Positions 1-64,000 of a stretch of DNA of 64,000 bases are shown here, piece after piece; within the stretch, counting starts at the first letter, position 1, and each line of letters opens with the position of its first letter. Below the pieces are notes generated by a model that worked only from the letters and a program-made list of their open reading frames with translations, searched no databases and had not been told where the DNA came from. This DNA comes from Achromobacter pestifer (GTDB lineage Bacteria > Pseudomonadota > Gammaproteobacteria > Burkholderiales > Burkholderiaceae_B). The position numbers and the translations under genes were made by a program. Location: positions 6,138,001 through 6,202,000 of the forward strand of contig NZ_CP053985.1 of NCBI RefSeq assembly GCF_013267355.1. The letters are read 5' to 3'.

Positions 1-568
1 GTTCCGGCAGCCGGCGCAGGCCCAGCAGCGCGATCGCGGCGCATAGCGCCAGCGTGCCGTAGGTGGCGCGCCAGCCCACGGCGTCGGCAATCAGCGCGGA
101 CAGCGGCACGCCCGCCACCAGCGACACGGACCAGCCCGCGGTGACGCGGCCCAGCGTGCGCGCCTCCTGGCCCGGCGGGGCGATCAGCGAGGCGGATCCG
201 TAAGCGGCGGGCAGGATCACGCCCGCGGCGGCGCCTGCCAGCGCCTGAGCCAGCGTCAGCACGATCCAGTGCGGCGCGCTGGCCGACAGGATCAGCGCGG
301 CGATCAGGACGATCATCGCGCCCAGCAGCGAGCGGCGCACGCCGATGCGGTCGATGCGCGCGGCCAGGAAGAAGGCGCTGGCGGCGGTGGCCGCGCCGTA
401 GGCGGAAATGGCGGTGCTGATGGTCAGCGGCGAGGTGGCAAAGGAGCGCGCCACGTCGCTCAGGATGGGGCTGAGCGCCAGGCCGTTGGAGCCTACGACG
501 CTGACGGCGAACATCAGGGCGGGGACGGAAGAGGCCGGGCGGGCGCTGCGGGTGCTACGGTTCTGCAT
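1..568 (-). CDS. MFS transporter, N-terminal part (cut by window edge)
   Basis: About 189 residues read from an ATG at 568 leftwards off the window. The product is hydrophobic, with alternating Ala/Leu-rich membrane segments and the MFS loop 2-3 signature around ARIDRIGVRRSLLGAM (near residues 70-85), followed by further segments with the GRVTAGWSVSL type sequence of drug or sugar exporters of the AraJ/YdhP kind. It is probably an inner-membrane proton antiporter; the substrate cannot be told. It is divergent from the Lrp-type regulator at 660, and the 91-bp AT-rich gap holds a perfect inverted repeat, so the regulator probably controls it. The C-terminal half is outside the window. Confidence 0.85.
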   Translation of the reverse strand, partial: MQNRSTRSARPASSVPALMFAVSVVGSNGLALSPILSDVARSFATSPLTISTAISAYGAATAASAFFLAARIDRIGVRRSLLGAMIVLIAALILSASAPHWIVLTLAQALAGAAAGVILPAAYGSASLIAPPGQEARTLGRVTAGWSVSLVAGVPLSALIADAVGWRATYGTLALCAAIALLGLRRLPE

Positions 569-574
569 CGCCAA

Positions 575-592
575 ATTTTATTGGAATAAAAT
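575..592. promoter_or_regulatory. Perfect inverted repeat, probable Lrp-type operator
   Basis: ATTTTATT-GG-AATAAAAT is a perfect 8-bp inverted repeat with a 2-bp centre. It lies in the short AT-rich gap between the divergent MFS gene and the Lrp/AsnC regulator, 7 bp from the exporter start. Lrp/AsnC proteins bind AT-rich dyads, so this is a plausible autoregulatory and exporter operator. It could also overlap a -10 element. Confidence 0.5.
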
Positions 593-659
593 AAGGGTTA
601 ACGCTTATATTTCTTTATTCCGTAAAAGTTCGAATGCCGTTCGGCAGAACCTGATTCCA

Positions 660-1115
660 ATGCCTGATCTTGATGACCGCGACCGAAAGCTGTTAACGCT
701 GCTGGCCGACGATGCTTCCCCCAGCTACGCCGAACTGGGCAAAATGCTGAACCTTTCCGCCCCGGCCGTGCATGAAAGGGTCAAGCGCCTGAAGCGCGAC
801 GGCCTGATCAAAGGCATCGCCGCCAAGCTGGACGGCGCGCGCATCGGCCGGCCGCTGCTGGCCTTTGTGCACGTGGACACCAATAACTGGAGCATCACGC
901 AGCAGGTGCTGGGGCTGGCCGAGCTGACCGAAGTAGAAGAAATCCACACCATCACCGGCAAGAGCGCCATGTTGCTGAAGGTGCGCGTGCGCGACACGCA
1001 GGCGCTGGAGGCGCTGCTGGCCCGCATCCATCAGATCGACGGCATCACCAACACCACCAGCGACATCGCGCTGACCAGCTACCTGGAGCGCGGCCCCTTG
1101 CCGGATAACGGTTGA
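660..1115 (+). CDS. Lrp/AsnC family transcriptional regulator
   Basis: A 151-residue protein, the usual length for the family. Residues 1-60 form the N-terminal winged helix-turn-helix (DDRDRKLLTLLADDAS ... APAVHERVKRLKRDGLIKG), and residues 65-145 are the RAM/ACT-like ligand and oligomerisation domain with the LTEVEEIHTITGKSAMLLKVRV core. I start at the ATG at 660 because the longer open frame upstream is not coding-like and the family begins just before the HTH. It is divergent from the MFS exporter, with a perfect dyad between them, which suggests that it senses an amino acid or related ligand and controls efflux. Confidence 0.9.
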   Translation: MPDLDDRDRKLLTLLADDASPSYAELGKMLNLSAPAVHERVKRLKRDGLIKGIAAKLDGARIGRPLLAFVHVDTNNWSITQQVLGLAELTEVEEIHTITGKSAMLLKVRVRDTQALEALLARIHQIDGITNTTSDIALTSYLERGPLPDNG

Positions 1116-1125
1116 AGCGCGCCGT

Positions 1126-2286
1126 TCAGGCCGCGCGCAGCCGCAGGCGCGTGATCTCGGAGGGCGCGCCCAGGCGCTTGGGCGGTCCCCAGTAGCCCGT
1201 GCCGCGGCTGATGTAGATCCACATGTTCCCCAGGCGGTGCAGGCCCGCCGTGTACGGCTGCTGGAACCGCACGAAGAAACCCCAGGGGAAGAACTGCCCG
1301 CCATGGGTGTGGCCGGACAATTGCAGCGTGTAGCCCAGCGGCGCTGCGGCCACCGCGCTGCGCGGCTGGTGCGCCAGCAGGATCCTGGGATTGGCGTCCG
1401 CGGGCGCGCCGGCAAGCGCGGCCGCGGGGTTGCTGCGCTGCTGCGGATCGAAGGAACCGGCGCTGTAGTCGGTAATGCCCGCCACCACCACCGGCAGGCC
1501 CGCGGGATGGATGATCACGTGTTCGTTCATCAGCACGCGCAGGCCCATGCGGCGGAATTCCGCGATCCAGGGCGTCGCGCCCGAATAGTATTCATGGTTG
1601 CCGGTGACCAGGTACACGCCATGGAGCGCGCGCAGCTGGCCCAGCGGGCTGGCCTGCGCGGACAGCTGTTCGACGCTGCCGTCGACCACGTCGCCGGTGA
1701 TCGCGACCATGTCCGGCAGCAGCTCATTGACGGCGTCGACGATGGCCTGCACGTAGCGCTTCTTGATGGTGGGACCGACGTGAATGTCGCTGATCTGCAC
1801 GATGGTGAAGCCGTCCAGGTCGGGCGCGAGCCCGGCGATGGGCACGTCCACATCGACGACGCGCGCCCGCTTGCGGGCGTTGTACAGGCCGATCAATGTG
1901 CCGGCGAGGGCCAGCATGGGCACGGTCCATGCGCTGGCCCGGCGCAGCGTGGTCCAAGGCAGATCGGCGCCGATGAGCAGATTCGCCAGCCACGTCAGCA
2001 GCAGCAATGCGTCGCGCAGCACCGTCAGCACGAACAGCGACGAAAACAGGCCCATGGCGAACAGCCCGACCCAGGCGATGCGGTCGCCCCAAGGCGGATG
2101 CACGGACGAACGCCCCAGCATCCCCAGCGGAATCAGGATGCACGACAGCAGCAAGGCCAGGATGGCGGCGGCGGAACCCGCTCCGCCCAGGTAGGCGTCG
2201 GGAATCAGACGGGCGCCCACGTAAACGTGAGCCAGGGCGCCCAGGGTCAGGAAGCGCAGGAAGAATGAGGATTGGCGTAGGGACAC
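1126..2286 (-). CDS. Membrane-anchored metallophosphoesterase
   Basis: 386 residues. The N-terminal 150 carry about four hydrophobic segments, and the C-terminal half is a calcineurin-like phosphoesterase with all metal motifs visible: QISDIHVG (DxH), ITGDVVDGS (GDxxD), VTGNHEYYSG (GNHE), LLAHQP and LSGHTHGGQFFPW (GHxH). This matches the YaeI/YkuE group, di-metal phosphoesterases that include lipid (UDP-diacylglucosamine-like) hydrolases. The active site probably sits at the membrane. The likely start at 2286 is a GTG without an obvious ribosome site, so the N-terminus is uncertain. It is convergent with the Lrp gene, 10 bp apart. The exact substrate is unknown. Confidence 0.88.
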   Translation of the reverse strand: MSLRQSSFFLRFLTLGALAHVYVGARLIPDAYLGGAGSAAAILALLLSCILIPLGMLGRSSVHPPWGDRIAWVGLFAMGLFSSLFVLTVLRDALLLLTWLANLLIGADLPWTTLRRASAWTVPMLALAGTLIGLYNARKRARVVDVDVPIAGLAPDLDGFTIVQISDIHVGPTIKKRYVQAIVDAVNELLPDMVAITGDVVDGSVEQLSAQASPLGQLRALHGVYLVTGNHEYYSGATPWIAEFRRMGLRVLMNEHVIIHPAGLPVVVAGITDYSAGSFDPQQRSNPAAALAGAPADANPRILLAHQPRSAVAAAPLGYTLQLSGHTHGGQFFPWGFFVRFQQPYTAGLHRLGNMWIYISRGTGYWGPPKRLGAPSEITRLRLRAA

Positions 2287-2432
2287 GGCGGCTCTGGGGC
2301 GCGCCGGGCCGGGAGCAGCGGCGCGCGTGGCAAGGGAACCGTCATTCTATGCCGGGCGCGCGCCGTGCCGCGCCAACCTGGGTCCGGGCCGGTTCCGCTG
2401 CGTCAAGCCGCGCCGCCGCGGGCCGCGGCGGG

Positions 2433-3659
2433 TCATGCCGCGTACGGATTTTCCCGCATGAGCAAGTCCGGCGCCATCTCCCGCACATGGTTGATGCCCA
2501 GCATCGCCATGTTGCGGTCGACCTCGGCGCGCAGCAGGCCGATGGCGTGCGATACGCCGGCCTCGCCGCCAACGGCGGCCGCATAGTTGAAGGGCCGGCC
2601 GACGAAGACGAAGCTTGCGCCCAGCGCCAGGGCCTTGAGCACGTCGCTGCCGCGGCGCACGCCGCTGTCCATCATCACGGTCATGTTGCCGGCGGCCTCG
2701 GCCACGGCGGGCAGGGCGCGCAGCGGCGAGACCGCGCCGTCCAGCTGACGGCCGCCGTGGTTGGACACGATGATGCCGTCGGCGCCGTGCTGCCGCGCCA
2801 GCGCCGCGTCCTGCGGATGCAGGATGCCCTTGATGATGAGCGTGCCCGGCCATTGGCGGCGGATGCGCGCCACATGTTCCCAACTGAGGTGGTCGCGCGC
2901 GCTGAAGTCGCGCAGCACCGACGACGACACTATCGGCGCGCCGCGCGTGGCGTAGGAGTTTTCGAAATGCGGCATGCCATGGGCCAGCAGTGTGCGCATG
3001 AACGTGCCGGCCAGCCAGCGCGGCCGCGTCAGGCCGTCCCAGGCCAGGCGCAAGCTGGGCTTGAGCGGCGTGGAGAAACCGGTGCGCACATTGTTTTCGC
3101 GGTTGGCCGACACGGGGATGTCCACCGTCAGCACCAGGGTCTCGTAGCCGGCGCGGCGGGCGCGCTCGACCAGCGCGTCGATGCGCTGCGGATCGCCCGG
3201 CAGATAGGCCTGGAACCAGGTGCCGGGCGCTTCGTGGATGACCTCTTCCAGCGGAATCAGCGAGGTGCCGCTGAGGATGGCGGGTATGCCTTGCTCACGC
3301 GCGGCGCGCGCCAGCACGATGTCGCCGCGGTAGGCCGACAGGGCGCTGATGCCCATGGGCGCGATGCCGAAGGGCGAGGCGTAGCGGCGGCCGAAGAGTT
3401 CGGTGTGCTGCGTTCGGCGCGACACGTCCACCAGCACGCGCGGGGAAAACGCGTACTGCGCAAAAGCGCTGCGGTTGCCGCGCAGGGATTGGTTGTCTTC
3501 CGCCGCGCCCGCGACATAGCCGAATATCGGCCGCGGCAGGCGCCGTTTCGCGGCAGCCTCGAAATCGTCCAGCGACAGCATGCGCGCCAGCGCGCGCGGC
3601 AAGGGGCGGTCGGCCGAGGCGGCGCGGGGACTGGCGGTGGTCGAGAGCAGGGATGTCAT
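2433..3659 (-). CDS. FMN-dependent alpha-hydroxy-acid oxidase/dehydrogenase
   Basis: 408 residues from the ATG at 3659. It has the FMN alpha-hydroxy-acid dehydrogenase fold (lactate dehydrogenase LldD, mandelate dehydrogenase, glycolate oxidase): LSLDDFEAAAKRRLP, PIFGYVAGAAEDN, FGIAPMGISAL, FQAYLPGD, LTVDIPVSANREN, LIIKGILHPQDA (catalytic Lys), IVSNHGGRQLDGA (catalytic His and substrate Arg) and MMDSGVRRGSDVLKALALGA. It oxidises a 2-hydroxy acid to the 2-oxo acid, passing electrons to quinone or O2. The substrate is not predictable. It lies downstream of psd on the same strand with a perfect palindrome between, so it may have its own operator. The start is uncertain because no candidate has a strong ribosome site. 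Confidence 0.88.
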   Translation of the reverse strand: MTSLLSTTASPRAASADRPLPRALARMLSLDDFEAAAKRRLPRPIFGYVAGAAEDNQSLRGNRSAFAQYAFSPRVLVDVSRRTQHTELFGRRYASPFGIAPMGISALSAYRGDIVLARAAREQGIPAILSGTSLIPLEEVIHEAPGTWFQAYLPGDPQRIDALVERARRAGYETLVLTVDIPVSANRENNVRTGFSTPLKPSLRLAWDGLTRPRWLAGTFMRTLLAHGMPHFENSYATRGAPIVSSSVLRDFSARDHLSWEHVARIRRQWPGTLIIKGILHPQDAALARQHGADGIIVSNHGGRQLDGAVSPLRALPAVAEAAGNMTVMMDSGVRRGSDVLKALALGASFVFVGRPFNYAAAVGGEAGVSHAIGLLRAEVDRNMAMLGINHVREMAPDLLMRENPYAA

Positions 3660-3731
3660 GGCGGGCCGGCAAAAGCCCATAATCTAGCAACGCCGATTCA
3701 TCGCATAAAGCGAATAAAACCAGACATCCAG

Positions 3732-3748
3732 TTTCGATTAAATCGAAA
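3732..3748. promoter_or_regulatory. Perfect 17-bp palindrome upstream of hydroxy-acid oxidase
   Basis: TTTCGATT-A-AATCGAAA is a perfect 8+1+8 palindrome sitting between the psd stop codon and the oxidase gene start, both on the minus strand. It is AT-rich against a GC-rich background. No T-run follows on the minus strand, so an operator (for example for a GntR/LldR-like or LysR regulator) fits better than a terminator. The regulator is not in the neighbourhood. Confidence 0.4.
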
Positions 3749-3750
3749 TA

Positions 3751-4614
3751 TCAGGCGGGCAGGGCCATCAGTTCGCCCATGCGCACCGGACCCAGCACGG
3801 AGGGCGTATCGGCCCAGCGGATCTGGTTGGGGCCGAACAGCACGATGGCGGTGGAGCCCAGCTTGAAGCGGCCCATTTCCGCGCCCTTGGCCAGGTGGAT
3901 CGGGGCGCGCGCCGCGTCGTCGTAGCGGGTGGCTTTCACGCGGCGCTTGTGCGGCGTGACCAGGCCGGCCCACACGGTCTCGATGGAGGCGACGATCATC
4001 GCGCCCACCAGCACCACGGCCATCGGGCCGTGTTCGGTGTCGAAGATGCACACGACGCGTTCGTTGCGCGCGAACAGGCGCGGCACGCTGCGGGCGGTGA
4101 GCGGGTTGACCGAGAACAGGCGGCCGGGCACGTGGATCATTTCGCGCAGGGTGCCGGCGACCGGCATGTGCACGCGGTGGTAGTCCTTGGGCGACAGATA
4201 GACGGTGGCGAATTGGCCGCCCTGGAACGGGGCCGCGCGCTCGGCGTCGCCGCCCAGCAGGTCGGCCAGGCCGTAGCTGTGGCCCTTGGCCTGGAAGATG
4301 CGGCCATGTTCGATCGCGCCCATCTGGCTGATGGCGCCGTCGGCGGGACACACCACGGAGCCCGGTTCTTCATCCAGCGGACGCGCATCTTCCTTCAATG
4401 CCCGCGTGAAGAAGTCGTTGAAGCAGTCGTAGGCCAAGGGGTCTTCCTGCAGCGCTTCGCGCATGTCCACGCCATAGCGGCGGACGAAGCGCGAGATCAT
4501 CCAGTTCTTGACCGCGGGTTCGCGGCAGTCGGATGCGTACCCGAAGAGCCGCGACACCAGATGGTGAGGGGCGAGATACTGGCTGGCGAGGAATAATTGG
4601 TCTTTGATCGACAT
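3751..4614 (-). CDS. psd: Phosphatidylserine decarboxylase proenzyme
   Basis: 287 residues, the usual length of the short bacterial Psd. It converts phosphatidylserine to phosphatidylethanolamine at the inner membrane. Visible motifs are [26 protein letters not shown] (catalytic Asp region), [16 protein letters not shown] (catalytic His), FSVNPLT and the self-cleavage site LGSTAIVLF near residue 252, where the Ser becomes the pyruvoyl group, giving a small alpha and a large beta chain. The start at 4614 agrees with the family N-terminus. The next gene downstream is the hydroxy-acid oxidase, 90 bp away, with no metabolic link that I can see. Confidence 0.96.
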
Positions 4615-4702
4615 CTAGGAGCGCTGAGAAATTACCCTGCGGCTGGCTGCGGCGCGGGCCGGCCCGCAAGGGGCCCGCCTTCAGGCCCGGGACTGGCCGC
4701 GT

Positions 4703-4734
4703 CAAAAAACGACGTCCCGCGTTGCAGCGGGACG
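4703..4734 (-). terminator. Rho-independent terminator after the P450 gene
   Basis: On the minus strand the stem CGTCCCGC pairs perfectly with GCGGGACG around a 6-nt loop, followed by a TCG spacer and six T. It lies about 100 bp past the stop codon of the minus-strand P450 gene and before psd, so it separates the two units. Confidence 0.75.
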
Positions 4735-4837
4735 AGGCGGTGATGAGCAGAGGGTGAATTCTACCGCTTTCAGGCGCACTTCAGGCGGGTAAGCGCCGCC
4801 CGGCGCGCAGGCACGCGGCGCTTTTGCGCGCCGGCCG

Positions 4838-7192
4838 CTACAGCTCGAGCACGATGCGCCCGCCTTGGGCGCGCGAGCAGCAGGCCATCATGCGGCTGCC
4901 GGTCTCGCGTTCGGCGCGGGTCAGCACCACGTCGCGATGGTCGACCGCGCCGCCCAGCACGCGCACCTCGCAAGACCCGCAAAGCCCTTCCTCGCAATCG
5001 CTCTGCACGTCGATGTTGGCGCCGCGCAAGGCAGTCAGCAGGGTCTGGCCGGCGGGCACCTGCACGACGATGCCCGAGTCCTTCAACTCGGCCTCGAAGG
5101 CGTGTTCCTTGGACGGGTCCAGCGTGGCGAGCGTGGAATGGAAGTGCTCCACGCGCAGGCTGTCCTCGGGCCAGGCGGCGCAGGCAGCCTGCAGGGCGTC
5201 CAGCATGCGCTCGGGGCCGCAGGCGTAGATCTGGGCGCCGGCCTCGGGGCTGGACAGCAGGGCGCCGAAATCGTTGCGGCGGCCTTCGTCGCTGACGTGC
5301 AGATGCAGGCGCGCGCCGTGCAGTGGCTGCAGCTCGTCCAGCATGGCCATGCAAGCGCGCGAACGGCCGCTGTAGTGCAGTTCGTAATCCATGCCCAGCT
5401 CGCGCGCGCGGCGCGCCATCGCGCTGATGGGCGTGATGCCGATGCCGCCGGCGATGAGGATCAGGCGCCTGGCGCTTTCGTCCATGCGGAAATGATTGCG
5501 CGGACCGCGTGCTCGCACGATGCTGCCCGCGCGCAGGTGCTGGTGGATCCAGGCGGAACCGCCGCGGCCCGCCGTTTCCTTGAGCACGGCGATCTCCAGC
5601 GCATGCGCGGCCGCCGGATCGCCGCAGAGCGAGTATTGGCGCGACAGGCCGGTGTCGCCGCATTCGAGGTCGATGTGTGAACCCGGCGTCCAGCGCGGCA
5701 GCGGCTTGCCGTCGGGCGATTCGAGCCGGATGCGCGCGATGCCGTCGGCCGCGGCCGTGACCTGGGTCACCACCAGCTTGCGGCTGATGGCGTGGGTGGA
5801 GGGCTCGCCGATGCGCACCGGCTGCACCTGAGCCAGCAGGGCGGCGTCGCGGCGCTCGGGGTTGTCGGCCGGATTCCATTCCACCCACAGATGCTCGGGG
5901 CCGCGGAACGAGGTGTTCGGCACGTAGGTGAACTGCTGTTCGGCCAGGCGCATGTGCGGCAGGCGGCGCGTCAGTTCTTCCAGGAAGATCTGCATCTCCA
6001 TGCGCGCCAGGTTCTTGCCCATGCACTGGTGCGCGCCATAGCCGAAGGTCAGCTGGTCGCTGGCGTTGTCGCGGCGGATGTCGAAGAAATCGGCGTCGGC
6101 GAAATGGCGCTCGTCGTGGTTGGCCGACGAGGACACGATCAGCAGCTTGGCGCCCGCGGGAATGGCCACGCCGGCGATCTCGGTGTCGCGCGTGGCCAGG
6201 CGGCGCCAGGCCGCGACCGAGCCGTTGTGGCGCAGGCATTCCTCTACCGCGTTGGGCAGCAGGCCGGGATCCTCGCACAGTTCGCGCCAGGCGTCGGGGT
6301 GCTGCAGCAGCAGCTTGATGGCGTTGGCCGAGGCGTTGGCGGTGGTCTCATGCGCCGCCACGATGCCGGCCATCATCATCGAATGCAAGTAGGAGTCGGT
6401 GACGACCTCGGGGTGGTCCTTCTGCTTGCGGATGCCGTACTGCATCCAGCCTGGCGCGTCGGGATCCTGGCGCATCTTGTCCAGGATCTTGCCGGCCAGC
6501 TGCCAGAAATTGCCCACCGCGTGCGCCACGGCCACCTGTTCTTCGGGCTTGGGCCGGCCCCAGGTGTTGACGGTGTGCGCGATGGAGTATTGGCGCAGCA
6601 GGTCCATGTCTTCCTCGGGCACGCCGAGGAAGTGCAGGGCGACCGTGAGCGGCACTTCCCAGAGCATCTGGTCGACCAGATCGGCGCGGCCGTCATTGAT
6701 GAATCGGTCCACGTACTCGCGCGTCAGGCGCCGCACCATGGGCTCGTGGTGCTTGAGTTCGTCCGGTGTGAACGGATCCATTAGCACCCGGCGGCGCGGC
6801 ATGTGAGCCGGCTCGTCCTCGTTGACCAGGGTGCGGTTCATCGCATAGCCGTAGGTCGCCAGCACGGCGTTGGCCTCGGGGCCGGTCGGCGTGATCTTCT
6901 CCAGCGCGATCGAGGGGCTGTAGGTGTGGTTGTCGCGGAACACGGCCTTGATATCGTCGTAGCGGGTCACCACCCAATAGCCCAGCTTGGGGCTGTAGAA
7001 CACCGGTTCCTGCTCGCGCGCCCAGCGCACGTACTCGGGCGGGTCCTGCTGGTAGCCATCGCCGAAAGGATCGAACTCGGCGGCCCGCGGACTGACCGGA
7101 CAGCCTTGGGCGCGTGCCAGCGCTGCGTGGTCGATGGGACAGCCGCCGGTTTGGGCGGGCGCGGTGGGGGCAGAGGGGGTGGGGTGGCCCAT
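4838..7192 (-). CDS. Self-sufficient cytochrome P450 - reductase fusion (CYP116B type)
   Basis: 784 residues with three modules. Residues 1-450 are a P450 with an I-helix AAHETT, the ExxR near EECLRH, and the heme loop FGYGAHQCMGKNLAR with its Cys ligand. Residues 455-690 are a phthalate-dioxygenase-reductase-like module: RQYSLCGDP (flavin) and IAGGIGITPISAM (NAD(P)H). The last 95 residues are a plant-type 2Fe-2S ferredoxin with C-x4-C-x2-C (CEEGLCGSC) and a distal Cys in ACCS. The order matches the CYP116B/RhF class, which hydroxylates or dealkylates small aromatics without partner proteins. I use the ATG at 7192 because GGAG lies 7 bp upstream. It is divergent from the IclR regulator at 7305. 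Confidence 0.93.
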   Translation of the reverse strand: MGHPTPSAPTAPAQTGGCPIDHAALARAQGCPVSPRAAEFDPFGDGYQQDPPEYVRWAREQEPVFYSPKLGYWVVTRYDDIKAVFRDNHTYSPSIALEKITPTGPEANAVLATYGYAMNRTLVNEDEPAHMPRRRVLMDPFTPDELKHHEPMVRRLTREYVDRFINDGRADLVDQMLWEVPLTVALHFLGVPEEDMDLLRQYSIAHTVNTWGRPKPEEQVAVAHAVGNFWQLAGKILDKMRQDPDAPGWMQYGIRKQKDHPEVVTDSYLHSMMMAGIVAAHETTANASANAIKLLLQHPDAWRELCEDPGLLPNAVEECLRHNGSVAAWRRLATRDTEIAGVAIPAGAKLLIVSSSANHDERHFADADFFDIRRDNASDQLTFGYGAHQCMGKNLARMEMQIFLEELTRRLPHMRLAEQQFTYVPNTSFRGPEHLWVEWNPADNPERRDAALLAQVQPVRIGEPSTHAISRKLVVTQVTAAADGIARIRLESPDGKPLPRWTPGSHIDLECGDTGLSRQYSLCGDPAAAHALEIAVLKETAGRGGSAWIHQHLRAGSIVRARGPRNHFRMDESARRLILIAGGIGITPISAMARRARELGMDYELHYSGRSRACMAMLDELQPLHGARLHLHVSDEGRRNDFGALLSSPEAGAQIYACGPERMLDALQAACAAWPEDSLRVEHFHSTLATLDPSKEHAFEAELKDSGIVVQVPAGQTLLTALRGANIDVQSDCEEGLCGSCEVRVLGGAVDHRDVVLTRAERETGSRMMACCSRAQGGRIVLEL

Positions 7193-7211
7193 GGTGTCGC
7201 TCCGGATTACA

Positions 7212-7240
7212 ATTGCGTAAATCATATACGCATTGCGTAA
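7212..7240. promoter_or_regulatory. Tandem repeat operator between P450 and IclR genes
   Basis: ATTGCGTAA occurs at 7212-7220 and again at 7232-7240, exactly 20 bp apart, so both lie on the same DNA face. Between them TACGCA (7227-7232) forms an inverted repeat with TGCGTA (7214-7219). The site is just upstream of the P450 start and the divergent IclR gene, so it is a likely IclR-family operator, probably overlapping the P450 promoter. Confidence 0.6.
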
Positions 7241-7304
7241 TTAATCAATTGGGGTAATCTCCGGGCTGCGTCCGCAGCCGCCAGGCAGCTCCCAACCCGC
7301 GCCC

Positions 7305-8141
7305 ATGACCCAGACTCCCGATCCGTCCTCCGTCCCCGCCCAGACTTCCGATGCGCCGCGGCCGCGCGAACGGCGTCAGCGCGTGCAGGCCGCTGAAACC
7401 GGCATGGCGGTGTTGAAGGGGCTGGGCCGGCTGGGCGGCCGCGCCAGCCTCACGCTGCTGGCCGCGCAAGTGGACGAAAGCCCCGCCAAGGTGCACCGCT
7501 ACCTGGTCAGCCTGATGGAAGAGGGCCTGGTGGCGCAGGATGCCGCCACTCAACAGTACTACCTGGCGCTGGAAGCGATGCTGCTGGGCCTGGCCGCGCT
7601 GCGCCAGGCCGATCCCATCCGCCTGGCCGAGCCCAGCCTGGTGCGACTGCGCGAAGGCCTGGAAGTGACCTGCTTCATCGCGGTCATGGGCAACAAGGGG
7701 CCGACCATCGTGCGCTTTGAAGAACCGGGACTGCCGGTGACGGTCAACGTGCGCATGGGCTCGGTGCTGTCCATGCTCTGGTCCGCCACCGGACGGGTGT
7801 TCCTGGCCTTGCAGGACGACGCGCGGGTGCGGGCGCTTGCCGAAGCGGAATTGGCGCGCGCGCCGGCCGAGCTGCGCGCGCAGCTGGACGCGGCCGATCC
7901 CATCGGACAGCTGCGCCGGCAGGTGCTGGCCGCGGGCTGCGCCACGGTTCGAGACACCAATCTGAAGGGCATCAGCGCGGTGTCCGCGCCGCTGCTGGAC
8001 CATAACGGCCGGCCTTGCGCGGCGCTGACCGCGCTGGGGGCAACGGGTGGGTTCGACGCCTCGGTGGACGGCCCGATCGCGCAGGCAGTGCGGCGCGAGG
8101 CCGAGGCGGCCAGTGTGCTGCTGGGTTATCAGGCGACTTAG
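7305..8141 (+). CDS. IclR family transcriptional regulator
   Basis: 278 residues. An N-terminal winged helix spans residues 23-90 (AETGMAVLKGLGRLGGRASLTLLA ... DESPAKVHRYLVSLMEEGLV), and the rest is an IclR effector domain (FIAVMGNKGPTIVRFEEPG, LSMLWSATGRVFLA, CATVRDTNLKGISAVSAPLLD). It is divergent from the P450 fusion and most likely its ligand-responsive regulator, sensing the aromatic substrate or product. Its 3' end overlaps the convergent hepT gene by 4 bp. Confidence 0.92.
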   Translation: MTQTPDPSSVPAQTSDAPRPRERRQRVQAAETGMAVLKGLGRLGGRASLTLLAAQVDESPAKVHRYLVSLMEEGLVAQDAATQQYYLALEAMLLGLAALRQADPIRLAEPSLVRLREGLEVTCFIAVMGNKGPTIVRFEEPGLPVTVNVRMGSVLSMLWSATGRVFLALQDDARVRALAEAELARAPAELRAQLDAADPIGQLRRQVLAAGCATVRDTNLKGISAVSAPLLDHNGRPCAALTALGATGGFDASVDGPIAQAVRREAEAASVLLGYQAT

Positions 8142-8503
8142 CGCGGCGGAGCTTCTGCGTCCTGGCTGACTGCGGGCAACTGCCCGAGCAGATCAGGCAA
8201 CGCTGTTTTAACCGTATCCCACACCACGTCCAGGTTGATGTCAAAGTAGCCGTGGGCGATACGATTACGCATACCGCGCATACCGCGCCAAGGCACTTCG
8301 GGGTGTGCCTGTGCGAACGCGGCATGACCCTCCATTATCTTGGTGGCGGCCTCGCCGATAATGATGAGGCTCATGATGACGGCTTGCTGGGTGCGCTTGT
8401 CCAGAAGGAAGTCGGCCTTGGTCGTTTCCGCCACAAAACTGCATGCATCGCTCGCCGCTTGCTGCATATGCTCGAGGTAATCGAGGAGCCTGTTTCCGTT
8501 CAT
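8138..8503 (-). CDS. hepT: HepT-like ribonuclease toxin (DUF86)
   Basis: 121 residues, alpha-helical, with the HEPN RNase signature Rx4-6H as RNRIAHGYFD near residue 80; the trailing Tyr is the residue that cognate MNT antitoxins AMPylate. LLDYLEHMQQAASDA and IIIGEAATKIMEG are typical DUF86/HepT sequence. It overlaps the antitoxin gene by 4 bp (ATGA), so the two are translationally coupled. It degrades or cleaves RNA when released. It forms a type VII toxin-antitoxin pair with the gene at 8500. Confidence 0.92.
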   Translation of the reverse strand: MNGNRLLDYLEHMQQAASDACSFVAETTKADFLLDKRTQQAVIMSLIIIGEAATKIMEGHAAFAQAHPEVPWRGMRGMRNRIAHGYFDINLDVVWDTVKTALPDLLGQLPAVSQDAEAPPR

Positions 8504-8790
8504 ACGGACTTGGCCTCTGCAAGAACCTTGGCCCGGAATTTCGCAGGCAGGTCTGCGGGCGTCAACAGTTCGACGGGAACGCCAAGCAAGGCTTCCAACT
8601 CATCCTGCAGGCCACCCAGGTCGAATAAGGTAGCGCCAGGCAAGGCATCGACCAGCAGATCCAGGTCGCTGTCCTCTTCGTCCGTACCATGCAGCACCGA
8701 ACCGAACACACGCGGATTTGCCACCCGATAACGGCTTGCGGCCTCGCGCACGGCGTTTCGCTTCATGTTGAACACAATGGACGGTCGCAT
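8500..8790 (-). CDS. mntA: MntA-like nucleotidyltransferase antitoxin
   Basis: 96 residues with the minimal nucleotidyltransferase motif GSx10DxD, seen as GSVLHGTDEEDSDLDLLVD at about residues 30-48, and a third acidic position in the VELLTP strand. MntA proteins neutralise HepT by adding AMP units to its active-site Tyr. The ATG at 8790 has GAGGGTG upstream. The gene comes first in the operon and overlaps hepT by 4 bp. A 6-bp inverted repeat 26 bp upstream may be its own operator. Confidence 0.92.
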   Translation of the reverse strand: MRPSIVFNMKRNAVREAASRYRVANPRVFGSVLHGTDEEDSDLDLLVDALPGATLFDLGGLQDELEALLGVPVELLTPADLPAKFRAKVLAEAKSV

Positions 8791-8815
8791 GGGGCACCCT
8801 CTGTTATCAAACTTC

Positions 8816-8836
8816 CCTGGGATGATAGTACCCAGG
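8816..8836. promoter_or_regulatory. Inverted repeat upstream of mntA-hepT
   Basis: CCTGGG (8816-8821) and CCCAGG (8831-8836) form an inverted repeat with a 9-bp AT-rich spacer, in the 55-bp gap between mntA and the LysR gene, both on the minus strand. Candidate autoregulatory operator or promoter spacer of the toxin-antitoxin unit. Confidence 0.35.
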
Positions 8837-8845
8837 AATACTGCT

Positions 8846-9802
8846 TCAAACCCGATCCTGGAGAATAGGCGGGGCCTGGTCCGCGCCGGCGGGCAAGCCG
8901 CACAGCCACTCCATGGCCGCCTGCACCACCGGCATGCCGGCCGTGTTGCGATTGATCACGGCGCCGATGGCGCCGAAGTTGGCGTGCAGCCGTAGCGGCA
9001 GCACGGCCACGCTGCCTTGCCGCTCGCAATAGCGCGCAATCGCTTGGGGCAAGGCTGCCAGGCGGTCGTCCTGGGCCAGCAGCGCCAGCGTGGCCAGCAG
9101 GGAATTGGACTGGATACTGGAATCGGGCGCGCGCGCTCCGGCATGCACGAAAGCCTCGTCCAGACGCTCGCGCATCATGGTGGCCTCAAGCGGCAGCACC
9201 CAGGGCCAGCGCGCCAGTTCGGCGGCCTCGAGCGCTTCGCTTGCGGCCAGCGGATGGCCGGGCCGCGCCACCACCAGGATCGGTTCTTCGTGCAGGCGGA
9301 TCACTTCGCAGTCCGCGGGCAGCAGGCGGCTGCCCAGGCGGCCCAGCACGATGTCCAGCTCGTCGCGCGCCAGCTTGTCCATGAGTTCGCCGAGCGCGCC
9401 TTCCACCAGTTTCACTTCCAGCCGGGGCGATAGCGCCAGCAGATGCGCAATCAGCTGCGGCGCGAGCCTGGGCGCGGCCGAGGGCAGGGTGCCCAGGCGC
9501 AGCAGGCTGGCGCCGCGCTCTTCGGCGGCCCGCAGTTCGGCCGCCACGCGCTGGGCCGCGCCCAGGCCGTGGCGGGCGTGGCGGATCATAACCATTCCGG
9601 CATTCGTCGGCTGGGTGCCGTGGGTCCCGCGCTCGAACAGCGCGTAGCCCACCTGTTCCTCCAGCTGCGCCAGCGCCTTGGAGGCGGCGGGCTGGGACAT
9701 GTGCAGGCGCTCGGCCGCGCGCCCAAGGTGGCGCTCGTCGTCGAGCGCGACCAGCAGTTCGGCATGACGCCGCTTGAGGTGGGTGCCGGCGCGCTCGGGC
9801 AT
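8846..9802 (-). CDS. LysR family transcriptional regulator
   Basis: 318 residues. The N-terminal winged helix is HAELLVALDDERHLGRAAERLHMSQPAASKALAQLEEQVGYALFERGTHG in pattern, followed by the periplasmic-binding-like effector domain of the GbpR/PcaQ-like group (LRLGTLPSAAPRLAP, LARDELDIVLGRLG). It is divergent from the tctC-sulfatase operon and shares a 142-bp gap with a perfect 9-bp inverted repeat of LysR type. It probably controls uptake and use of the ligand bound by the TctC-like protein. Confidence 0.9.
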   Translation of the reverse strand: MPERAGTHLKRRHAELLVALDDERHLGRAAERLHMSQPAASKALAQLEEQVGYALFERGTHGTQPTNAGMVMIRHARHGLGAAQRVAAELRAAEERGASLLRLGTLPSAAPRLAPQLIAHLLALSPRLEVKLVEGALGELMDKLARDELDIVLGRLGSRLLPADCEVIRLHEEPILVVARPGHPLAASEALEAAELARWPWVLPLEATMMRERLDEAFVHAGARAPDSSIQSNSLLATLALLAQDDRLAALPQAIARYCERQGSVAVLPLRLHANFGAIGAVINRNTAGMPVVQAAMEWLCGLPAGADQAPPILQDRV

Positions 9803-9804
9803 GA

Positions 9805-9832
9805 CGATTCATATTCAAATGGTTATGAATCG
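9805..9832. promoter_or_regulatory. LysR-type operator between LysR and tctC genes
   Basis: CGATTCATA (9805-9813) and TATGAATCG (9824-9832) are a perfect 9-bp inverted repeat around a 10-bp spacer, with a T-N11-A core as expected for LysR recognition sites. It lies right at the divergent start of the LysR gene, ideal for autoregulation and activation of the TctC/sulfatase operon. Confidence 0.6.
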
Positions 9833-9944
9833 TTCAGTTTATTTCATTTCACGCCGATGCCGGGCGCTAGGCATACTTGCCGCTCTACGAGAGACAGGCG
9901 TTCCCCAGGCTGGGCCGGGAAGGACGCCGGGATGGAGACGATTC

Positions 9945-10907
9945 ATGAAGAAGTTCTGGATGGCCCTGGCCGCGAGCTGGGCTTGTGGCATGGCGGGCGC
10001 GGTGGCGGCGGCGGATGCGTACCCGGCGCGGCCGGTGCAGATCGTGGTGCCGTTCTCGCCGGGCGGCGCGGTCGACGTGCTGGCGCGCCAGCTGGCGCAG
10101 CGCCTGGAGCCCCGCGGCTATACCCTGGTGGTGGAGAACAAGCCCGGCGCGGGCGGCAACATCGCCGCATCCATGGTGGCGCGCGCCGCGCCCGACGGCT
10201 ACACGCTGCTGATGGGCACCACCAACACGCACGGCATCAACAGCGCGCTGTACGCCAGCCTGCCGTACGACCCGGTGCGCGATTTCGCGCCGGTCGGCCT
10301 GGTGGCGGACAACGTGGTGGTGCTGCTGGCCAATGCCGAGTTTCCGGCATCGACACTGGCAGATGCCGTCAAACTGATCAAGGCCAATCCCGGCAAGTAC
10401 ACCTATGGCTCGCCCGGCCTGGGCACGGTGCATCAGCTGGCGATGGAGCAGTTGAAGCATGCGGCAGGCCTGGACGTGGTGCACGCGCCGTACAAGGGCG
10501 CCGCGCCCGCGATGGCCGATCTGGTCGCCGGCCACGTGCCGCTGATGATAGGCGGCATCGCGCCGGCCATTCCGTTCCTGGCGTCGGGCAAGGTCAAGGT
10601 GCTGGGCGTGGCCAATACCGAAAAATACGCCGCGCTGCCCGATGTGCCGCTGTTCTCGGACGTGGCCGCGGGCGTCGCGGTGCGTTCCTGGATCGGCCTG
10701 TTCGCGCCCGCCGGCACGCCGCCCGCGGTGGTGCAGAAGCTGAACGCGGACCTGAAGGCCGTGCTTACCGACAGCGCGTTCGCACAGGCCTTGCAACCCC
10801 TGGGCATGGTGCCGATCTACATGACGCCCGAAGCCTTCGGCGACATGGTCAAGCGCGACATGCCGGCCTGGCGCTCCGCGGTGGAGATGTCCGGAGCGAA
10901 GCAATGA
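9945..10907 (+). CDS. TctC/Bug family periplasmic solute-binding protein
   Basis: 320 residues. The N-terminus is a Sec signal peptide (MKKFWMALAASWACG ... VAAADA). The mature part has the Bug hallmarks YPARPVQIVVPFSPGGAVDVLAR, VVENKPGAGGNIAASMVARAAPDGYTLLMG and HAPYKGAAPAMADLVAGHV. These proteins bind carboxylated ligands and are much expanded in Alcaligenaceae; many are orphans without TctAB, as here. GGAG stands 7 bp before the ATG at 9945. The stop overlaps the start of the sulfatase gene (ATGA), so ligand and hydrolase are probably linked. Confidence 0.92.
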   Translation: MKKFWMALAASWACGMAGAVAAADAYPARPVQIVVPFSPGGAVDVLARQLAQRLEPRGYTLVVENKPGAGGNIAASMVARAAPDGYTLLMGTTNTHGINSALYASLPYDPVRDFAPVGLVADNVVVLLANAEFPASTLADAVKLIKANPGKYTYGSPGLGTVHQLAMEQLKHAAGLDVVHAPYKGAAPAMADLVAGHVPLMIGGIAPAIPFLASGKVKVLGVANTEKYAALPDVPLFSDVAAGVAVRSWIGLFAPAGTPPAVVQKLNADLKAVLTDSAFAQALQPLGMVPIYMTPEAFGDMVKRDMPAWRSAVEMSGAKQ

Positions 10908-12496
10908 CGTCCGCCGCGAAACCCGTCAACTTCCTGCTGTTCATCACCGACCAGCACCGCGCCGACCATCTGGGCGCCTATGGCAACCGCGTGGTCCACA
11001 CGCCCAACCTCGACCGCCTGGCCGCGTCCGGCTGGCGCGCCGACAACATGCACGTGGCCACGCCCATCTGCATGCCGAACCGCGCCAGCCTGATGACCGG
11101 ACGCTATCCGTCGGCGCACGGCGCGCGCCACAACGGCATCGCGCTGTCGTTGCGCAGCCGCACCTTCGTCGAGGCCATGCGCGAAGCCGGCTACGGCACC
11201 GCGCTGGTCGGCAAGGTGCACCTGCAGAATATGACGGACATTGCGCCATCCTGGCCGGTGCGCGCCGAGGACAGGCTGCCGCGCGAGGCGGTCGAACCCG
11301 ACGCCGGCCGCTACGACCAGGAGCAGCGCAAGCTGTGGCTGGAGCGCCCCGACCACGATCTGAGCTATCCCTATTACGGCTTCGAGCAAGTGGACCTGGT
11401 CGACGACCACAGCGACGACGTGCATGGCCACTACCGCCGTTGGCTGCGGCGCGAGCATCCGGAGGTCGAGGCGCTGATCGGCCCGGCGCACGCCATGCCC
11501 GCGCCGGAATACGAACTGACGCGCATCCGCCAGGCCTGGCGCACGCGCGTGCCCGAAGAACTCTATCCCACCGCCTACATCGCCGACCGCGGCATCGAGG
11601 CGCTGCGCGGCTATGCGGCATCCGGGCAGCCGTTCTTCCTGCAATGCTCGTTTCCGGATCCGCACCATCCCTTCACGCCGCCCGGGCGCTACTGGGACTT
11701 GCACAAGCCCGAAGACATGGAGCTGCCCGCGTCCTTCCATGGCGCCGGAACCCCGCCGCCGCACGTGGCCTGGCTGCGCGCCCAGCGCGACGCCGGCACG
11801 GCAATCAAGCACACGCCCGCGATCTTTTCCTGCAACGAGCGCGAGGCCCGCGAAGCGCTGGCGCTGAATTACGGTTCGATCGCCAATATCGACAACCAGA
11901 TCGGCCGGGTGCTGGCCGAGCTTGATGCGCTGGGAATGGCCGACAACACCGTGGTGATCTTCACCAGCGACCACGGCGATTACCTGGGCGACCACCAACT
12001 GATGCTGAAGGGGCCCATCCATTACCGCGGCCTGACCCGCGTGCCATTCATCTGGCGCGATCCCGCGGCCAAGCCGACGGCGGGCACGGCCAGCGATGCC
12101 TTGCTCAGCACCATAGACGTCGCGCCCACCGTGCTGGCGCGCGCCGGCGTGCAGCCCTACAACGGCATCCAGGGGCGCGACATGGCCGGCCTTATCGCCC
12201 AACGCGAGCAGGCAGTGCGCGACGCGCTGATGATCGAGGAAGAAGGACAGCGCGTGATACTCGGCTTCAAAAGCCGCATCCGCTGCCGCACGCTGCTGGC
12301 CGACAATTTTCGTGTCACGGTCTACGATGGTGCGCGTTGGGGCGAGCTGTATGACCTGAAACAGGACCCGCACGAGCTGCGCAACCTGTGGGACGACCCC
12401 GCGCATGCCGGCGACCGGGCGCGCATGCTGGAACGGCTTGCCTACGGCATGCTGGAGCACATCGACACCAGCCCCTATCCCAGCGCGCTGGCGTGA
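10904..12496 (+). CDS. Sulfatase-like hydrolase, Cys-type, no signal peptide
   Basis: 530 residues of the alkaline-phosphatase/sulfatase superfamily. Metal site: LLFITDQHRADHLG near the start and FTSDHGDYLGDH near residue 355. The nucleophile motif is C-M-P-N-R-A-S-L-M-T-G (residues about 65-75), the full Cys-type sequence that formylglycine-generating enzyme converts to formylglycine. I see no signal peptide, so the enzyme should stay in the cytoplasm. It is translationally coupled to the TctC-like gene, suggesting that a sulfate or phosphonate ester is imported and then hydrolysed inside. The substrate is unknown, and a phosphonate/phosphate diesterase role is possible. Confidence 0.88.
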   Translation: MTSAAKPVNFLLFITDQHRADHLGAYGNRVVHTPNLDRLAASGWRADNMHVATPICMPNRASLMTGRYPSAHGARHNGIALSLRSRTFVEAMREAGYGTALVGKVHLQNMTDIAPSWPVRAEDRLPREAVEPDAGRYDQEQRKLWLERPDHDLSYPYYGFEQVDLVDDHSDDVHGHYRRWLRREHPEVEALIGPAHAMPAPEYELTRIRQAWRTRVPEELYPTAYIADRGIEALRGYAASGQPFFLQCSFPDPHHPFTPPGRYWDLHKPEDMELPASFHGAGTPPPHVAWLRAQRDAGTAIKHTPAIFSCNEREAREALALNYGSIANIDNQIGRVLAELDALGMADNTVVIFTSDHGDYLGDHQLMLKGPIHYRGLTRVPFIWRDPAAKPTAGTASDALLSTIDVAPTVLARAGVQPYNGIQGRDMAGLIAQREQAVRDALMIEEEGQRVILGFKSRIRCRTLLADNFRVTVYDGARWGELYDLKQDPHELRNLWDDPAHAGDRARMLERLAYGMLEHIDTSPYPSALA

Positions 12497-12497
12497 T

Positions 12498-12529
12498 GCG
12501 CGGCGGCCGGCCCGGGCGGGCCGCCGCGC
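12498..12529. terminator. GC-rich hairpin between convergent genes
   Basis: GCGCGGCGGCC pairs perfectly with GGCCGCCGCGC around a 10-nt loop, within the 40-bp gap between the convergent sulfatase and ABC-F genes. There is no T-run on either side, so it may be a stabilising 3' hairpin or a weak bidirectional terminator rather than a classic intrinsic one. Confidence 0.45.
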
Positions 12530-12536
12530 GCGGTCT

Positions 12537-14168
12537 TCAAGCGGCCTTGGCGGCCAGCTTGGTCTTGTAGAGCCAGTCCTTGTAGTCGTCCAGGTCGCCA
12601 TCGAAGGAGCTGACAGCGCCGTCGGCCACGATGATGAATTCATCGGTGGTGGCGCGCAGCAGGTGGCGGTCGTGCGACACCAGCATCAAGGTGCCTTCGA
12701 ACTGGGCCAGCGCGGTCGTCAGGGCTTCGCGCGTTTCCAGGTCCAGGTGGTTGGTCGGCTCGTCCAGCAGCAGCAGGTTGGGGCGCTGCCAGACGATCAG
12801 CGCCAGCGCCAGCCGCGCTTTTTCGCCGCCGGAGAACGGCGCGATCGAACTGGTGGCCATATTGCCGTTGAAGTTGAAGCTGCCCAGGAAGTTGCGCAGT
12901 TCCTGCTCACGCACCGTGGGCGCGATCTTGGTCATGTGCCACAGCGGCGATTCGTCATGCCGCAGCATTTCCACCTGATGCTGGGCAAAGTAGCCGATCG
13001 ACAGACCTTTGTTGAATTGCGCTTCGCCGGCCAGCGTCGCCAGTTCACCCGCAATGGTCTTGATGAAGGTGGACTTGCCCGCGCCGTTGATGCCCAGCAG
13101 GCCGATACGCTGTCCGGCCTGCAGTGAAAAGTTGATGCCCGAGACGATGATCTTGTCGGACACGGCTTCCGTCACTTCGTCGGCCACGCGGTAACCGGCG
13201 CTGACCACGTCCATGGTCAAGAGCGGATTGGGCGCGCGCAAGGGCTCGCGGAATTCGAACGAGAACTCGGCCGCGGCGCGCAGCGGCGCCACTTCCTCCA
13301 TGCGGGCCAGCGCCTTGATGCGGCTCTGCGCCTGGCGCGCCTTGCTGGCCTGGGCCTTGAAGCGGTCGATGAAGGATTGCAGGTGCGAGCGCTGGCGCAT
13401 CTGCTTTTCCATCATGCCTTGCGCCAGTTCCAGCTGGGCGGCGCGCTGGCGCTCGAAGGACGAATAGTTGCCCGAATAGCGCTTGAGCTTGCGCTCGTCG
13501 ATGTGGACGATGACGTTGACCACGCCGTCCAGGAAGTCGCGGTCATGCGAGATGACGATGAGCGTGCCGGGATAGCGCTTGAGCCAGTCTTCCAGCCAGA
13601 TGATCGCGTCCAGATCCAGGTGGTTGGTGGGCTCGTCCAGCAGCAGCAGGTCGGACGGGCACATCAGCGCCTGCGCCAGGTTCAGGCGCATGCGCCAGCC
13701 GCCGGAAAAGCTCGTCAGCGGCAGGTGCATCTGCGCCTGCGTGAAGCCCAGGCCGGTCAGCAGCTGTTCGGCGCGCGAATGCACGGTGTAGGCGTCGGCG
13801 TCGGCCAGCGCGGCGTAGATGTCGGCCATGCGCAGGCCGTTCTCGGTGCTTTCGGGCTCGGCTTCCAGCTGCGCCAGTTCCGCCTCCAGCTTGCGCAGCG
13901 TGACGTCGCCGTCGATGGCGTACTCGATGGCCGGCCGGTCCAGCGCGGGCGTTTCCTGCGCTACATAGGCCATGCGCCAGCTGGACGGATAGTCCAGGTC
14001 GCCCTGGTCGGCGTGCAGCGTGCCGCGCAAGAGACCGAACAGGCTGGACTTGCCGGCGCCGTTGGCGCCGATCAGGCCGATCTTGTCGCCGGGATTGAGC
14101 AGCAGGTCGACCTTGTCGAGCAAGGGCTTGACGCCGCGCATGAGTGAAACTTGTTGGAAGCGGATCAT
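12537..14168 (-). CDS. ABC-F family ATPase (YheS/Uup-like)
   Basis: 543 residues with two soluble ABC ATPase domains and no membrane part. Each half has Walker A (GANGAGKSS near 35, GINGAGKST near 330), a signature (FSGGWRMRLNLAQ, FSGGEKARLALAL) and Walker B (LLLLDEPTNHLDLD, LLLLDEPTNHLDLE). The linker is long and charged, as in ribosome-associated ABC-F proteins, which act at the E-site. The 42 codons upstream of the Met at 14168 are Pro-rich and unlike the family, so I start at MIRFQQVSLMRG. A specific member (YheS rather than Uup) is only likely. Confidence 0.9.
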   Translation of the reverse strand: MIRFQQVSLMRGVKPLLDKVDLLLNPGDKIGLIGANGAGKSSLFGLLRGTLHADQGDLDYPSSWRMAYVAQETPALDRPAIEYAIDGDVTLRKLEAELAQLEAEPESTENGLRMADIYAALADADAYTVHSRAEQLLTGLGFTQAQMHLPLTSFSGGWRMRLNLAQALMCPSDLLLLDEPTNHLDLDAIIWLEDWLKRYPGTLIVISHDRDFLDGVVNVIVHIDERKLKRYSGNYSSFERQRAAQLELAQGMMEKQMRQRSHLQSFIDRFKAQASKARQAQSRIKALARMEEVAPLRAAAEFSFEFREPLRAPNPLLTMDVVSAGYRVADEVTEAVSDKIIVSGINFSLQAGQRIGLLGINGAGKSTFIKTIAGELATLAGEAQFNKGLSIGYFAQHQVEMLRHDESPLWHMTKIAPTVREQELRNFLGSFNFNGNMATSSIAPFSGGEKARLALALIVWQRPNLLLLDEPTNHLDLETREALTTALAQFEGTLMLVSHDRHLLRATTDEFIIVADGAVSSFDGDLDDYKDWLYKTKLAAKAA

Positions 14169-14339
14169 GGATGGTGCAACAGGGGACGCGGCAGGATACC
14201 CGCCGGCCAGGCGCGCTGAAAAATAATTGGGGAAAGGGGGGCGCACAGGCGGCGCGACAGGCGGACGGAACGGGCGTTCGTTGCACGTCAAGGCCGGTAT
14301 TGTACCGGGTTCGGCACGCCAGGCGCGCGATGGCGTTGG

Positions 14340-15335
14340 TTATCGCGCCGCGTAGCGGCTATCCAGCACCCGGCGCAGGCGAACCGCGTCGCCGAACCGC
14401 GAGCCGCTGGTGCCCTGCGCATTGAGCAGCACCATGGCCAGGTTGCGCTTGCCGACCTTGACCGCCATGACCAGGCAGTCGCCGGCTTCGCGGGTGGTGC
14501 CGGTCTTGGACACCAGGATGTCCCATTGCGGACGGCCCACCAGGATGTTGGTGTTGCGGAAGGTCTGGCCGGCGGCCTGGTAGCTGGTCTCGCCGGTGTA
14601 TTGCCGCAGCAGCGGCTGGGCGGCAATCGCCTCGAGCAACTTGACCAGATCCCTGGCCGAAGACTGGTTTTCGTTGGACAGGCCGCTCGGTTCGGCGAAG
14701 CTGGAGTCGGTCATGCCCAGCGCCTGGGCCTCGGCGTTCATCGCCGCGACGAAGGCTGCCGTGCCGCCGGTATAGGTGCGCCCCAGGGCCTGCGCGGCGC
14801 TGTTTTCGGAGGGGATCAGCGCCAGGCGCAGCAAATCGGCGCGGCTCAGCTTGGTGCCGGCGGTCAGGCGCGAGGGCAACTCACTGGCGGAGCGGGTGTC
14901 GCTGGCGTCGATGGTGATGATGTCGTCCATGGGCAGGCCGGCCTTGACCAGCGTCAGCGCCGCCATGAGCTTGGTGATGGAGGCGATGGGCCGCACGGCG
15001 TCTTCGTTGCGCGCGAACAGCACTTCGGAGGTGTCCATGTCCTGGACCAGGATGGTGCTGGACTTGAGTTTGCCGATTTCCTTGGCCGGGTCGCGCGTCA
15101 CCAGCGTGGCGTTGGCGGCCGCGTCCGGGTCCAGCGGGTCAGGCGGCGCGCCCCAACGCTGGACCGCGATGCGCTTGCCGTAGCCATGCAGGCACATCGG
15201 CAGGGAGGGCTGGGAATTGCAGGGATGGAAATTGGCAGCCTGGGCCCGCGCCGGCGCCGGCAAGCCCGCCGCCGTGGCGCCCCATAGCGCCGCCACGCAG
15301 AATGACATCGATATTTGCCGCAAGATCAGCGTCAC
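14340..15335 (-). CDS. pbpG: D-alanyl-D-alanine endopeptidase, PBP7/8-like
   Basis: 331 residues from the GTG at 15335, chosen because GGGAG stands 6 bp before it. A signal peptide (about residues 5-32, ending PARAQA) is followed by the S11 peptidase domain with all three motifs: SxxK as ASITKLMAAL, SxN as IPSENSAAQALG, and KTG as VSKTGTTREAGD. It cleaves D-Ala-meso-DAP crosslinks or trims peptides in periplasmic peptidoglycan. The C-terminal anchoring domain of DacA/PBP5 is missing, which supports the PbpG assignment. A short Cys-containing stretch (HPCNSQPSLPMCLHG) just after the signal may form a disulfide. Confidence 0.9.
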   Translation of the reverse strand: MTLILRQISMSFCVAALWGATAAGLPAPARAQAANFHPCNSQPSLPMCLHGYGKRIAVQRWGAPPDPLDPDAAANATLVTRDPAKEIGKLKSSTILVQDMDTSEVLFARNEDAVRPIASITKLMAALTLVKAGLPMDDIITIDASDTRSASELPSRLTAGTKLSRADLLRLALIPSENSAAQALGRTYTGGTAAFVAAMNAEAQALGMTDSSFAEPSGLSNENQSSARDLVKLLEAIAAQPLLRQYTGETSYQAAGQTFRNTNILVGRPQWDILVSKTGTTREAGDCLVMAVKVGKRNLAMVLLNAQGTSGSRFGDAVRLRRVLDSRYAAR

Positions 15336-15493
15336 GAGCGCTCCCGGATTCGCCGGCCCCGCGCACGGTGGCGCGTTACCGGCAATATGCATTTGAAAGC
15401 CGATATTACTGCGGTTGGCGCTGTTGTCGCTGCCGTGCGTGCCCGCATGCCGGCGCGGGCAAGGCCGGCGGTTTTGCCTGGGCCATGGGCGCG

Positions 15494-16363
15494 CTAGGCG
15501 CGCGCGATGGCCTCGGCCAGCGCCAGCACGCGTTCCGCGTCGCGCGCGTGCAGGTTTTCCACCAGCGTGCCGTCGACCACGGCCACGCCCAGGCCGGCGG
15601 CCTGCGCGGCCCGCCAGGCGTCCAGGCGCTTGCGCGCGGTGGCAAGCTCTTCTTGCGTGGGCGCGAAGGCGGCGTTGGCCGCCGCGATCTGTTTTGGATG
15701 GATGAGCGTCTTGCCATCGAAACCCTGGTCGCGCCCCTGCCTGCAGGCCGCCTCCAGGCCGGTGTCGTCGTGCAGGTCCAGGTGCACGCCGTCCAGCGCC
15801 GCCAGGCCGTGGGCCCGCGCCGCCATCACCGCCATCGAGCGCGCCAACAGCGTTTCCTCGCGCGACGGCGTGTGGCGCGCGTGCAAGTCCTTCACCAGAT
15901 CCGAGGTGCCGACGACGATGGCCGCCAGCCTGGGATGGCCGCTGGCGATGGCATCCAGCCGCAGAAAACCCAAAGGCGTTTCCGCCATGGCCCACAAGGG
16001 CAGGCGGGTGGGCGCGCCCGCCGCGTCCAGCGCCCGGGCGAGCGCCTCGAGCTCGGCGGCGGACTGTACCTTGGGCAGCAGCACCGCGTCGGCGCCCGCC
16101 TGGGCAATGGCGCGGACATCGTCCAGGCCCCAGGCCGTGTCCAGCGCATTGACGCGCACCACGCATTCGCGTCGGCCGTAGCCGCCGGCGCGCAGGGCCG
16201 CGGCGACTTGCTCGCGGGCCTGCGCCTTGGCGTCGGGCGCGACGGCGTCCTCCAAGTCGAGGATCAGGACGTCGGCGTCCAGGCTGCGCGCCTTGTCCAG
16301 CGCGCGCGCGTTGGCGCCAGGCATGTAGAGCACGGAGCGGCGGGGTCGGATGGCAGGGGTCAT
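15494..16363 (-). CDS. CitE-like HpcH/HpaI lyase (CoA ester lyase)
   Basis: 289 residues. TIM-barrel lyase of the citrate-lyase-beta/malyl-CoA-lyase family: RRSVLYMPGANARALDKARSLDADVLILDLEDAVAPDAK, CVVRVNALDT (substrate Arg), VLLPKVQSAAELE, PLWAMAETPLG (catalytic Glu), VVGTSDLVKDL and GKTLIHPKQIA. Such proteins cleave or form (S)-citramalyl-CoA, malyl-CoA or similar. It has no citrate lyase alpha or gamma partner here, so a stand-alone CoA-ester lyase is most likely. It starts 4 bp after the stop of a response-regulator gene, an unusual pairing that implies co-transcription. Confidence 0.88.
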   Translation of the reverse strand: MTPAIRPRRSVLYMPGANARALDKARSLDADVLILDLEDAVAPDAKAQAREQVAAALRAGGYGRRECVVRVNALDTAWGLDDVRAIAQAGADAVLLPKVQSAAELEALARALDAAGAPTRLPLWAMAETPLGFLRLDAIASGHPRLAAIVVGTSDLVKDLHARHTPSREETLLARSMAVMAARAHGLAALDGVHLDLHDDTGLEAACRQGRDQGFDGKTLIHPKQIAAANAAFAPTQEELATARKRLDAWRAAQAAGLGVAVVDGTLVENLHARDAERVLALAEAIARA

Positions 16364-16367
16364 GGTT

Positions 16368-17087
16368 TCAGTTCTTGGCGTTGCCGACGACCTGTACGGG
16401 CGTGGTGCATACGTAGCCCACGCCATACACCGTGCGTATGCCCATGTCGCCATCGGCCTGCGCGCGCAGCTTGCGGCGCAGGCGGTGCATGTGGGCGTCC
16501 AGCCGGTGCGTGTCGTAGGCCTCGACGCTGGCGCCCAGCGCCTCGATCAGGCGGCTGCGCGACAAAGGCAGGGGCGCGGCCTGGATCAGGGCGCCGATCA
16601 GCCGGCTTTCGGTATCGGTGATGTCCACGCAGACCTGCTGCGGCGATACCAGCGTGCGCCGCGAAGGATCGAAACGCCAGGCGCCGGATTCCGGCGCATC
16701 GGCGTTGCCCGCCGGCACCACGCGCAGGCGGCGCGACAGCGACACCAGCGTGGCGCCGAGTTCGGCCAGGTTGACGGGTTTGGTCAGGTAGTGGTCGGCG
16801 CCCAGGCTCAGGCCCGAGATCTTGTCTTCGCTCAACAGGCGCCCGGTGAGCATGATGATGCCCATGGACGGGAAGGAGGTCCGCAAGTGCGACACGCGGG
16901 TCAGCGCGTCGCCGTCGGGCAGCATGGCATCCAGCACCAGGATGCCCGGCGTCACCGTTAGCAGCAACTGGTCCAGTTCCGCCAGGGAGCCGGCCGTGAG
17001 GATGCTGCGGTCCAGGCCCAGGTCCTCGATGTATTCGGCGATGGTGTCGCGCCAGTCTCCGTGGTCGTCGACGATGATGATGGTCAC
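16368..17087 (-). CDS. Orphan OmpR-like response regulator
   Basis: 239 residues from a GTG at 17087, which puts the first beta strand (VTIIIVDDHGDW) at the N-terminus as usual; a TTG 30 bp further upstream is the alternative. The receiver (1-115) has the acidic pair DD, the phospho-acceptor Asp in GILVLDAMLPDGD, the Thr in IIMLTGR and the Lys in YLTKPVN. The C-terminal winged helix (135-235) contains VDITDTESRLIGALIQA and LDAHMHRLRRKLRAQ ... IRTVYGVGYVC. No histidine kinase gene is adjacent. It is followed after 4 bp by the CitE-like lyase. Confidence 0.85.
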   Translation of the reverse strand: MTIIIVDDHGDWRDTIAEYIEDLGLDRSILTAGSLAELDQLLLTVTPGILVLDAMLPDGDALTRVSHLRTSFPSMGIIMLTGRLLSEDKISGLSLGADHYLTKPVNLAELGATLVSLSRRLRVVPAGNADAPESGAWRFDPSRRTLVSPQQVCVDITDTESRLIGALIQAAPLPLSRSRLIEALGASVEAYDTHRLDAHMHRLRRKLRAQADGDMGIRTVYGVGYVCTTPVQVVGNAKN

Positions 17088-17179
17088 GGCGAGTCCGGCG
17101 TCAACGGTTGCGCGCAAGGAGCTTCGTGTGCAAACACGCTATCCGCTCCTTGTATGTGGGTCTTCTTCTATAGGGGGAG

Positions 17180-17218
17180 TCCGCGAGCGCGATATTTTTC
17201 GTATCGCGCGCTTGCGGA
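17180..17218. repeat. Imperfect long inverted repeat upstream of response regulator
   Basis: TCCGC-G-AGCGCG-ATA on the left pairs with TATCGCGCGCTTGCGGA on the right across TTTTTCG, with one mismatch and a 2-nt bulge. It lies about 90 bp upstream of the response-regulator start. It may be an operator or an mRNA leader hairpin; no T-run follows, so it is not a clear terminator. Confidence 0.4.
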
Positions 17219-17358
17219 GAATATCATCATCGTCCGTGCGGCGCCGCGTCAAGAATCAAGGATGGCAGCCGGGCGGCGGACAATTTCGGGCTGATCAAAA
17301 AATGAGCAGTCCGTTGCGCATCCGCCGAACGGCCATCAGCCATGGGTTCGAGGCTTTT

Positions 17359-17399
17359 TTATCCACAGAAATTGTGGATAAGGCCGGCCCTGTGGATAC
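17359..17399. promoter_or_regulatory. Cluster of three DnaA-box-like 9-mers
   Basis: TTATCCACA (17359-17367) and TGTGGATAA (17373-17381) are two perfect consensus DnaA boxes facing each other across 5 bp. TGTGGATAC (17391-17399), one mismatch from consensus, follows in the same orientation as the second. They lie just past the stop codon of the unknown gene at 17408 and upstream of the response regulator. No replication gene is nearby, so a DnaA-titration or DnaA-regulatory site fits better than an origin. The first two could instead be read as a hairpin, but no T-run follows. Confidence 0.55.
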
Positions 17400-17407
17400 T
17401 GTGCTTT

Positions 17408-17878
17408 TTATGTAGACAAGTGTTCGACCTTGACGCCCGGCGGCACCTTGCGCATGCGGTCGCGCTCGATGCGCGGCGGGGCGAAGCGGGTCTTGCGGGC
17501 GGCGGCGTTCTGCAGCAGCACGGACAGCACCGCGCCCTTGTCCTGTATCCACTGGTTTTTGCCGCGCAGCAATTTCATCGCGTTCTCGGCCGTGCCGAGG
17601 CGATAGGTCATGGAGTTGATCTGCACCGAGGTCTTGCCATTGAAGACGGACTCGTCCTGTTCGGTGATGGCCGCGGCGTCGAGATTGCTGCTGTCGTGAT
17701 CGATGCGGTAGACGAACTTCAAGCCGCTGTGCGGATCCTGCGCGACCACGAGCTTGTCGGACCCCGATATGTCGGACAGCATGCCGATCACCAGCGACTC
17801 GACCAGCTGGTTGCCCCGCTGTTCCTCGGTGTAGATATATATCGTGTGGCGCGCTGGCGTGGCGAAAGTCTGTTGCAT
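17408..17878 (-). CDS. Hypothetical protein of 156 residues
   Basis: I do not recognise this family. It is soluble, with no signal peptide or membrane segment. Residues 10-60 alternate in a beta/alpha manner (TIYIYTEEQRGNQLVESLVIGMLSD, KLVVAQDPHSGLKFVYRIDHD), and the C-terminus is basic (RKTRFAPPRIERDRMRKVP), compatible with nucleic-acid or membrane-surface contact. Codon use matches the neighbours. I start at the ATG at 17878; a TTG 12 bp upstream is possible. The gene stands alone between a GNAT acetyltransferase and the DnaA-box cluster, same strand as both flanking units. Confidence 0.7.
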   Translation of the reverse strand: MQQTFATPARHTIYIYTEEQRGNQLVESLVIGMLSDISGSDKLVVAQDPHSGLKFVYRIDHDSSNLDAAAITEQDESVFNGKTSVQINSMTYRLGTAENAMKLLRGKNQWIQDKGAVLSVLLQNAAARKTRFAPPRIERDRMRKVPPGVKVEHLST

Positions 17879-17949
17879 ACCTGGCTTCAATGGTGCGGGG
17901 TGGGTCTTGCGGCCCGGACTGGCGTTGAACGGAGCGGGCAGGGTGCGTC

Positions 17950-18549
17950 CTAGGCCGCACGGCGCATGCGCGCCAGCAGACGCGCTTTGACCGCGGGCCA
18001 GTCCTCGTCGAGGATCGCGAAGTAGACCATGTCGCGCGCGCGCCCCGATTGTGCGATCAGGTGCTTGCGGAACACGCCTTCCTCGACGCCGCCGATGCGC
18101 AGGATGGCCTGGCGCGATTGCATATTGCTCAGTTCGGTCTTGAATACGACGCGCATGATACCAATTGTTTCAAAGGCGTGCTGCAACAACAGGAATTTGG
18201 CCTCGGTATTGGCGCCGGAACGCTGGCTTGCAGGCGTGAGCCAGGTGCCGCCGATCTCCAGGCGCTTGTGCGCCAGCGCGATGTCCATGTAGCGCGTCGC
18301 GCCGATGATCTGGCCGTCATCCTGGCGCACGATGACGAACGGCAGGCAGTTGCCGTCGCGCTGGCCGGCCAGCGCGCGATCCACATAGCGCTGCATGTCG
18401 TCCTGCGTCTGCACCGGTTCGGGCTGCAGGCGCCACAGCTCGGGATGCAGGCCCGTTTGCGCAAGCGCTTCAGCATGGCTGGCGGCCAGGGGCTCAAGGC
18501 GCACGGTCTCGCCGGCGAGCGTGACGGGTTGCAGGCGGAGCGTGGTCAT
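17950..18549 (-). CDS. GNAT family N-acetyltransferase (RimJ/RimL type)
   Basis: 199 residues from the ATG at 18549, which has CAGGAAC 8 bp upstream. Typical RimL-like layout: TVRLEPLAASHAEAL at the N-terminus, FVIVRQDDGQIIGATRYMDI (beta 2-4), RLEIGGTWLTPASQRSGANTEAKFLLLQHAF (acetyl-CoA loop region) and MRVVFKTELSNMQSRQAILRIGGVEEGVFRKH. It transfers an acetyl group to an amine; the target (protein N-terminus or small molecule) is unknown. It is divergent from the FAD oxidoreductase at 18658, with about 108 bp between. Confidence 0.88.
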   Translation of the reverse strand: MTTLRLQPVTLAGETVRLEPLAASHAEALAQTGLHPELWRLQPEPVQTQDDMQRYVDRALAGQRDGNCLPFVIVRQDDGQIIGATRYMDIALAHKRLEIGGTWLTPASQRSGANTEAKFLLLQHAFETIGIMRVVFKTELSNMQSRQAILRIGGVEEGVFRKHLIAQSGRARDMVYFAILDEDWPAVKARLLARMRRAA

Positions 18550-18657
18550 GGCGTGTTCCTGGGCGGCAATGAGGGCGGCGGGGACGTTCGGCGCAGGGAA
18601 GGATTCTACGCGCGCGCGCTCTTGCCGAACACCGTACGCAAGCGCAGAATGCGCCGC

Positions 18658-19890
18658 ATGAAAACAGACGCCTTGGTACTGGGTGCGGGCATCGTCGGGG
18701 TCAGCACCGCCCTGCATCTGGCGGCGCGCGGCCGTTCAGTGGTGCTGCTGGACCGGCGCGGCCCCGGCGAGGAAACCAGTCATGGCAACGCCGGCCTGAT
18801 CGAGCGGGCCAGCGTGATTCCCTATGCCTTTCCGCGCGATTGGCGCAGCCTGTGGCGCTACGCCAGGAACGATACGCCGGACGTGAGTTACCACCCGCGC
18901 TTTCTGCCGCGCATCGCGCCGTGGCTGCTGCGCTATTGGTGGCATTCGGCGCCAACGCGCCTGGCGCGGGCCGCCGAGGCCATGCTGCCGCTGATCGAAC
19001 GCAGCGTGGCCGAGCACGACGCGCTCAAGGACCAAGCCGGCATTTCCCATCTGTTCCGGCGCAACGGCTGGATCGACGGCGTGCGCAGCGAGGCCGGGCT
19101 GGCCCGGGCCGTGGCCGAGGCGCAGGCGCTCGCGCCGTACGGCCTGAACTACCGCGTGCTGGACCGCCCGGCGCTGGCGGCATTGGAGCCGTCGCTGTCG
19201 CGCATGGCCGGCGCGGTGCACTGGCTGGATCCGCTCAACGTCTCGGACCCGGGCGCCGTGACGCGCGGCTACGCGGCCTTGTTCGAGCGGCGCGGCGGCA
19301 TGCTGGCGCGCGGCGATGCGCGCAGCCTCAAGCCATCGGGCCAAGGTTGGCAGGTGCAGGCAGAACAGGGATTGATCGAGGCCCGCGACGTGGTCGTGGC
19401 GCTGGGCCCCTGGTCGCCCGACATCCTGCGTCCGTTGGGCTATCGCATCCCCATGGCGGTCAAGCGCGGCTATCACCAGCATTACGCGCTGGAGGACGGC
19501 GCGACCTTGTCGCATCCGGTGGCGGACATCGAAAGCGGTTTCGTGGTGACGCCGATGACCTTGGGCGTGCGTCTGACGACCGGCGCGGAATTCGCGCCGC
19601 GCGATGCGCCGCCTTCACCGATCCAGATCCAGCGCACGCGGGCATTGGCGCGGCAGCTGCTGCCGCTGGGCGAGGCGGTGGAGCGCGAACCCTGGATGGG
19701 CTGCCGGCCTTGCATGCCGGACATGCGGCCGGTCATCGGACCCGCGCCGCGCCATCCGGGTCTGTGGCTGGCTTTCGGCCATGCGCATCATGGCTTCACG
19801 CTGGGGCCGGTGACGGGCAAGCTGCTGGCCTGCATGATCACGGGCCAGGCGCCGGACATGGATCCGGCGCCTTACCGCGTCGGCCGCTGA
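18658..19890 (+). CDS. FAD-dependent amino-acid dehydrogenase (DadA-like)
   Basis: 410 residues. The N-terminal Rossmann motif GAGIVGVSTALHLAARGRSVVLLDRRGPGEETSHGNAG in pattern is the DadA/DAO FAD site, and the C-terminal GPVTGKLLACMITG closes the flavin site. In between, CRPCMPDMRPVIGPAPRHPGLWLAFGHAHHG is the usual substrate-side motif. It oxidises a D-amino or secondary amino acid to an imine and passes electrons to the respiratory chain. The exact substrate is not visible, and no alanine racemase or Lrp partner lies next to it. A second in-frame ATG stands 9 bp upstream. Confidence 0.88.
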   Translation: MKTDALVLGAGIVGVSTALHLAARGRSVVLLDRRGPGEETSHGNAGLIERASVIPYAFPRDWRSLWRYARNDTPDVSYHPRFLPRIAPWLLRYWWHSAPTRLARAAEAMLPLIERSVAEHDALKDQAGISHLFRRNGWIDGVRSEAGLARAVAEAQALAPYGLNYRVLDRPALAALEPSLSRMAGAVHWLDPLNVSDPGAVTRGYAALFERRGGMLARGDARSLKPSGQGWQVQAEQGLIEARDVVVALGPWSPDILRPLGYRIPMAVKRGYHQHYALEDGATLSHPVADIESGFVVTPMTLGVRLTTGAEFAPRDAPPSPIQIQRTRALARQLLPLGEAVEREPWMGCRPCMPDMRPVIGPAPRHPGLWLAFGHAHHGFTLGPVTGKLLACMITGQAPDMDPAPYRVGR

Positions 19891-19905
19891 GGCCGGACGC
19901 GGCAA

Positions 19906-19927
19906 GCGCCTGAAGAGGCGCGGTTTT
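19906..19927 (+). terminator. Terminator hairpin after the FAD dehydrogenase
   Basis: GCGCCT-GAAG-AGGCGC is a perfect 6-bp stem with a tetraloop followed by GGTTTT, placed 16 bp after the plus-strand stop codon and before the convergent DAHP synthase end. The T-run is short, so it may be a moderate terminator. Confidence 0.5.
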
Positions 19928-21060
19928 CAGGCCGGCTTTGCGGTCTTTTCGCGGCGCTGGCGCACGGCCAGGGCCAGCGTTTCCAGCACCGGCTCGGTCT
20001 GCGACCAGCCCAGGCAGGCATCCGTGATGGACACGCCGCGGCGCAGCGGCTGGCCGGGCTTCAAGTCCTGGCGGCCTTCTTCGAGATGGCTTTCGATCAT
20101 CACGCCAGTGATGCGGCCGTCGCCCTGGGCGATCTGGGCGGCGATATCCTGGGCCACGTCGGCCTGGCGCAGGTGCGACTTGTTGGAGTTGGCGTGCGAG
20201 CAGTCGATCATGACTTGCTCGCGCTGGCCGGCGGCGCGCAGGGCGGCGCAGCAGGCGTCGACGCTGGCGGCGTCGTAGTTCGGGCCTTGCTTGCCGCCGC
20301 GCAGGATGACGTGGGTGTCCTGGTTGCCGCGGGTTTCGAAGATGGCGGCCATGCCCATCTTGGTCATGCCCATGAAGGCGTGCTTGGCGCTGGCGGCGAC
20401 CATGGCGTCGGCGGCGATCTGCACGCCGCCGTCGGTGCCGTTCTTGAAGCCCAGCGGGCAGCTCAGGCCCGAGCTCAGCTGGCGGTGGCTGGGGCTTTCG
20501 GTGGTGCGCGCGCCGATGGCGCCCCAGGCGATCAGGTCGGCGATGTACTGCGGGCTGAGCAGGTCGAGGAATTCGGTCGCGGTCGGCAGGCCCAGGCCGC
20601 TGATGTCCAGCAGCAGCTCGCGCGCGCGGCGCAGGCCTTCATTGATGCGGAAGCTGCCGTCCAGGCGCGGATCGTTGATATAGCCCTTCCAGCCCACGGT
20701 GGTGCGCGGCTTCTCGAAGTACACGCGCATGACGATGAGCAGGTCTTTCTGGTGCTGCTCGGCGGCGGTGCGCAGCAGGCGGGCGTATTCCATGGCCTGG
20801 CCATGGTCGTGGATGGAACAGGGGCCGACCACCAGCACCAGGCGGTCATCGCGGCCGTGCAGCACGTCGGCAATCTGGACGCGGCTTTGCTCGACCAGCG
20901 TCTGGATCTCGGCCGACACCGGCAGCTCGTCCTGCAGCAGCGCGGGCGAAATCAAGGGGCGCACCGCGCTGATGCGGGTATCGTCGGTGCGCGTGTTGTC
21001 CTGGGTGGAGTCGGCCGCGCCGACCTCGCGGTCGTGCAGGGGGTCGTCAATGCGGGTCAA
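19927..21060 (-). CDS. 3-deoxy-7-phosphoheptulonate synthase (DAHP synthase, class I)
   Basis: 377 residues, aldolase-type AroG/AroF/AroH family. It condenses phosphoenolpyruvate and erythrose 4-phosphate in the first step of the shikimate pathway. Motifs: LVLVVGPCSIHD (metal Cys), MRVYFEKPRTTVGWKG, INEGLRRARELLLDI, AIGARTTESPSHRQLSSGLSCPLGFKNGTDG, ILRGGKQGPNYDA, MIDCSHANSNK (metal His) and GVMIESHLEEGRQ. Residues 1-45 form the allosteric N-terminal arm, so it is probably feedback-inhibited by one aromatic amino acid; which one cannot be read off. The isozyme letter is left open. Confidence 0.94.
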   Translation of the reverse strand: MTRIDDPLHDREVGAADSTQDNTRTDDTRISAVRPLISPALLQDELPVSAEIQTLVEQSRVQIADVLHGRDDRLVLVVGPCSIHDHGQAMEYARLLRTAAEQHQKDLLIVMRVYFEKPRTTVGWKGYINDPRLDGSFRINEGLRRARELLLDISGLGLPTATEFLDLLSPQYIADLIAWGAIGARTTESPSHRQLSSGLSCPLGFKNGTDGGVQIAADAMVAASAKHAFMGMTKMGMAAIFETRGNQDTHVILRGGKQGPNYDAASVDACCAALRAAGQREQVMIDCSHANSNKSHLRQADVAQDIAAQIAQGDGRITGVMIESHLEEGRQDLKPGQPLRRGVSITDACLGWSQTEPVLETLALAVRQRREKTAKPA

Positions 21061-21298
21061 GGGTAGCTCCGTGCCGTAGATGCGGGAAAGACTTCTATTA
21101 TGGCACCGGCCGCGCCGCGGGGCGACGGAAGGCTGCCTCCGCTTGGCTGATGGCCCCGATACTACGACTATCGGCGATGGCCCTGCATTAACCCGTTAGC
21201 GATAACGACAGGCCGGACGCGTTTGCCTTAGCATGGTGTACACAGTTTTCCAGCGGCCGCCTGCGGGGGCCCGCCCTATATGAGTAGGACGGTAGAGC

Positions 21299-22525
21299 AT
21301 GCCTAAAACGGAACCCGGCGGGACCCGACGGATACTCCTTGTCGAAGACCATCCGGTCGAGCGCGCCTATCTGCAGAACGTGCTGCTGGCGCTGGGGTTC
21401 CGCCGGGTTGCCGGCCTGGGCAGCAGCATCGAAGCCGTCAGCGCGCTGTCGCGCCAGTTCTACGACGTGGTCATCAGCGACATCGTCACGGGCGAGGGCG
21501 ACGGCACGCGCCTGCCCAACGAATTGCGGCGCCTGGTGGACGCGGGGCGGCTCAAGAGCATGCCTCCCATCATCTGGATCAGCAGCCTCAGCGACGAGCT
21601 GTTGCAGTCGCATGTGCGGCTGGCGTTGCAGGCGGGCTGTCCGTCCGCGCAGGCGCTGTCCAAGCCGGTGTCGCGCACGGCCATGCAGCAGGCGATCAAG
21701 ACGGCGCTGCGCAGCCTCGACGAAGACGACGCTGCGTCGGCCCGGCCGCGCTCGCCGCGGCGCGACGTGATCGAGGCGGCGTTGGGCCATGCGCTGATTA
21801 CGGGACAGGGCATGAGCGTGGTGCTGCAGCCGCAGATGAGCCTTTCCACGGGCCGCGTGCTGGCCGCCGAGGCCTTGTCGCGCTGGGAGCATCCCGAACT
21901 GGGTGCGATCCCGGCGGCGGACTTCGTGCCCGCCGCGCATCGGCTGGGCTTGGACCGGACCTTGTTCTGCCGGGTCACGGACCGGGTGCTGGAGATCCAG
22001 CAGCGCATGCACGCCGAAGACATCGCCGTGCCCATCGCGGTCAACGCCTCGGCCTCCACGCTGTGTTCACGCGATCTGCCGGGCCTGCTGGAGCAGCGCG
22101 TGGCGCAGGCAGGCCTGCCGGCCCGGCTGATCAAGGTCGAACTGACCGAGGACGAGCCGGTGACCGATTGGCTGGCCTTGTCCTCGGCGCTGAATCTGCT
22201 GCGGGTGCGCGGTTTTGAATTGGCGATGGACGATTTCGGCGCGGGCATCGCCTCGATGCGCCTGTTCTCGGCCATGCCCTTCACGGAACTGAAGATAGAC
22301 CGCGACTTCATCGTGCACATGCACCGCGAGCCCGCATCGCGCGCCGTGGTCGCGGCCGCCATCGAGATGGGCCGCGTGCTGGGCCGGCGCGTGGTCGCGG
22401 AAGGCGTGGAGCACGAGCGCGACGTCGAGCTGCTGCGCGAGCTGGGCTGCGACGTGGCCCAAGGCTACGGCATTTGCGTGCCGCTGGAGCCCGACGCCTT
22501 CATCGAATTCTGCCGCGGCCGCTGA
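21299..22525 (+). CDS. Receiver-EAL c-di-GMP phosphodiesterase
   Basis: 408 residues. The receiver (10-140) carries the Asp pocket EDH, the phospho-acceptor in VVISDIVTGEGDG and the Lys in ALSKPVSR. The EAL domain (160-405) keeps the catalytic set: AEALSRW (EAL), VNASAS (Asn), VELTEDE (Glu), AMDDFGAG (double Asp), LKIDRDF (Lys), AEGVEHE (Glu) and QGYGI (Gln). It should hydrolyse c-di-GMP to pGpG, switched by phosphorylation, as in RocR/PvrR-type regulators. No kinase is adjacent. A 240-bp gap separates it from the divergent DAHP synthase. A receiverless EAL relative sits at 43677. Confidence 0.92.
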   Translation: MPKTEPGGTRRILLVEDHPVERAYLQNVLLALGFRRVAGLGSSIEAVSALSRQFYDVVISDIVTGEGDGTRLPNELRRLVDAGRLKSMPPIIWISSLSDELLQSHVRLALQAGCPSAQALSKPVSRTAMQQAIKTALRSLDEDDAASARPRSPRRDVIEAALGHALITGQGMSVVLQPQMSLSTGRVLAAEALSRWEHPELGAIPAADFVPAAHRLGLDRTLFCRVTDRVLEIQQRMHAEDIAVPIAVNASASTLCSRDLPGLLEQRVAQAGLPARLIKVELTEDEPVTDWLALSSALNLLRVRGFELAMDDFGAGIASMRLFSAMPFTELKIDRDFIVHMHREPASRAVVAAAIEMGRVLGRRVVAEGVEHERDVELLRELGCDVAQGYGICVPLEPDAFIEFCRGR

Positions 22526-22598
22526 GCCATCGCGTCGGCGCCATGGAGTATCCTGGCGCTGGCCGGATCCGTCCGGACCATCCCGATTTTCGGCGGAC

Positions 22599-22612
22599 TT
22601 GACCCCGATCAA
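22599..22612. promoter_or_regulatory. ANR/FNR-type box upstream of the flavocytochrome gene
   Basis: TTGAC-CCCG-ATCAA matches the FNR/ANR consensus TTGAT-N4-ATCAA at 9 of 10 positions. If it acts at -41.5, transcription starts near 22647, which leaves the start codons at 22666 and 22714 downstream but would exclude the one at 22627. This supports oxygen-dependent control of the ferric-reductase-like gene. Confidence 0.6.
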
Positions 22613-22713
22613 GACTGCGGCCGCGCATGGAAAAACGCTCCCACTGGCGGATTTACCATGGCTTCATGCGGACCGCGCACGGTGGCGAGGCCCCTAGATG
22701 GAGCGATGACGCG

Positions 22714-24024
22714 ATGCGACGCATACTGGCCGCTGTTCTGCTGATTTCCCTGCTGGCCTGGGCCGGGGCCTACTGGGCGCAACCTCCGGCCGAACTCAAT
22801 GTCTGGACCGCGCGCGATCAGCTCATTCTGCTGACGGGTCTGGGCGCCTACGCGCTCATGGCCCTGATCATGCTGCTGGCGGTGCGCCCGATGTGGTTGG
22901 AAACGCGCATGGATGGGCTGGACAAAATGTACCGGCTGCACAAATGGAGCGGCATCCTGGCCGCCGTGCTGGCGGCGGCGCATTACCTGATCAAGCTGGG
23001 CAAGCCGGTGCTGCTGGCGCTGTTCGATCCCGTGCCCAAGACGCCGCGCGCAGCGAATTTGCTCGACATGTTCCGCGGATCCGCCAAGGACATAGGCGAA
23101 TGGGCCGTGTGGATCCTGGCGGCGATGGTGCTGCTCACCCTGTGGCGACGCTTTCCGTACCACATCTGGCGCCAGGTCCACCGCATCGCCGCGGTGATCT
23201 TCCTGGTGGTGGCCTTCCATGGCGTGGTGCTGACGCCTGCCGCTTGGTGGTGGCAGCCCGCTGGCTGGCTGGTGGCCTTGTGCACGGCGGTGGGGACCGT
23301 TTGCGCCTTGATGGCGCTGACCGGCAATATCGGGCGCGGCCGCCGCTACAGGGGGCAGGTGCTGGCCATCGACCATCTTTCCGACGACATCCTGGCGCTG
23401 ACCTGTAGGGTGGAGGGCAACTGGCATCACCGCGCCGGGCAGTTCGCCTTCCTGACCGCGGACCGGCGCGAAGGCGCGCATCCGTTCACGGTGTCGGGCG
23501 CGGACGACGGTACCGGAAGGGTACAGTTCTCCATCAAGGCGCTGGGAGACTACACGCGGCGCCTGCAACGCAGCCTGCAGGTGGGACAGGATGTGGTCAT
23601 CGAAGGCCCTTATGGCTGCTTCGACTTCCAGCACGGCGATGGGCGGCCGCAGATCTGGGTGGCCGCGGGCATCGGCGTCACGCCGTTCATCTCATGGATG
23701 GAATCCCTGCAGACGGACCCGGATACCGCGCCGGTGGCGACCCTGTACTACTGCGCCCGCAACGCCGACGACGCGCCGTTCGCGGACCACCTGAAAGCGT
23801 TATGCGCGCGCGTGCCGAACGTGACCCTGCATGTGCGCTACAGCGATACCCAGCGGCCGCTGACGGCCGCCGAGCTGGCCGCGAACCACAAGCCGGGCGC
23901 GGCATGGCCCAGCGTGTGGTTCTGCGGCCCGGCGGGATTCGCCGATGCCTTGAAGGACGGGTTGCACCGGCGCGGCATGCCGGTGAGCGAACTGTTCCAC
24001 CAGGAGGCGTTCCAGATGCGCTGA
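22714..24024 (+). CDS. Ferric-reductase-like transmembrane flavocytochrome
   Basis: 436 residues. Residues 1-215 hold about six membrane helices with heme-type His residues (MYRLHKWSG, AAAHYLIK, QVHRIAAV, VAFHGVVL), matching the ferric reductase/NOX-like domain. Residues 220-436 are a ferredoxin-NADP reductase module: HRAGQFAFLT and HPFTVSGAD (FAD), then VAAGIGVTPFISWM and VWFCGPAGFADALKDGL (NAD(P)H). It moves electrons across the membrane to a metal or other acceptor. I choose the ATG at 22714 with GGAG upstream; the ANR-type box position argues against the ATG at 22627. Confidence 0.85.
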   Translation: MRRILAAVLLISLLAWAGAYWAQPPAELNVWTARDQLILLTGLGAYALMALIMLLAVRPMWLETRMDGLDKMYRLHKWSGILAAVLAAAHYLIKLGKPVLLALFDPVPKTPRAANLLDMFRGSAKDIGEWAVWILAAMVLLTLWRRFPYHIWRQVHRIAAVIFLVVAFHGVVLTPAAWWWQPAGWLVALCTAVGTVCALMALTGNIGRGRRYRGQVLAIDHLSDDILALTCRVEGNWHHRAGQFAFLTADRREGAHPFTVSGADDGTGRVQFSIKALGDYTRRLQRSLQVGQDVVIEGPYGCFDFQHGDGRPQIWVAAGIGVTPFISWMESLQTDPDTAPVATLYYCARNADDAPFADHLKALCARVPNVTLHVRYSDTQRPLTAAELAANHKPGAAWPSVWFCGPAGFADALKDGLHRRGMPVSELFHQEAFQMR

Positions 24025-24029
24025 GCGCG

Positions 24030-25691
24030 TCAGATTCCGGAAACCTCGATATCCCCCGGATAGTCGACCGAGAACTTCAGCACTGTCTCGCGCGACTTGC
24101 CGGGCTCCATCTCCCAGTCCCAGACCAGCTTGCCGTCTTCCTCGCGCTTGATCTCGCGGTCTGCCGGCGACAACAGCTTGACCACGATCTTCTCGTTGCG
24201 CGAGATGGGCAGGCGATCCTTGAACGACACCTGCTCCTTGGTCGCCTTGTTGTTCTTGACCGTGATCTTGTACTCGTAGGTCACGCGCTTGCCGCTGCCG
24301 GAAAAGCCTGTGCTTTCGGTATAGCGGTTCACCAGCTGGCGCTTGATCGAGATGCCTTCATCGGCGCCCAGCGCCAGTTCGAGTTTTTCGCCGGGCATTA
24401 CCGCCTTCATGGAACTGGCCGCGACGAAGGCGTCGTCCAGGAAGGTGTTCAGGGAACCGGCCAGGAAGGGGAAGTCCGTGTTGTTGCTGGCATGCGCGGT
24501 CAGGAACATGGCTTCGCGCAGCGCCGGCGTGGACTGGTACTGCAGCGTGGCGGGCAGCTTGGCCGTGGCGATGGCCACGCGTTGCGAGGAGTTATCGGAC
24601 AGCAGGGTGGCCGGATTCTTGATCTGGAACGATGCGCTGGTCGCTTCGGCCTGCACCTCGGCGGTGGCTTGTTCCAGAGGTTCGGGCATCACTTCGGCGA
24701 CCGGCGCCGAGGCTCCGCCGAAGGACTGGATGCGCTCCCGCGACATCTTGGCTTCGGCGTCGGCGCGTTGCATGGCGGCCGGAGCCGGACTCGGGCGCGG
24801 ACGCGCCTGGGGCGGAGCCGGCGGCGCGGCCACGTCGACGATCCAGGGCTGCAGCGCCGGCGCGCCGCCGCCCAGCGACGGCCGGGCCGTGGACAGGGTG
24901 AGTTTGACGTTGTTCCAGTCTTCGCCGGTGTTCTGGCGGATGACGCCGAAGTAGCCCAGGTCCACGCTGCGGTCGGCCGGCCGCAGGCGCGCGTCGTAGG
25001 CGGGCGTCCAGCGGGCGCCGGCCACGGCGTAGGAAACGTTCAAGTCCAGCTTGCCCGCGCGCGCCAGGTTCACGCGCAGGGTGACAGTCTTGGTGCGGCG
25101 ATTGAGCGAACTCTGCAACTGATCCAGCTGATTCTGCAACGCGGTCAGTTCGCGCTCCAGCGCCTCTTTCTGTTCGGCGACCCGGCGCAGCCCGGCCAGC
25201 GCGCGGGCCAGCGAGTCGGCGCTCAGCGACTGGATTGCCTTGAGTTCATCCAGCGTCAGGCGCGCGCCATCCTTGGAGGGCTCGGTGGCGCCGCGCTGCA
25301 TCATCAGCACCAGCTCGCGCTGGTTGTCCAGCACCGCGGCCTCATCGTCCAGCAGCGCCTGCTGGCCTTGCAGCTTGCGCACTTGCTCTTCCAATTGCTT
25401 GACGCGCTCGTTGGCGGTGTCGGCCTGATAGGCGTCACGCACCTTCACGTCCAGCAGCGTGGCCTGGCCGGTGCTCTTGGCCGATACCTGCAGCGAGTTT
25501 TCCTGCAGGCTGGCCGGCAGCTTCTCCAGCACCAGTTCGTGCTCGCCGGCGGCCAGCTCGCTGCTGGCGGCGCGGGTCACGACGGCGCGGTCCTGATAGA
25601 CGGTCACGGAACCGATGGAAGAAGCCAGCCCGGCGGCTGCGGCCAGGCCGGGGATCGTCGCAATGGCCAAGGCCAGAAGGGTACGTCGCAC
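24030..25691 (-). CDS. DUF4139/DUF4140 mucoidy-inhibitor-like exported protein
   Basis: 553 residues from a GTG at 25691 preceded by AAGGTG. A signal peptide (RRTLLALAIATIPGLAAAAG) is followed by an N-terminal DUF4140 domain (SSIGSVTVYQDRAVVTRAASSELAAGEHELVLEKLP in pattern), a coiled coil (about 95-190, KQLEEQVRKLQGQQALLDDEA), and a C-terminal DUF4139 beta-rich domain (WTPAYDARLRPADRSVDLGYFGVIRQNTGEDW; RVTYEYKITVKNNKATKEQVSFKDRLPISRNE). A Pro/Ala-rich linker lies near residues 285-320. The family includes MuiA; the molecular role is unknown, probably in the periplasm. It is convergent with the flavocytochrome, 5 bp apart. Confidence 0.87.
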   Translation of the reverse strand: MRRTLLALAIATIPGLAAAAGLASSIGSVTVYQDRAVVTRAASSELAAGEHELVLEKLPASLQENSLQVSAKSTGQATLLDVKVRDAYQADTANERVKQLEEQVRKLQGQQALLDDEAAVLDNQRELVLMMQRGATEPSKDGARLTLDELKAIQSLSADSLARALAGLRRVAEQKEALERELTALQNQLDQLQSSLNRRTKTVTLRVNLARAGKLDLNVSYAVAGARWTPAYDARLRPADRSVDLGYFGVIRQNTGEDWNNVKLTLSTARPSLGGGAPALQPWIVDVAAPPAPPQARPRPSPAPAAMQRADAEAKMSRERIQSFGGASAPVAEVMPEPLEQATAEVQAEATSASFQIKNPATLLSDNSSQRVAIATAKLPATLQYQSTPALREAMFLTAHASNNTDFPFLAGSLNTFLDDAFVAASSMKAVMPGEKLELALGADEGISIKRQLVNRYTESTGFSGSGKRVTYEYKITVKNNKATKEQVSFKDRLPISRNEKIVVKLLSPADREIKREEDGKLVWDWEMEPGKSRETVLKFSVDYPGDIEVSGI

Positions 25692-25836
25692 TATTTCACC
25701 TTTAGACAGGTTGGAATCGCGCGGCGCCGTGTCCATGGGCAGGGACGGACCGCCGCGCGCGCCAAATTTACATTGCGGCCCGGGCGTTGGTTTTACAGAA
25801 AATGACAAACGCGACAGGGCGATACCGCGGCACGAC

Positions 25837-26727
25837 CTAGGGATGGGCCAGCGCGCGCAGCATGTCCACGGCGTTGCCTGCCGCGGTCGAGCGGTCGTGG
25901 CGCCGGTAGGCCATGTCCAGCAACGCATGCGGCGCGTCGCCCTTGATGGGCCGGTACTCGATGCCTTGCGCACCCATGTGCCGCATCGCGGCCGGTACGA
26001 TGGAAATGCCCACGCCGGCCGCCACCAGGCTGACGATGGACGCCATCTGCGGCGCTTCCTGGATGACGCGCGGCACGAAGCCCGCGCGCTGGCAGGCCGA
26101 CATGATCGCGTCGTACAGGCCTGCGCCGATGGGACGCGGATACAGCACGAAGTCCTCGTCCGCCAGCGCGGCGATGGGCACGCTGCGCTTGCGGCTTAGC
26201 CCATGGTCGGGGGGCAGCGCCACCAGCATGGGTTCGTCCAGCACACGCTCCGACTCGAACTCCGGGTCCAGTACGTAGGGCGGGCGCACGAAGGCCACGT
26301 CGACTTCGCCGGCGCGCAGGCCGCGCAGCAGGGTGACCGTGTTGCTTTCCGTGAGCGTGACTCGCACATCGGGATAACGGTCACGGTACGCGCGGATGGC
26401 CCGCGGCAGGTAAGGGTGGAACACCGCGGAAGCCGTGAATCCCACGGTGATCGCCCCGCGTTCCCCGCGCCCCAGCCGGCGCGCCATGTCGATGGCGCGG
26501 TCGGCGCTGGCGAGGATGGCGCGCGCGTCCTCCAGGAACTGGGCGCCGGCCTCCGTCAGCGCGATGCCCCGGGGCAGGCGCAGGAACAGCGGGGTGCCGA
26601 TCTCGCGTTCGAGCTGCTGGATCTGCTGGCTGAGCGGCGGCTGGCCGATGCCCAGCCTGGCGGCGGCGCGCGTGAAGTGCAGTTCTTCCGCGACGGCGGT
26701 GAAATAACGCAGGTGACGCAGTTCCAT
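25837..26727 (-). CDS. LysR family transcriptional regulator (BenM/CatM-like)
   Basis: 296 residues. HTH: MELRHLRYFTAVAEELHFTRAAARLGIGQPPLSQQIQQLEREIG in pattern, characteristic of the CatM/BenM/CynR side of the family. The effector domain has ITVGFTASAVFHPYLPRAIRAYRDRYPDV, LRAGEVDVAFVRPP and SIVSLVAAGVGISIVP. It is divergent from an MFS transporter and shares a perfect LysR-type dyad with it, so it most likely regulates that transporter. Confidence 0.92.
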   Translation of the reverse strand: MELRHLRYFTAVAEELHFTRAAARLGIGQPPLSQQIQQLEREIGTPLFLRLPRGIALTEAGAQFLEDARAILASADRAIDMARRLGRGERGAITVGFTASAVFHPYLPRAIRAYRDRYPDVRVTLTESNTVTLLRGLRAGEVDVAFVRPPYVLDPEFESERVLDEPMLVALPPDHGLSRKRSVPIAALADEDFVLYPRPIGAGLYDAIMSACQRAGFVPRVIQEAPQMASIVSLVAAGVGISIVPAAMRHMGAQGIEYRPIKGDAPHALLDMAYRRHDRSTAAGNAVDMLRALAHP

Positions 26728-26753
26728 CGTTTTTAAATATGGTGGGTTTGAGT

Positions 26754-26774
26754 TTCATATATTGGACATATGAA
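26754..26774. promoter_or_regulatory. LysR-type operator between LysR and MFS genes
   Basis: TTCATAT (26754-26760) and ATATGAA (26768-26774) form a perfect 7-bp inverted repeat with a 7-bp spacer (ATTGGAC). The core is a LysR T-N11-A site. It lies 27 bp upstream of the LysR start and 57 bp upstream of the MFS start, as expected for a shared regulatory site. Confidence 0.6.
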
Positions 26775-26830
26775 GGGGAAAAGTCTACCTTGAGGGCGTG
26801 GGCTGCATGCCCGCTGCTTTCGAGAATCCG

Positions 26831-28138
26831 ATGTCTGTCCCCTCCGCCTGTCCCGCCTCTTCAACCGCCGCGTCCGCGCCGGCGGACCCTGTCTCCACGC
26901 CCACCGATCACCTTGCCCGCGGCACCCCCGGATTGCGGCGCGCCCAATGGGCGCTGTTCGCGGCCGGCTTTTCCACGTTTTCGCTGCTGTACTGCGTGCA
27001 GCCGCTGATGCCGCTGTTCACCCGCGCATTCGGCGTGTCGCCCGCCCAAAGCAGCCTGGTGTTGTCGCTATGCACCGGCTTTCTGGCGCTGGCCATCTTC
27101 TTCGTGGGCCTGTTCTCGCAAGCCGTGCCGCGCAAGCGCGCCATGGCGCTGTCGCTGTTCGCGTCCGCCGTGCTGGGCACCGTCGCCGCCGCGGCGCCGG
27201 ACTGGCACAGCCTGCTGGCGTTGCGCGCACTGCAAGGCCTGGCCATGGGCGGGGTGCCCGCGCTCGCCATGGCCTACCTGGCCGAAGAGGTCGAGCCTGG
27301 CACCCTGGGCTTCGCCATGGGCCTGTACATCGGCGGCAGCGCTTTCGGCGGCTTGTCGGGCCGGGTCATTACCGGGCTGGTCTCGGATCACTACGGCTGG
27401 CGCGCCGCCTTGGGCACGCTGGGGCTGTTGGGGATCGTGGCGGCGGCGCTGTTCGTCTGGCTGTTGCCCGCGTCGCGCCGCCACGCGCCGCAGCGGGGCA
27501 GGGGCTGGGCCGGCGTCTGGGGCGATGTGCGCGCAGGCGCCGCCTCGCACCTGACGAACGGACCTCTGTGCGGGCTGTTCGCGCTGGGCGGCCTGTTGAT
27601 GGGCGCCTTCGTCACGGTCTACAACTACGTGGGCTTTCGCCTGCTGCTGCCGCCGTTCTCGCTGAGCCAGACTTTCATCGGCTTCATCTTCGTGGTCTAT
27701 CTGGTCGGGATCTTCGCGTCGACCTGGTTCGGCCGCCTGGCCGACCGCCACGGGCGCGGCGCGATGCTGTCGGCCGCCACCGGACTGGCGCTGGCGGGCC
27801 TGCTGCTGACCCTGTCCAACTGGCTGCCGCTGCTGATTGCCGGGATCGTCGTGTTCACCTTCGGTTTTTTCGCGGCGCACGCGGTCGCCAGCGGCTGGGT
27901 CGGACAGATGGCGCGCGGCTACAAGGCGCTGGCGGCATCGCTCTATCTGCTGGTGTACTACGTGGGGTCCAGCGTGCTCGGCGCCTTGGGCGGACACTTC
28001 TGGACCACGGGCCTATGGCCCGGGGTGGCTGCAATGGCGGGCGCGCTGCTGGCCTTGGCGCTGGCCATCAGCGCGAGCCTGTACCGTCGTACTGGCCGCG
28101 CGCCGGCGTCTGCGGCCATGGGAGGCAGCGCCTCGTAG
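26831..28138 (+). CDS. MFS transporter (YnfM-like)
   Basis: 435 residues, about 12 membrane helices. An N-terminal Ser/Pro/Ala-rich tail of about 35 residues precedes the first helix (QWALFAAGFSTFSLLYCVQPLMPLFTRAFGVSPAQSSLVLSL in pattern), the hallmark of the YnfM/YdhC-like exporters. The loop motif FSQAVPRKRAMALS and GRLADRHGRGAML are MFS A-motif versions. It probably exports a drug or aromatic compound by proton antiport. It is divergent from the LysR regulator at 25837. ATG and GTG starts 24 and 33 bp upstream are possible. Confidence 0.87.
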   Translation: MSVPSACPASSTAASAPADPVSTPTDHLARGTPGLRRAQWALFAAGFSTFSLLYCVQPLMPLFTRAFGVSPAQSSLVLSLCTGFLALAIFFVGLFSQAVPRKRAMALSLFASAVLGTVAAAAPDWHSLLALRALQGLAMGGVPALAMAYLAEEVEPGTLGFAMGLYIGGSAFGGLSGRVITGLVSDHYGWRAALGTLGLLGIVAAALFVWLLPASRRHAPQRGRGWAGVWGDVRAGAASHLTNGPLCGLFALGGLLMGAFVTVYNYVGFRLLLPPFSLSQTFIGFIFVVYLVGIFASTWFGRLADRHGRGAMLSAATGLALAGLLLTLSNWLPLLIAGIVVFTFGFFAAHAVASGWVGQMARGYKALAASLYLLVYYVGSSVLGALGGHFWTTGLWPGVAAMAGALLALALAISASLYRRTGRAPASAAMGGSAS

Positions 28139-28156
28139 AGCTATTTTCTAAAAGAA

Positions 28157-28175
28157 AGTAATTCTCATTTATAAT
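28157..28175. promoter_or_regulatory. Putative Fur box upstream of the DUF2325 gene
   Basis: AGTAATTCTCATTTATAAT, read on the opposite strand as ATTATAAATGAGAATTACT, resembles betaproteobacterial Fur sites with the AATGAGAAT core. It is an AT-rich island in a 86-bp gap between the MFS and DUF2325 genes and lies 50 bp before the DUF2325 start codon, in a promoter position. Confidence 0.55.
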
Positions 28176-28224
28176 CTGCGGCACGCTCGGTGAGCGCCAT
28201 CCCCATCCAGATCCGAGGGCCGCG

Positions 28225-28935
28225 ATGAATCCTCTCTCCCCCGACAGCCAGAACCTGCAGCGCGAGCATGCCGCGCTGCTCGCCGCCTACGGGCAGGCGC
28301 AGGCGCATTGCAGCCGGCTGCTGGCCGCCCAGTCGGCGCGCATCCTGTATCTGGAGAGCGAGGCCATGCGCCTGCGCGCGGCCGTCATCCTGCGCGACAC
28401 CGCGCTGGCCTGGGCGCGCGAAGACCGCAAGGCGCTGGAGACATCCATTCCCGGCCTGCCCAGGCGCGTGGCGCTGGCCCGCAGCGTCGCCCAACTGATG
28501 GAACGCGTGCAGACGCTCATGCGGGAGCGCCTGGCCTGGCAAGGGCGGGCTGGCGCCGCGGCGCGCGAACTGGAGACGCTGGCGGAGCCGCCGGCCTGGC
28601 GTCCCGCGCCGTCCGCGGTCATGCTGCGCCAGAAAGCGGTGCTGTGCGTGGGCGAGGACGCCGTGGCCCTGGCGTTGACGCGCAAGATGGTCGAACTGGC
28701 CGGCGGACGCTATCTCGGCCATGACGGCGGCGCGGATGCCGATGGCGACACGCTGGAAGCCAGCCTGGTGGCCGCGGACCTGGTGATCTGCCAGACCGGT
28801 TGCGTCAGCCACGGCGCCTACTGGCGCGTCAAGGACCATTGCTCCCGCACTGGCAAGCAATGCGTGCTGGTCGACAAGCCCGAAGCCTTGCAGGCGCTGC
28901 GGCTGGAACGCGAGCCGCTGAAGACGGACGGTTGA
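28225..28935 (+). CDS. DUF2325 domain protein, probably iron-regulated
   Basis: 236 residues. The N-terminal two thirds are helical and charged, with coiled-coil character (residues 10-110). The C-terminal 95 residues are a DUF2325 domain: VLCVGEDAVALALTRKMVELAGGRYLGHDGGADADGD ... LVICQTGCVSHGAYWRVKDHCSRTGKQCVLVDKPEAL in pattern, with conserved Cys/His positions that might bind metal. The function of the family is unknown. The Fur-like site upstream and absence of partners suggest an iron-starvation gene. A perfect 18-bp GC palindrome follows its stop. Confidence 0.85.
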   Translation: MNPLSPDSQNLQREHAALLAAYGQAQAHCSRLLAAQSARILYLESEAMRLRAAVILRDTALAWAREDRKALETSIPGLPRRVALARSVAQLMERVQTLMRERLAWQGRAGAAARELETLAEPPAWRPAPSAVMLRQKAVLCVGEDAVALALTRKMVELAGGRYLGHDGGADADGDTLEASLVAADLVICQTGCVSHGAYWRVKDHCSRTGKQCVLVDKPEALQALRLEREPLKTDG

Positions 28936-28942
28936 TCCGCCG

Positions 28943-28960
28943 GGTTCCCGCGCGGGAACC
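28943..28960. terminator. Perfect 18-bp GC palindrome after the DUF2325 gene
   Basis: GGTTCCCGCGCGGGAACC is a perfect palindrome 8 bp past the DUF2325 stop and about 75 bp before the kinase start. As RNA it would form a hairpin with almost no loop, and there is no T-run, so an operator for the kinase gene is as likely as a terminator. Confidence 0.4.
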
Positions 28961-29033
28961 GTAGCGTCGGGTTACCTAGCGTTTCGGCTGCGCGGCCGTT
29001 GCCGCAATACAGTCGAGGGGCAAGGGGGCCGAC

Positions 29034-32000
29034 ATGCTGACCAAGCGGGATCGAGTGGCGCTACCCTGGACGGACACGCTTGCCCGCCTGGAGGACGAGC
29101 GCATCATGTTGCAGCGCATAGCCGCCGGCATGCCGCTGGCCGAGGTGCTGGAGCACGTGCTGCATGCCATCGAGGCGCAATCCAGCGTGGAACTGCGCAC
29201 TTCCATCGCGCTGGTGGACGAATCCGGCGGTTTCCTGCTGCATGGCGCCGCGCCCAGTCTGCCGGCGGCTTACAACGCCGCGGTGCATAAGGCCGCCATC
29301 GGCCCCGGCAGCGCGTCCTGGGGCGAGGCGGCTTACACCGGCAGTCCGGTCTACGTGGAAGACATCGCCTTGAATCCGGGTTGGGCGCGCTGGCGCGACC
29401 TGGCCTTGTCGCACGGCCTGAGGGCTTGCTGGTCCACGCCAATCAAGGCGCCCGACGGCCGCCTGCTGGGTGTGTTCTCCAATTACTACGCCGTGGCGCG
29501 CTCGCCCTCGGCCCACGATATCGACGCGATCGCGCTGGTGACGCGCAGCGCCGCGCTGGCGATAGAACGCCATCTGACGGAGCTGGCGCTGCGCCAGAGC
29601 GGCGAACGCTGGCGCGCCATGTTCGCCGGCATGCAGGAAGCGTTTTTTCTCAGCGAGGCCTTGCGCGACGATGCCGGCCGCATCGTCGATTTCCGCTTCC
29701 TGGAGGTGAACCCGGCCTTCGAACGCCAGACCGGCATGAAGGAAGGCGATACCTTGGGCCATACGCTGCGCGAGATGATTCCCGGCGTGCCCGGCCAGAT
29801 CATGGATACGTTCGCCCAGGTCATCGAGACCGGCGAGCCGACCCAGTTCGAGTTCATGGTGCCCGCGCCCAAGGAGGCCTGGTACGAGGCTCGAGCGCGC
29901 AGGGACGGCGTCGACAGGATGATGGCGCTGTTCCTGGACGTGACGGCGCGCAAGACGGCCGAAGCCGAATTATGGGAAGGGCAGCACCGCAAGAATTACC
30001 TGGGCGCATTGGGCGACCGCATGCGTGAGCTGCACCGCCAGGAGGACATCGAGCGGGCCGCCTGCGAGGGCCTCTGCCAGCATTTGGCCTTGGGCCAGGT
30101 GGCGGTGCTGGATGCGAAAGGCGAAGGCCGGGCCCCCGTCATCTCCTCGCGCTGGCCCGCTGGAAGAGAAAGCCTGGGCCAGCCGCCGCACGCGCTCGAT
30201 GCCTTGGGCCACGATTACCATGCGGCGCTGCGCCAGGGCCGTACGGCCTACCTGGCGCCGTTGCTTGGAGAAGCTGGTGGCGAGATCCGTCCCTGGGCCA
30301 TCGTCGTGCCGCTGCGGCGCTGGGGCCGGCACGGTGGCGCCTTGCTGGCATGCCCATCGTCCGGCGGCAAGCCCAAGGCCAGCGACATCGCTTTCATGGA
30401 GGAAGTTGCCGAACGCATGTGCGGGGCGGTCGAGCGCTCGCAGTATGCGCGCACGCTGGAGCAGCGCGTCGAGGACGCGATCGCGGAGCGGGACCGGATC
30501 TGGCGCCTGTCCCCCGAACTGCTGGCGGCGGTTGACCGGCAAGGGCGCTTCGTCAGCGTCAACCCCGCGGTACGCCCCATTCTGGGCTGGACTCCCGAGC
30601 AGTTCATGTCGATGGACCTGTGCGAGCTGATTCATCCGGACGATCTGGCGGCGACGCTGGCGGCCTGGAGCTGGGCCTCCGGTGACATGGGGCCACGCCC
30701 CGGCGCAAGGCATCTTGAAAACCGCCTGCTCAAGCGCGATGGCGGCTACTGCTGGATCACCTGGAGCATGTCCTGGGCGCAGGACAGCCTGTACATGACG
30801 GGCCGGGACGACACCGACCTGAAACAGCAGGCCGAGGCGCTGCGTGACACCGAGAATGCGTTGCGGCAGTCGCAGAAAATGGAAGCGGTGGGGCGCCTGA
30901 CAGGCGGCATCGCCCATGATTTCAACAATATGCTGCAGGGGATCTCGGGCGCGCTCTACCTGGTGCAGCGCAAGGTCACGGCGGGCGCGCCGGAACAGGC
31001 GCTGCGCTTCGTCGACGTAGCCATGGATTCCGCCAACCGGGCAGCGCACCTGACGCAGCGGCTCCTGACCTTTTCGCGCCGCCAGCCCATCGATCCCAAG
31101 CCGTTCTGCGCGGCTTCCGCGCTGCAATCCATGGTGGCCCTGTTCCACCGCTACACTGGCGAACGCGTGGCCTTGCGGCTGGACCTGCAGCCGGAGCTGT
31201 GGACGGTCTGTTGCGACAAGAACCAGTTCGAGAACGCCATGCTGAACCTGGTGATCAATGCCTGCGATGCCATGCCGAACGGTGGCGCGCTGACGGTGGG
31301 CGCGCGCAACGTGGCGCCGGACGACAGATTGCTGGCGCTATGCGCGGGCACGCATTCCGGACAGTACGTCGAGGTGTCAGTGACGGACGTCGGCTGTGGC
31401 ATGCCGCCGGATGTGTTGGCCCATGCTTTCGATCCGTTCTTCACGACCAAGCCCATGGGCCAGGGCACCGGCCTGGGCCTGTCCATGATCTATGGTTTCG
31501 CCAAGCAGGCTGGCGGCGCGGCCAGCCTGGAGAGCACGGTGGGCGAGGGCACCACGGTCAGACTGTTCCTGCCGCGCCACGATGGCGCGCCAGAAAGCAT
31601 GCAGAACGGCGAGCGCGCCTTGGCGGCCACGCCCGGGGCGGCGCGCCAGGAAGTCGTACTGGTGGTGGAAGACGATGCGAACGTGCGCGAGATGGTGCGC
31701 GAATGCCTGTCCGAACTCGGCCTGGACGTGTTGACCGCGGTGGACGGCGAGGCCGGGCTGGAGCTGTTGCAGTCCGCGCACGGGATCGATCTGCTGGTCA
31801 CCGATGTCGGATTGCCGGGACTCAACGGCCGGCAACTGGCCGACGCCGCCCGCGTGGCGCGTCCCGGCCTGCCCGTCTTGCTGATGACCGGATACGCCGA
31901 AAGCGCGGCGCGCGGCCAGGGCTTTCTGGAACAGGGTCTGGAACTGATCGTCAAACCCTTTCAGCTGGACAAGCTGTCCGAGCGCGTGCAGGGCATGCTG

Positions 32001-32042
32001 GACAGCGCGCCGGGCAGGCCGGACCAGGACATCCAGCGCTAG
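29034..32042 (+). CDS. Hybrid sensor histidine kinase (GAF-PAS-GAF-PAS-HisKA-HATPase-REC)
   Basis: 1002 residues with no membrane segment, so a cytoplasmic sensor. Order: GAF (about 30-190), PAS (195-310), second GAF-like region (330-480), PAS (490-615), HisKA with the H-box GGIAHDFNN near residue 628, HATPase with NLVINACDAMPNGG, DVGCGM, FDPFFTTKPMGQGTGLGLSM, and a C-terminal receiver with EDD, phospho-acceptor Asp in LLVTDVGLPGLNG and Lys in LIVKPFQ. It lacks an HPt domain. It lies next to rpoN2 and two sigma-54 activators, so it is a candidate input for the activator at 34878. GGGGG stands before the ATG at 29034. Confidence 0.9.
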   Translation: MLTKRDRVALPWTDTLARLEDERIMLQRIAAGMPLAEVLEHVLHAIEAQSSVELRTSIALVDESGGFLLHGAAPSLPAAYNAAVHKAAIGPGSASWGEAAYTGSPVYVEDIALNPGWARWRDLALSHGLRACWSTPIKAPDGRLLGVFSNYYAVARSPSAHDIDAIALVTRSAALAIERHLTELALRQSGERWRAMFAGMQEAFFLSEALRDDAGRIVDFRFLEVNPAFERQTGMKEGDTLGHTLREMIPGVPGQIMDTFAQVIETGEPTQFEFMVPAPKEAWYEARARRDGVDRMMALFLDVTARKTAEAELWEGQHRKNYLGALGDRMRELHRQEDIERAACEGLCQHLALGQVAVLDAKGEGRAPVISSRWPAGRESLGQPPHALDALGHDYHAALRQGRTAYLAPLLGEAGGEIRPWAIVVPLRRWGRHGGALLACPSSGGKPKASDIAFMEEVAERMCGAVERSQYARTLEQRVEDAIAERDRIWRLSPELLAAVDRQGRFVSVNPAVRPILGWTPEQFMSMDLCELIHPDDLAATLAAWSWASGDMGPRPGARHLENRLLKRDGGYCWITWSMSWAQDSLYMTGRDDTDLKQQAEALRDTENALRQSQKMEAVGRLTGGIAHDFNNMLQGISGALYLVQRKVTAGAPEQALRFVDVAMDSANRAAHLTQRLLTFSRRQPIDPKPFCAASALQSMVALFHRYTGERVALRLDLQPELWTVCCDKNQFENAMLNLVINACDAMPNGGALTVGARNVAPDDRLLALCAGTHSGQYVEVSVTDVGCGMPPDVLAHAFDPFFTTKPMGQGTGLGLSMIYGFAKQAGGAASLESTVGEGTTVRLFLPRHDGAPESMQNGERALAATPGAARQEVVLVVEDDANVREMVRECLSELGLDVLTAVDGEAGLELLQSAHGIDLLVTDVGLPGLNGRQLADAARVARPGLPVLLMTGYAESAARGQGFLEQGLELIVKPFQLDKLSERVQGMLDSAPGRPDQDIQR

Positions 32043-32071
32043 TTCGCTTCAAAGCGGGCGCGGTGCCAGGC

Positions 32072-33508
32072 CTAATGGCGGCGGCGCAATTCCGCGGGCG
32101 GCATGCGCAATTGCCCCCGATACTTCGACACCGTGCGCCGCGCCAGCAGTATTCCGTTGGCGGCCAGTTGCTGGGTCAAGGCCACGTCCGATAGCGGCAT
32201 CGCCGGGTCCTCGGCCTCGACCATTTCCTTGATCAGCGCGCGTACCGCCGTGGCCGAGCAGGAACCGCCGGTATCGGTGGCCAGTTCGCGTGAAAAGAAG
32301 TGGCGGAATTCGAACACGCCGCGTGGGGTCACCATGTATTTGCCGACAGTGGCGCGCGAGACCGTGGATTCATGCAAGTCCAGGTCGTCGGCCACCTCGC
32401 GCAGCATCAGCGGCCGCAAGGCGACGTCGCCATACTCGAAGAAGGTCTGCTGGCGCTTGACGATGGCTTCGGCCACGCGCTGGATGGTGACATAGCGCTG
32501 TTCAACGTTGCGTACCAGCCAGCGGGCTTCCTGAAGCTCCTGGGCCATGGGGCTGCGGTCGTCGAGGTGGGCGCGCCGGAACAGTTCGGCATAGGTCTGG
32601 TGCAGCCGCGCCTGGGGCATGGCGTTGCGGTTGGGCAGCACGCGCCAGCGCGATTGCCATTTGTCCACGAACACGTCGGGCACGACATAGACGGGCGCTT
32701 CGGCGCTATAGCGGCCGCCCGGTTTCGGGTCCAGGCTGCGGATCAGCGCGCAGGCCTCGCGCAAGGCGTCCTCGGAGCAGCCTAACTGCTGGCGCAGGCC
32801 GGCGCAGTCGTTGCGGGCCAGCCGGTCGAGCTGCTGCTGCACGATGCGCAAGGCCAGCGCGCGCAGGTCGGCGCTGATGCCGGCCGAGGCCGCCAATTGC
32901 AGGGACAGGCATTCGCTCAGGTCGCGGGCGGCCAAGCCCGGGGCGTCCAGCTGCTGGACCAGGCGCAACGCGGTCATCCATTCGCCTTCATCGGGAACCG
33001 GCTGCGCGCCGCGCGGCGCGTCGCCCCATAAACTGGACAGCGGCGCGCGCAGGTATCCGTCGTCGTCCAAGGCGTCGATGATGTACTCGGCGAGCAAGCG
33101 GTCGCGCGCCTGCAACGGATAATTGCCCAGCTCCTGCGACAAGCGCTGGCTCATCGACAAGCGCGCAGCTACCCACAGCCCCTGGTCTCCGTCCGCGCCG
33201 TCGCCCTGGGCGCGCGTGGGGTAATCGCCTGAGTAGGCCGGCGCGTCAGGCGGCGGCAGCTCGGTTTGCGCCGCGGGCTCCAGCGGCGCGGGCGAGGGCA
33301 GGTCCGCGGGAGCAAAGCCGTCCGCGGCGGGCGGCAGGTCGCTTTCTTGCTCGTCCGGATCCTCAAGGAACGGATTGCTGGCCAGGGCCTGTTCAACCGC
33401 GGTGGTGAATTCCATCGCCGTCATCTGCAGCAGTTTGACGGATTGCTGCAGGCGGGGCGCCAGCGTCATCTGCTGGCGCAGGCGCAATTCTTGCGTGGGG
33501 TAGACCAA
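32072..33508 (-). CDS. rpoN2: RNA polymerase sigma-54 factor (RpoN paralogue)
   Basis: 478 residues, full length for RpoN. Region I is Gln/Leu-rich (ELRLRQQMTLAPRLQQSVKLLQMTAMEF), region II acidic, region III has the core-binding part and the HTH (LHESTVSRATVGKYMVTPRGVFEFRHFF), and the C-terminus ends in the RpoN box ARRTVSKYRG. The usual box is ARRTVAKYRE, so two positions differ. The start is a TTG at 33508 with AGGAG 7 bp upstream. Neighbours are sigma-54 activators, not the lptB/hpf/ptsN genes that flank the housekeeping rpoN, so I take it as a second copy; the symbol is my label. A perfect -24/-12 promoter precedes it. Confidence 0.93.
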   Translation of the reverse strand: MVYPTQELRLRQQMTLAPRLQQSVKLLQMTAMEFTTAVEQALASNPFLEDPDEQESDLPPAADGFAPADLPSPAPLEPAAQTELPPPDAPAYSGDYPTRAQGDGADGDQGLWVAARLSMSQRLSQELGNYPLQARDRLLAEYIIDALDDDGYLRAPLSSLWGDAPRGAQPVPDEGEWMTALRLVQQLDAPGLAARDLSECLSLQLAASAGISADLRALALRIVQQQLDRLARNDCAGLRQQLGCSEDALREACALIRSLDPKPGGRYSAEAPVYVVPDVFVDKWQSRWRVLPNRNAMPQARLHQTYAELFRRAHLDDRSPMAQELQEARWLVRNVEQRYVTIQRVAEAIVKRQQTFFEYGDVALRPLMLREVADDLDLHESTVSRATVGKYMVTPRGVFEFRHFFSRELATDTGGSCSATAVRALIKEMVEAEDPAMPLSDVALTQQLAANGILLARRTVSKYRGQLRMPPAELRRRH

Positions 33509-33560
33509 TCGAGTCTCCTGGACACTGGCTGCCGGACGGGCAACCCATCCTGAAACTCAA

Positions 33561-33575
33561 GCAAAGACCGTGCCA
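33561..33575 (-). promoter_or_regulatory. Perfect sigma-54 promoter of rpoN2
   Basis: On the minus strand TGGCACG-GTCT-TTGC matches the sigma-54 consensus TGGCACG-N4-TTGC at every position. The -24 GG is at 33574-33573 and the -12 GC at 33562-33561, with exact N10 spacing. Transcription would start near 33550, giving about a 40-nt leader to the TTG start of rpoN2. Confidence 0.8.
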
Positions 33576-33681
33576 AGTCCCGTGACGGGCCGGGGCGGGG
33601 CCATCGCGTGGAACGCGCTGCTTCAGTATTACAAGGAAGCGGTAAGAAATGCTCCCCGACCTCCGCTGCAGGGTCCGGAGA

Positions 33682-34692
33682 TCAGCAGCCGGCGCCGTCC
33701 TGCCCATCCTTCTCATAGTCCTCGAGCCGGTTGTAGAGCGTCTTCAAACTTAGGCCCAGGCTGTCGGCGGCGCTGCGCTTGTCGCCCGCGTGATGCGCCA
33801 GCGTCGCCAGGATGAATGCACGCTGCGCCTGGCCCAGCGACATGCCGATGGGCAACGTCAGCGCACCGTCGCGCAGCACGGGCTGCGGTGCCGCACGGGA
33901 ACGTGGCAGCAGCTCGGTTTCGAGTTCCCCGTCGGCCAGGATGAAAGCGCGCTGCACCGCGTTGCGCAGTTCGCGGACATTGCCTGGCCAATCATGCAGC
34001 GAGATCGATTCCAGCATATGCGCAGAGAAGGTCTTTTGCGTGCCGTTGTCCGAGTTCAAGGTATCCAGGAACCAGTGCGCCAGCACCAGGGCATCGTCGC
34101 CTCGCTCGCGCAATGGGGGGACGCGCAGTGGAATGACTAGGAGCCGGTGCAGGAAGTCCTGGCGCAGGCGGCCTTGCGCGACCGAAGCAAAGGGGTCGCG
34201 GTTACTGGCGCAGATGATGCGGACATTCGCGCGCAGCAGGTCGGAGCCCCCCACGCGCTGGTACGTGCCGGCCTCGAGCACGCGCAGGAAGTTGACCTGC
34301 AGGTCTGGCGGCATTTCGGTCACTTCGTCCAGGAACAGGGTGCCGCCGCTGGCGTACTCGAAGTAGCCGGCGTTCTGCGCGACGGCGCCGGTGAAGCTGC
34401 CTTTTTCATGGCCGAACAGTTCCGCGTGCGCCAGGCTGCCGCTGATGGCGCCGCAATTGACGGCAACAAAGGGCTGTTCGCGGCGTGCGCTGGCATCGTG
34501 GATGGCGCGCGCCACGATTTCCTTGCCGGTTCCGCTTTCGCCCACGATAAAGACGCTGGCGTCGGTGGCCGCGGCCAATTGCAATTGGGCCCCGAGCTTT
34601 TGCATGACGGGGGACAGGTCGGACGCGTCGATGAGTACGTCCTGGGACGCCGTCGCCGATCCGCGCGCGGGGTTGCTGCTGCGATTGGCCAT
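33682..34692 (-). CDS. Sigma-54 activator without receiver domain (PspF-like layout)
   Basis: 336 residues from the ATG at 34692 (CAGGAAT upstream). Only about 25 residues precede the AAA+ domain, so there is no N-terminal sensor. Walker A is VGESGTGKE, the sigma-54 contact loop is GSFTGA, Walker B is LFLDEVTE, and the Arg fingers are in LRQDFLHRL. A C-terminal Fis-like HTH ends in [20 protein letters not shown]. Without its own sensor it should be active by default or controlled by a partner. It sits between rpoN2 and the divergent second activator, whose recognition helix is nearly the same. Confidence 0.92.
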   Translation of the reverse strand: MANRSSNPARGSATASQDVLIDASDLSPVMQKLGAQLQLAAATDASVFIVGESGTGKEIVARAIHDASARREQPFVAVNCGAISGSLAHAELFGHEKGSFTGAVAQNAGYFEYASGGTLFLDEVTEMPPDLQVNFLRVLEAGTYQRVGGSDLLRANVRIICASNRDPFASVAQGRLRQDFLHRLLVIPLRVPPLRERGDDALVLAHWFLDTLNSDNGTQKTFSAHMLESISLHDWPGNVRELRNAVQRAFILADGELETELLPRSRAAPQPVLRDGALTLPIGMSLGQAQRAFILATLAHHAGDKRSAADSLGLSLKTLYNRLEDYEKDGQDGAGC

Positions 34693-34877
34693 GCTTATTC
34701 CTGGGCCCGCCCCGGGCCATGAGCGTCTGTCCCATGCTAGCGGGCTGACGCAGGGCGGCATGCGACGATTTGCAAGCATTCGAAAATCTTGATGGAAAGT
34801 GTCGAACAGTTGCCCCTGGCCCGCGCGCAATCGCTATGCTGAACGACTCACCACAACATCCGCGATAGGGAGCCAGC

Positions 34878-36260
34878 ATGCCCCATCTGCTGATCGTCGA
34901 TGACGATCCCGCGATACGCGAAACCCTGGCCGAGATCGGCCGTGAGAGCGGCTTCTCGGTGGCCCTGGCGGCCAGCATCAAGGACGCGCTGATCCAGCTG
35001 GAACGGCACGCGCCCGACTTGGTGCTGACCGACATCCGTTTGCCCGAAGGCAGCGGCATGGACATCTTCAAGAGCGAGGCTGCCGCCAGCGCGGAGGTCG
35101 TGGTGATGACGGGGCATGGCACCGTCGACAATGCGGTGCAGGCCCTGCGTCTCGGGGCCACGGATTACCTGGTCAAGCCGATTTGCATGGAACGCTTGAA
35201 CGGGATTTTTGCCCGCGTGAACGCGAGTGCGGGTGGCGACCTGCAGGGCGCGCCGTTTGAAGAGCCGGGACGCTATGGAAAGATGTACGGCGCGTCGGCC
35301 TGCATGCAGGCCCTGTACCGGCAGATCGGACGCGTGGCCACGACCAACGTGACAACGCTGTTGATCGGCGAAAGCGGCACGGGCAAGGAGTTGGCCGCGC
35401 ACGCCATCCATGAACTCAGCGCGCGCCGCCAGCGCCCGTTGATCGCGGTGAACTGCGGCGCGATCTCGCCGAACCTGATCGAAAGCGAGATGTTCGGCCA
35501 TGAGCGCGGCAGCTTCACCGGCGCGGACCGCCAGCACAAGGGTTACTTCGAGCGCGCCGACGGCGGCACGCTGTTCCTGGACGAAGTAACCGAAATGCCG
35601 CTGGATCTGCAGGTCAAGCTTTTGCGGGTCCTGGAGACCGGGCAGTTCATGCGGGTGGGGACCAATCGGGAGATCGCCTGCGATATCCGCATCGTCGCCG
35701 CCACCAACCGCGATCCCGAGCAGGCGGTCAGGGAAGGCAAGCTGCGCGAAGACCTTTATTACCGGTTGAGCGTCTTCCCGATCAAGCTCCCGGCGCTGCG
35801 CGAACGCGGCGACGACATCCTCTTCCTCGCGGATCGCTTCCTGCAAGGATTGAACCAAGAGTCCGGCAAGAACAAGGAATTCTCGCCGCGCGCGGTGGAC
35901 GCGCTGCAGCAGTACGAATGGCCGGGCAATGTGCGGGAACTCAAGAATTACGTGCGCCGCGCTTTCATCATGGCGGACGGCGACAGGCTGGAGGCAGACA
36001 TGCTGACGCCGCGGGTGTCGCCGGCCGGAGAGGGCGCCGGTGGCCATGTGAGCGTGCCGGTGGGAGAAACGCTGGCGGAAGCGGACCGGCGCCTGATCCT
36101 GGCGACGCTGGAGCGTTGCAACGGCGTCAAAAAGCAGGCCGCGGCGGTGCTCGGCATCAGCCCCAAGACGCTGTACAACCGGCTTGAGGAATACGCCGCG
36201 GCGGACGCGGCTGCGGCTGCGCCAGCCGTGCCGCTTGCCCGGAAACAGGACCGGTCCTGA
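34878..36260 (+). CDS. NtrC-type sigma-54 response regulator
   Basis: 460 residues. The receiver (1-115) has DDD, phospho-acceptor Asp in [13 protein letters not shown], Thr in MTGHG and Lys in YLVKPI. The AAA+ domain (135-370) has Walker [10 protein letters not shown], the GSFTGA loop, Walker B LFLDEVTE and [14 protein letters not shown]. The C-terminal Fis-type HTH is [19 protein letters not shown]. Phosphorylation should drive oligomerisation and opening of sigma-54 promoters. It is divergent from the receiverless activator; the hybrid kinase at 29034 is the nearest candidate donor. Targets are probably the -24/-12 promoters in this island. Confidence 0.94.
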
Positions 36261-36262
36261 CT

Positions 36263-36646
36263 TCATTTGCCGTACCGCGTTTTCAGGTCGGCCATGCAGG
36301 CGTCCTTGGCGTTGCCGGACATACCGTCGCATTTCTCCTTCCCGACTTTGTAGTCGGCGTCGTTGCGCACCTTGGCCGCGTCATGCGAGGCCTCGGCTTT
36401 TTCCTTGCCTGCCTTGGCGTCCGCCCGGGCCTTGTCGCGGGTGGCCTCGGCCTGCTGTAGGCAGACGTCCTTCTGGTTGCCCTTCATGACGTCGCAACGC
36501 TTCTTGTCCAGCTTGTACTGGTCATCGATCTGTTCGTTGCTGCGCACGGGGGTGGCGCCTGTCTGCGTGGTTTGCGCCTGCGCCTGGAACGTCAGGGCGG
36601 AGAGGCTCAGGGCGACTGCGGGGAGTACGACTCGGGACAGATTCAT
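36263..36646 (-). CDS. Exported protein with two Cys-x10-Cys repeats
   Basis: 127 residues with a signal peptide ending QAQAQ. The mature part is very hydrophilic and carries two copies of the motif YK-x-KK/EKCD-x-M-x-GN-x-KD-x-C (KRCDVMKGNQKDVC near 50-63 and KCDGMSGNAKDAC near 104-116), separated by a Lys/Ala/Glu-rich helical stretch. Each repeat could form one disulfide in the periplasm. The function is unknown; similar proteins are common in Burkholderiales. AGGAG precedes the ATG, and a minus-strand -24/-12 element stands about 54-68 bp upstream, so sigma-54 control is likely. It is convergent with the NtrC-type activator, 2 bp apart. Confidence 0.85.
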   Translation of the reverse strand: MNLSRVVLPAVALSLSALTFQAQAQTTQTGATPVRSNEQIDDQYKLDKKRCDVMKGNQKDVCLQQAEATRDKARADAKAGKEKAEASHDAAKVRNDADYKVGKEKCDGMSGNAKDACMADLKTRYGK

Positions 36647-36692
36647 GGCTGACTCCTAGGATGGGACCCGGCATCGCGCGGGCCTGGCCTGA

Positions 36693-36740
36693 TGCGCAAG
36701 CAAGCGGCATTCCCGGGCCGGCCGGGCATGCCGCTTGCTC
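36693..36740. promoter_or_regulatory. Near-perfect palindrome holding two divergent sigma-54 promoters
   Basis: The arms GCAAGCGGCATTCCCGG (from 36700) and CCGGGCATGCCGCTTGC (to 36738) pair with a single mismatch, making a near-perfect inverted repeat. Each arm reads outward as a -24/-12 element: plus strand GGGCATGCCGCTTGC (36724-36738, GG at 36725, GC at 36737), minus strand GGGAATGCCGCTTGC (36714-36700). The plus one fires towards the gene at 36814, the minus one towards 36646. The palindrome could alternatively be an activator site or a DNA hairpin. Confidence 0.6.
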
Positions 36741-36813
36741 GCAAGCCTTTGCAGTCGGCGGCGCCGATGCGCACGCCGGAAGCATCCATTGAACGAGTCC
36801 AGGGGATATCAAC

Positions 36814-37047
36814 ATGGAATCCAAGCGCACAGACAAGGAAAAGGCGGGCATGGAATCGGGCAAGGCCAATGCGCCGCGCACGGAAACCGAGGCCGCGCAT
36901 CGCAGCGGGCAGTTTGGGACGGACAAGCCGGGCTTTGGCAAACCGCCCACCGCGCCCAAGCGCGAATCGGATCAGAAGCCCAATGACAAGGGCGCCGAGT
37001 ACGAGGAAGGCGGCCAGTATCCGGGCAAGCGCCCGGGCGCGAAGTAG
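36814..37047 (+). CDS. Small charged hydrophilic protein (77 aa)
   Basis: 77 residues without signal peptide, membrane segment, Cys or Trp; rich in Lys, Glu, Gly, Pro and Asp (KRTDKEKAGMESGK at the start, DKGAEYEEGGQYPGKRPGAK at the end). This is the composition of intrinsically disordered, hydrophilin-like stress proteins. I do not recognise a named family. CAGGGG precedes the ATG. A sigma-54 type promoter ends 76 bp upstream and would give a leader of about 64 nt. The DUF4142 gene follows after 88 bp and may be co-transcribed. Confidence 0.75.
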   Translation: MESKRTDKEKAGMESGKANAPRTETEAAHRSGQFGTDKPGFGKPPTAPKRESDQKPNDKGAEYEEGGQYPGKRPGAK

Positions 37048-37135
37048 CTGCGTTGCGGCATGGTCAATCCGGTTCTTCGCTCATACGGAACGGCGGCGCC
37101 GCGCCGTATGGCGTACCAGGCTGCGGGAGGCAGAC

Positions 37136-37756
37136 ATGAAGAAGGTGACATGGGTGTGCGGCATCGTGGCGGTTTGTCTGCTGATCGCGCCGGGCGTGCT
37201 GGGTGGCGTGCAAGCGCAGGAACTGGCGGCGCCGGAGACGCGATTCCTCCAGGCCGCGGCGGGTTCGGGCATGTTCGAGGTAGAGGCCGCGGAGCTGGCG
37301 AAGAAACGCGCTGGCAACGGCGGCGTCAAGGCATACGCCGAGAAGATGATAGGGCAGCACCGCGCGATGAACGCTGAATTGAAGGCCTTGGCCAAGCGCA
37401 AGCAGGTGACGCTACCTGCGAAACCGTCGGAGCCCGACCGTGGCACCCTCGAACAATTGGCTGACAGGTCCGGCGCGGACTTCGATGCCCTCTACATCGA
37501 AAAGGCGGCCGTGGACGGGCACACAACTGCCAACCGCCTGTTCGAGACTGCGGCGAGGGAGTCCAAGGATCCGCAGGTGCGCGATTTCGCGGTGCGCGCG
37601 CTGCCCACGCTGGCCGAACATCTGGCAATGGGCCGCAAGCTGCAAGGCACGTCGCCCGCCGACCCCGACAAAATCCAGCCCGCTGTGAAGGGTGAAGCTC
37701 CAGCCGTCTCGCCCGCGTCGCGCGAGGCGCCCGCGTCGATAGCGCCGGCGCGCTGA
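37136..37756 (+). CDS. DUF4142 exported protein
   Basis: 206 residues with a signal peptide (MKKVTWVCGIVAVCLLIAPG ... VQAQE). The mature domain is the ferritin-like helical DUF4142 fold: TRFLQAAAGSGMFEVEAAELAKKRAGNGGVKAYAEKMIGQHRAMNAELKALAKRK, then FDALYIEKAAVDGHTTANRLFETAARESKDPQVRDFAVRALPTLAEHLAMGRKL in pattern, with regularly placed His and Glu. The family is periplasmic and of unknown function, often found with stress genes. GGGAGG precedes the ATG at 37136. The Pro/Ala-rich C-terminal tail looks disordered. Confidence 0.88.
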   Translation: MKKVTWVCGIVAVCLLIAPGVLGGVQAQELAAPETRFLQAAAGSGMFEVEAAELAKKRAGNGGVKAYAEKMIGQHRAMNAELKALAKRKQVTLPAKPSEPDRGTLEQLADRSGADFDALYIEKAAVDGHTTANRLFETAARESKDPQVRDFAVRALPTLAEHLAMGRKLQGTSPADPDKIQPAVKGEAPAVSPASREAPASIAPAR

Positions 37757-37827
37757 GGGCAGGCACGGCAGACGCTCAAAGCCCCTGGTTGGGCGTGGAA
37801 TTGCCTTGCGGCGCTCCACGGCCCGGA

Positions 37828-38169
37828 CTACTGCCGTCCCACCACCACGCCGAACAGGAAAGCCGCGCCGGCCACCAGGCCGATCGCCTGCCATGGCCGC
37901 GCGTGGATGTATTCCTCGGTGCAGTCTATGGTCTCCCGCATCAGGTCGCCGGCATGATCGGAAGCGTCGCGCAGGCTGCGCCGCGTGGCGTGCAACTGCT
38001 CGGACAGGCGCGCCTTGAGCGCCTCCAGATCGGTCGCCGAGGCGTCTCTGAGCGTGGCTTCCAGATCGTCGATCCAGGCTTCCGGGTGCCGTGTACGCCT
38101 GTGCGCGCCGCGGTTGTCCGGGCCGTTCTCCGGAAAGTCGGAGGGCAGGGGGGTGTTGGTGGATGCCAT
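37828..38169 (-). CDS. DUF883 (ElaB/YqjD-like) membrane-anchored protein
   Basis: 113 residues. A charged amphipathic helix (WIDDLEATLRDASATDLEALKARLSEQLHATRRSLRD) is followed by a C-terminal membrane segment WQAIGLVAGAAFLFGVVVGR. This is the DUF883 layout of E. coli ElaB/YqjD, C-tail-anchored inner-membrane proteins that bind ribosomes and rise in stationary phase. AGGAG precedes the ATG at 38169. It follows the Cys-rich gene by 77 bp on the same strand and so probably shares its sigma-54 promoter. Confidence 0.88.
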   Translation of the reverse strand: MASTNTPLPSDFPENGPDNRGAHRRTRHPEAWIDDLEATLRDASATDLEALKARLSEQLHATRRSLRDASDHAGDLMRETIDCTEEYIHARPWQAIGLVAGAAFLFGVVVGRQ

Positions 38170-38246
38170 CGGTAGCTCCTGGCTGTCGGGCGGGAATTGC
38201 GCCTGCGCGGGCCGGCCCGGGCGGCCGCGCGGCGGATCGGGAGGTT

Positions 38247-38576
38247 TCAGGCCTCCAGCATGTCGCGGCAGGCCAGCGTGCAGCTCAGGCATGCGCCCGC
38301 GCAGACCTGGCAATGCTCTGCCTTGTGTGGCGAGCATTCGCGCGCACCCGCGTCGCACATCAGCGCGCACAAGGTGCACAGCGCACGGGCGAACTCGCCG
38401 TCGCGCGCCAGCATGGCCGCGCACAGCCGGCAGACGGCGGCGCAATCGGTGCATAGCGCGATGCAGCGCCGCATGTACGCCGGATTTTCGTGCAGGCAGG
38501 CAGAGGCGCAGATATCGCAGGCGACCGCGCATTCGTAGCAGGCTTGCACACATTGCTCGAAATTTGGGTCTCGCAT
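38247..38576 (-). CDS. Four-helix-bundle Cys-rich copper-binding protein (Csp/DUF326)
   Basis: 109 residues with about 18 Cys, spaced C-x3-C and C-x2-C along four helices (NFEQCVQACYECAVACDICASACLHE; RCIALCTDCAAVCRLCAAML; CTLCALMCDAGARECSPH; HCQVCAGACLSCTLACRDM). This is the copper storage protein pattern, in which Cys line the inside of the bundle and hold Cu(I). There is no signal peptide, so it is cytosolic (Csp3-like). AAGGAG precedes the ATG at 38576. A very good minus-strand -24/-12 promoter stands 32 bp upstream. The DUF883 gene follows it. Confidence 0.92.
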   Translation of the reverse strand: MRDPNFEQCVQACYECAVACDICASACLHENPAYMRRCIALCTDCAAVCRLCAAMLARDGEFARALCTLCALMCDAGARECSPHKAEHCQVCAGACLSCTLACRDMLEA

Positions 38577-38607
38577 TGCATCTCCTTGTGTGTGCCCGGT
38601 ACGCACC

Positions 38608-38622
38608 GCAACCGGCGTGCCT
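38608..38622 (-). promoter_or_regulatory. Sigma-54 promoter of the Cys-rich gene
   Basis: Minus strand AGGCACG-CCGG-TTGC differs from the consensus TGGCACG-N4-TTGC only at the first base. The GG is at 38621-38620 and the GC at 38609-38608, spacing N10. The start would be near 38597, about 21 nt before the ATG of the Cys-rich gene. Confidence 0.75.
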
Positions 38623-38782
38623 GGAGCCAGGCCACATCCGCTTGCAATTTGATGCCGCGCGGCGATGACCCTGCCGGCCGGAAGACACCGCTAAGATACT
38701 GCCGCCGCGTTCTCGCGTCGATGTTCCGCGCAGACCGGATAAACCATACGCCTCGACGCCTCAAGAAGCCGCGCGCGGGGCC

Positions 38783-38797
38783 GGGCACGCGGCTTGC
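38783..38797 (+). promoter_or_regulatory. Sigma-54 promoter of the Pro-rich small gene
   Basis: GGGCACG-CGGC-TTGC differs from the consensus TGGCACG-N4-TTGC only at the first base, with GG at 38784-38785 and GC at 38796-38797. It would start transcription near 38808, about 24 nt before the ATG at 38832. It is divergent from the Cys-rich gene promoter, with about 160 bp between the two -24 elements for shared activator sites. Confidence 0.75.
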
Positions 38798-38831
38798 TGA
38801 CGGATGCATGGACTATCCCCCGGAGACCGCT

Positions 38832-38999
38832 ATGCACATCGCGTACCCGTACTACCTGCACGTTCCGCCCAAGCCTGATCCGATACCGCCGGGCTCGCCG
38901 CCCGGGGATCTGCCTGTGGATCCGGATACCGACGAGCCGGACGTCGACCTGCCTCCCTTGTCACCGCCCGGCAAGGAAATCACGCCACCCAGCCCGTGA
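38832..38999 (+). CDS. Proline- and aspartate-rich small protein (55 aa)
   Basis: 55 residues, about one third Pro and rich in Asp (VPPKPDPIPPGSPPGDLPVD, DTDEPDVDLPPLSPPG). It has no signal peptide or membrane segment and should be unfolded and acidic. I know no function. Support for it being real: GGAG upstream, a near-consensus sigma-54 promoter 35 bp before the ATG, and a DUF3309 gene 48 bp downstream on the same strand. A longer in-frame reading back to 38490 would run through the promoter and is not credible. Confidence 0.7.
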   Translation: MHIAYPYYLHVPPKPDPIPPGSPPGDLPVDPDTDEPDVDLPPLSPPGKEITPPSP

Positions 39000-39047
39000 C
39001 TTGGGCTGCGCCATTCCACTGACCCTAACAAGAACCGAGGAGTCGCC

Positions 39048-39200
39048 ATGTCGACCATCCTGCTGATTATCCTTATCCTGCTTCTGGTCGGCGCCGTGCC
39101 GGCCTGGCCCCACAGCCGTGGCTGGGGTTATTTCCCCAGCGGCATACTGGGCATATTGCTGATCGTCCTGATCGTGATGCTGTTGACTGGGCGGTTGTAG
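39048..39200 (+). CDS. DUF3309 small membrane protein
   Basis: 50 residues: two hydrophobic segments (TILLIILILLLVGAVPAW and GILGILLIVLIVMLLTGRL) around the conserved loop PHSRGWGYFPSG, which is diagnostic for DUF3309. These tiny inner-membrane proteins are common next to stress and envelope genes; the function is unknown. GAGGAG precedes the ATG at 39048. It follows the Pro-rich gene by 48 bp, so it is probably read from the same sigma-54 promoter. Confidence 0.88.
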   Translation: MSTILLIILILLLVGAVPAWPHSRGWGYFPSGILGILLIVLIVMLLTGRL

Positions 39201-39362
39201 CAGGACCCGCCAGGTCGTGGACGCGCGGGCCGTGTCGGGCGGCTCGCGCGCCGGTAGCGGAGCAGGGCGGCCATCTGGCGGACCGGCGGGTGGCGCGCGC
39301 TTCCGGCCAGGCGTAAGATCGCCGGGTTTTTGTGCAGCCCCGCGATCCACGGCATTCCCGAC

Positions 39363-40304
39363 ATGACCATCCCCTTGCTTGTCTTGATAGAAAGCGTGCA
39401 GGACTACCTGCCCGAAATCGAAGCGCGCGGCTTTCGCGCGATTTTTGCGCCCACCGCCGAGTCGCGCGCGCAGGCGATCCGCGACCACGGCGCTGAGATC
39501 CGCGTCGTGCTGACGCGCGGCGCCACTGGCCTGTACGCGCAGGAAATGGCGGCGATGCCCACCCTGGAGATCGTCTGCTCCCTGGGCGTGGGGTATGAAA
39601 ATATCGATCTGGCCGCAGCGGCCGAACACGGGATCGTCGTGACCCACGGTCCGGGCGCGAACGCGGTGTCGGTGGCGGACCATGCCATGGCGCTGCTGCT
39701 GGGCGCGGCGCGGCGCCTGCCGCAAGCCGATGCCTCGGTGCGCCAAGGCCATTGGAGCGGCTTCATGGGCCCGCAGGTCACGGGCAAGCGCCTGGGCATC
39801 CTGGGCCTGGGCACCATTGGACTGGAAATCGCGCGGCGCGGCGCCAACGGCTTCGGCATGAGCGTCGGTTATTACAGCCGCAGCGTCCGCCCGCAATCGG
39901 GCTATGCCTATTTCGACAGCCCGCGCGCCCTGGCCGCGGCCTCGGATTTCCTGGTGGTGGCGACGCCGGGCGGGGCGGACACGCGCCATCTGGTGGACGC
40001 GCAGGTGCTGGAAGCGTTGGGGCCCGAAGGCTATCTGGTGAACATCGCGCGCGGCAGCGTGGTTGACACACAGGCGCTGATCGCGGCCTTGGCCGAGCGC
40101 CGCATTGCGGGCGCGGGCCTGGACGTGGTGGACGGCGAGCCCGAGGTGCCGCAGGCGCTCATCGGACTCGACAATGTGGTGCTGACCCCGCATAGCGCGG
40201 GGCGTTCGCCGGAAGCCGTGCATGCCACCGTGGCGCTGTTCCTGGACAACGCCACGGCCCACTTCGCCGGCAAGCCGGTACTGACTCCGGTACGCCGGGC
40301 TTAG
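39363..40304 (+). CDS. D-isomer 2-hydroxyacid dehydrogenase (GhrB-like)
   Basis: 313 residues. NAD(P)-binding motif GKRLGILGLGTIGLEIARRG near residue 145; catalytic set: Arg in VNIARGSVVDTQAL, Glu in DVVDGEPEVP and His in LTPHSAGRSPEA. The N-terminal half has LTRGATGLYAQEMAAMPTLEIVCSLGVGYENID. It interconverts a 2-oxo acid (glyoxylate or hydroxypyruvate are usual) and the D-2-hydroxy acid. The ATG at 39363 fits the family N-terminus. Its end overlaps the convergent stress-protein gene by 4 bp. Confidence 0.92.
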   Translation: MTIPLLVLIESVQDYLPEIEARGFRAIFAPTAESRAQAIRDHGAEIRVVLTRGATGLYAQEMAAMPTLEIVCSLGVGYENIDLAAAAEHGIVVTHGPGANAVSVADHAMALLLGAARRLPQADASVRQGHWSGFMGPQVTGKRLGILGLGTIGLEIARRGANGFGMSVGYYSRSVRPQSGYAYFDSPRALAAASDFLVVATPGGADTRHLVDAQVLEALGPEGYLVNIARGSVVDTQALIAALAERRIAGAGLDVVDGEPEVPQALIGLDNVVLTPHSAGRSPEAVHATVALFLDNATAHFAGKPVLTPVRRA

Positions 40305-41134
40305 TGCGAGAACATGACCGGCACGGTCATGCTCTTCAGGAGGGACGCGGTGGCGCCGCCCAGCGCCCACTGGCGCAGCTTGCTGTGGCCATAGGCGCCC
40401 ATGACGATCAGGTCCGCGCTATGGTCGGCGGCGGCGTTCAGGATGGTGCTGCCCACGCCGACGCCCTTGATTTCACGGCGCACGTGATCCGGCGCCGGCA
40501 TGCCTTGCGCCACGCAATAGGAGGCCAGGTCTTCGAACGGCGCTTCGTGCTTGGGGCCGGCGGCGCCTTCGTTCATGGTCAGCACGGTCATGTGCGAGGC
40601 CAGGCGCAATATTGGCGCGGCATCGGCCAGCGCGCGGGCGGCCTCGCGGCTGCCGTCCCAGCAGCACAGCACGCGGTCGCCGATCACTGGGAATTCGCCG
40701 CTGGACGGAATCGCCAGCACCGGCCGGCCCGCCGTCAGCAGGGTCTGCTCGACGAACTCGATCTCGTGCGCGGCTTCGACGTCTTCGCGGTTTTCCTGGC
40801 TGACCACGATCAGGTCGGTGGTGCGGCCCAGCAGCGCCACGGTCTCGCTGGGCGAGGATGTGCCCGCGCGCATGAAGGCGGGCACGTCCGCTTCGGCCGC
40901 GGCCTCCAGAAAGGCCGTTTCCACCGACTCGCGGCTCTGCGCCTGCAATTCCTTGATGATGCCCAGCGAACGCGACATGAGCACGGACTCGCCGTAGTAA
41001 TACTGCGGCGGGGCGGCGTTGGCGTAGATGCCGACCAGCTCGGCCTTGTGGCGCTTGGCCAGGGCCAGGGCAGCTTCAATGCGGCGTTTGCAGTCGAATC
41101 CGTGGTCCAGGTGGACAGAAATGCGGCGGTACAT
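40301..41134 (-). CDS. Universal stress protein with two UspA domains
   Basis: 277 residues with two tandem UspA folds (about 1-145 and 155-277). The first opens with MYRRISVHLDHGFDCKRRIEAALALAKRHKAELVGIYA; the second ends with ADLIVMGAYGHSKLRQWALGGATASLLKSMTVPVMFSH, which includes the ATP-binding G-x2-G-x9-G-(S/T) type loop (GAYGHSKLRQWALGGAT). Such tandem proteins support survival under low oxygen or starvation. AAGGAGG precedes the ATG at 41134, and an ANR/FNR-type dyad stands 62-75 bp upstream, so anaerobic induction is likely. Confidence 0.92.
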   Translation of the reverse strand: MYRRISVHLDHGFDCKRRIEAALALAKRHKAELVGIYANAAPPQYYYGESVLMSRSLGIIKELQAQSRESVETAFLEAAAEADVPAFMRAGTSSPSETVALLGRTTDLIVVSQENREDVEAAHEIEFVEQTLLTAGRPVLAIPSSGEFPVIGDRVLCCWDGSREAARALADAAPILRLASHMTVLTMNEGAAGPKHEAPFEDLASYCVAQGMPAPDHVRREIKGVGVGSTILNAAADHSADLIVMGAYGHSKLRQWALGGATASLLKSMTVPVMFSH

Positions 41135-41195
41135 GGAGGCCTCCTTGTTTGAGCGTGCCATGGGCATATGGTTACGCTTTCCGGCCTTTTTGCCC

Positions 41196-41209
41196 TTGAT
41201 GCGCGTCAA
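41196..41209. promoter_or_regulatory. ANR/FNR-type box of the universal stress protein gene
   Basis: TTGAT-GCGC-GTCAA on the plus strand (TTGAC-GCGC-ATCAA on the minus strand) matches the FNR/ANR consensus at 9 of 10 positions. Its centre at 41202.5 puts a -41.5 start near 41161, about 27 nt before the ATG at 41134, the classic class II geometry. Confidence 0.65.
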
Positions 41210-41248
41210 GCCCGCGGCAGTTCGCCGGGGCCGGCGCAAACGGCGGGG

Positions 41249-43369
41249 CTATGGCGCGGCCGGCGCCCGTTCCACGCGCTCGCGCAACTGGCGCAATTGG
41301 CGCGCTTGTTGCGCGATGCGGTCCAGCGGTCCGGCCAGCTCCGGATAGCCCGCGGCCACCGCTGCCGGCACGGCCAATTGGCGGTCGCTGGAACCTGGCG
41401 CGGGCTGTTGCGGATGCAGCGCGTGCGCCAGCGCCGGACCGTACTCGGAGAGCGCCTGGGCCGCGGGCGATCCGGCAGGCAGGGCCGGCTGTATTTCCAG
41501 CACGGTGCCCGCCGCCGTGACGCGGCGCATGGCGTTCAGCAGGGTTTCCGCCGTGCCCACATTGCGGTCGCGATGCACAGGGTTCTGTTGCAGCCGCTGC
41601 AAGGAGGCTTGCGCGTTGTCGGCCGACAGGCAGGCCATGCGGCGCAGCGCCACGATGTCCTGTCCGGCGTCGCCGCTTTTGGCGCGCAGCAAGGCGCGCG
41701 CATAGGCCGCGTGGCGTTCCAGCGCCAGGCTGAGGGCGCCGGCCAGTTGCCGCGGCTCCTTCTCGGGCCAGACCAGGAAGCCCACCAGCAGCGCCAGGAT
41801 GCCGCCCAGCACGCTGTTGAAGGCGCGCAGGGCCGCCAGCATCGGCTCCTGGATCTCGGGCTGCTGGATGTGGGTGACCAGCACGAACTGCGAAGTCAGG
41901 AAGAACGTGAACAGCGCGTAATGGATCGTGCGCGCGGCGAATGTGCCCAACGCGATGGGCAGCACCGCCAGGGCCACGGACAGGGGCGTGCTCAGGAACA
42001 GCCCCAGCAGCGATGCGCCAATGGCGCCTGCCACGCTGCCGCCGACGCGTTCCAGCGTGCGCTGCCAGGTGGTCGCGAAGTAGGGCTGCAGGATGAAGAC
42101 CAGCGTCAGCGACATCCAGTAGCCGTGGTTGACGGCGAAAGTCTTGGACAGCGCCACCGCGATGGTGGCGCCCACGCCCACGCGCAGCGCGTGGCGGAAC
42201 GCGTCGGATTCGAAGCTCAGGTTCTGCCGCAACGCGCGCCAGGCGTCCTGCGTGCGGCTGGCCGTGATGCGGTCGCGCGCGGGCGTCGCGGGCGCGTCGC
42301 CTTGGTCAAACAGGGACTGGGTGACGGCTTGCGCCGTGTGCAGCAGGCGGTCCAGCACCGGCACCATGGTGGCCAGTTCCGGCGCGTGAGCCAAGGCGCC
42401 GCCACGCAGCTCGTGCAGACCGGCGCTGTAATGGGCCAGGCGTTCGCGCAGGCACTGCGCCTGCTTGGCGTCATTGACGTCCGACGTGCTGGCGATGGCA
42501 TTGCACAGGCTGGCATAGCGGTGCAGCGCGTGCGACAGATGGGCGCCGGCGCCGCGGCCCAGCCAGCGCGGCGCATTCGATTCCAGCAGGTCGGCCGCGG
42601 CCACCAACGCGATGAAGCTGTCCTCGGCATTGTCCAGCAGGTACAGCAACTGGTGCGCGCGGGCGCGGCGCGAGGGCCGCGCGTCCTGCACTTCGCGGAT
42701 GCGCGTGCGGGCCGCTTCCAGCGCGGCGCGCTGGGCGCTGCGCTGCGGGCGCGTGACGGCGCTCCAGGCCTGGGGGCTGGCCGCCGGCGCCAGCCCGGAA
42801 TACATGCGGGCCAGCGCGTCGGCGAAATCCGCCAGCCCGCGGTAGCAGTGCGCGACCGCATGGGTGGCGTCCTTCCACGGCCGCCTGCGCCACACCAGCG
42901 CCGTCATCAGAATGGCCCAGGCCGCGCCGGCCAGGAAGAACAGCGTGTACGACAGGCTTTCGGACCAGGTCGGGGCGGGCAATTCGGCCGCCACCACGAA
43001 GCCCGCGGACAGCAGGGTGCCGACGATGGCCGCGGCCGGCCCCAGCACGCGCAGCAGGCCGCCGAAGGTGCAGCACACGAAGGTCAGCGGCAGCAGCAAC
43101 CACAGGTGGGCCGCGCTGACGCTGGCCAGGAAGCAGAACAGCGCGCCTATCAGCCCCAGCGCCAGCATCGCGCCCGCGCGCTGGCGCAGCGGACCGCCGG
43201 GATCGCCGAAGCAGGCCCAGAACGCCGCGATGGCACTCCAGCCCAGGCGCGGTTCATGCGCCAGCACGGCCAGGATGACGGGCGCGGCGCTGATGGCCGC
43301 GGCTTGGAGGGCGTCCAGCCACAGGACGTTGCGCAGGGAGGCGCGCCAACGGGAGAGCAGGTTTTTCAC
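41249..43369 (-). CDS. FUSC-family inner-membrane transporter (YccS/AaeB-like)
   Basis: 706 residues from a GTG at 43369. Two blocks of about five to six membrane helices (residues 15-160 and 385-530) are separated and followed by cytoplasmic helical domains. The second block has HGYWMSLTLVFILQPYFATTWQRTLERVGGSVAGAIGA in pattern, the fusaric-acid-resistance-like (FUSC) signature, and the first block has its counterpart around LGWSAIAAFWACFGDPGG. These proteins export aromatic carboxylic acids or related compounds. No periplasmic adaptor (AaeA) gene is adjacent. The start lacks a clear ribosome site. Confidence 0.87.
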   Translation of the reverse strand: MKNLLSRWRASLRNVLWLDALQAAAISAAPVILAVLAHEPRLGWSAIAAFWACFGDPGGPLRQRAGAMLALGLIGALFCFLASVSAAHLWLLLPLTFVCCTFGGLLRVLGPAAAIVGTLLSAGFVVAAELPAPTWSESLSYTLFFLAGAAWAILMTALVWRRRPWKDATHAVAHCYRGLADFADALARMYSGLAPAASPQAWSAVTRPQRSAQRAALEAARTRIREVQDARPSRRARAHQLLYLLDNAEDSFIALVAAADLLESNAPRWLGRGAGAHLSHALHRYASLCNAIASTSDVNDAKQAQCLRERLAHYSAGLHELRGGALAHAPELATMVPVLDRLLHTAQAVTQSLFDQGDAPATPARDRITASRTQDAWRALRQNLSFESDAFRHALRVGVGATIAVALSKTFAVNHGYWMSLTLVFILQPYFATTWQRTLERVGGSVAGAIGASLLGLFLSTPLSVALAVLPIALGTFAARTIHYALFTFFLTSQFVLVTHIQQPEIQEPMLAALRAFNSVLGGILALLVGFLVWPEKEPRQLAGALSLALERHAAYARALLRAKSGDAGQDIVALRRMACLSADNAQASLQRLQQNPVHRDRNVGTAETLLNAMRRVTAAGTVLEIQPALPAGSPAAQALSEYGPALAHALHPQQPAPGSSDRQLAVPAAVAAGYPELAGPLDRIAQQARQLRQLRERVERAPAAP

Positions 43370-43572
43370 GCTAGGAATACGGCAGCGGCGGTGGGCCCGG
43401 CAGGGCGAAAGACGCAAACCCTACCATGTCGACAAGGCATTTCAGCAAGGGCGGCGGCGGGGCCGGAAGAGCCGGCGCCATTCATGAATCCGAGCAGCTT
43501 AATACGTATGGATACATATATGTGACTTTGCCGCCGCAGCGGCGCAGAATTGCCTGGAAGAAAGTCTGGAAA

Positions 43573-43587
43573 TGGCATACAAAAAGC
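43573..43587 (+). promoter_or_regulatory. Weak sigma-54 promoter candidate before the EAL gene
   Basis: TGGCATA-CAAA-AAGC has a perfect -24 half (TGGCAT) and GC at the right N10 distance (43586-43587), but AA replaces TT next to the -12 GC. Transcription would start near 43599, 78 nt before the EAL start codon. Confidence 0.35.
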
Positions 43588-43676
43588 GCTGTAGCTGGGA
43601 ATACTCAGTCCAATGTGCCTCATTCTGCGCCCGGACAGCGCAGGTTTTCACCCAGGGGCGCGCAAGGAGTGTCGAC

Positions 43677-44591
43677 ATGACGTCGAATCACGAGGCTTCC
43701 ACAGACTCGGTGGCGAGCGACGACGAGATCGCCGCCATGATCACCGGCAAGGATGGCCTGCGCATGCTGTTGCAGCCGCAGGTGGACCTGCTGACAGGCC
43801 GGATCGTGTCGGCCGAAGCGCTGGCACGCTGGCGGCATCGCCGCCTGGGCATCATCATGCCCTCCGACTTCATTCCGGCCGTCAACCGCCTGGGGTTGGA
43901 CAAGGTGCTTTTCGAGCGCGTCTGCCTGCGGGTCATAGACATGCTGCTGACGATGCGGCGCGCCGGCATCGCGATACCCGTGGCCATCAACGCGCCGGCC
44001 TCCACCTTGTCGGACGAGGCCGCGGTCGACTTCCTGCTGGACCGCATCTACGCGGCGGAGCTGCCCGCGTCGCTGGTGCGGGTCGAACTGACGGAAGACC
44101 AGCCCATCCGCGAACTCGACGTGCTGCGCGCCACGCTGCTGAAACTCGAGAATGCCGGCTGCGAGGTCAGCCTGGACGACTTCGGCACCGGCCACGCGTC
44201 GTTGAAACTGCTGTCGGCGCTGCCGCTGTCCGAGGTCAAGATCGACCAGTATTTCGTCACGCGCATGCGCCGCAGCGCGGTCGCCTTCGAAGTGCTGCGC
44301 ACCGCCGCGGAACTGGCGAACCGGCTGGGCCGCCGGGTGGTCGCCGAGGGCGTCGAGAACGTGGCGGACATTCCTGCCCTGCGGGCGGCCGGCTGCCGCT
44401 ACGGCCAGGGCTTCGCGCTGGGCCGTCCCATGCCGCTGGACGAGTTGATGGTGCGGCTGCGCACGCAGCGCGACCAAGGCGAACCGTTGGCCGCGCCCGC
44501 CGCCTATGCGTCGTCCTGGCTCGACACCTACGACGCTTCCGCGCAGGAACCGCAGTCGGCGCGCGGCAAGCGGCACGCGACCACGCAATAG
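43677..44591 (+). CDS. EAL domain c-di-GMP phosphodiesterase
   Basis: 304 residues. A short N-terminal tail (about 25 residues) leads straight into an EAL domain with the catalytic set kept: AEALARW (EAL), INAPAS (Asn), VELTEDQ (Glu), SLDDFGTG (double Asp), VKIDQYF (Lys), AEGVEN (Glu) and QGFALG (Gln). It has no receiver or sensor domain, unlike the relative at 21299, with which it shares the same subtype sequence. The C-terminal 40 residues are polar and probably disordered. AAGGAG precedes the ATG at 43677. It is divergent from the FUSC gene. Confidence 0.92.
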   Translation: MTSNHEASTDSVASDDEIAAMITGKDGLRMLLQPQVDLLTGRIVSAEALARWRHRRLGIIMPSDFIPAVNRLGLDKVLFERVCLRVIDMLLTMRRAGIAIPVAINAPASTLSDEAAVDFLLDRIYAAELPASLVRVELTEDQPIRELDVLRATLLKLENAGCEVSLDDFGTGHASLKLLSALPLSEVKIDQYFVTRMRRSAVAFEVLRTAAELANRLGRRVVAEGVENVADIPALRAAGCRYGQGFALGRPMPLDELMVRLRTQRDQGEPLAAPAAYASSWLDTYDASAQEPQSARGKRHATTQ

Positions 44592-44696
44592 GGCCGGGGC
44601 GCCCAGCGTATTTTTTACCGACCAGGCCGGACTTTACCGGCAGTCCTTGCGTCCCCCTGTGCGCGAGACTGCGGGCGGTGACGGCTGCGCGGGTTT

Positions 44697-44711
44697 GGGC
44701 ACGCGGGTTGC
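44697..44711 (+). promoter_or_regulatory. Sigma-54 promoter of the Gln-rich small gene
   Basis: GGGCACG-CGGG-TTGC differs from the consensus TGGCACG-N4-TTGC only at the first base, with GG at 44698-44699 and GC at 44710-44711. It would start near 44722, about 36 nt before the ATG at 44758. It is almost the same sequence as the promoter at 38783. Confidence 0.75.
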
Positions 44712-44757
44712 TGTAGTGGGTATGGCGGAGCTTTTTCCGTCTTCCAGGAGACTTGCA

Positions 44758-44934
44758 ATGCCCAATCAGAACCAGCCCGACCAGCAAAAGCAGCAGCAGA
44801 AGCAACAGACCCAGGAAAACCCCAGGGACCGCAATCAACCCGGGCAGCAGCCCGACCAATCCGGCCAGCATGCCGATAAAGACCGGCAACAGCCGGGGCA
44901 GGCTCCGGGACAGCAAAGCAAGATGCCGCGCTGA
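44758..44934 (+). CDS. Glutamine-rich small hydrophilic protein (58 aa)
   Basis: 58 residues, about one third Gln, plus Pro, Asp, Lys and Asn (MPNQNQPDQQKQQQKQQ, NPRDRNQPGQQPDQSGQ). There is no hydrophobic residue run, no Cys and no signal peptide, so it is a disordered hydrophilin-like peptide. CAGGAG precedes the ATG, a near-consensus sigma-54 promoter lies 46 bp upstream, and a strong terminator follows, so it forms a complete monocistronic unit. Function unknown; it belongs with the other small proteins of the sigma-54 island. Confidence 0.75.
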   Translation: MPNQNQPDQQKQQQKQQTQENPRDRNQPGQQPDQSGQHADKDRQQPGQAPGQQSKMPR

Positions 44935-44993
44935 TCTTGGCTGATGGCCCCGCTACGGCTGGCGCCGCCGGCCTGGCCAGGCTGTCGCGAAAT

Positions 44994-45035
44994 GGCCCAG
45001 GCCGCTTTGATCAGCGGCCTGGGCCGTTCGTTTTT
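44994..45035 (+). terminator. Strong rho-independent terminator
   Basis: GGCCCAGGCCGC (44994-45005) pairs perfectly with GCGGCCTGGGCC (45014-45025) around an 8-nt loop, followed by GTTCGTTTTT. It lies 60 bp after the stop of the Gln-rich gene and closes that unit. Confidence 0.9.
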
Positions 45036-45175
45036 GTCCGCTTTGCTGCCGACGCTGAGGGATCCAACGCTGCGTATCCGGGCGGGGCAGGCATGCTAGT
45101 CCTTTTTGCCCATTGCTGTCGGGCTGCGTATCCCCGAGGATGGGCGGGTCCGACCCCTGAATTCCGGAGCCCACA

Positions 45176-46285
45176 ATGAGCTTGAACGCAACCGCGCCGC
45201 GCCGCCGGTCGGTTTGGGGAAGCATTTTCGCCATCACGACGCTGGTGGCTGCGGTGCTTGTCGTGCTGGTATTCGCCGCCACTCGCATCGTCGAGCTGCG
45301 CATCGCCGGCATGCTGGGCCCGCGTGGCCAGGTGGGCGAGGTGCGCGCCGGGTTCACCCGGGTCGTGCTGACCGACGTGGCGGTTGCAGGGGTCGCCGGC
45401 CAGGCGGACGCGCGGGCTCGGCGCGTGGTGCTCGAACCCGAATGGAGAGCGTTCCTGCGCAAGGAAGCCGCGTTCAAGACGATCACGGTCGAAGGCTTCG
45501 ACTTCGCGGTGGTGCGCGACGCGGATGGCGAGCTGCATATTGCGCCCGCGCTGCAGGCCGCCTTGCGCGCGGGCGACGGTGGCGAAGGCGGCGCACGCCG
45601 CGGCATGCCCGTGCGGGTGGGCGATCTGATATTGCGTGGCGGGCGGCTCGAATTCGAGGACGCCGCGGTGGCGAAGCCGCCGCATCGCATACCCTTCTCG
45701 GAGGTCCAGGCGCGCCTGCATCCGGTGGCGATGCCAGACTCCCAGGCGCGCAGCGACATGGAATTCAGCGGCAAGGTCGAGGGCAACCGGAACGGGGAGG
45801 CCACGGTACGCGCGCAGGGCTGGCTGGTCGTGGGCGGCACGGACGCGGACATGACGGTGTCGGTGCGCAATATGGATATCCGCCACGCCGCGCCGTATCT
45901 GGCGGACAACGGCGCGAGTTCGCTGGCCGGCGGCGCCATGGACCTGGACATGAAGACCGCCATCGCCCGCCGTGAGCTGCGCGCCTCGGGCACGGTGGCG
46001 TTGCGCGGACTGAAATTCAGCGGCGATGGTTCGCTGTTCTCGCTGCCGCGCAAGGCCGTGCTCGCTGCCATGAAGGACCACAGCGGTGCGCTGCGCTTCC
46101 AATTCACCCTGGCGGGTGACCTCGATAATCCGAAGTTCTCGGTGACGCGCGGCTTCGCGGCGCAGGTGGCGCAAGGCTTCGGCCACGCCATCGGCGTGGG
46201 CGCGGAAGGCGCGGCCGAAGGCGTGACGGGCGCGGTCAAGGAGTTGGGCAATGCCTTGTCGGACCTGCTCAGTCCCAAGCCGTGA
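45176..46285 (+). CDS. AsmA/DUF748-like membrane-anchored protein
   Basis: 369 residues. One N-terminal membrane anchor (FAITTLVAAVLVVLVFAATRIVEL) leads to a beta-rich periplasmic region with repeated strand pairs (ITVEGFDFAVVRDADGELHIAPAL; VGDLILRGGRLEFEDAAV; MEFSGKVEGNRNGEATVRAQGWLVVGGTDADMTVSVRNMDI), typical of DUF748/AsmA-like proteins thought to bridge lipids across the periplasm. The C-terminus is an amphipathic Ala/Gly helix (GFGHAIGVGAEGAAEGVTGAVKEL). GGAG precedes the ATG at 45176. It stands alone after a terminator. Confidence 0.78.
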   Translation: MSLNATAPRRRSVWGSIFAITTLVAAVLVVLVFAATRIVELRIAGMLGPRGQVGEVRAGFTRVVLTDVAVAGVAGQADARARRVVLEPEWRAFLRKEAAFKTITVEGFDFAVVRDADGELHIAPALQAALRAGDGGEGGARRGMPVRVGDLILRGGRLEFEDAAVAKPPHRIPFSEVQARLHPVAMPDSQARSDMEFSGKVEGNRNGEATVRAQGWLVVGGTDADMTVSVRNMDIRHAAPYLADNGASSLAGGAMDLDMKTAIARRELRASGTVALRGLKFSGDGSLFSLPRKAVLAAMKDHSGALRFQFTLAGDLDNPKFSVTRGFAAQVAQGFGHAIGVGAEGAAEGVTGAVKELGNALSDLLSPKP

Positions 46286-46409
46286 CGGGCGCATCCTGGC
46301 TCGCCTGGCGCGCGGGCGCCGGCAGCGAATGAGCAAATGAGCAATCGGCATTTCCCCGCTGGAATGTCCCGGCCTAACATCCGCGGATTCCATCCAGGCT
46401 GAAAGAATC

Positions 46410-48047
<1,638 letters not shown>

Positions 48048-48058
48048 GCCGGGTGGCG

Positions 48059-48772
48059 TTATACCGTGCGGGCCGCCCAGAACGCGGTGCGCACGGCGGG
48101 TGACGCCGCGATGCTGGCAGTCACCCGATCCAGGTCCAGTTCGTCGACCGAGGCTTCGCTGAGCGCGGCCTCGATCTCGACTTCGTTCTCGCCGAATTGG
48201 TCTATCTTCAGTTCGGACAGCGGCAGCTGTTCGGTTTCGAGCACGTCTTCCAGCACCGTCATGGCGGCCTGCCGCTGCTCCACGTTTGCGATCACGTGTA
48301 TCACGGTCGTGACCTCGGTCGTTTGCGAGTCCACCGGCTGGCGGTTGACATAGCTGACGACAGGCCGCAACAAGGTGTTCGCCGCCAGCACGAAGGCCGT
48401 GGCGGCCACTGCTTCCAGGATCAACGAGGCGCCCGCGCAGGCGCCGATGGCGGCGGAGCCCCACAGCGTGGCGGCGGTGTTCAGGCCGCGGATGCTGCCG
48501 CCTTCGCGCATGATGGCGCCGGCGCCCAGGAACCCCACGCCCGAGACCACGTAGGAAATGACGCGCGAGCCGCCATCGGCGCCGCCCACGCGGAATGCCA
48601 GGTCCACGAAGATGGCGGCGCCCACCGCCACCAGCACATTGGTGCGCAGGCCGGCCGTGCGCTGGCGGAACTGGCGTTCAAAGCCGACCACGGAGCCCAG
48701 CACGAACGCGGTCAGCAGGCTGACCAGGGTATTGGCCAGCGTGATGAGTTGGATGTTTTCGAAATTCTTCAT
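48059..48772 (-). CDS. MgtC/SapB family membrane protein
   Basis: 237 residues. Five hydrophobic segments in the N-terminal 135 residues, with the family signature [33 protein letters not shown] in pattern and [36 protein letters not shown]; then a C-terminal ACT-like cytosolic domain ([28 protein letters not shown]). MgtC inhibits the F-ATPase and helps growth at low Mg2+ and in hosts. It is the last gene of a minus-strand cluster with a 35-residue membrane peptide and an ACT-like protein. Confidence 0.9.
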
Positions 48773-48818
48773 CTTCTTCTCGATTTTTCAGCATGTTATG
48801 GAAGGGCGCGCGGGCCGC

Positions 48819-48926
48819 TCAGGGCAGGCGCCAGACCGAGGCCAGGACCAGCAGCAGTCCCGCCAGCCAGATCAGCGCCAGCAGGACGACGCGCGCAATC
48901 ATCAGGGTTTTGTACGGATCTTTCAT
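48819..48926 (-). CDS. 35-residue membrane peptide upstream of mgtC-like gene
   Basis: A short gene with a perfect AGGAGG ribosome site 6 bp before the ATG at 48926. The peptide has a charged start (MKDPYKTL), one long hydrophobic helix (VVLLALIWLAGLLLVLA) and ends SVWRLP. It lies 46 bp upstream of the MgtC-like gene and 24 bp downstream of the ACT-like gene, same strand. Size, single helix, the position next to mgtC and the LLVL-x3-W type ending recall Salmonella MgtR, a 30-residue peptide that promotes MgtC degradation. Function here is inferred only. Confidence 0.7.
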   Translation of the reverse strand: MKDPYKTLMIARVVLLALIWLAGLLLVLASVWRLP

Positions 48927-48950
48927 GACAGCCTCCTGGCCGCGCTCATG

Positions 48951-49337
48951 TCAGGCGGGCAGCACGGCGATGGCCGCGCCGGACTCGCATTCCCAGTGCA
49001 CCCGGCGCACGTCCGGGCTCTGGCCGAGCCGCAGCGCCACCGCGCCCAGCAGATTGCGCAGGTGGGGCGGGCAATGCAGCGTGACGACGGTGGACGCCAG
49101 CTGATCCGATTCGGCGCGCGATATGCGCACCGCCAGCACGCGCAGGTCCAGATCGCGCAGTTCGTAGTACAGCTGCTTGCGCAGCGCGTTGAGCGTGTCG
49201 GCCACGCTCACGATGGTGAATTGGTAGGTGGGCGGGGCCGCCTTAGGTGCGGCCGGCTTAGGCGCAGCCACGGCCGGTTGTGCGGCGCGCGCTGCGCCGC
49301 TGCGGTCCAGGAAAGGCAGGAATTGCTTGATGCGCAT
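48951..49337 (-). CDS. Small ACT-like domain protein in the mgtC cluster
   Basis: 128 residues from the ATG at 49337 (AAGGAG upstream). A basic start (MRIKQFLPFLDRSG) and an Ala/Pro-rich linker (residues 18-40) lead into a beta-alpha-beta-beta-alpha-beta domain (YQFTIVSVADTLNALRKQLYYELRDLDLRVLAVRISRAESDQLASTVVTLHCPPHLRNLLGAVALRL in pattern). It looks like a free-standing version of the ACT-like tail of MgtC proteins; this is my structural inference. It is first in a three-gene minus-strand cluster with the 35-residue peptide and the MgtC-like gene. Confidence 0.72.
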   Translation of the reverse strand: MRIKQFLPFLDRSGAARAAQPAVAAPKPAAPKAAPPTYQFTIVSVADTLNALRKQLYYELRDLDLRVLAVRISRAESDQLASTVVTLHCPPHLRNLLGAVALRLGQSPDVRRVHWECESGAAIAVLPA

Positions 49338-50073
49338 GATCGTCTCCTTAGCGGGGGAGTACGGTGGAAGATCCACATGCATGCGCCGCCAGGCCGGGCG
49401 CAGGCGCGCGACAAGTCGCAACGCATCGCGTCGGCAAGCAGTAAGGGAGAGGGCTGACGGTCCCGTATGGATGGGGCCGGAGAGCCGGGTCCTGGCTTTA
49501 TGCAGGACCGGCGCGGACTAGGGCCGCGGATCCTGCGTCAAGCGGCGCTTGCAGTCGTGTTTCGACTACATCCGTCGTTGTCCACATTGATCTCTGGTAA
49601 GTTGAGGGTGCCGGCAGTATATCGTCGGCCTAGGGTAAACACCAGTAAAAATCCCGCAAAAATGTGCGCCAGCAGCCATGTCCTGCGCGCGCCCATCCGG
49701 ATGCGTCAGAAACTGGATTCAGGTAGTATTCAGTTTCCCGTAAGAAAGAGAGCAAGGCGGGCGCTCTATCCGTTTGCTGCCCCGGCAGCCCGAGCCGTCC
49801 GCCACTTATGACTGAAGACCCACCCTCTAGCAGGGCGCCGCAAGCTAGCCGGCGCCCGATGCCCCATCTTCCTGCCACGGCCAGGGCACGCAGCCCGCAA
49901 GCCGATTCCACATTCGCCGCCGCGGCCACGCCGCGCTTGGGCGGCCGCGCTCCGCCGGCCGCCTGCGGGGCCGTCCGCGCCCGTTTTGAGCCTCATGCCC
50001 GCGTCCGCGGCGCATCTCCCTTGATCCTGTCCGGCGCCGCGTGGCGTCCGGTCCCGATTTGCATGGAATCTCG
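49338..50073. other. 736-bp region without a convincing gene
   Basis: Between the divergent ACT-like gene and the TerC gene. It is less GC-rich between about 49560 and 49760, the likely promoter zone of the TerC gene. It holds a perfect inverted repeat GAAACTG (49709-49715) / CAGTTTC (49731-49737) with a 15-bp spacer. I looked for Mg2+ or Mn2+ riboswitch features (yybP-ykoY or M-box type) because of the MgtC and TerC neighbours and could not recognise one. A weak 89-codon open frame at 49808 looks non-coding. Confidence 0.5.
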
Positions 50074-51651
50074 ATGATTTTCGATTGGATGTCCGACCCC
50101 ACCGCCTGGCTGGGCCTGGCGACCCTGGTCGTGCTTGAAATTGTGCTGGGTATCGACAACCTGGTGTTCATCGCCATCCTGGCCGACAAGCTGCCGCCGG
50201 AACAGCGTAACCGCGCCCGCTTGATCGGCCTGACGCTGGCGATGGTCATGCGCCTGGGCCTCCTGGCGAGTATCGCGTGGGTGGTCACCTTGACCGAGCC
50301 CATGTTCACGCTGCTGGGCGCGGAGATTTCGGGACGCGACCTGATCCTGATCCTGGGCGGCCTGTTCCTGCTCTTCAAGGGCACCATGGAGCTGCATGAG
50401 CGGGTGGAAGGCAGTGCCAGCCACGACCAGGGCCAGAAGCCGCAGCATGCCGTGTTCTGGCAGGTGATCCTGCAGATCGTGGTGCTGGACGCGGTGTTCT
50501 CGCTGGATTCGGTGATTACCGCCGTGGGCATGGTGCAGGATCTCAGCATCATGATGATCGCGGTGATCGTGGCCATGGCCGTGATGATGCTGGCCAGCCG
50601 CCCGCTGATGGCCTTTGTGGGCCGCCACCCGACAGTGGTGATCCTGTGCCTGGGCTTGTTGCTGATGATCGGCTTCAGCCTGGTGGCCGAAGGCCTGGGC
50701 TTCCATGTGCCCAAGGGTTATCTGTACGCCGCCATCGGTTTCTCGATCTTGATCGAACTGTGCAACCAGCTGGCGCGCCGTAATCGCGTCAAGGGCACGC
50801 ACGCCCTGGGCCGCCGCCAGCGCACGGCGCAGGCCGTGCTGCGCCTGCTGCGCGCCGGCCGCGCGGGGCATGCCTCCGGCCAGGCCGACGAGGTGGCCGC
50901 GCTGGTCGACGGCGCGGACGGCGAACCGGCTTTTGCGCCCGAGGAAAGCACCATGATTGAACGCGTGCTGTCCATCGGCGGGCGGGACGTCCGCTCCATC
51001 ATGGTGCCGCGCGGCGACATGATCTGGCTGGACGTGGCCGATACGCCTGAGAGCATCGTGCGCAAGTTCGGCAGCGGCCACTCGCGCCTGCCGCTGTGCG
51101 CGGGCGATCCGTCCAATGTGCTGGGCGTGCTGCACTTCAAGGACTTGTTGCCGCTGTTGCAGAACCCGGGCCCGATCGACCTGGTGGAGCTGGCGCGCGA
51201 GCCGCGCTATGTGATGGAAACCATGCCGGTGCTGAAGGTGCTGGACGAGCTGCGCGCCTCGCGCGACCACATGCTGATCGTGGTCGACGAACACGGCGTG
51301 TGCGAGGGCCTGATCACCCCCATGGACGTGCTGACCGCCGTTGCCGGCGACTTGCCGGAGCACCAGGAAGACCAGCCCGAAGCCTTGCAGTTGGCCGATG
51401 GCTCCTGGCTGCTGGAAGGGCGCCTGGCGGTCGCGGAAGCGGCGCGCCTGCTGGCAGCGCCGGACCTGGCCGACGAGTATCCGGACGCCACCCTGGCGGG
51501 GTGCCTGTTGCGCGCGAGCGGACGGATTCCTGAAGCCGGCGACGCGATCGCGTGGCGCGACTGGCGCTTCGAGGTTACCCGGCGCGATGGCCTGCGCATC
51601 GATCAGGTGCACGCCAGTCCGATCAGGCAGGAGTCGCCTCAGGCCGGTTGA
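50074..51651 (+). CDS. TerC-CBS-CorC membrane protein (YegH/YoaE-like)
   Basis: 525 residues in three parts. Residues 1-235 are a TerC domain with about seven helices and the family's two Asp motifs ([39 protein letters not shown]). Residues 290-425 are a CBS pair ([52 protein letters not shown]). Residues 435-515 are a CorC/HlyC transporter-associated domain ([19 protein letters not shown]). TerC proteins export Mn2+ or load metal onto exported proteins. The ATG at 50074 is preceded by GGAATC. A strong terminator follows. Confidence 0.93.
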
Positions 51652-51676
51652 TGTAGTCCTGAATCGGTGACGCGAT

Positions 51677-51706
51677 GGGGATGCCTTGGGGCATCCCCGT
51701 TTTTTT
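51677..51706 (+). terminator. Strong rho-independent terminator after the TerC gene
   Basis: GGGGATGCC (51677-51685) pairs perfectly with GGCATCCCC (51690-51698) around TTGG, followed by G and seven T. It lies 25 bp after the TerC stop codon and insulates the sulfatase operon that follows. Confidence 0.92.
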
Positions 51707-51930
51707 GGCCATATCCGCTGGCCGCGATTCGCGCCAGAATCCCGCGCACTAATCTTTTTGCAACCCGAATGCAAGGGGGATAGGGCCTATGGATAGTATT
51801 GGTGAAAGTAAAACTCTGTGCGAAGATTGCGACAGATTTCACGATTTTCAATCACGGCATGGTTTGCCGGAATTTGCATTTCCGTACGGCGCGTCTTTGC
51901 ATTTTGTTATCTCTTTTCGGGGTACATCGC

Positions 51931-52758
51931 ATGGGCAGTACGCAGTCTGCATTCGAGGAAATCAGTGGGAAATGGATCGCGGCGTGGCTGATGGTGGCTG
52001 CGCCGCTATGCTTTGCGCCGCTTGCGCATGCCCAGTCTCAATCGGCGGATGACGCCAACAAGAGCAACAACCCGCTCAATCTGGCGGCGTCGCTGAATTT
52101 CCAGAATTACTACACGCCGAAGTTGTTCGGCAGCAACGCCCACACCAATGATTTCCTGGTCCGGCCGACCATACCCGTCGCGCCTGGCGATTTCATCGGC
52201 GTGCCGCAGATATTCCGCATCACCGCGCCGGTCAGCACCCGGCCGCAGGCCGACGGCAGCTACAACTCGGGCCTGGGCGATCTCAACGTGTTCGACATTT
52301 TCCTGTTGCAGCAGGGCGCGCTGGACCTGGGCGTGGGGCCGATGCTGACCGCGCCCACCGCCACCAGCCGCGAACTGGGCGCGGGCAAGTGGTCGGCCGG
52401 CCTTGCCGGCGTGGCGGTGCAGGCCAGCAAGGAGGGGCTGCTGGGCGCGCTGGTGCAATGGCAGCATTCCTTTGCCGGCCAGAATACGCGCGACACCGTC
52501 CATACCGCTACCTTCCAGCCTTTCCTGATACGCAATCTGCCGCAGGGCTGGTATCTGAGATCCACGGCGACCTGGACCTTCGATCTGCAGAAAAGCGATT
52601 ACTACATTCCCATCGGGCTGGGCGCGGGCAAGGCCTGGCGCGTGGGGAAGAACATCTTCAACGTGTTCGCGGAGCCGCAATGGACCGTTGCGCACAAGGG
52701 GGAAGGGCTGCCCCAGTTCACCTTGTTCGCCGGTTTGAACATCACTTTCGGGAAGTGA
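51931..52758 (+). CDS. Exported beta-barrel-like protein, first gene of the sulfatase operon
   Basis: 275 residues from the ATG at 51931. Signal peptide: a charged start then WIAAWLMVAAPLCFAPLAHA-Q. The mature part is Gly/aromatic-rich with alternating strands (LNLAASLNFQNYYTPKLFG; GLGDLNVFDIFLLQQGALDLGVGPMLTAPTA; GWYLRSTATWTFDLQKSDYYIPIGLGAGKAWRVG) and ends in ...FTLFAGLNITFGK, a strand-like C-terminus. Proteins like this are often labelled 'neuromedin U' or hypothetical. I infer an outer-membrane barrel, perhaps a channel for the sulfated substrate. The upstream 225 bp are AT-rich, the likely operon promoter. Confidence 0.75.
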   Translation: MGSTQSAFEEISGKWIAAWLMVAAPLCFAPLAHAQSQSADDANKSNNPLNLAASLNFQNYYTPKLFGSNAHTNDFLVRPTIPVAPGDFIGVPQIFRITAPVSTRPQADGSYNSGLGDLNVFDIFLLQQGALDLGVGPMLTAPTATSRELGAGKWSAGLAGVAVQASKEGLLGALVQWQHSFAGQNTRDTVHTATFQPFLIRNLPQGWYLRSTATWTFDLQKSDYYIPIGLGAGKAWRVGKNIFNVFAEPQWTVAHKGEGLPQFTLFAGLNITFGK

Positions 52759-52797
52759 TCCTGTCAGCGTTTTCCTGATCTTGCGGAGTATGTAGGG

Positions 52798-53763
52798 ATG
52801 CAGAGCGCGATCGCGGCGGTTGCGGGGTTGTTGGCCGTTCTGGCTGGGCTGGTCCTGCCGGCCGCGGCATGGGCGACCGAAGGCGCATTGGGGCGCCAGA
52901 TCACGGGCACCAACGTGCAGCCCAACGCGGGCATCGTTTCTCCCGAGCCGATCTGGGCCGTCAACCTGTCGCAGATCTACCTGGACGGTACCGTGGGCGG
53001 CAGCCGGGAAGTGCCGGTGGGGGGCCGTACCTCGCTGGGCCTGGATGCGAAAGTGGCGTTCACGCTGGCCACCGTGCTCAAGACCTGGGACACCGGACCG
53101 GGGCGCTGGAACTTCGCCTCCAGCTTCACCTTGCCCTATGTCTGGAACAAGGTGAATTCCACCGTGACCGGAGCGGGCGGACGCAGCACCGAGCAGAGCG
53201 ATACGGCCTCGAACCTGTTCGACATCTACTTCTCGCCCATCATCGCGGGCTATCACTTTTCCGAAACCTCGCACATGGCGCTCAGCCTGAACATCTGGGC
53301 GCCCACTGGCAAGTACAACGCCGACGACATGGCCAACCCCAGCCTGAACAACTGGACCTTCATTCCGCAGGTGGCCTACACCAAGATATTCCCGGAGTCC
53401 GGTTTTCAACTGGACACCGTGGCCGGGGTCCAGTTCTATACCCGCAACAACGCCACGGACTATCGCAACGCGCCGCTGTTCAGCATGGATGTGATGGGCC
53501 GCAAGATCTTCAGCAACGGCCTGAGCGCGGGCCTGGTCCTGGGCACCATCCAGCAGCTGGGCAGCGATTCCGGTCCGACCGCCGACCGGCTCAACGGCTT
53601 CAAGGGACGCGACTGGGCGCTGGGTCCGATCGTGACCTATGACAGGAAACTCGCGGACAAGCGCTCCTTGTCCCTGAGCCTGCGCTGGGTACCCACGATC
53701 AGCAGCACGAAGCGTCTGGACAGCAACGATACGGTCATGGCGACCGCGACGCTGGTGTTCTGA
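52798..53763 (+). CDS. Exported transporter-like barrel protein (phenol MetA-pathway family)
   Basis: 321 residues with a signal peptide ending PAAAWA-T. The mature sequence resembles the 'MetA-pathway of phenol degradation' barrel family (PF13557): GLDAKVAFTLATVLKTWDTGPGRWNFASSFTLPYVWNKVNS, DIYFSPIIAGYHFSETSHMALSLNIWAPTGKYNADDMANP in pattern, and it ends in TATLVF, an outer-membrane C-terminal strand with terminal Phe. It probably lets hydrophobic or aromatic compounds cross the outer membrane. It follows the first barrel-like gene by 39 bp and precedes the formylglycine-generating enzyme. Confidence 0.82.
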   Translation: MQSAIAAVAGLLAVLAGLVLPAAAWATEGALGRQITGTNVQPNAGIVSPEPIWAVNLSQIYLDGTVGGSREVPVGGRTSLGLDAKVAFTLATVLKTWDTGPGRWNFASSFTLPYVWNKVNSTVTGAGGRSTEQSDTASNLFDIYFSPIIAGYHFSETSHMALSLNIWAPTGKYNADDMANPSLNNWTFIPQVAYTKIFPESGFQLDTVAGVQFYTRNNATDYRNAPLFSMDVMGRKIFSNGLSAGLVLGTIQQLGSDSGPTADRLNGFKGRDWALGPIVTYDRKLADKRSLSLSLRWVPTISSTKRLDSNDTVMATATLVF

Positions 53764-53843
53764 TCGTCAGCATGATTTCCAGGGGCTGCCAGCCCCGGGC
53801 GCGGCACGGCCGCCCCTGAACCATCAGCTTTCGGGTGATTGAA

Positions 53844-55007
53844 ATGGCAAAGCAAACGCAAGGGAAAACACGCTACGCCGGCGCATTGCTGCTGGCCGGC
53901 GTGGTGCTGGGCGCGGGCGCAAGCACCGCTTACGTGGTGATGGGCAAGGACGGTCCGCCCGAGGCGGTGAAGGTGGTGCTGGGCGACGGCAAGAGCGGTC
54001 CGGCCGGGATGGCCTGGGTGCCGGGACGCGAGTTCCTGATGGGCAGCAGCCACAAACTGGCGCAGCCCAACGAAATGCCGGCGCACAAGGTGTCCGTCAG
54101 CGGCTTCTGGATGGACGTGAACGACGTGACCAACGTGCAGTTCCGCCGCTTCGTCGACGCCACGGGCTACGTCACGACCGCCGAACAGAAGCCGCGCTGG
54201 GAAGACTTGGCGGTCCAGCTGCCGCCCCGCACGCCGCGCCCGGACGACAGCCTGCTGGTGCCGGGCGCCATGGTGTTCGTGGGCACCGAGAGCGAAGTGT
54301 CCTTGCGCGACTATTCGCGTTGGTGGCGCTATGTGCCCGGCGCCAACTGGCGCCATCCGCAAGGGCCGGGCAGTTCCATCGCGGGCAAGGACGACCATCC
54401 CGTGGTGCAAGTGTCGTACCAGGATGCGACAGCCTATGCCAAATGGGCCGGCAAGCGCCTGCCCACGGAGTCTGAATGGGAAATGGCCGCGCGCGGCGGA
54501 CTGGAGCAGGCCACCTATGCCTGGGGCGAGGAACTGCTGCCGCAGGGCAAGGCCATGGCCAATATCTGGGACTCGCGGCAACAGCAACCCTTTCCGGTCG
54601 TGAAGGATGAAAAAGTGCAGGTTGGCACCATGCCGGTGGGCAGCTTCTCCCCCAACGGCTATGGCCTGTACGACATGGCCGGCAACGTATGGCAATGGAC
54701 CGCCGACTGGTACCGCGCCGACGCCTTCAAGATTCAGGCGCAATACCGCCAGCCGCCCGCGGACCCGGCGGGGCCGGCCGACAGCTACGACCCCGACGAC
54801 GGCATTGTTCCGCCCGCCGCGCCCAAGCGCGTGACGCGCGGCGGCTCGTTCCTGTGCAGCGACACCTATTGCATCAGCTACCGCACCAGCGCCCGGCGCG
54901 GCACGGACCCGATGAACGGCATGTCGCACCTGGGCTTTCGCACCGTCATGACGCCAGAACAATGGAAGTTGGCCCAGACGGCCAGGAACGGCGTCGCCAG
55001 CCGCTGA
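53844..55007 (+). CDS. Membrane-anchored formylglycine-generating enzyme
   Basis: 387 residues. Residues 10-33 (RYAGALLLAGVVLGAGASTAYVVM) form a signal anchor, so the catalytic domain should face the periplasm. The FGE-sulfatase fold follows: GMAWVPGREFLMGSS, HKVSVSGFWMDVNDVTNVQFRRFVDATGY, VVQVSYQDATAYAKWAGKRLPTESEWEMAARGG, GLYDMAGNVWQWTADWY. The copper-binding active-site Cys pair is in GGSFLCSDTYCISYRTSARRG (C-x4-C). It oxidises the Cys of sulfatase C-x-A/P-x-R motifs to formylglycine. Bacterial FGEs are usually cytosolic, so the anchor is notable. The Cys-type sulfatase at 62536 is the obvious client. Confidence 0.92.
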   Translation: MAKQTQGKTRYAGALLLAGVVLGAGASTAYVVMGKDGPPEAVKVVLGDGKSGPAGMAWVPGREFLMGSSHKLAQPNEMPAHKVSVSGFWMDVNDVTNVQFRRFVDATGYVTTAEQKPRWEDLAVQLPPRTPRPDDSLLVPGAMVFVGTESEVSLRDYSRWWRYVPGANWRHPQGPGSSIAGKDDHPVVQVSYQDATAYAKWAGKRLPTESEWEMAARGGLEQATYAWGEELLPQGKAMANIWDSRQQQPFPVVKDEKVQVGTMPVGSFSPNGYGLYDMAGNVWQWTADWYRADAFKIQAQYRQPPADPAGPADSYDPDDGIVPPAAPKRVTRGGSFLCSDTYCISYRTSARRGTDPMNGMSHLGFRTVMTPEQWKLAQTARNGVASR

Positions 55008-55039
55008 CCCAACATGCCATCCGTCACGCAGGAGAGGGA

Positions 55040-56017
<978 letters not shown>

Positions 56018-56024
56018 GTCCGCC

Positions 56025-56984
56025 ATGCCGTCAGCCGCTCCTTCCCCGGAAGTCCAGGTCCGCATCGCGGACTTGATGGCGCTGGAACCCGCCGCGCGCG
56101 GCCTGGGCTTCTTCAGCCGCCAGCCGGTGCGCAGCATACTTGCCGGCCAGCATGGTTCGCGCCTGCGCGGCCGCGGGCTGGACTTCGAGGAATTGCGCCG
56201 CTATCTGCCCGGCGACGACCTGCGCCAGCTGGACTGGCGCGCCTCGCAGCGCCTGGGCAAGCCCTATGTGCGCACCTACAGCGAGGAGCGCGACCGTCCG
56301 GTGCTGGTGGTGGTGGACCAGCGCATGGGCATGTACTTCGGTTCGGTGCGCAGTTTCAAATCGGTGGTGGCCGCGCGCGTGGCCGCGCTGTCCGCGTGGA
56401 TGGCCTATCTGGCGGGGGACCGCGTGGGGGGCCTGGTGTTCAGCGACGCGGGCATCGACAGCGTGCGCCCGCTGCGCAGCCGCGAACGCATCCAGGCCTT
56501 GTTCGCCGCCGTCGCGCGGCGCAGCCAATCCATGCGCGCCGATCAAGCGGACGTGGATGCGACCGGACGGCTGAACCAGGCGCTGCAAGGGACGCTGGCG
56601 CACGCGCCGCACGATTGCCTGGTGTGCCTGATCAGCGATTTCGCCGGCGCCGACGCCATGACCTTGCGCCTGTTGCGCACGCTGGCGGCGCACAACGACG
56701 TGATCGCAACGCTGGTGTACGACCCGCTGGCGCTGCGCATTCCCTTGAGCGGCCGGCTGGTGGTGACACAGGGCGAGCTGCAGGTCGAAGTGGCGGCGGA
56801 CCGCAAGCAGGTGCGCGAGCCGCTGTCGGACTTCTTTTCGGGACGGCTGCACGACGTGGCCGAACTGCTGCGCCGCAGCCGCGTGCCGCTGCTGTCCATC
56901 GACACCGCGGACGACACCGTGGCGCAGTTGCGGCGCGAACTGGGCCGCCAGGCCAGCCGTCAGCACAGCCGAGGCAGGACATGA
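56025..56984 (+). CDS. DUF58 domain protein
   Basis: 319 residues. DUF58 core RLRGRGLDFEELRRYLPGDDLRQLDWRASQRLGKPYVRTYSEERDRPVLVVVDQRMGM in pattern, followed by a VWA-like region in which the MIDAS DxSxS is replaced by DQRMG. DUF58 proteins always travel with MoxR and are thought to link the ATPase to VWA proteins. No membrane segment is visible, so it is cytoplasmic. Its stop overlaps the next start by ATGA. Confidence 0.92.
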   Translation: MPSAAPSPEVQVRIADLMALEPAARGLGFFSRQPVRSILAGQHGSRLRGRGLDFEELRRYLPGDDLRQLDWRASQRLGKPYVRTYSEERDRPVLVVVDQRMGMYFGSVRSFKSVVAARVAALSAWMAYLAGDRVGGLVFSDAGIDSVRPLRSRERIQALFAAVARRSQSMRADQADVDATGRLNQALQGTLAHAPHDCLVCLISDFAGADAMTLRLLRTLAAHNDVIATLVYDPLALRIPLSGRLVVTQGELQVEVAADRKQVREPLSDFFSGRLHDVAELLRRSRVPLLSIDTADDTVAQLRRELGRQASRQHSRGRT

Positions 56985-57481
56985 ACGCCGACGCCACGCC
57001 GTCCATCGAACAGCTGCGGCAGCTGCCACTGCCCGAGCCGGTCAGTTACTGGCCGCAAACCTGGGGCTGGCTGGCGCTGCTGGCCGTGGCGCTGGCCTTG
57101 GCCGGATGGGCGGCGTGGCGGATGGCGCGCCGTCACGCTCGAAATCGCTACCGCCGCGCAGGCCTGCGCATGCTGGAGGCGCTGCGCCGGGAAACGCAAT
57201 CGGACCCGCTGGCCGCGCGCGCCTTGCCGGATCTGCTCAAGCGCGTCGGCCTTTCGTCGGTGGCGCAAGCCGACCGCGCCAGGGTGGGCGCCTTGCAGGG
57301 CGCGGAGTGGGTCGCCTTCATGGACCAGGGCGTGGCCGTGTTTCCGCCCGACGCGGGCGTCTTGCTGAGAGCGCTTGCCTATGCGCCGCCCGAGACTTTG
57401 CGGGCCATCGATCCCGCCCGCGTGCGGACATTGTTCGCCGCCAGCCGGCAATGGATGGAGCGTCACCATGTGGCGGCTTGA
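56981..57481 (+). CDS. DUF4381 membrane protein
   Basis: 166 residues. LRQLPLPEPVSYWPQTWGWLALLAVALALAGWAAWRMARR in pattern: the conserved P-x-P-x-x-x-W-P-Q-T-x-G-W loop and one membrane helix of DUF4381, then a cytosolic helical tail with LPDLLKRVGLSSVAQADRARVGALQGAEWVAFMD. A fixed partner of MoxR/VWA clusters; molecular role unknown. It overlaps both neighbours (4 and 14 bp), so it is translated in a coupled way. Confidence 0.9.
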   Translation: MNADATPSIEQLRQLPLPEPVSYWPQTWGWLALLAVALALAGWAAWRMARRHARNRYRRAGLRMLEALRRETQSDPLAARALPDLLKRVGLSSVAQADRARVGALQGAEWVAFMDQGVAVFPPDAGVLLRALAYAPPETLRAIDPARVRTLFAASRQWMERHHVAA

Positions 57482-58490
57482 ATATCCCTGGCTGTTGGCG
57501 CTGCTGCCGCTGGGATGGCTGGCGTACCGCTATCTGCCGCCCTACGTGCAGCGCCGCAGCGCCGTGCGCATTCCGTTCTTCGAATCGGTGGCGCGCAGCA
57601 CTGGCCAGACGCCGCAGCGTCCCGGCGTGCGCGGCGACCGCTGGCAGCTGGCGCTGAACGCGCTGGTGTGGCTGCTGCTGATCCTGGCGCTGGCGCGGCC
57701 CGAGCGGATCGAGCCGCCGATGGAACACCGCCAGCCGGTGCGCGACCTGTTGCTGGCCATCGACATTTCGCAATCCATGGAGACCGAGGACTTCGTGGCA
57801 CCGGACGGGCGCCGCGAGGACCGGCTAAGCGGCGTCAAGGCGGTGGTGGCCGACTTCATCGACCGCCGCAAGGACGACCGGCTCGGCCTGATCGTGTTCG
57901 GCAGCGCGGCCTATCCGCAGGCGCCGCTGACGCAGGACCATGCCACGCTCAAGCTGCTGCTCGCCCAGGTGAGCACGCGCATGGCCGGCCCCAACACGGC
58001 CATCGGCGACGCCATCGGCGTGGCGATCAAGCAGTTCGAGCATGCCGGCGAAAAGGATCAGGTCCTGATCCTGCTGACGGACGGCAACGACACTGGCAGC
58101 GCCGTGCCGCCCGACCGCGCCTCGGCCATGGCGGCAGCGCGCCATATCGTGGTGCACACCGTGGGCATAGGCGATCCGCAGGCGCAGGGCGAAGAAAAGG
58201 TCGATTTCGACGCCCTGCGCGCGATAGCCGCCAAGACCGGGGGCCGCTTCTTTCCGGCCCAGGACCAGGCGTCGCTGCGGCAGGTCTATGCCGAGCTGGA
58301 CCGCATCACGCCGCACGAAGTCCGCGAACTGCGCCACCAACCCAAGCAGGATTTCTTCTGGGTGCCGCTGGGCCTGGCGCTGTTGCTGCTGGCGGTCTGG
58401 CATCTGGCCGCCGCGCTGCGCGGCTGGCATCGCGGCGCCAGGCTGCCGCGCGATGGCCGCGTGGAGGAGGGCGGATGGAAATCGACCTGA
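57468..58490 (+). CDS. BatA-like VWA domain membrane protein
   Basis: 340 residues. Membrane helices flank a VWA domain: YPWLLALLPLGWLAYRYL and WQLALNALVWLLLILALA before, FFWVPLGLALLLLAVWHLAAAL after. MIDAS motif DISQSME (DxSxS) with the Thr in GPNTAIGDA and Asp in LLTDGNDTG is complete, so it should bind a divalent metal and a protein ligand. The VWA domain faces the periplasm by the predicted topology. It overlaps both neighbouring genes. Confidence 0.92.
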   Translation: MWRLEYPWLLALLPLGWLAYRYLPPYVQRRSAVRIPFFESVARSTGQTPQRPGVRGDRWQLALNALVWLLLILALARPERIEPPMEHRQPVRDLLLAIDISQSMETEDFVAPDGRREDRLSGVKAVVADFIDRRKDDRLGLIVFGSAAYPQAPLTQDHATLKLLLAQVSTRMAGPNTAIGDAIGVAIKQFEHAGEKDQVLILLTDGNDTGSAVPPDRASAMAAARHIVVHTVGIGDPQAQGEEKVDFDALRAIAAKTGGRFFPAQDQASLRQVYAELDRITPHEVRELRHQPKQDFFWVPLGLALLLLAVWHLAAALRGWHRGARLPRDGRVEEGGWKST

Positions 58491-60076
58491 GCGCCTTCCA
58501 TTTCCTGCGCCCATGGTGGCTGCTGACCGTCGCGGCCGCGGCCTTGCTGTTGTGGCGGCGGCGCGACGAGGACGGCCGGGCGGGATGGCGCAGCAACATT
58601 GCGCCGGCGCTGCTGCCGTACCTGACCGTGCGCACGCAGGGCAGCCGCGGGCCACGCCCCGCGCAACTGCTGGCCGCCGTGCTGGCGCTGGGCGGCATCG
58701 CGGCGGCGGGGCCGACCTGGCAACAGGACCGCCCGGCCTTCCTGGACAATCTTGCACCCCTGATTGCCGCGGTGGATCTGTCGCCGTCGATGGACGCGGC
58801 CGATCTGCCGCCCAGCCGGCTGGAGGCCGCCAAGCGCAAGTTGCGCGACTTGCTGAAACGCCGCGCGGGCGCCAAGACCGGGCTGATCGCCTACGCGGGC
58901 TCGGCCCACCTGGTGTTGCCGCCCACCGACGATCCGGCGCTGCCGGACATGTTCGTGCAGGCCCTGTCCACTGAACTCATCGCCGCGCCCGGCAAGAACG
59001 CCGCGGCCGCCATTTCCCTGGCCGCCAGCCTGCTGCAATCCGGCGAGGCGGGCGGCACGCTGCTGCTGGTGACCGACGGCGCGGATACCAGCCAGCTGGC
59101 CGAGGTGGAGCGCCTGGCCCGCGCCAATTCCTTCCAGATACTGGTGTGGGCGGCAGGGACGCGCGACGGCGGCGTGGTGCGCGACGCCCGTGGCCAGCCT
59201 CGCATCGATGCCCAGGGCAAGCCGGTGCTGGGCGGCTTCAATGAGGATGCGTTGAAACAGCTGGCGCAGGCGACGCGCGCGCCGCTGGGCAGCCTGACCT
59301 TGAACGACGACGACCTGGACTGGGTGACGCTGCACGCCGAACGCCACTTCCAGGAGGTCCAGGACGCGGACAAGCCGCTGCATTGGAAGGACGCCGGCTA
59401 TTGGCTGTGCTGGCCGCTGGCGCTATTGGCGCTGCTGGCGCTGCGGCGCGGCTGGAACATCAACTGGGCGGCATGCCTGCTGTTGGCCGCCACCGCCGCG
59501 CTGTACACGCCCCGGGTGGACGCCAGCCCGCTGGCCGACGCCTTTTTCACGCCCGACCAGCAGGGCCGCTGGGCCTACGAGCATAAGCGCTATGCAGAGG
59601 CCGCGGCCTTGTACGCGGATCCTTACTGGAAGGGCCGGGCCGCCTACGACGCGGGCGAGTACCAGGCCGCGCTGGCCGCCTTCGCCAAGCTGGATACGCC
59701 GGAAGGCTATTTCTACCTGGGCAATACCCAGGTTCGGCTGCGCAGCTACGACGCGGCGCTGGCGGCCTATGACCAGGCGCTGCGCCTGCGGCCGGATTTT
59801 CCCGAAGCGCGCGACAACCGCGAACTGGTCGCCAGATTGATCGCCGCCGCCGAAAGCGAGCAACAGGATGACGACTCCGAGAAGCCCGACGAGACTCGCG
59901 TGGACAGCGACAAGGGCGCGGGCAAGATGATGCGGGTATCGGCGCCCCAGGCCGCCTCGGACGAGGTCTGGCTGCGCAACCTGAGCCTGTCGCCCGCGGG
60001 CTTTCTGAAGCAGAAGTTCGCCATCGAGGATGCGCGCACCTCCGCGCCGGCACAGGGACGGGGGAAACAGCCATGA
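58475..60076 (+). CDS. BatB/BatC-like VWA-TPR membrane protein
   Basis: 533 residues. Two N-terminal helices (PWWLLTVAAAALLLWR; AQLLAAVLALGGIAAAGP), a VWA domain with MIDAS DLSPSMD and LLVTDGADTS, two further helices (WLCWPLALLALLAL; AACLLLAATAALY), then TPR repeats (QGRWAYEHKRYAEAAALYADPYWKGRAAYDAGEYQAALAAFAKLDTPEGYFYLGNTQVRLRSYDAALAAYDQALRLRPDFPEARDNRELV in pattern). This is BatB and BatC in one chain. The C-terminal tail is acidic and disordered. It overlaps the genes on both sides. Confidence 0.92.
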   Translation: MEIDLSAFHFLRPWWLLTVAAAALLLWRRRDEDGRAGWRSNIAPALLPYLTVRTQGSRGPRPAQLLAAVLALGGIAAAGPTWQQDRPAFLDNLAPLIAAVDLSPSMDAADLPPSRLEAAKRKLRDLLKRRAGAKTGLIAYAGSAHLVLPPTDDPALPDMFVQALSTELIAAPGKNAAAAISLAASLLQSGEAGGTLLLVTDGADTSQLAEVERLARANSFQILVWAAGTRDGGVVRDARGQPRIDAQGKPVLGGFNEDALKQLAQATRAPLGSLTLNDDDLDWVTLHAERHFQEVQDADKPLHWKDAGYWLCWPLALLALLALRRGWNINWAACLLLAATAALYTPRVDASPLADAFFTPDQQGRWAYEHKRYAEAAALYADPYWKGRAAYDAGEYQAALAAFAKLDTPEGYFYLGNTQVRLRSYDAALAAYDQALRLRPDFPEARDNRELVARLIAAAESEQQDDDSEKPDETRVDSDKGAGKMMRVSAPQAASDEVWLRNLSLSPAGFLKQKFAIEDARTSAPAQGRGKQP

Positions 60077-61490
60077 CCCGCCGCCATGCCGCCTTGCGCC
60101 GCCTGGGCCTGTGGCTGCTCCTGCTGCCACTGAGCCTGTACGCCGGGATGGTGCGGGCCCAGTCCGCGGATGCCGGGCCGCAACTGCGCGCCGAGGCCCG
60201 CATGGCAGCGTCGGGCGAGCTGATGGCGGGCGCCACGGCCATCCTGCAGGTGGACGTGTTGACCTCGACCTGGTTCACCCAGCCGCCGCAGCTGCCGGCC
60301 CTGGATATTCCGGGCGCCCTGGTGTCGGGACCGTCGGGACAAGCCACCATCATCCGCAGCACGATAGGCGGCATCGCCTACAGCGGACTGCGTTACTCCT
60401 ACCTGGTCAGCCCGCAGGCAGCGGGCGCCTTGCGCGTCCCCGCCATCCACGTCAGCGCGCAGGTAGGGCAGGCGACGGCGCCGCTCGCCGCGCAGACGCG
60501 CCCGCTGGAAGTGCGTGCCGCGGGGCCGCCTGGCGGCGTGGCAGGGCACGCGCTGGCGGCCAGCGCGGTCCAGGCCAGCCAGCAGATCCGCTATTCGGCC
60601 CAGCCTCCCGCCGTGGGAGACCACGTCAGCCGCGTCATCACCGTGCAGGCCCAAGGCGCGCAGGCCATGCTGATCCCGCCGCCTGCCGCGGCCTCTGTTC
60701 CGGGCCTCAAGCTGTACGCGTCCGAACCCGAACTGACGCAGATCTCCGACGATCGCGGCGGCTTCCTGGGCGGACAGCGCGTGGACCGTCTGGACTACGT
60801 GATCGAACATGGCGGCGCTCATGAGCTGCCCGCCGTGGAGATCCGCTGGTGGAACATCGCGGCCAACAAGGAAGAGCGCCTGGTGCTGCCCGCGCAACGC
60901 TTCGAGGCGCAGGCGGGCGCCGCCTACCAGGCGCCATTCTCGGTCGAGCAGGACCTGCGCGACATGGGCCGGCAAGTGCAGTTGCGCGTCCCAGGCGGAT
61001 GGCTGGCGCTGGCGGTCGGGATTGCGTTGGCGGCATTGCTTGGATGGCTGGGTGCGCCCTGGCTGCGGCGGAGTACTGCCCGGGTCCAGACGGCACTGCG
61101 GGCCCGGCGCCTGCGGTGGCGCGCGTCCGAGCCCTATGCGGCGATGACGCTGCGGCGTCTGCTGGCCCAACCCCAACCGCGCCTGGACGCGCTTTACCGG
61201 TGGCTGCGCCGCGCTTGCGGCGCGGCCACGGTCGCGCAGGCCACGGCTGGCCTGGAGCCTGCGCTGCGGCAATCGGGCGCCGATGCATTGCGCGCGAGCT
61301 ATGGCCGCGACCCCGATGCGGCGCGGGGCTGGCGCGGCCTGCGCCAGATGTTCCCCCGTTGGCGCCGGGCCTTGCTCGCGCGGACCCGGCCTGCGCAGGC
61401 GCACGGCCTGCTTCCCCTGAATCCCGGCACCGCCGAACCGCCACGCGGCCCCGCAGCCGCCGCGTCCGCCGAACTTCAAGGAGATCTCCC

Positions 61491-61494
<4 letters not shown>
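60073..61494 (+). CDS. BatD-like exported protein
   Basis: 473 residues with a signal peptide ending MVRAQS. The N-terminal 310 residues are beta-sandwich BatD-type repeats (AEARMAASGELMAGATAILQVDVLTSTWFTQPPQLPALDIPGALV; RYSAQPPAVGDHVSRVITVQAQGAQAMLIPP), followed by one membrane helix (GWLALAVGIALAALLGWLGAPWL) and a basic cytosolic tail of about 140 residues. It probably scaffolds the two VWA proteins on the periplasmic side. Overlaps of 4 bp on both sides. Confidence 0.9.
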
Positions 61495-62489
<995 letters not shown>

Positions 62490-62535
62490 TTCGTTTACGT
62501 GACTGGGAACCGCCCGCAAGGGTCAGGAGAAAGCG

Positions 62536-64000
62536 ATGAACGCAAGAAAACTGTTGAGCGCGGCGCTCTTCGCCGCAACAGGCCTTATGGCACTGGCAAG
62601 CGCGCAGGCGCAGACCCAGGCGCCGGCGGCCAATCAGGGCCAGGCGGCGGCTTCAGGCAAGAAGCCGAACATCCTGGTGATCTTCGGCGACGACATCGGG
62701 CAGGCCAACATCAGCGCCTACTCGCACGGGGTGGTGGGCTACACCACGCCCAACATCGACCGGATCGCCAAGGAAGGCGCGCTGTTCACGGACTACTACG
62801 CCGAGAACAGCTGCACGGCGGGCCGCTCGTCCTTCATCACCGGGCAGTCGCCGCTGCGCACCGGCCTGTCCAAGGTCGGCATGCCGGGCGCGACCGTCGG
62901 GCTGCAGAAAGGCGACATCACCATCGCCGAGGCCTTGAAGGCGCAGGGCTACACCACGGCGCAATTCGGCAAGAACCACCTGGGCGACCGGGACGAGTAC
63001 CTGCCCACGCGCCATGGCTTCGACGAGTTCTTCGGCAACCTCTACCACCTGAACGCCGAAGAGGAGCCAGAACGCCCGTACTGGCCCAAGGATCCCAACG
63101 ATCCCTACGTCAAGAACTTCTCGCCGCGCGGCGTGATCAAGGCCACGGCCGACGGCAAGGTGCAGGACACCGGTGCCTTGACCACCAAGCGCATGGAGAC
63201 CATCGACGACGAAACTGTGGGCGCGGCGATCGACTACATCGACAAGCACGGCAAGGAGGACAAGCCGTTCTTCGTGTGGATGAACACCACGCGCATGCAC
63301 ATCTACACGCATATCCGGCCCGAGCACAAGGGCAAGAGCGGCATGCCAGGCAACGACTATGCCGATGGCATGTGGGAGCACGACCAGGACGTCGGCAAGC
63401 TGTTGAAGAAGCTGGACGACATGGGCATCGCCGACAACACCATCGTCATCTACACCACTGACAATGGGCCCAATGCCTTCACCTGGCCGGACGCCGCCAC
63501 CACGCCGTTCCGCAGCGAGAAGGACTCCAACTGGGAAGGCGCGTTCCGCGTGCCGGCCATGGTGCGCTGGCCGGGCAAGATACCCGCGGGGGAAATCAAG
63601 CGCGGCATCGTGTCCGGCCTGGACTGGTTCCCGACCTTGCTTGCCGCGACGGGCGATCCAAACGTCAAGGAACGGCTGTTGGACGGCTGGGCGCCGCAGG
63701 CGGGCGGCACCAAGTTCAAGGTGCACCTGGACGGCTACGACCAGCTTGGTTACCTGACCGGCAAGCAGGACAAGAGCGCGCGTGACGATTTTTATTACTT
63801 CAATGACGACGGTGTGCTGGTCAGTGTGCGCTGGGGGGACTGGAAAGCGGTGTTCTGCGAACAGCGGGCGCCAGGGAACCTCAACATCTGGCAGGACCCC
63901 TTCGTCTGCCTGCGCCTGCCCAAGATCTATAACCTGCGCATGGATCCCTACGAACGCGCCGACATCACGTCGGACCAGTACAACGACTGGCTGGCCAAGA
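62536..64000 (+). CDS. Secreted Cys-type sulfatase (runs off the window)
   Basis: 488 residues visible, open to the right edge. AGGAGA precedes the ATG at 62536. Signal peptide: ARKLLSAALFAATGLMALASAQAQ. Sulfatase core: NILVIFGDDIGQANISAY (metal Asp pair), the modification motif S-C-T-A-G-R-S-S-F-I-T-G near residues 93-104, FGKNHLGD, VYTTDNGP-like IYTTDNGPNAFTW (metal Asp/Asn), and RSEKDSNWEGAFRVPAMVRWPGKI. The Cys must be turned into formylglycine, and the FGE gene is in the same operon. It hydrolyses sulfate esters in the periplasm or outside; arylsulfatase is the likely class. C-terminus not seen. Confidence 0.93.
   Translation, partial: MNARKLLSAALFAATGLMALASAQAQTQAPAANQGQAAASGKKPNILVIFGDDIGQANISAYSHGVVGYTTPNIDRIAKEGALFTDYYAENSCTAGRSSFITGQSPLRTGLSKVGMPGATVGLQKGDITIAEALKAQGYTTAQFGKNHLGDRDEYLPTRHGFDEFFGNLYHLNAEEEPERPYWPKDPNDPYVKNFSPRGVIKATADGKVQDTGALTTKRMETIDDETVGAAIDYIDKHGKEDKPFFVWMNTTRMHIYTHIRPEHKGKSGMPGNDYADGMWEHDQDVGKLLKKLDDMGIADNTIVIYTTDNGPNAFTWPDAATTPFRSEKDSNWEGAFRVPAMVRWPGKIPAGEIKRGIVSGLDWFPTLLAATGDPNVKERLLDGWAPQAGGTKFKVHLDGYDQLGYLTGKQDKSARDDFYYFNDDGVLVSVRWGDWKAVFCEQRAPGNLNIWQDPFVCLRLPKIYNLRMDPYERADITSDQYNDWLAK

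Follow-up and report, generated by a model that had tools for sequence, protein, structure and literature searches.

A second sigma-54 factor, RpoN2, as the probable regulator of a general stress regulon in Achromobacter pestifer and related beta-proteobacteria

RpoS, SigB and EcfG, the familiar sigma factors of general stress responses, are all members of the sigma-70 family. EcfG/PhyR and SigB, both of this family and controlled through partner switching, each serve many stresses with one alternative sigma factor, a property that the system described here would share in our proposed reading. RpoS regulons overlap with it in gene kinds, namely entericidin, ElaB-type DUF883, PoxB-like, OtsA-like, OsmB-like, DJ-1/PfpI and glycogen genes, so the targets are similar to those of the RpoS general stress response, whereas the promoters here are of the -24/-12 type. 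Ralstonia solanacearum also carries a second rpoN, whose expression depends on rpoN1 and which is preceded, at a distance of 63 bp, by a sigma-54 site (PMC4371752). It could complement both an E. coli rpoN mutant and, in a delta-rpoN1 strain, growth on C4-dicarboxylates, and therefore classical promoters are within reach of an RpoN2 of this type; it is not interchangeable with rpoN1, strains that had lost it showed no phenotype for the traits examined, its role was termed enigmatic and, unlike in the present case, no stress regulon is proposed for it in the accessible text (PMC4371752, PMC4676750). Compared by description and not by sequence, our gene is likewise a second beta-proteobacterial rpoN with a classical sigma-54 site upstream. 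For Alcaligenaceae and Burkholderiaceae, the accessible parts of the open-access literature yielded no second rpoN with a link to general stress; the nearest case there is another second rpoN, the megaplasmid-borne RpoNp of Bradyrhizobium sp. DOA9, which lies on another replicon and, unlike ours, in an alpha-proteobacterium (PMC13207237). The sigma-54 paralogues of Rhodobacter (Cereibacter) sphaeroides are described as having separate roles, in nitrogen-limited and flagellar genes, with promoters differing only at -11 (PMC3162934, PMC12316311), whereas here the genes are of stress type and the differences lie at -26, -18 to -16 and -10. In Borrelia, a sigma-54 stands upstream of another sigma factor and acts through RpoS (PMC6719511); here the sigma factor controlled by sigma-54 seems to be a further sigma-54. 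The available text of a paper on a Bordetella pertussis sigma-54 activator (PMC11722255) yielded no link to the RpoN2 system.

We propose, with a probability of roughly 0.7, that RpoN2 of Achromobacter pestifer is a specialised sigma-54 that would run a general stress regulon and would itself be expressed from a sigma-54 promoter of the classical kind. The fuller claim, that a second RpoN, equipped with a promoter code and GSFTGA activators of its own and made in a sigma-54-to-sigma-54 cascade, may direct the general stress response of an RpoS-less beta-proteobacterial lineage, seems to us somewhat better than an even bet. The central genes lie as follows in the window, by which we mean the whole stretch of 64,000 nucleotides analysed:

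29034..32042, plus strand: hybrid histidine kinase, GAF-PAS-PAS-HisKA-HATPase-receiver (Pfam)
32072..33508, minus strand: rpoN2, sigma-54 paralogue of 478 aa (Pfam AID, CBD and DBD, all over cut-off)
33560-33575, minus strand: classical -24/-12 element of rpoN2, TGGCACG-GTCT-TTGCT (conserved 35/38)
33629..33645, minus strand: dyad TTAC-N9-GTAA, lying 5' of the rpoN2 promoter; candidate enhancer
33682..34692, minus strand: ActA, receiverless sigma-54 activator, loop GSFTGA (Pfam)
34878..36260, plus strand: NtrX (name used here), NtrC-type response regulator and sigma-54 activator, loop GSFTGA (Pfam)

The sequence-only reading had suspected a second rpoN copy, and the genome indeed holds two rpoN genes, the other, housekeeping one at C2:2496992. 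RpoN2 has the activator-interacting, core-binding and DNA-binding domains together with an RpoN box (ARRTVSKYR, starting at residue 456), and it matches the NCBIfam model rpoN_sigma with 422.7 bits against a cut-off of 277.35. In a tree of 64 rows, from which nine planned loci are missing, it groups with other second copies and apart from housekeeping RpoN (clade support 97/87), and RpoN2 forms a single clade with the Burkholderia megaplasmid copies inside. Relative to 17 RpoN1 sequences, the second copies have Q to R in region I (69/71), an R after the HTH (71/71) and A to S in the RpoN box (64/71). A looser -24/-12 pattern stands 5' of rpoN2 in all 20 further genomes sampled. The exact dyad occurs in 22 of 28 Achromobacter loci (L033-L060), 3 of 10 other loci (L061-L070) and 2 of the 20 further genomes, its distances differing in these last five.

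NtrX possesses the receiver, AAA+ and Fis-type HTH domains of an NtrC-type regulator, whereas ActA is without the receiver. The canonical loop of NtrC-type enhancer-binding proteins is GAFTGA; both proteins depart from it with GSFTGA, while among the ten other activators of the genome nine loops were readable, eight being GAFTGA and one GAYTGA. NtrX is the commonest neighbour of rpoN2, adjoining it in 15 of 20 sampled genomes from 19 genera and not in the other five, and the AAA+ domains and loops of the RpoN2-linked activators are retained in most loci. At the sequence level this linkage is established, and the adjoining NtrC-type regulator is the likely activator of the RpoN2 system. The kinase adjoins rpoN2 in 27 of the 28 Achromobacter loci, the remaining one (L054) being a short contig, and in 1 of the 20 further genomes (L252). 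Its link is thus almost limited to Achromobacter, where it is a candidate input to the system; we rejected it as a general RpoN2 partner.

The elements and small genes of the surrounding island are:

36263..36646, minus strand: Cys-x10-Cys protein, 127 aa, signal-like N-terminus (no Pfam match)
36699-36714, minus strand: class-2 element of the Cys-x10-Cys gene, GGGAATG-CCGC-TTGCT (conserved in 25/27 orthologues)
36724-36739, plus strand: class-2 element of the 77-aa gene, GGGCATG-CCGC-TTGCT (conserved in 17/29 orthologues)
36814..37047, plus strand: charged, disordered-looking 77-aa protein (no Pfam match)
37828..38169, minus strand: DUF883 (ElaB-like) protein (Pfam C-terminal model over cut-off)
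38247..38576, minus strand: Cys-rich DUF326-like protein (Pfam)
38607-38622, minus strand: weak class-2-like element of the Cys-rich/DUF883 unit, AGGCACG-CCGG-TTGCG (conserved 2/15)
38783-38798, plus strand: class-2 element of the Pro-rich/DUF3309 unit, GGGCACG-CGGC-TTGCT (conserved in 15/19 orthologues)
38832..38999, plus strand: Pro-rich protein, 55 aa (no Pfam match)
39048..39200, plus strand: DUF3309 membrane protein, presumed second gene of the Pro-rich unit (Pfam)
44697-44712, plus strand: class-2 element of the Gln-rich gene, GGGCACG-CGGG-TTGCT (genome pattern search)
44758..44934, plus strand: Gln-rich protein, 58 aa from the start downstream of the site (no Pfam match)

The elements of the Cys-x10-Cys and 77-aa genes stand back to back, and other small Pro-rich proteins follow class-2 sites elsewhere. 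DUF4142, Usp, FUSC and EAL proteins are also encoded in the region (Pfam), the DUF883 protein matches NCBIfam ElaB under the cut-off, and no structured RNA matched Rfam at gathering score across the window.

All six -24/-12 elements of the sequence-only reading exist, as do sigma-54 promoters before small genes of stress type, but the bare GG-N10-GC spacing on which they were picked occurs 452 times inside the island; we rejected it as evidence, being uninformative by itself. Scored against the sigma-54 consensus (at least 6.5), the island holds 4 sites versus 0.56 expected from Markov sequence, all four preceding genes; two of the six (at 36700 and 38608) fall below that score. Exact matches to GGCAYGCNGSTTGCT number 8 in the genome, 3 of them in the island (0.22% of the genome), and those to RGGMAYGNNNNTTGCT number 15, 4 of them in the island, both patterns being modelled on the island's own sites; TGGCAYGNNNNTTGCW, near the literature consensus, has 24 matches, and the only one in the island is the rpoN2 promoter. 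Reversed-pattern controls gave 9 versus 37 matches (GGCAYGCNGSTTGCT, up to one mismatch), 3 versus 15 (RGGMAYGNNNNTTGCT) and 4 versus 24 (TGGCAYGNNNNTTGCW). Conservation, for which the best upstream site had to reach at least 14 of 16 (locus L071, Syntrophomonadaceae, 32%, excluded), bears out the elements of rpoN2 and of the Cys-x10-Cys, Pro-rich/DUF3309 and 77-aa genes; the Cys-rich/DUF883 promoter, at 2/15, was rejected as a core element. Comparison genes gave 0/37 (ActA), 0/38 (NtrC-type), 1/36 (kinase), 0/18 (DUF3309, without a site of its own), 4/17 (DUF4142) and 6/30 (DUF883, two of these, L037 and L045, being artefacts in which the projected start lay beyond the contig).

Judged from sequence, two promoter sub-classes can be told apart. 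The rpoN2 promoter is of the classical sub-class, and the stress-gene promoters are of the other, class 2, a -24/-12 element whose marks are a purine at -26 and C-G-C from -18 to -16, while T at -10 is not fixed. Among 150 genomes of the host family, the class-2 pattern RGGMACGSSRCTTGCTG occurs in 35 of 64 with RpoN2 (85 matches) and in 3 of 86 without it (4 matches), against 2 and 2 matches of the reversed control (Fisher 2.6e-13, kinship of genomes ignored). When our own genus is excluded together with genomes smaller than 3 Mb, the counts are 26/53 versus 3/54 (Fisher 2.3e-7, kinship again ignored), and 29 of the 64 genomes with RpoN2 have no exact match. The 24 RpoN2 neighbourhoods contain 43 sites versus 5.6 expected, a count in which the promoter of rpoN2 itself accounts for 13, and the enrichment extends to distant genera; four Burkholderia neighbourhoods have 6 sites only, 2 of them rpoN2's own. 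From this co-occurrence we infer that class 2 is probably read by RpoN2, not RpoN1.

A dedicated promoter class thus precedes many unrelated stress genes. The 70 of 89 class-2 sites whose genes were scanned (the remaining 19 include all three of genome G105 and the rest of our own genus) lie before entericidin (6), DUF2383 (5), PRC-barrel (4), DUF4142 (2), DJ-1 (2), glycogen synthase, glgA (2), CinA (2), Ku (1), ferritin (1) and other genes; four of the 70, one entericidin among them, come from genomes without RpoN2, and several are mutual orthologues. Outside the island, about 7 of 11 RGGMAYGNNNNTTGCT matches precede small or stress-type genes. Behind the genome's own TGGCAYGNNNNTTGCW sites (22 of 24 scanned) are P-II, glutamine synthetase, amidase, transport and catabolic genes as well as a few stress-like ones, and some of the genome's stress-like genes have T at -26, like class 1. 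RpoS over the TIGR02394 cut-off was found neither in the host genome nor in any of the 150 family genomes, while 84 of 200 genomes of the host order have it. One genome (G254) has RpoN2 and RpoS together and 86 of the 150 have neither, and therefore a replacement of RpoS is not general.

The proposed system would work in four steps. Housekeeping RpoN1 would most likely transcribe rpoN2 from its classical promoter; in Achromobacter, a candidate enhancer lies some 70 bp upstream of that promoter. RpoN2 with core polymerase would then prefer class-2 promoters; the adjoining NtrC-type regulator and/or the receiverless activator would open these, the GSFTGA loop presumably fitting the altered region I of RpoN2; and dispersed genes of general-stress type, coding for small proteins, membrane proteins and enzymes, would be turned on. 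We likewise infer the identity and action of the activator, the nature of the signal and that expression would follow stress.

Housekeeping RpoN1 might instead read class 2, or both sigma factors read it alike, leaving RpoN2 a bystander or back-up and the sub-class a product of GC-rich drift and activator-specific context. The RpoN box is nearly intact in both factors, class 2 lies within the general -24/-12 consensus, G083, with RpoN1 and no RpoN2, has one class-2 site before entericidin, and R. solanacearum RpoN2 is reported to substitute for E. coli RpoN. We nevertheless consider this unlikely: class 2 stays near control in the 86 genomes without RpoN2 (4 versus 2 reversed), although 67 of them have RpoN1, and RpoN2 is surrounded by an excess of sites in distant genera, whereas the classical pattern occurs in 115 of the 150 genomes, with and without RpoN2 alike. 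Rather unlikely, and a variant of our reading, not its opposite, is an RpoN2 that is partly activator-independent through its altered region I, its level, set by an RpoN1-dependent promoter, being the switch and both activators acting at that promoter. The region I substitutions, the Achromobacter dyad and the five genomes with RpoN2 and no adjoining NtrX fit this variant, as does the search for enhancers at class-2 promoters, in which dyads, k-mers and an EM motif finder gave nothing clear in 86 and 80 upstream regions, the motif finder scored control regions higher, and the rpoN2 dyad (up to one mismatch) appeared in 1/80 upstream versus 0/80 control regions. Against it, the activator-interacting domain is retained, most loci preserve both the AAA+ domain and the loop of the linked activators, and enhancers can be degenerate.

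The sequence-only reading had favoured a self-contained island for envelope or copper stress with the hybrid kinase as sensor. The Cys-rich DUF326-like, Cys-x10-Cys, FUSC and Usp genes lie close by, and the kinase is adjacent in nearly all Achromobacter loci, but such a narrow circuit is very unlikely. Class-2 sites are dispersed genome-wide and across many genera, where they precede glycogen-, DNA-repair- and ferritin-type genes, the kinase is seldom a neighbour of RpoN2 beyond Achromobacter and the Cys-rich promoter is poorly conserved. The island is not self-contained because the same sub-class is scattered in this way, and the genes behind it resemble a general stress regulon, not a copper or envelope response; the further suggestion of a dedicated alternative sigma-54 circuit is probably right.

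If RpoN2 does run a general stress regulon, a general stress response would be tied by a sigma-54 to ATP-driven activators, and the control of such genes by members of a family without detectable RpoS could be explained. The two factors would also form a naturally occurring pair of sigma-54 paralogues whose promoter preferences can be separated, and a role would be suggested for the second copy in Burkholderia and perhaps in Ralstonia.

The second sigma-54 system of Achromobacter pestifer is real, conserved and unusual. The genome (G000, 7.18 Mb) carries another rpoN at C2:2496992, with an open frame of 538 aa, which bears out the "second-copy" status that the sequence-only reading gave to the rpoN of the island and excludes the refuting condition named there, that no housekeeping rpoN exists elsewhere in the genome; a search of this genome for a third rpoN found none. 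The window spans C2:6138001-6202000 of this genome. All the genes listed in that reading are present in the island (28936..45035 of the window), which includes the following regulatory genes:

29034..32042, plus strand: hybrid histidine kinase
32072..33508, minus strand: rpoN2, encoding the second sigma-54 paralogue (RpoN2)
33682..34692, minus strand: ActA, a receiverless sigma-54 activator
34878..36260, plus strand: NtrX, an NtrC-type regulator

Among named relatives, RpoN2 is closest to its counterparts in A. xylosoxidans B_1 (93% identity), A. aegrifaciens (92%) and A. insolitus (90%). Changes in region I, downstream of the HTH and within the RpoN box set it apart from 17 housekeeping RpoN1 proteins.

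The six proposed -24/-12 elements, before rpoN2 and the Cys-x10-Cys, 77-aa, Cys-rich/DUF883, Pro-rich/DUF3309 and Gln-rich genes, were each found at the claimed position. The exact GG-N10-GC spacing offered in their support is by itself uninformative, since it occurs 452 times in the island. Scored with the usual sigma-54 consensus, the island holds 4 sites against 0.56 expected, all of them before genes. Across the genome, GGCAYGCNGSTTGCT has 8 exact matches (3 inside the island), RGGMAYGNNNNTTGCT has 15 against 3 for its reversed control (4 inside), and TGGCAYGNNNNTTGCW has 24 against 4 (1 inside); because GGCAYGCNGSTTGCT and RGGMAYGNNNNTTGCT were modelled on the island's own sites, their island share is partly circular, while their outside matches are not. 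Between the Cys-x10-Cys and 77-aa genes, two divergent promoters of the sub-class described below (class 2) stand back to back in a near-perfect inverted repeat (window 36699-36739).

The locus is well conserved. In our sample of 38 named RpoN2 loci, which leaves out a distant Syntrophomonad match (L071), rpoN2, ActA and NtrX occur together as far as the contigs extend. Of the 28 Achromobacter loci (L033-L060), 27 have the kinase adjoining rpoN2 and the remaining one is on a short contig; in L061-L070 the kinase was not seen beside RpoN2. Best sites scoring at least 14/16 lie upstream of rpoN2 in 35/38 loci, of the Cys-x10-Cys gene in 25/27, the Pro-rich gene in 15/19 and the 77-aa gene in 17/29. 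Such sites are less frequent before DUF4142 (4/17), Cys-rich (2/15) and kinase (1/36) genes, were found before DUF883 in 6/30 (2 of the 6 being artefacts), and are absent before ActA (0/37), NtrX (0/38) and DUF3309 (0/18). Thus, four elements out of six hold up firmly, the Cys-rich element is weak, and the Gln-rich element is strong in the own genome; in another genus (L183), a small Gln/Asn-rich protein has a class-2 site. rpoN2 lacks an upstream site in Bordetella ansorpii (two) and genomosp. 13, and a looser -24/-12 pattern precedes it in 20/20 further genomes; rpoN2 may itself depend on RpoN1 for its expression. A dyad, TTAC-N9-GTAA, lies ~70 bp before the rpoN2 promoter in 22/28 Achromobacter loci. 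Between ActA and NtrX (window 34693-34877), a block around GATTTGCAAGCATTCGAAAATC is conserved in Achromobacter and contains no sigma-54 site.

In 20 sampled genomes (19 genera), NtrX adjoins RpoN2 in 15 and a separate ActA is found in 11. Both activators carry a GSFTGA loop; nine of ten other activators of the own genome were readable, with GAFTGA in 8 and GAYTGA in 1. A scan for G-x-FTGA, which other variants would escape, found the loop in 52/58 loci; L265 has one loop and L266 two that depart from GSFTGA, and L068 and L262 have GGFTGA in a frame that looks unrelated. An enhancer was looked for at class-2 promoters, and none was found. The rpoN2 described in Ralstonia solanacearum (PMC4371752; PMC4676750) likewise has a sigma-54 promoter, 63 bp upstream; its expression requires rpoN1, it complements an Escherichia coli rpoN mutant, and its loss gave no phenotype among the traits tested.

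Two promoter sub-classes can be distinguished. The class-2 matrix, built on 66 sites upstream of orthologues of three genes in the island, has a purine at -26 (G 0.80, A 0.18, T 0), mostly C-G-C from -18 to -16, and T at -10 in just 0.26, whereas rpoN2 promoters (n=34) have T at -26 (0.82) and at -10 (1.00). In the own genome, the genes found behind sites with T at -26 include those for P-II, glutamine synthetase, amidase, an NMT1-type binding protein and further nitrogen or carbon functions, as well as a few stress-like genes. Outside the island, 11 sites have a purine at -26, of which ~7 precede small or stress-type genes (several named by eye): PRC-barrel-like, entericidin, Pro-rich 63-aa, 65-, 68- and 71-aa proteins and Cu/Zn superoxide dismutase; the remainder look like chance. 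The superoxide dismutase site, AGGAACG-N4-TTGCT (L081; G000:C2:5795742), lies 126 bp upstream of its gene. The small "FYRTL" protein has three paralogues, each with a site, with A at -26 in one and T in two (L080, L094, L104). Two of these small FYRTL-type genes lie with PRC-barrel-like and 65-aa genes (names by eye) in a further site cluster (L111; G000:C2:4713438-4725114), and the third lies elsewhere. Divergent classical sites also separate a periplasmic binding protein gene from an amidase gene (G000:C2:4157574-4157829), and pairs of similar spacing are listed in several relatives.

Class 2 co-occurs with RpoN2 in the family Burkholderiaceae_B. With RpoN2 called at ≥450 bits (next match 380), 64 of 150 family genomes carry it, and 67 of the remaining 86 have another rpoN. 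The pattern RGGMACGSSRCTTGCTG, which demands G at -10 and therefore captures part of class 2, occurs in 35/64 genomes with RpoN2 (85 matches) vs 3/86 without (4 matches), counts that take genomes as independent and ignore kinship; its reversed control gave 2 matches in each group. After removal of the own genus and of genomes <3 Mb, the figures are 26/53 vs 3/54, and by genus 11/19 vs 2/20. A classical pattern occurs in 115/150 genomes, with and without RpoN2 alike. In one genome lacking RpoN2, a class-2 site lies 215 bp upstream of an entericidin gene (L174; G083:C1:3210985-3211001), and is either a relic or a counter-example.

We scanned the genes behind 70 of the 89 class-2 sites, 66 of them from genomes with RpoN2; several are mutual orthologues from related genomes, and some assignments may be wrong or due to chance. 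Pfam families, 25 of 66 being listed, include entericidin (6), DUF2383 (5), PRC-barrel (4), DUF4142, DJ-1/PfpI, glycogen synthase, CinA and AsmA (2 each), and Ku, ferritin, a TPP enzyme (1 each) and others; CsbD, hemerythrin, DUF3606, GlgX and the name PoxB were read by eye. With automatic gene choice, products of ≤100 aa make up 27/70 of the class-2 set vs 2/22 of the T-at-26 set.

Beyond the family, two of the 193 genomes sampled from the order (G254 and G186) encode an RpoN2-like protein (≥440 bits), and six Burkholderia megaplasmid records hold one with 48-51% identity. In a 64-row tree, the family, G254, G186 and Burkholderia copies form one RpoN2 clade (support 97/87); one of two RpoN of G168 (L229) sits beside it on a very long branch (1.32), its placement unsure. 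A consensus scan of 24 RpoN2 neighbourhoods gave 43 sites vs 5.6 expected, 13 being rpoN2's own, with others before BON (confirmed) and OtsA, OsmB-like, DUF883 and Pro-rich protein genes (by eye or tblastn). Five of the six megaplasmid records were examined, with gene tables for Burkholderia multivorans and B. pyrrocinia. Both have PRC-barrel, CBS, DUF3008, DUF1328, DUF3175 and glutamine-amidotransferase-type genes near RpoN2, with DUF892, DUF4142, Ku and LigD additionally in B. multivorans and trehalose genes in B. pyrrocinia. The four Burkholderia neighbourhoods among the 24 hold only 6 consensus sites in all, of which 2 belong to rpoN2 itself, so class 2 is sparse in them.

No RpoS exceeded the TIGR02394 cut-off in the own genome or in the 150 family genomes, including the 86 without RpoN2, while the E. 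coli positive control was detected. In a sample of 200 genomes of the order Burkholderiales, 84 have RpoS above the cut-off, including G254, which has both RpoS and an RpoN2-like protein, and 0 of the 7 family members do. A 2007 paper (PMC2194791) held that rpoS is carried by beta- and gamma-proteobacteria; by this test, Burkholderiaceae_B is an exception. In a family where no RpoS could be detected, RpoN2 is thus found together with a promoter sub-class of its own that stands in front of general-stress genes, and we infer that RpoN2 itself would read the class-2 promoters under stress. In its working, RpoN2 probably resembles a general stress sigma factor.
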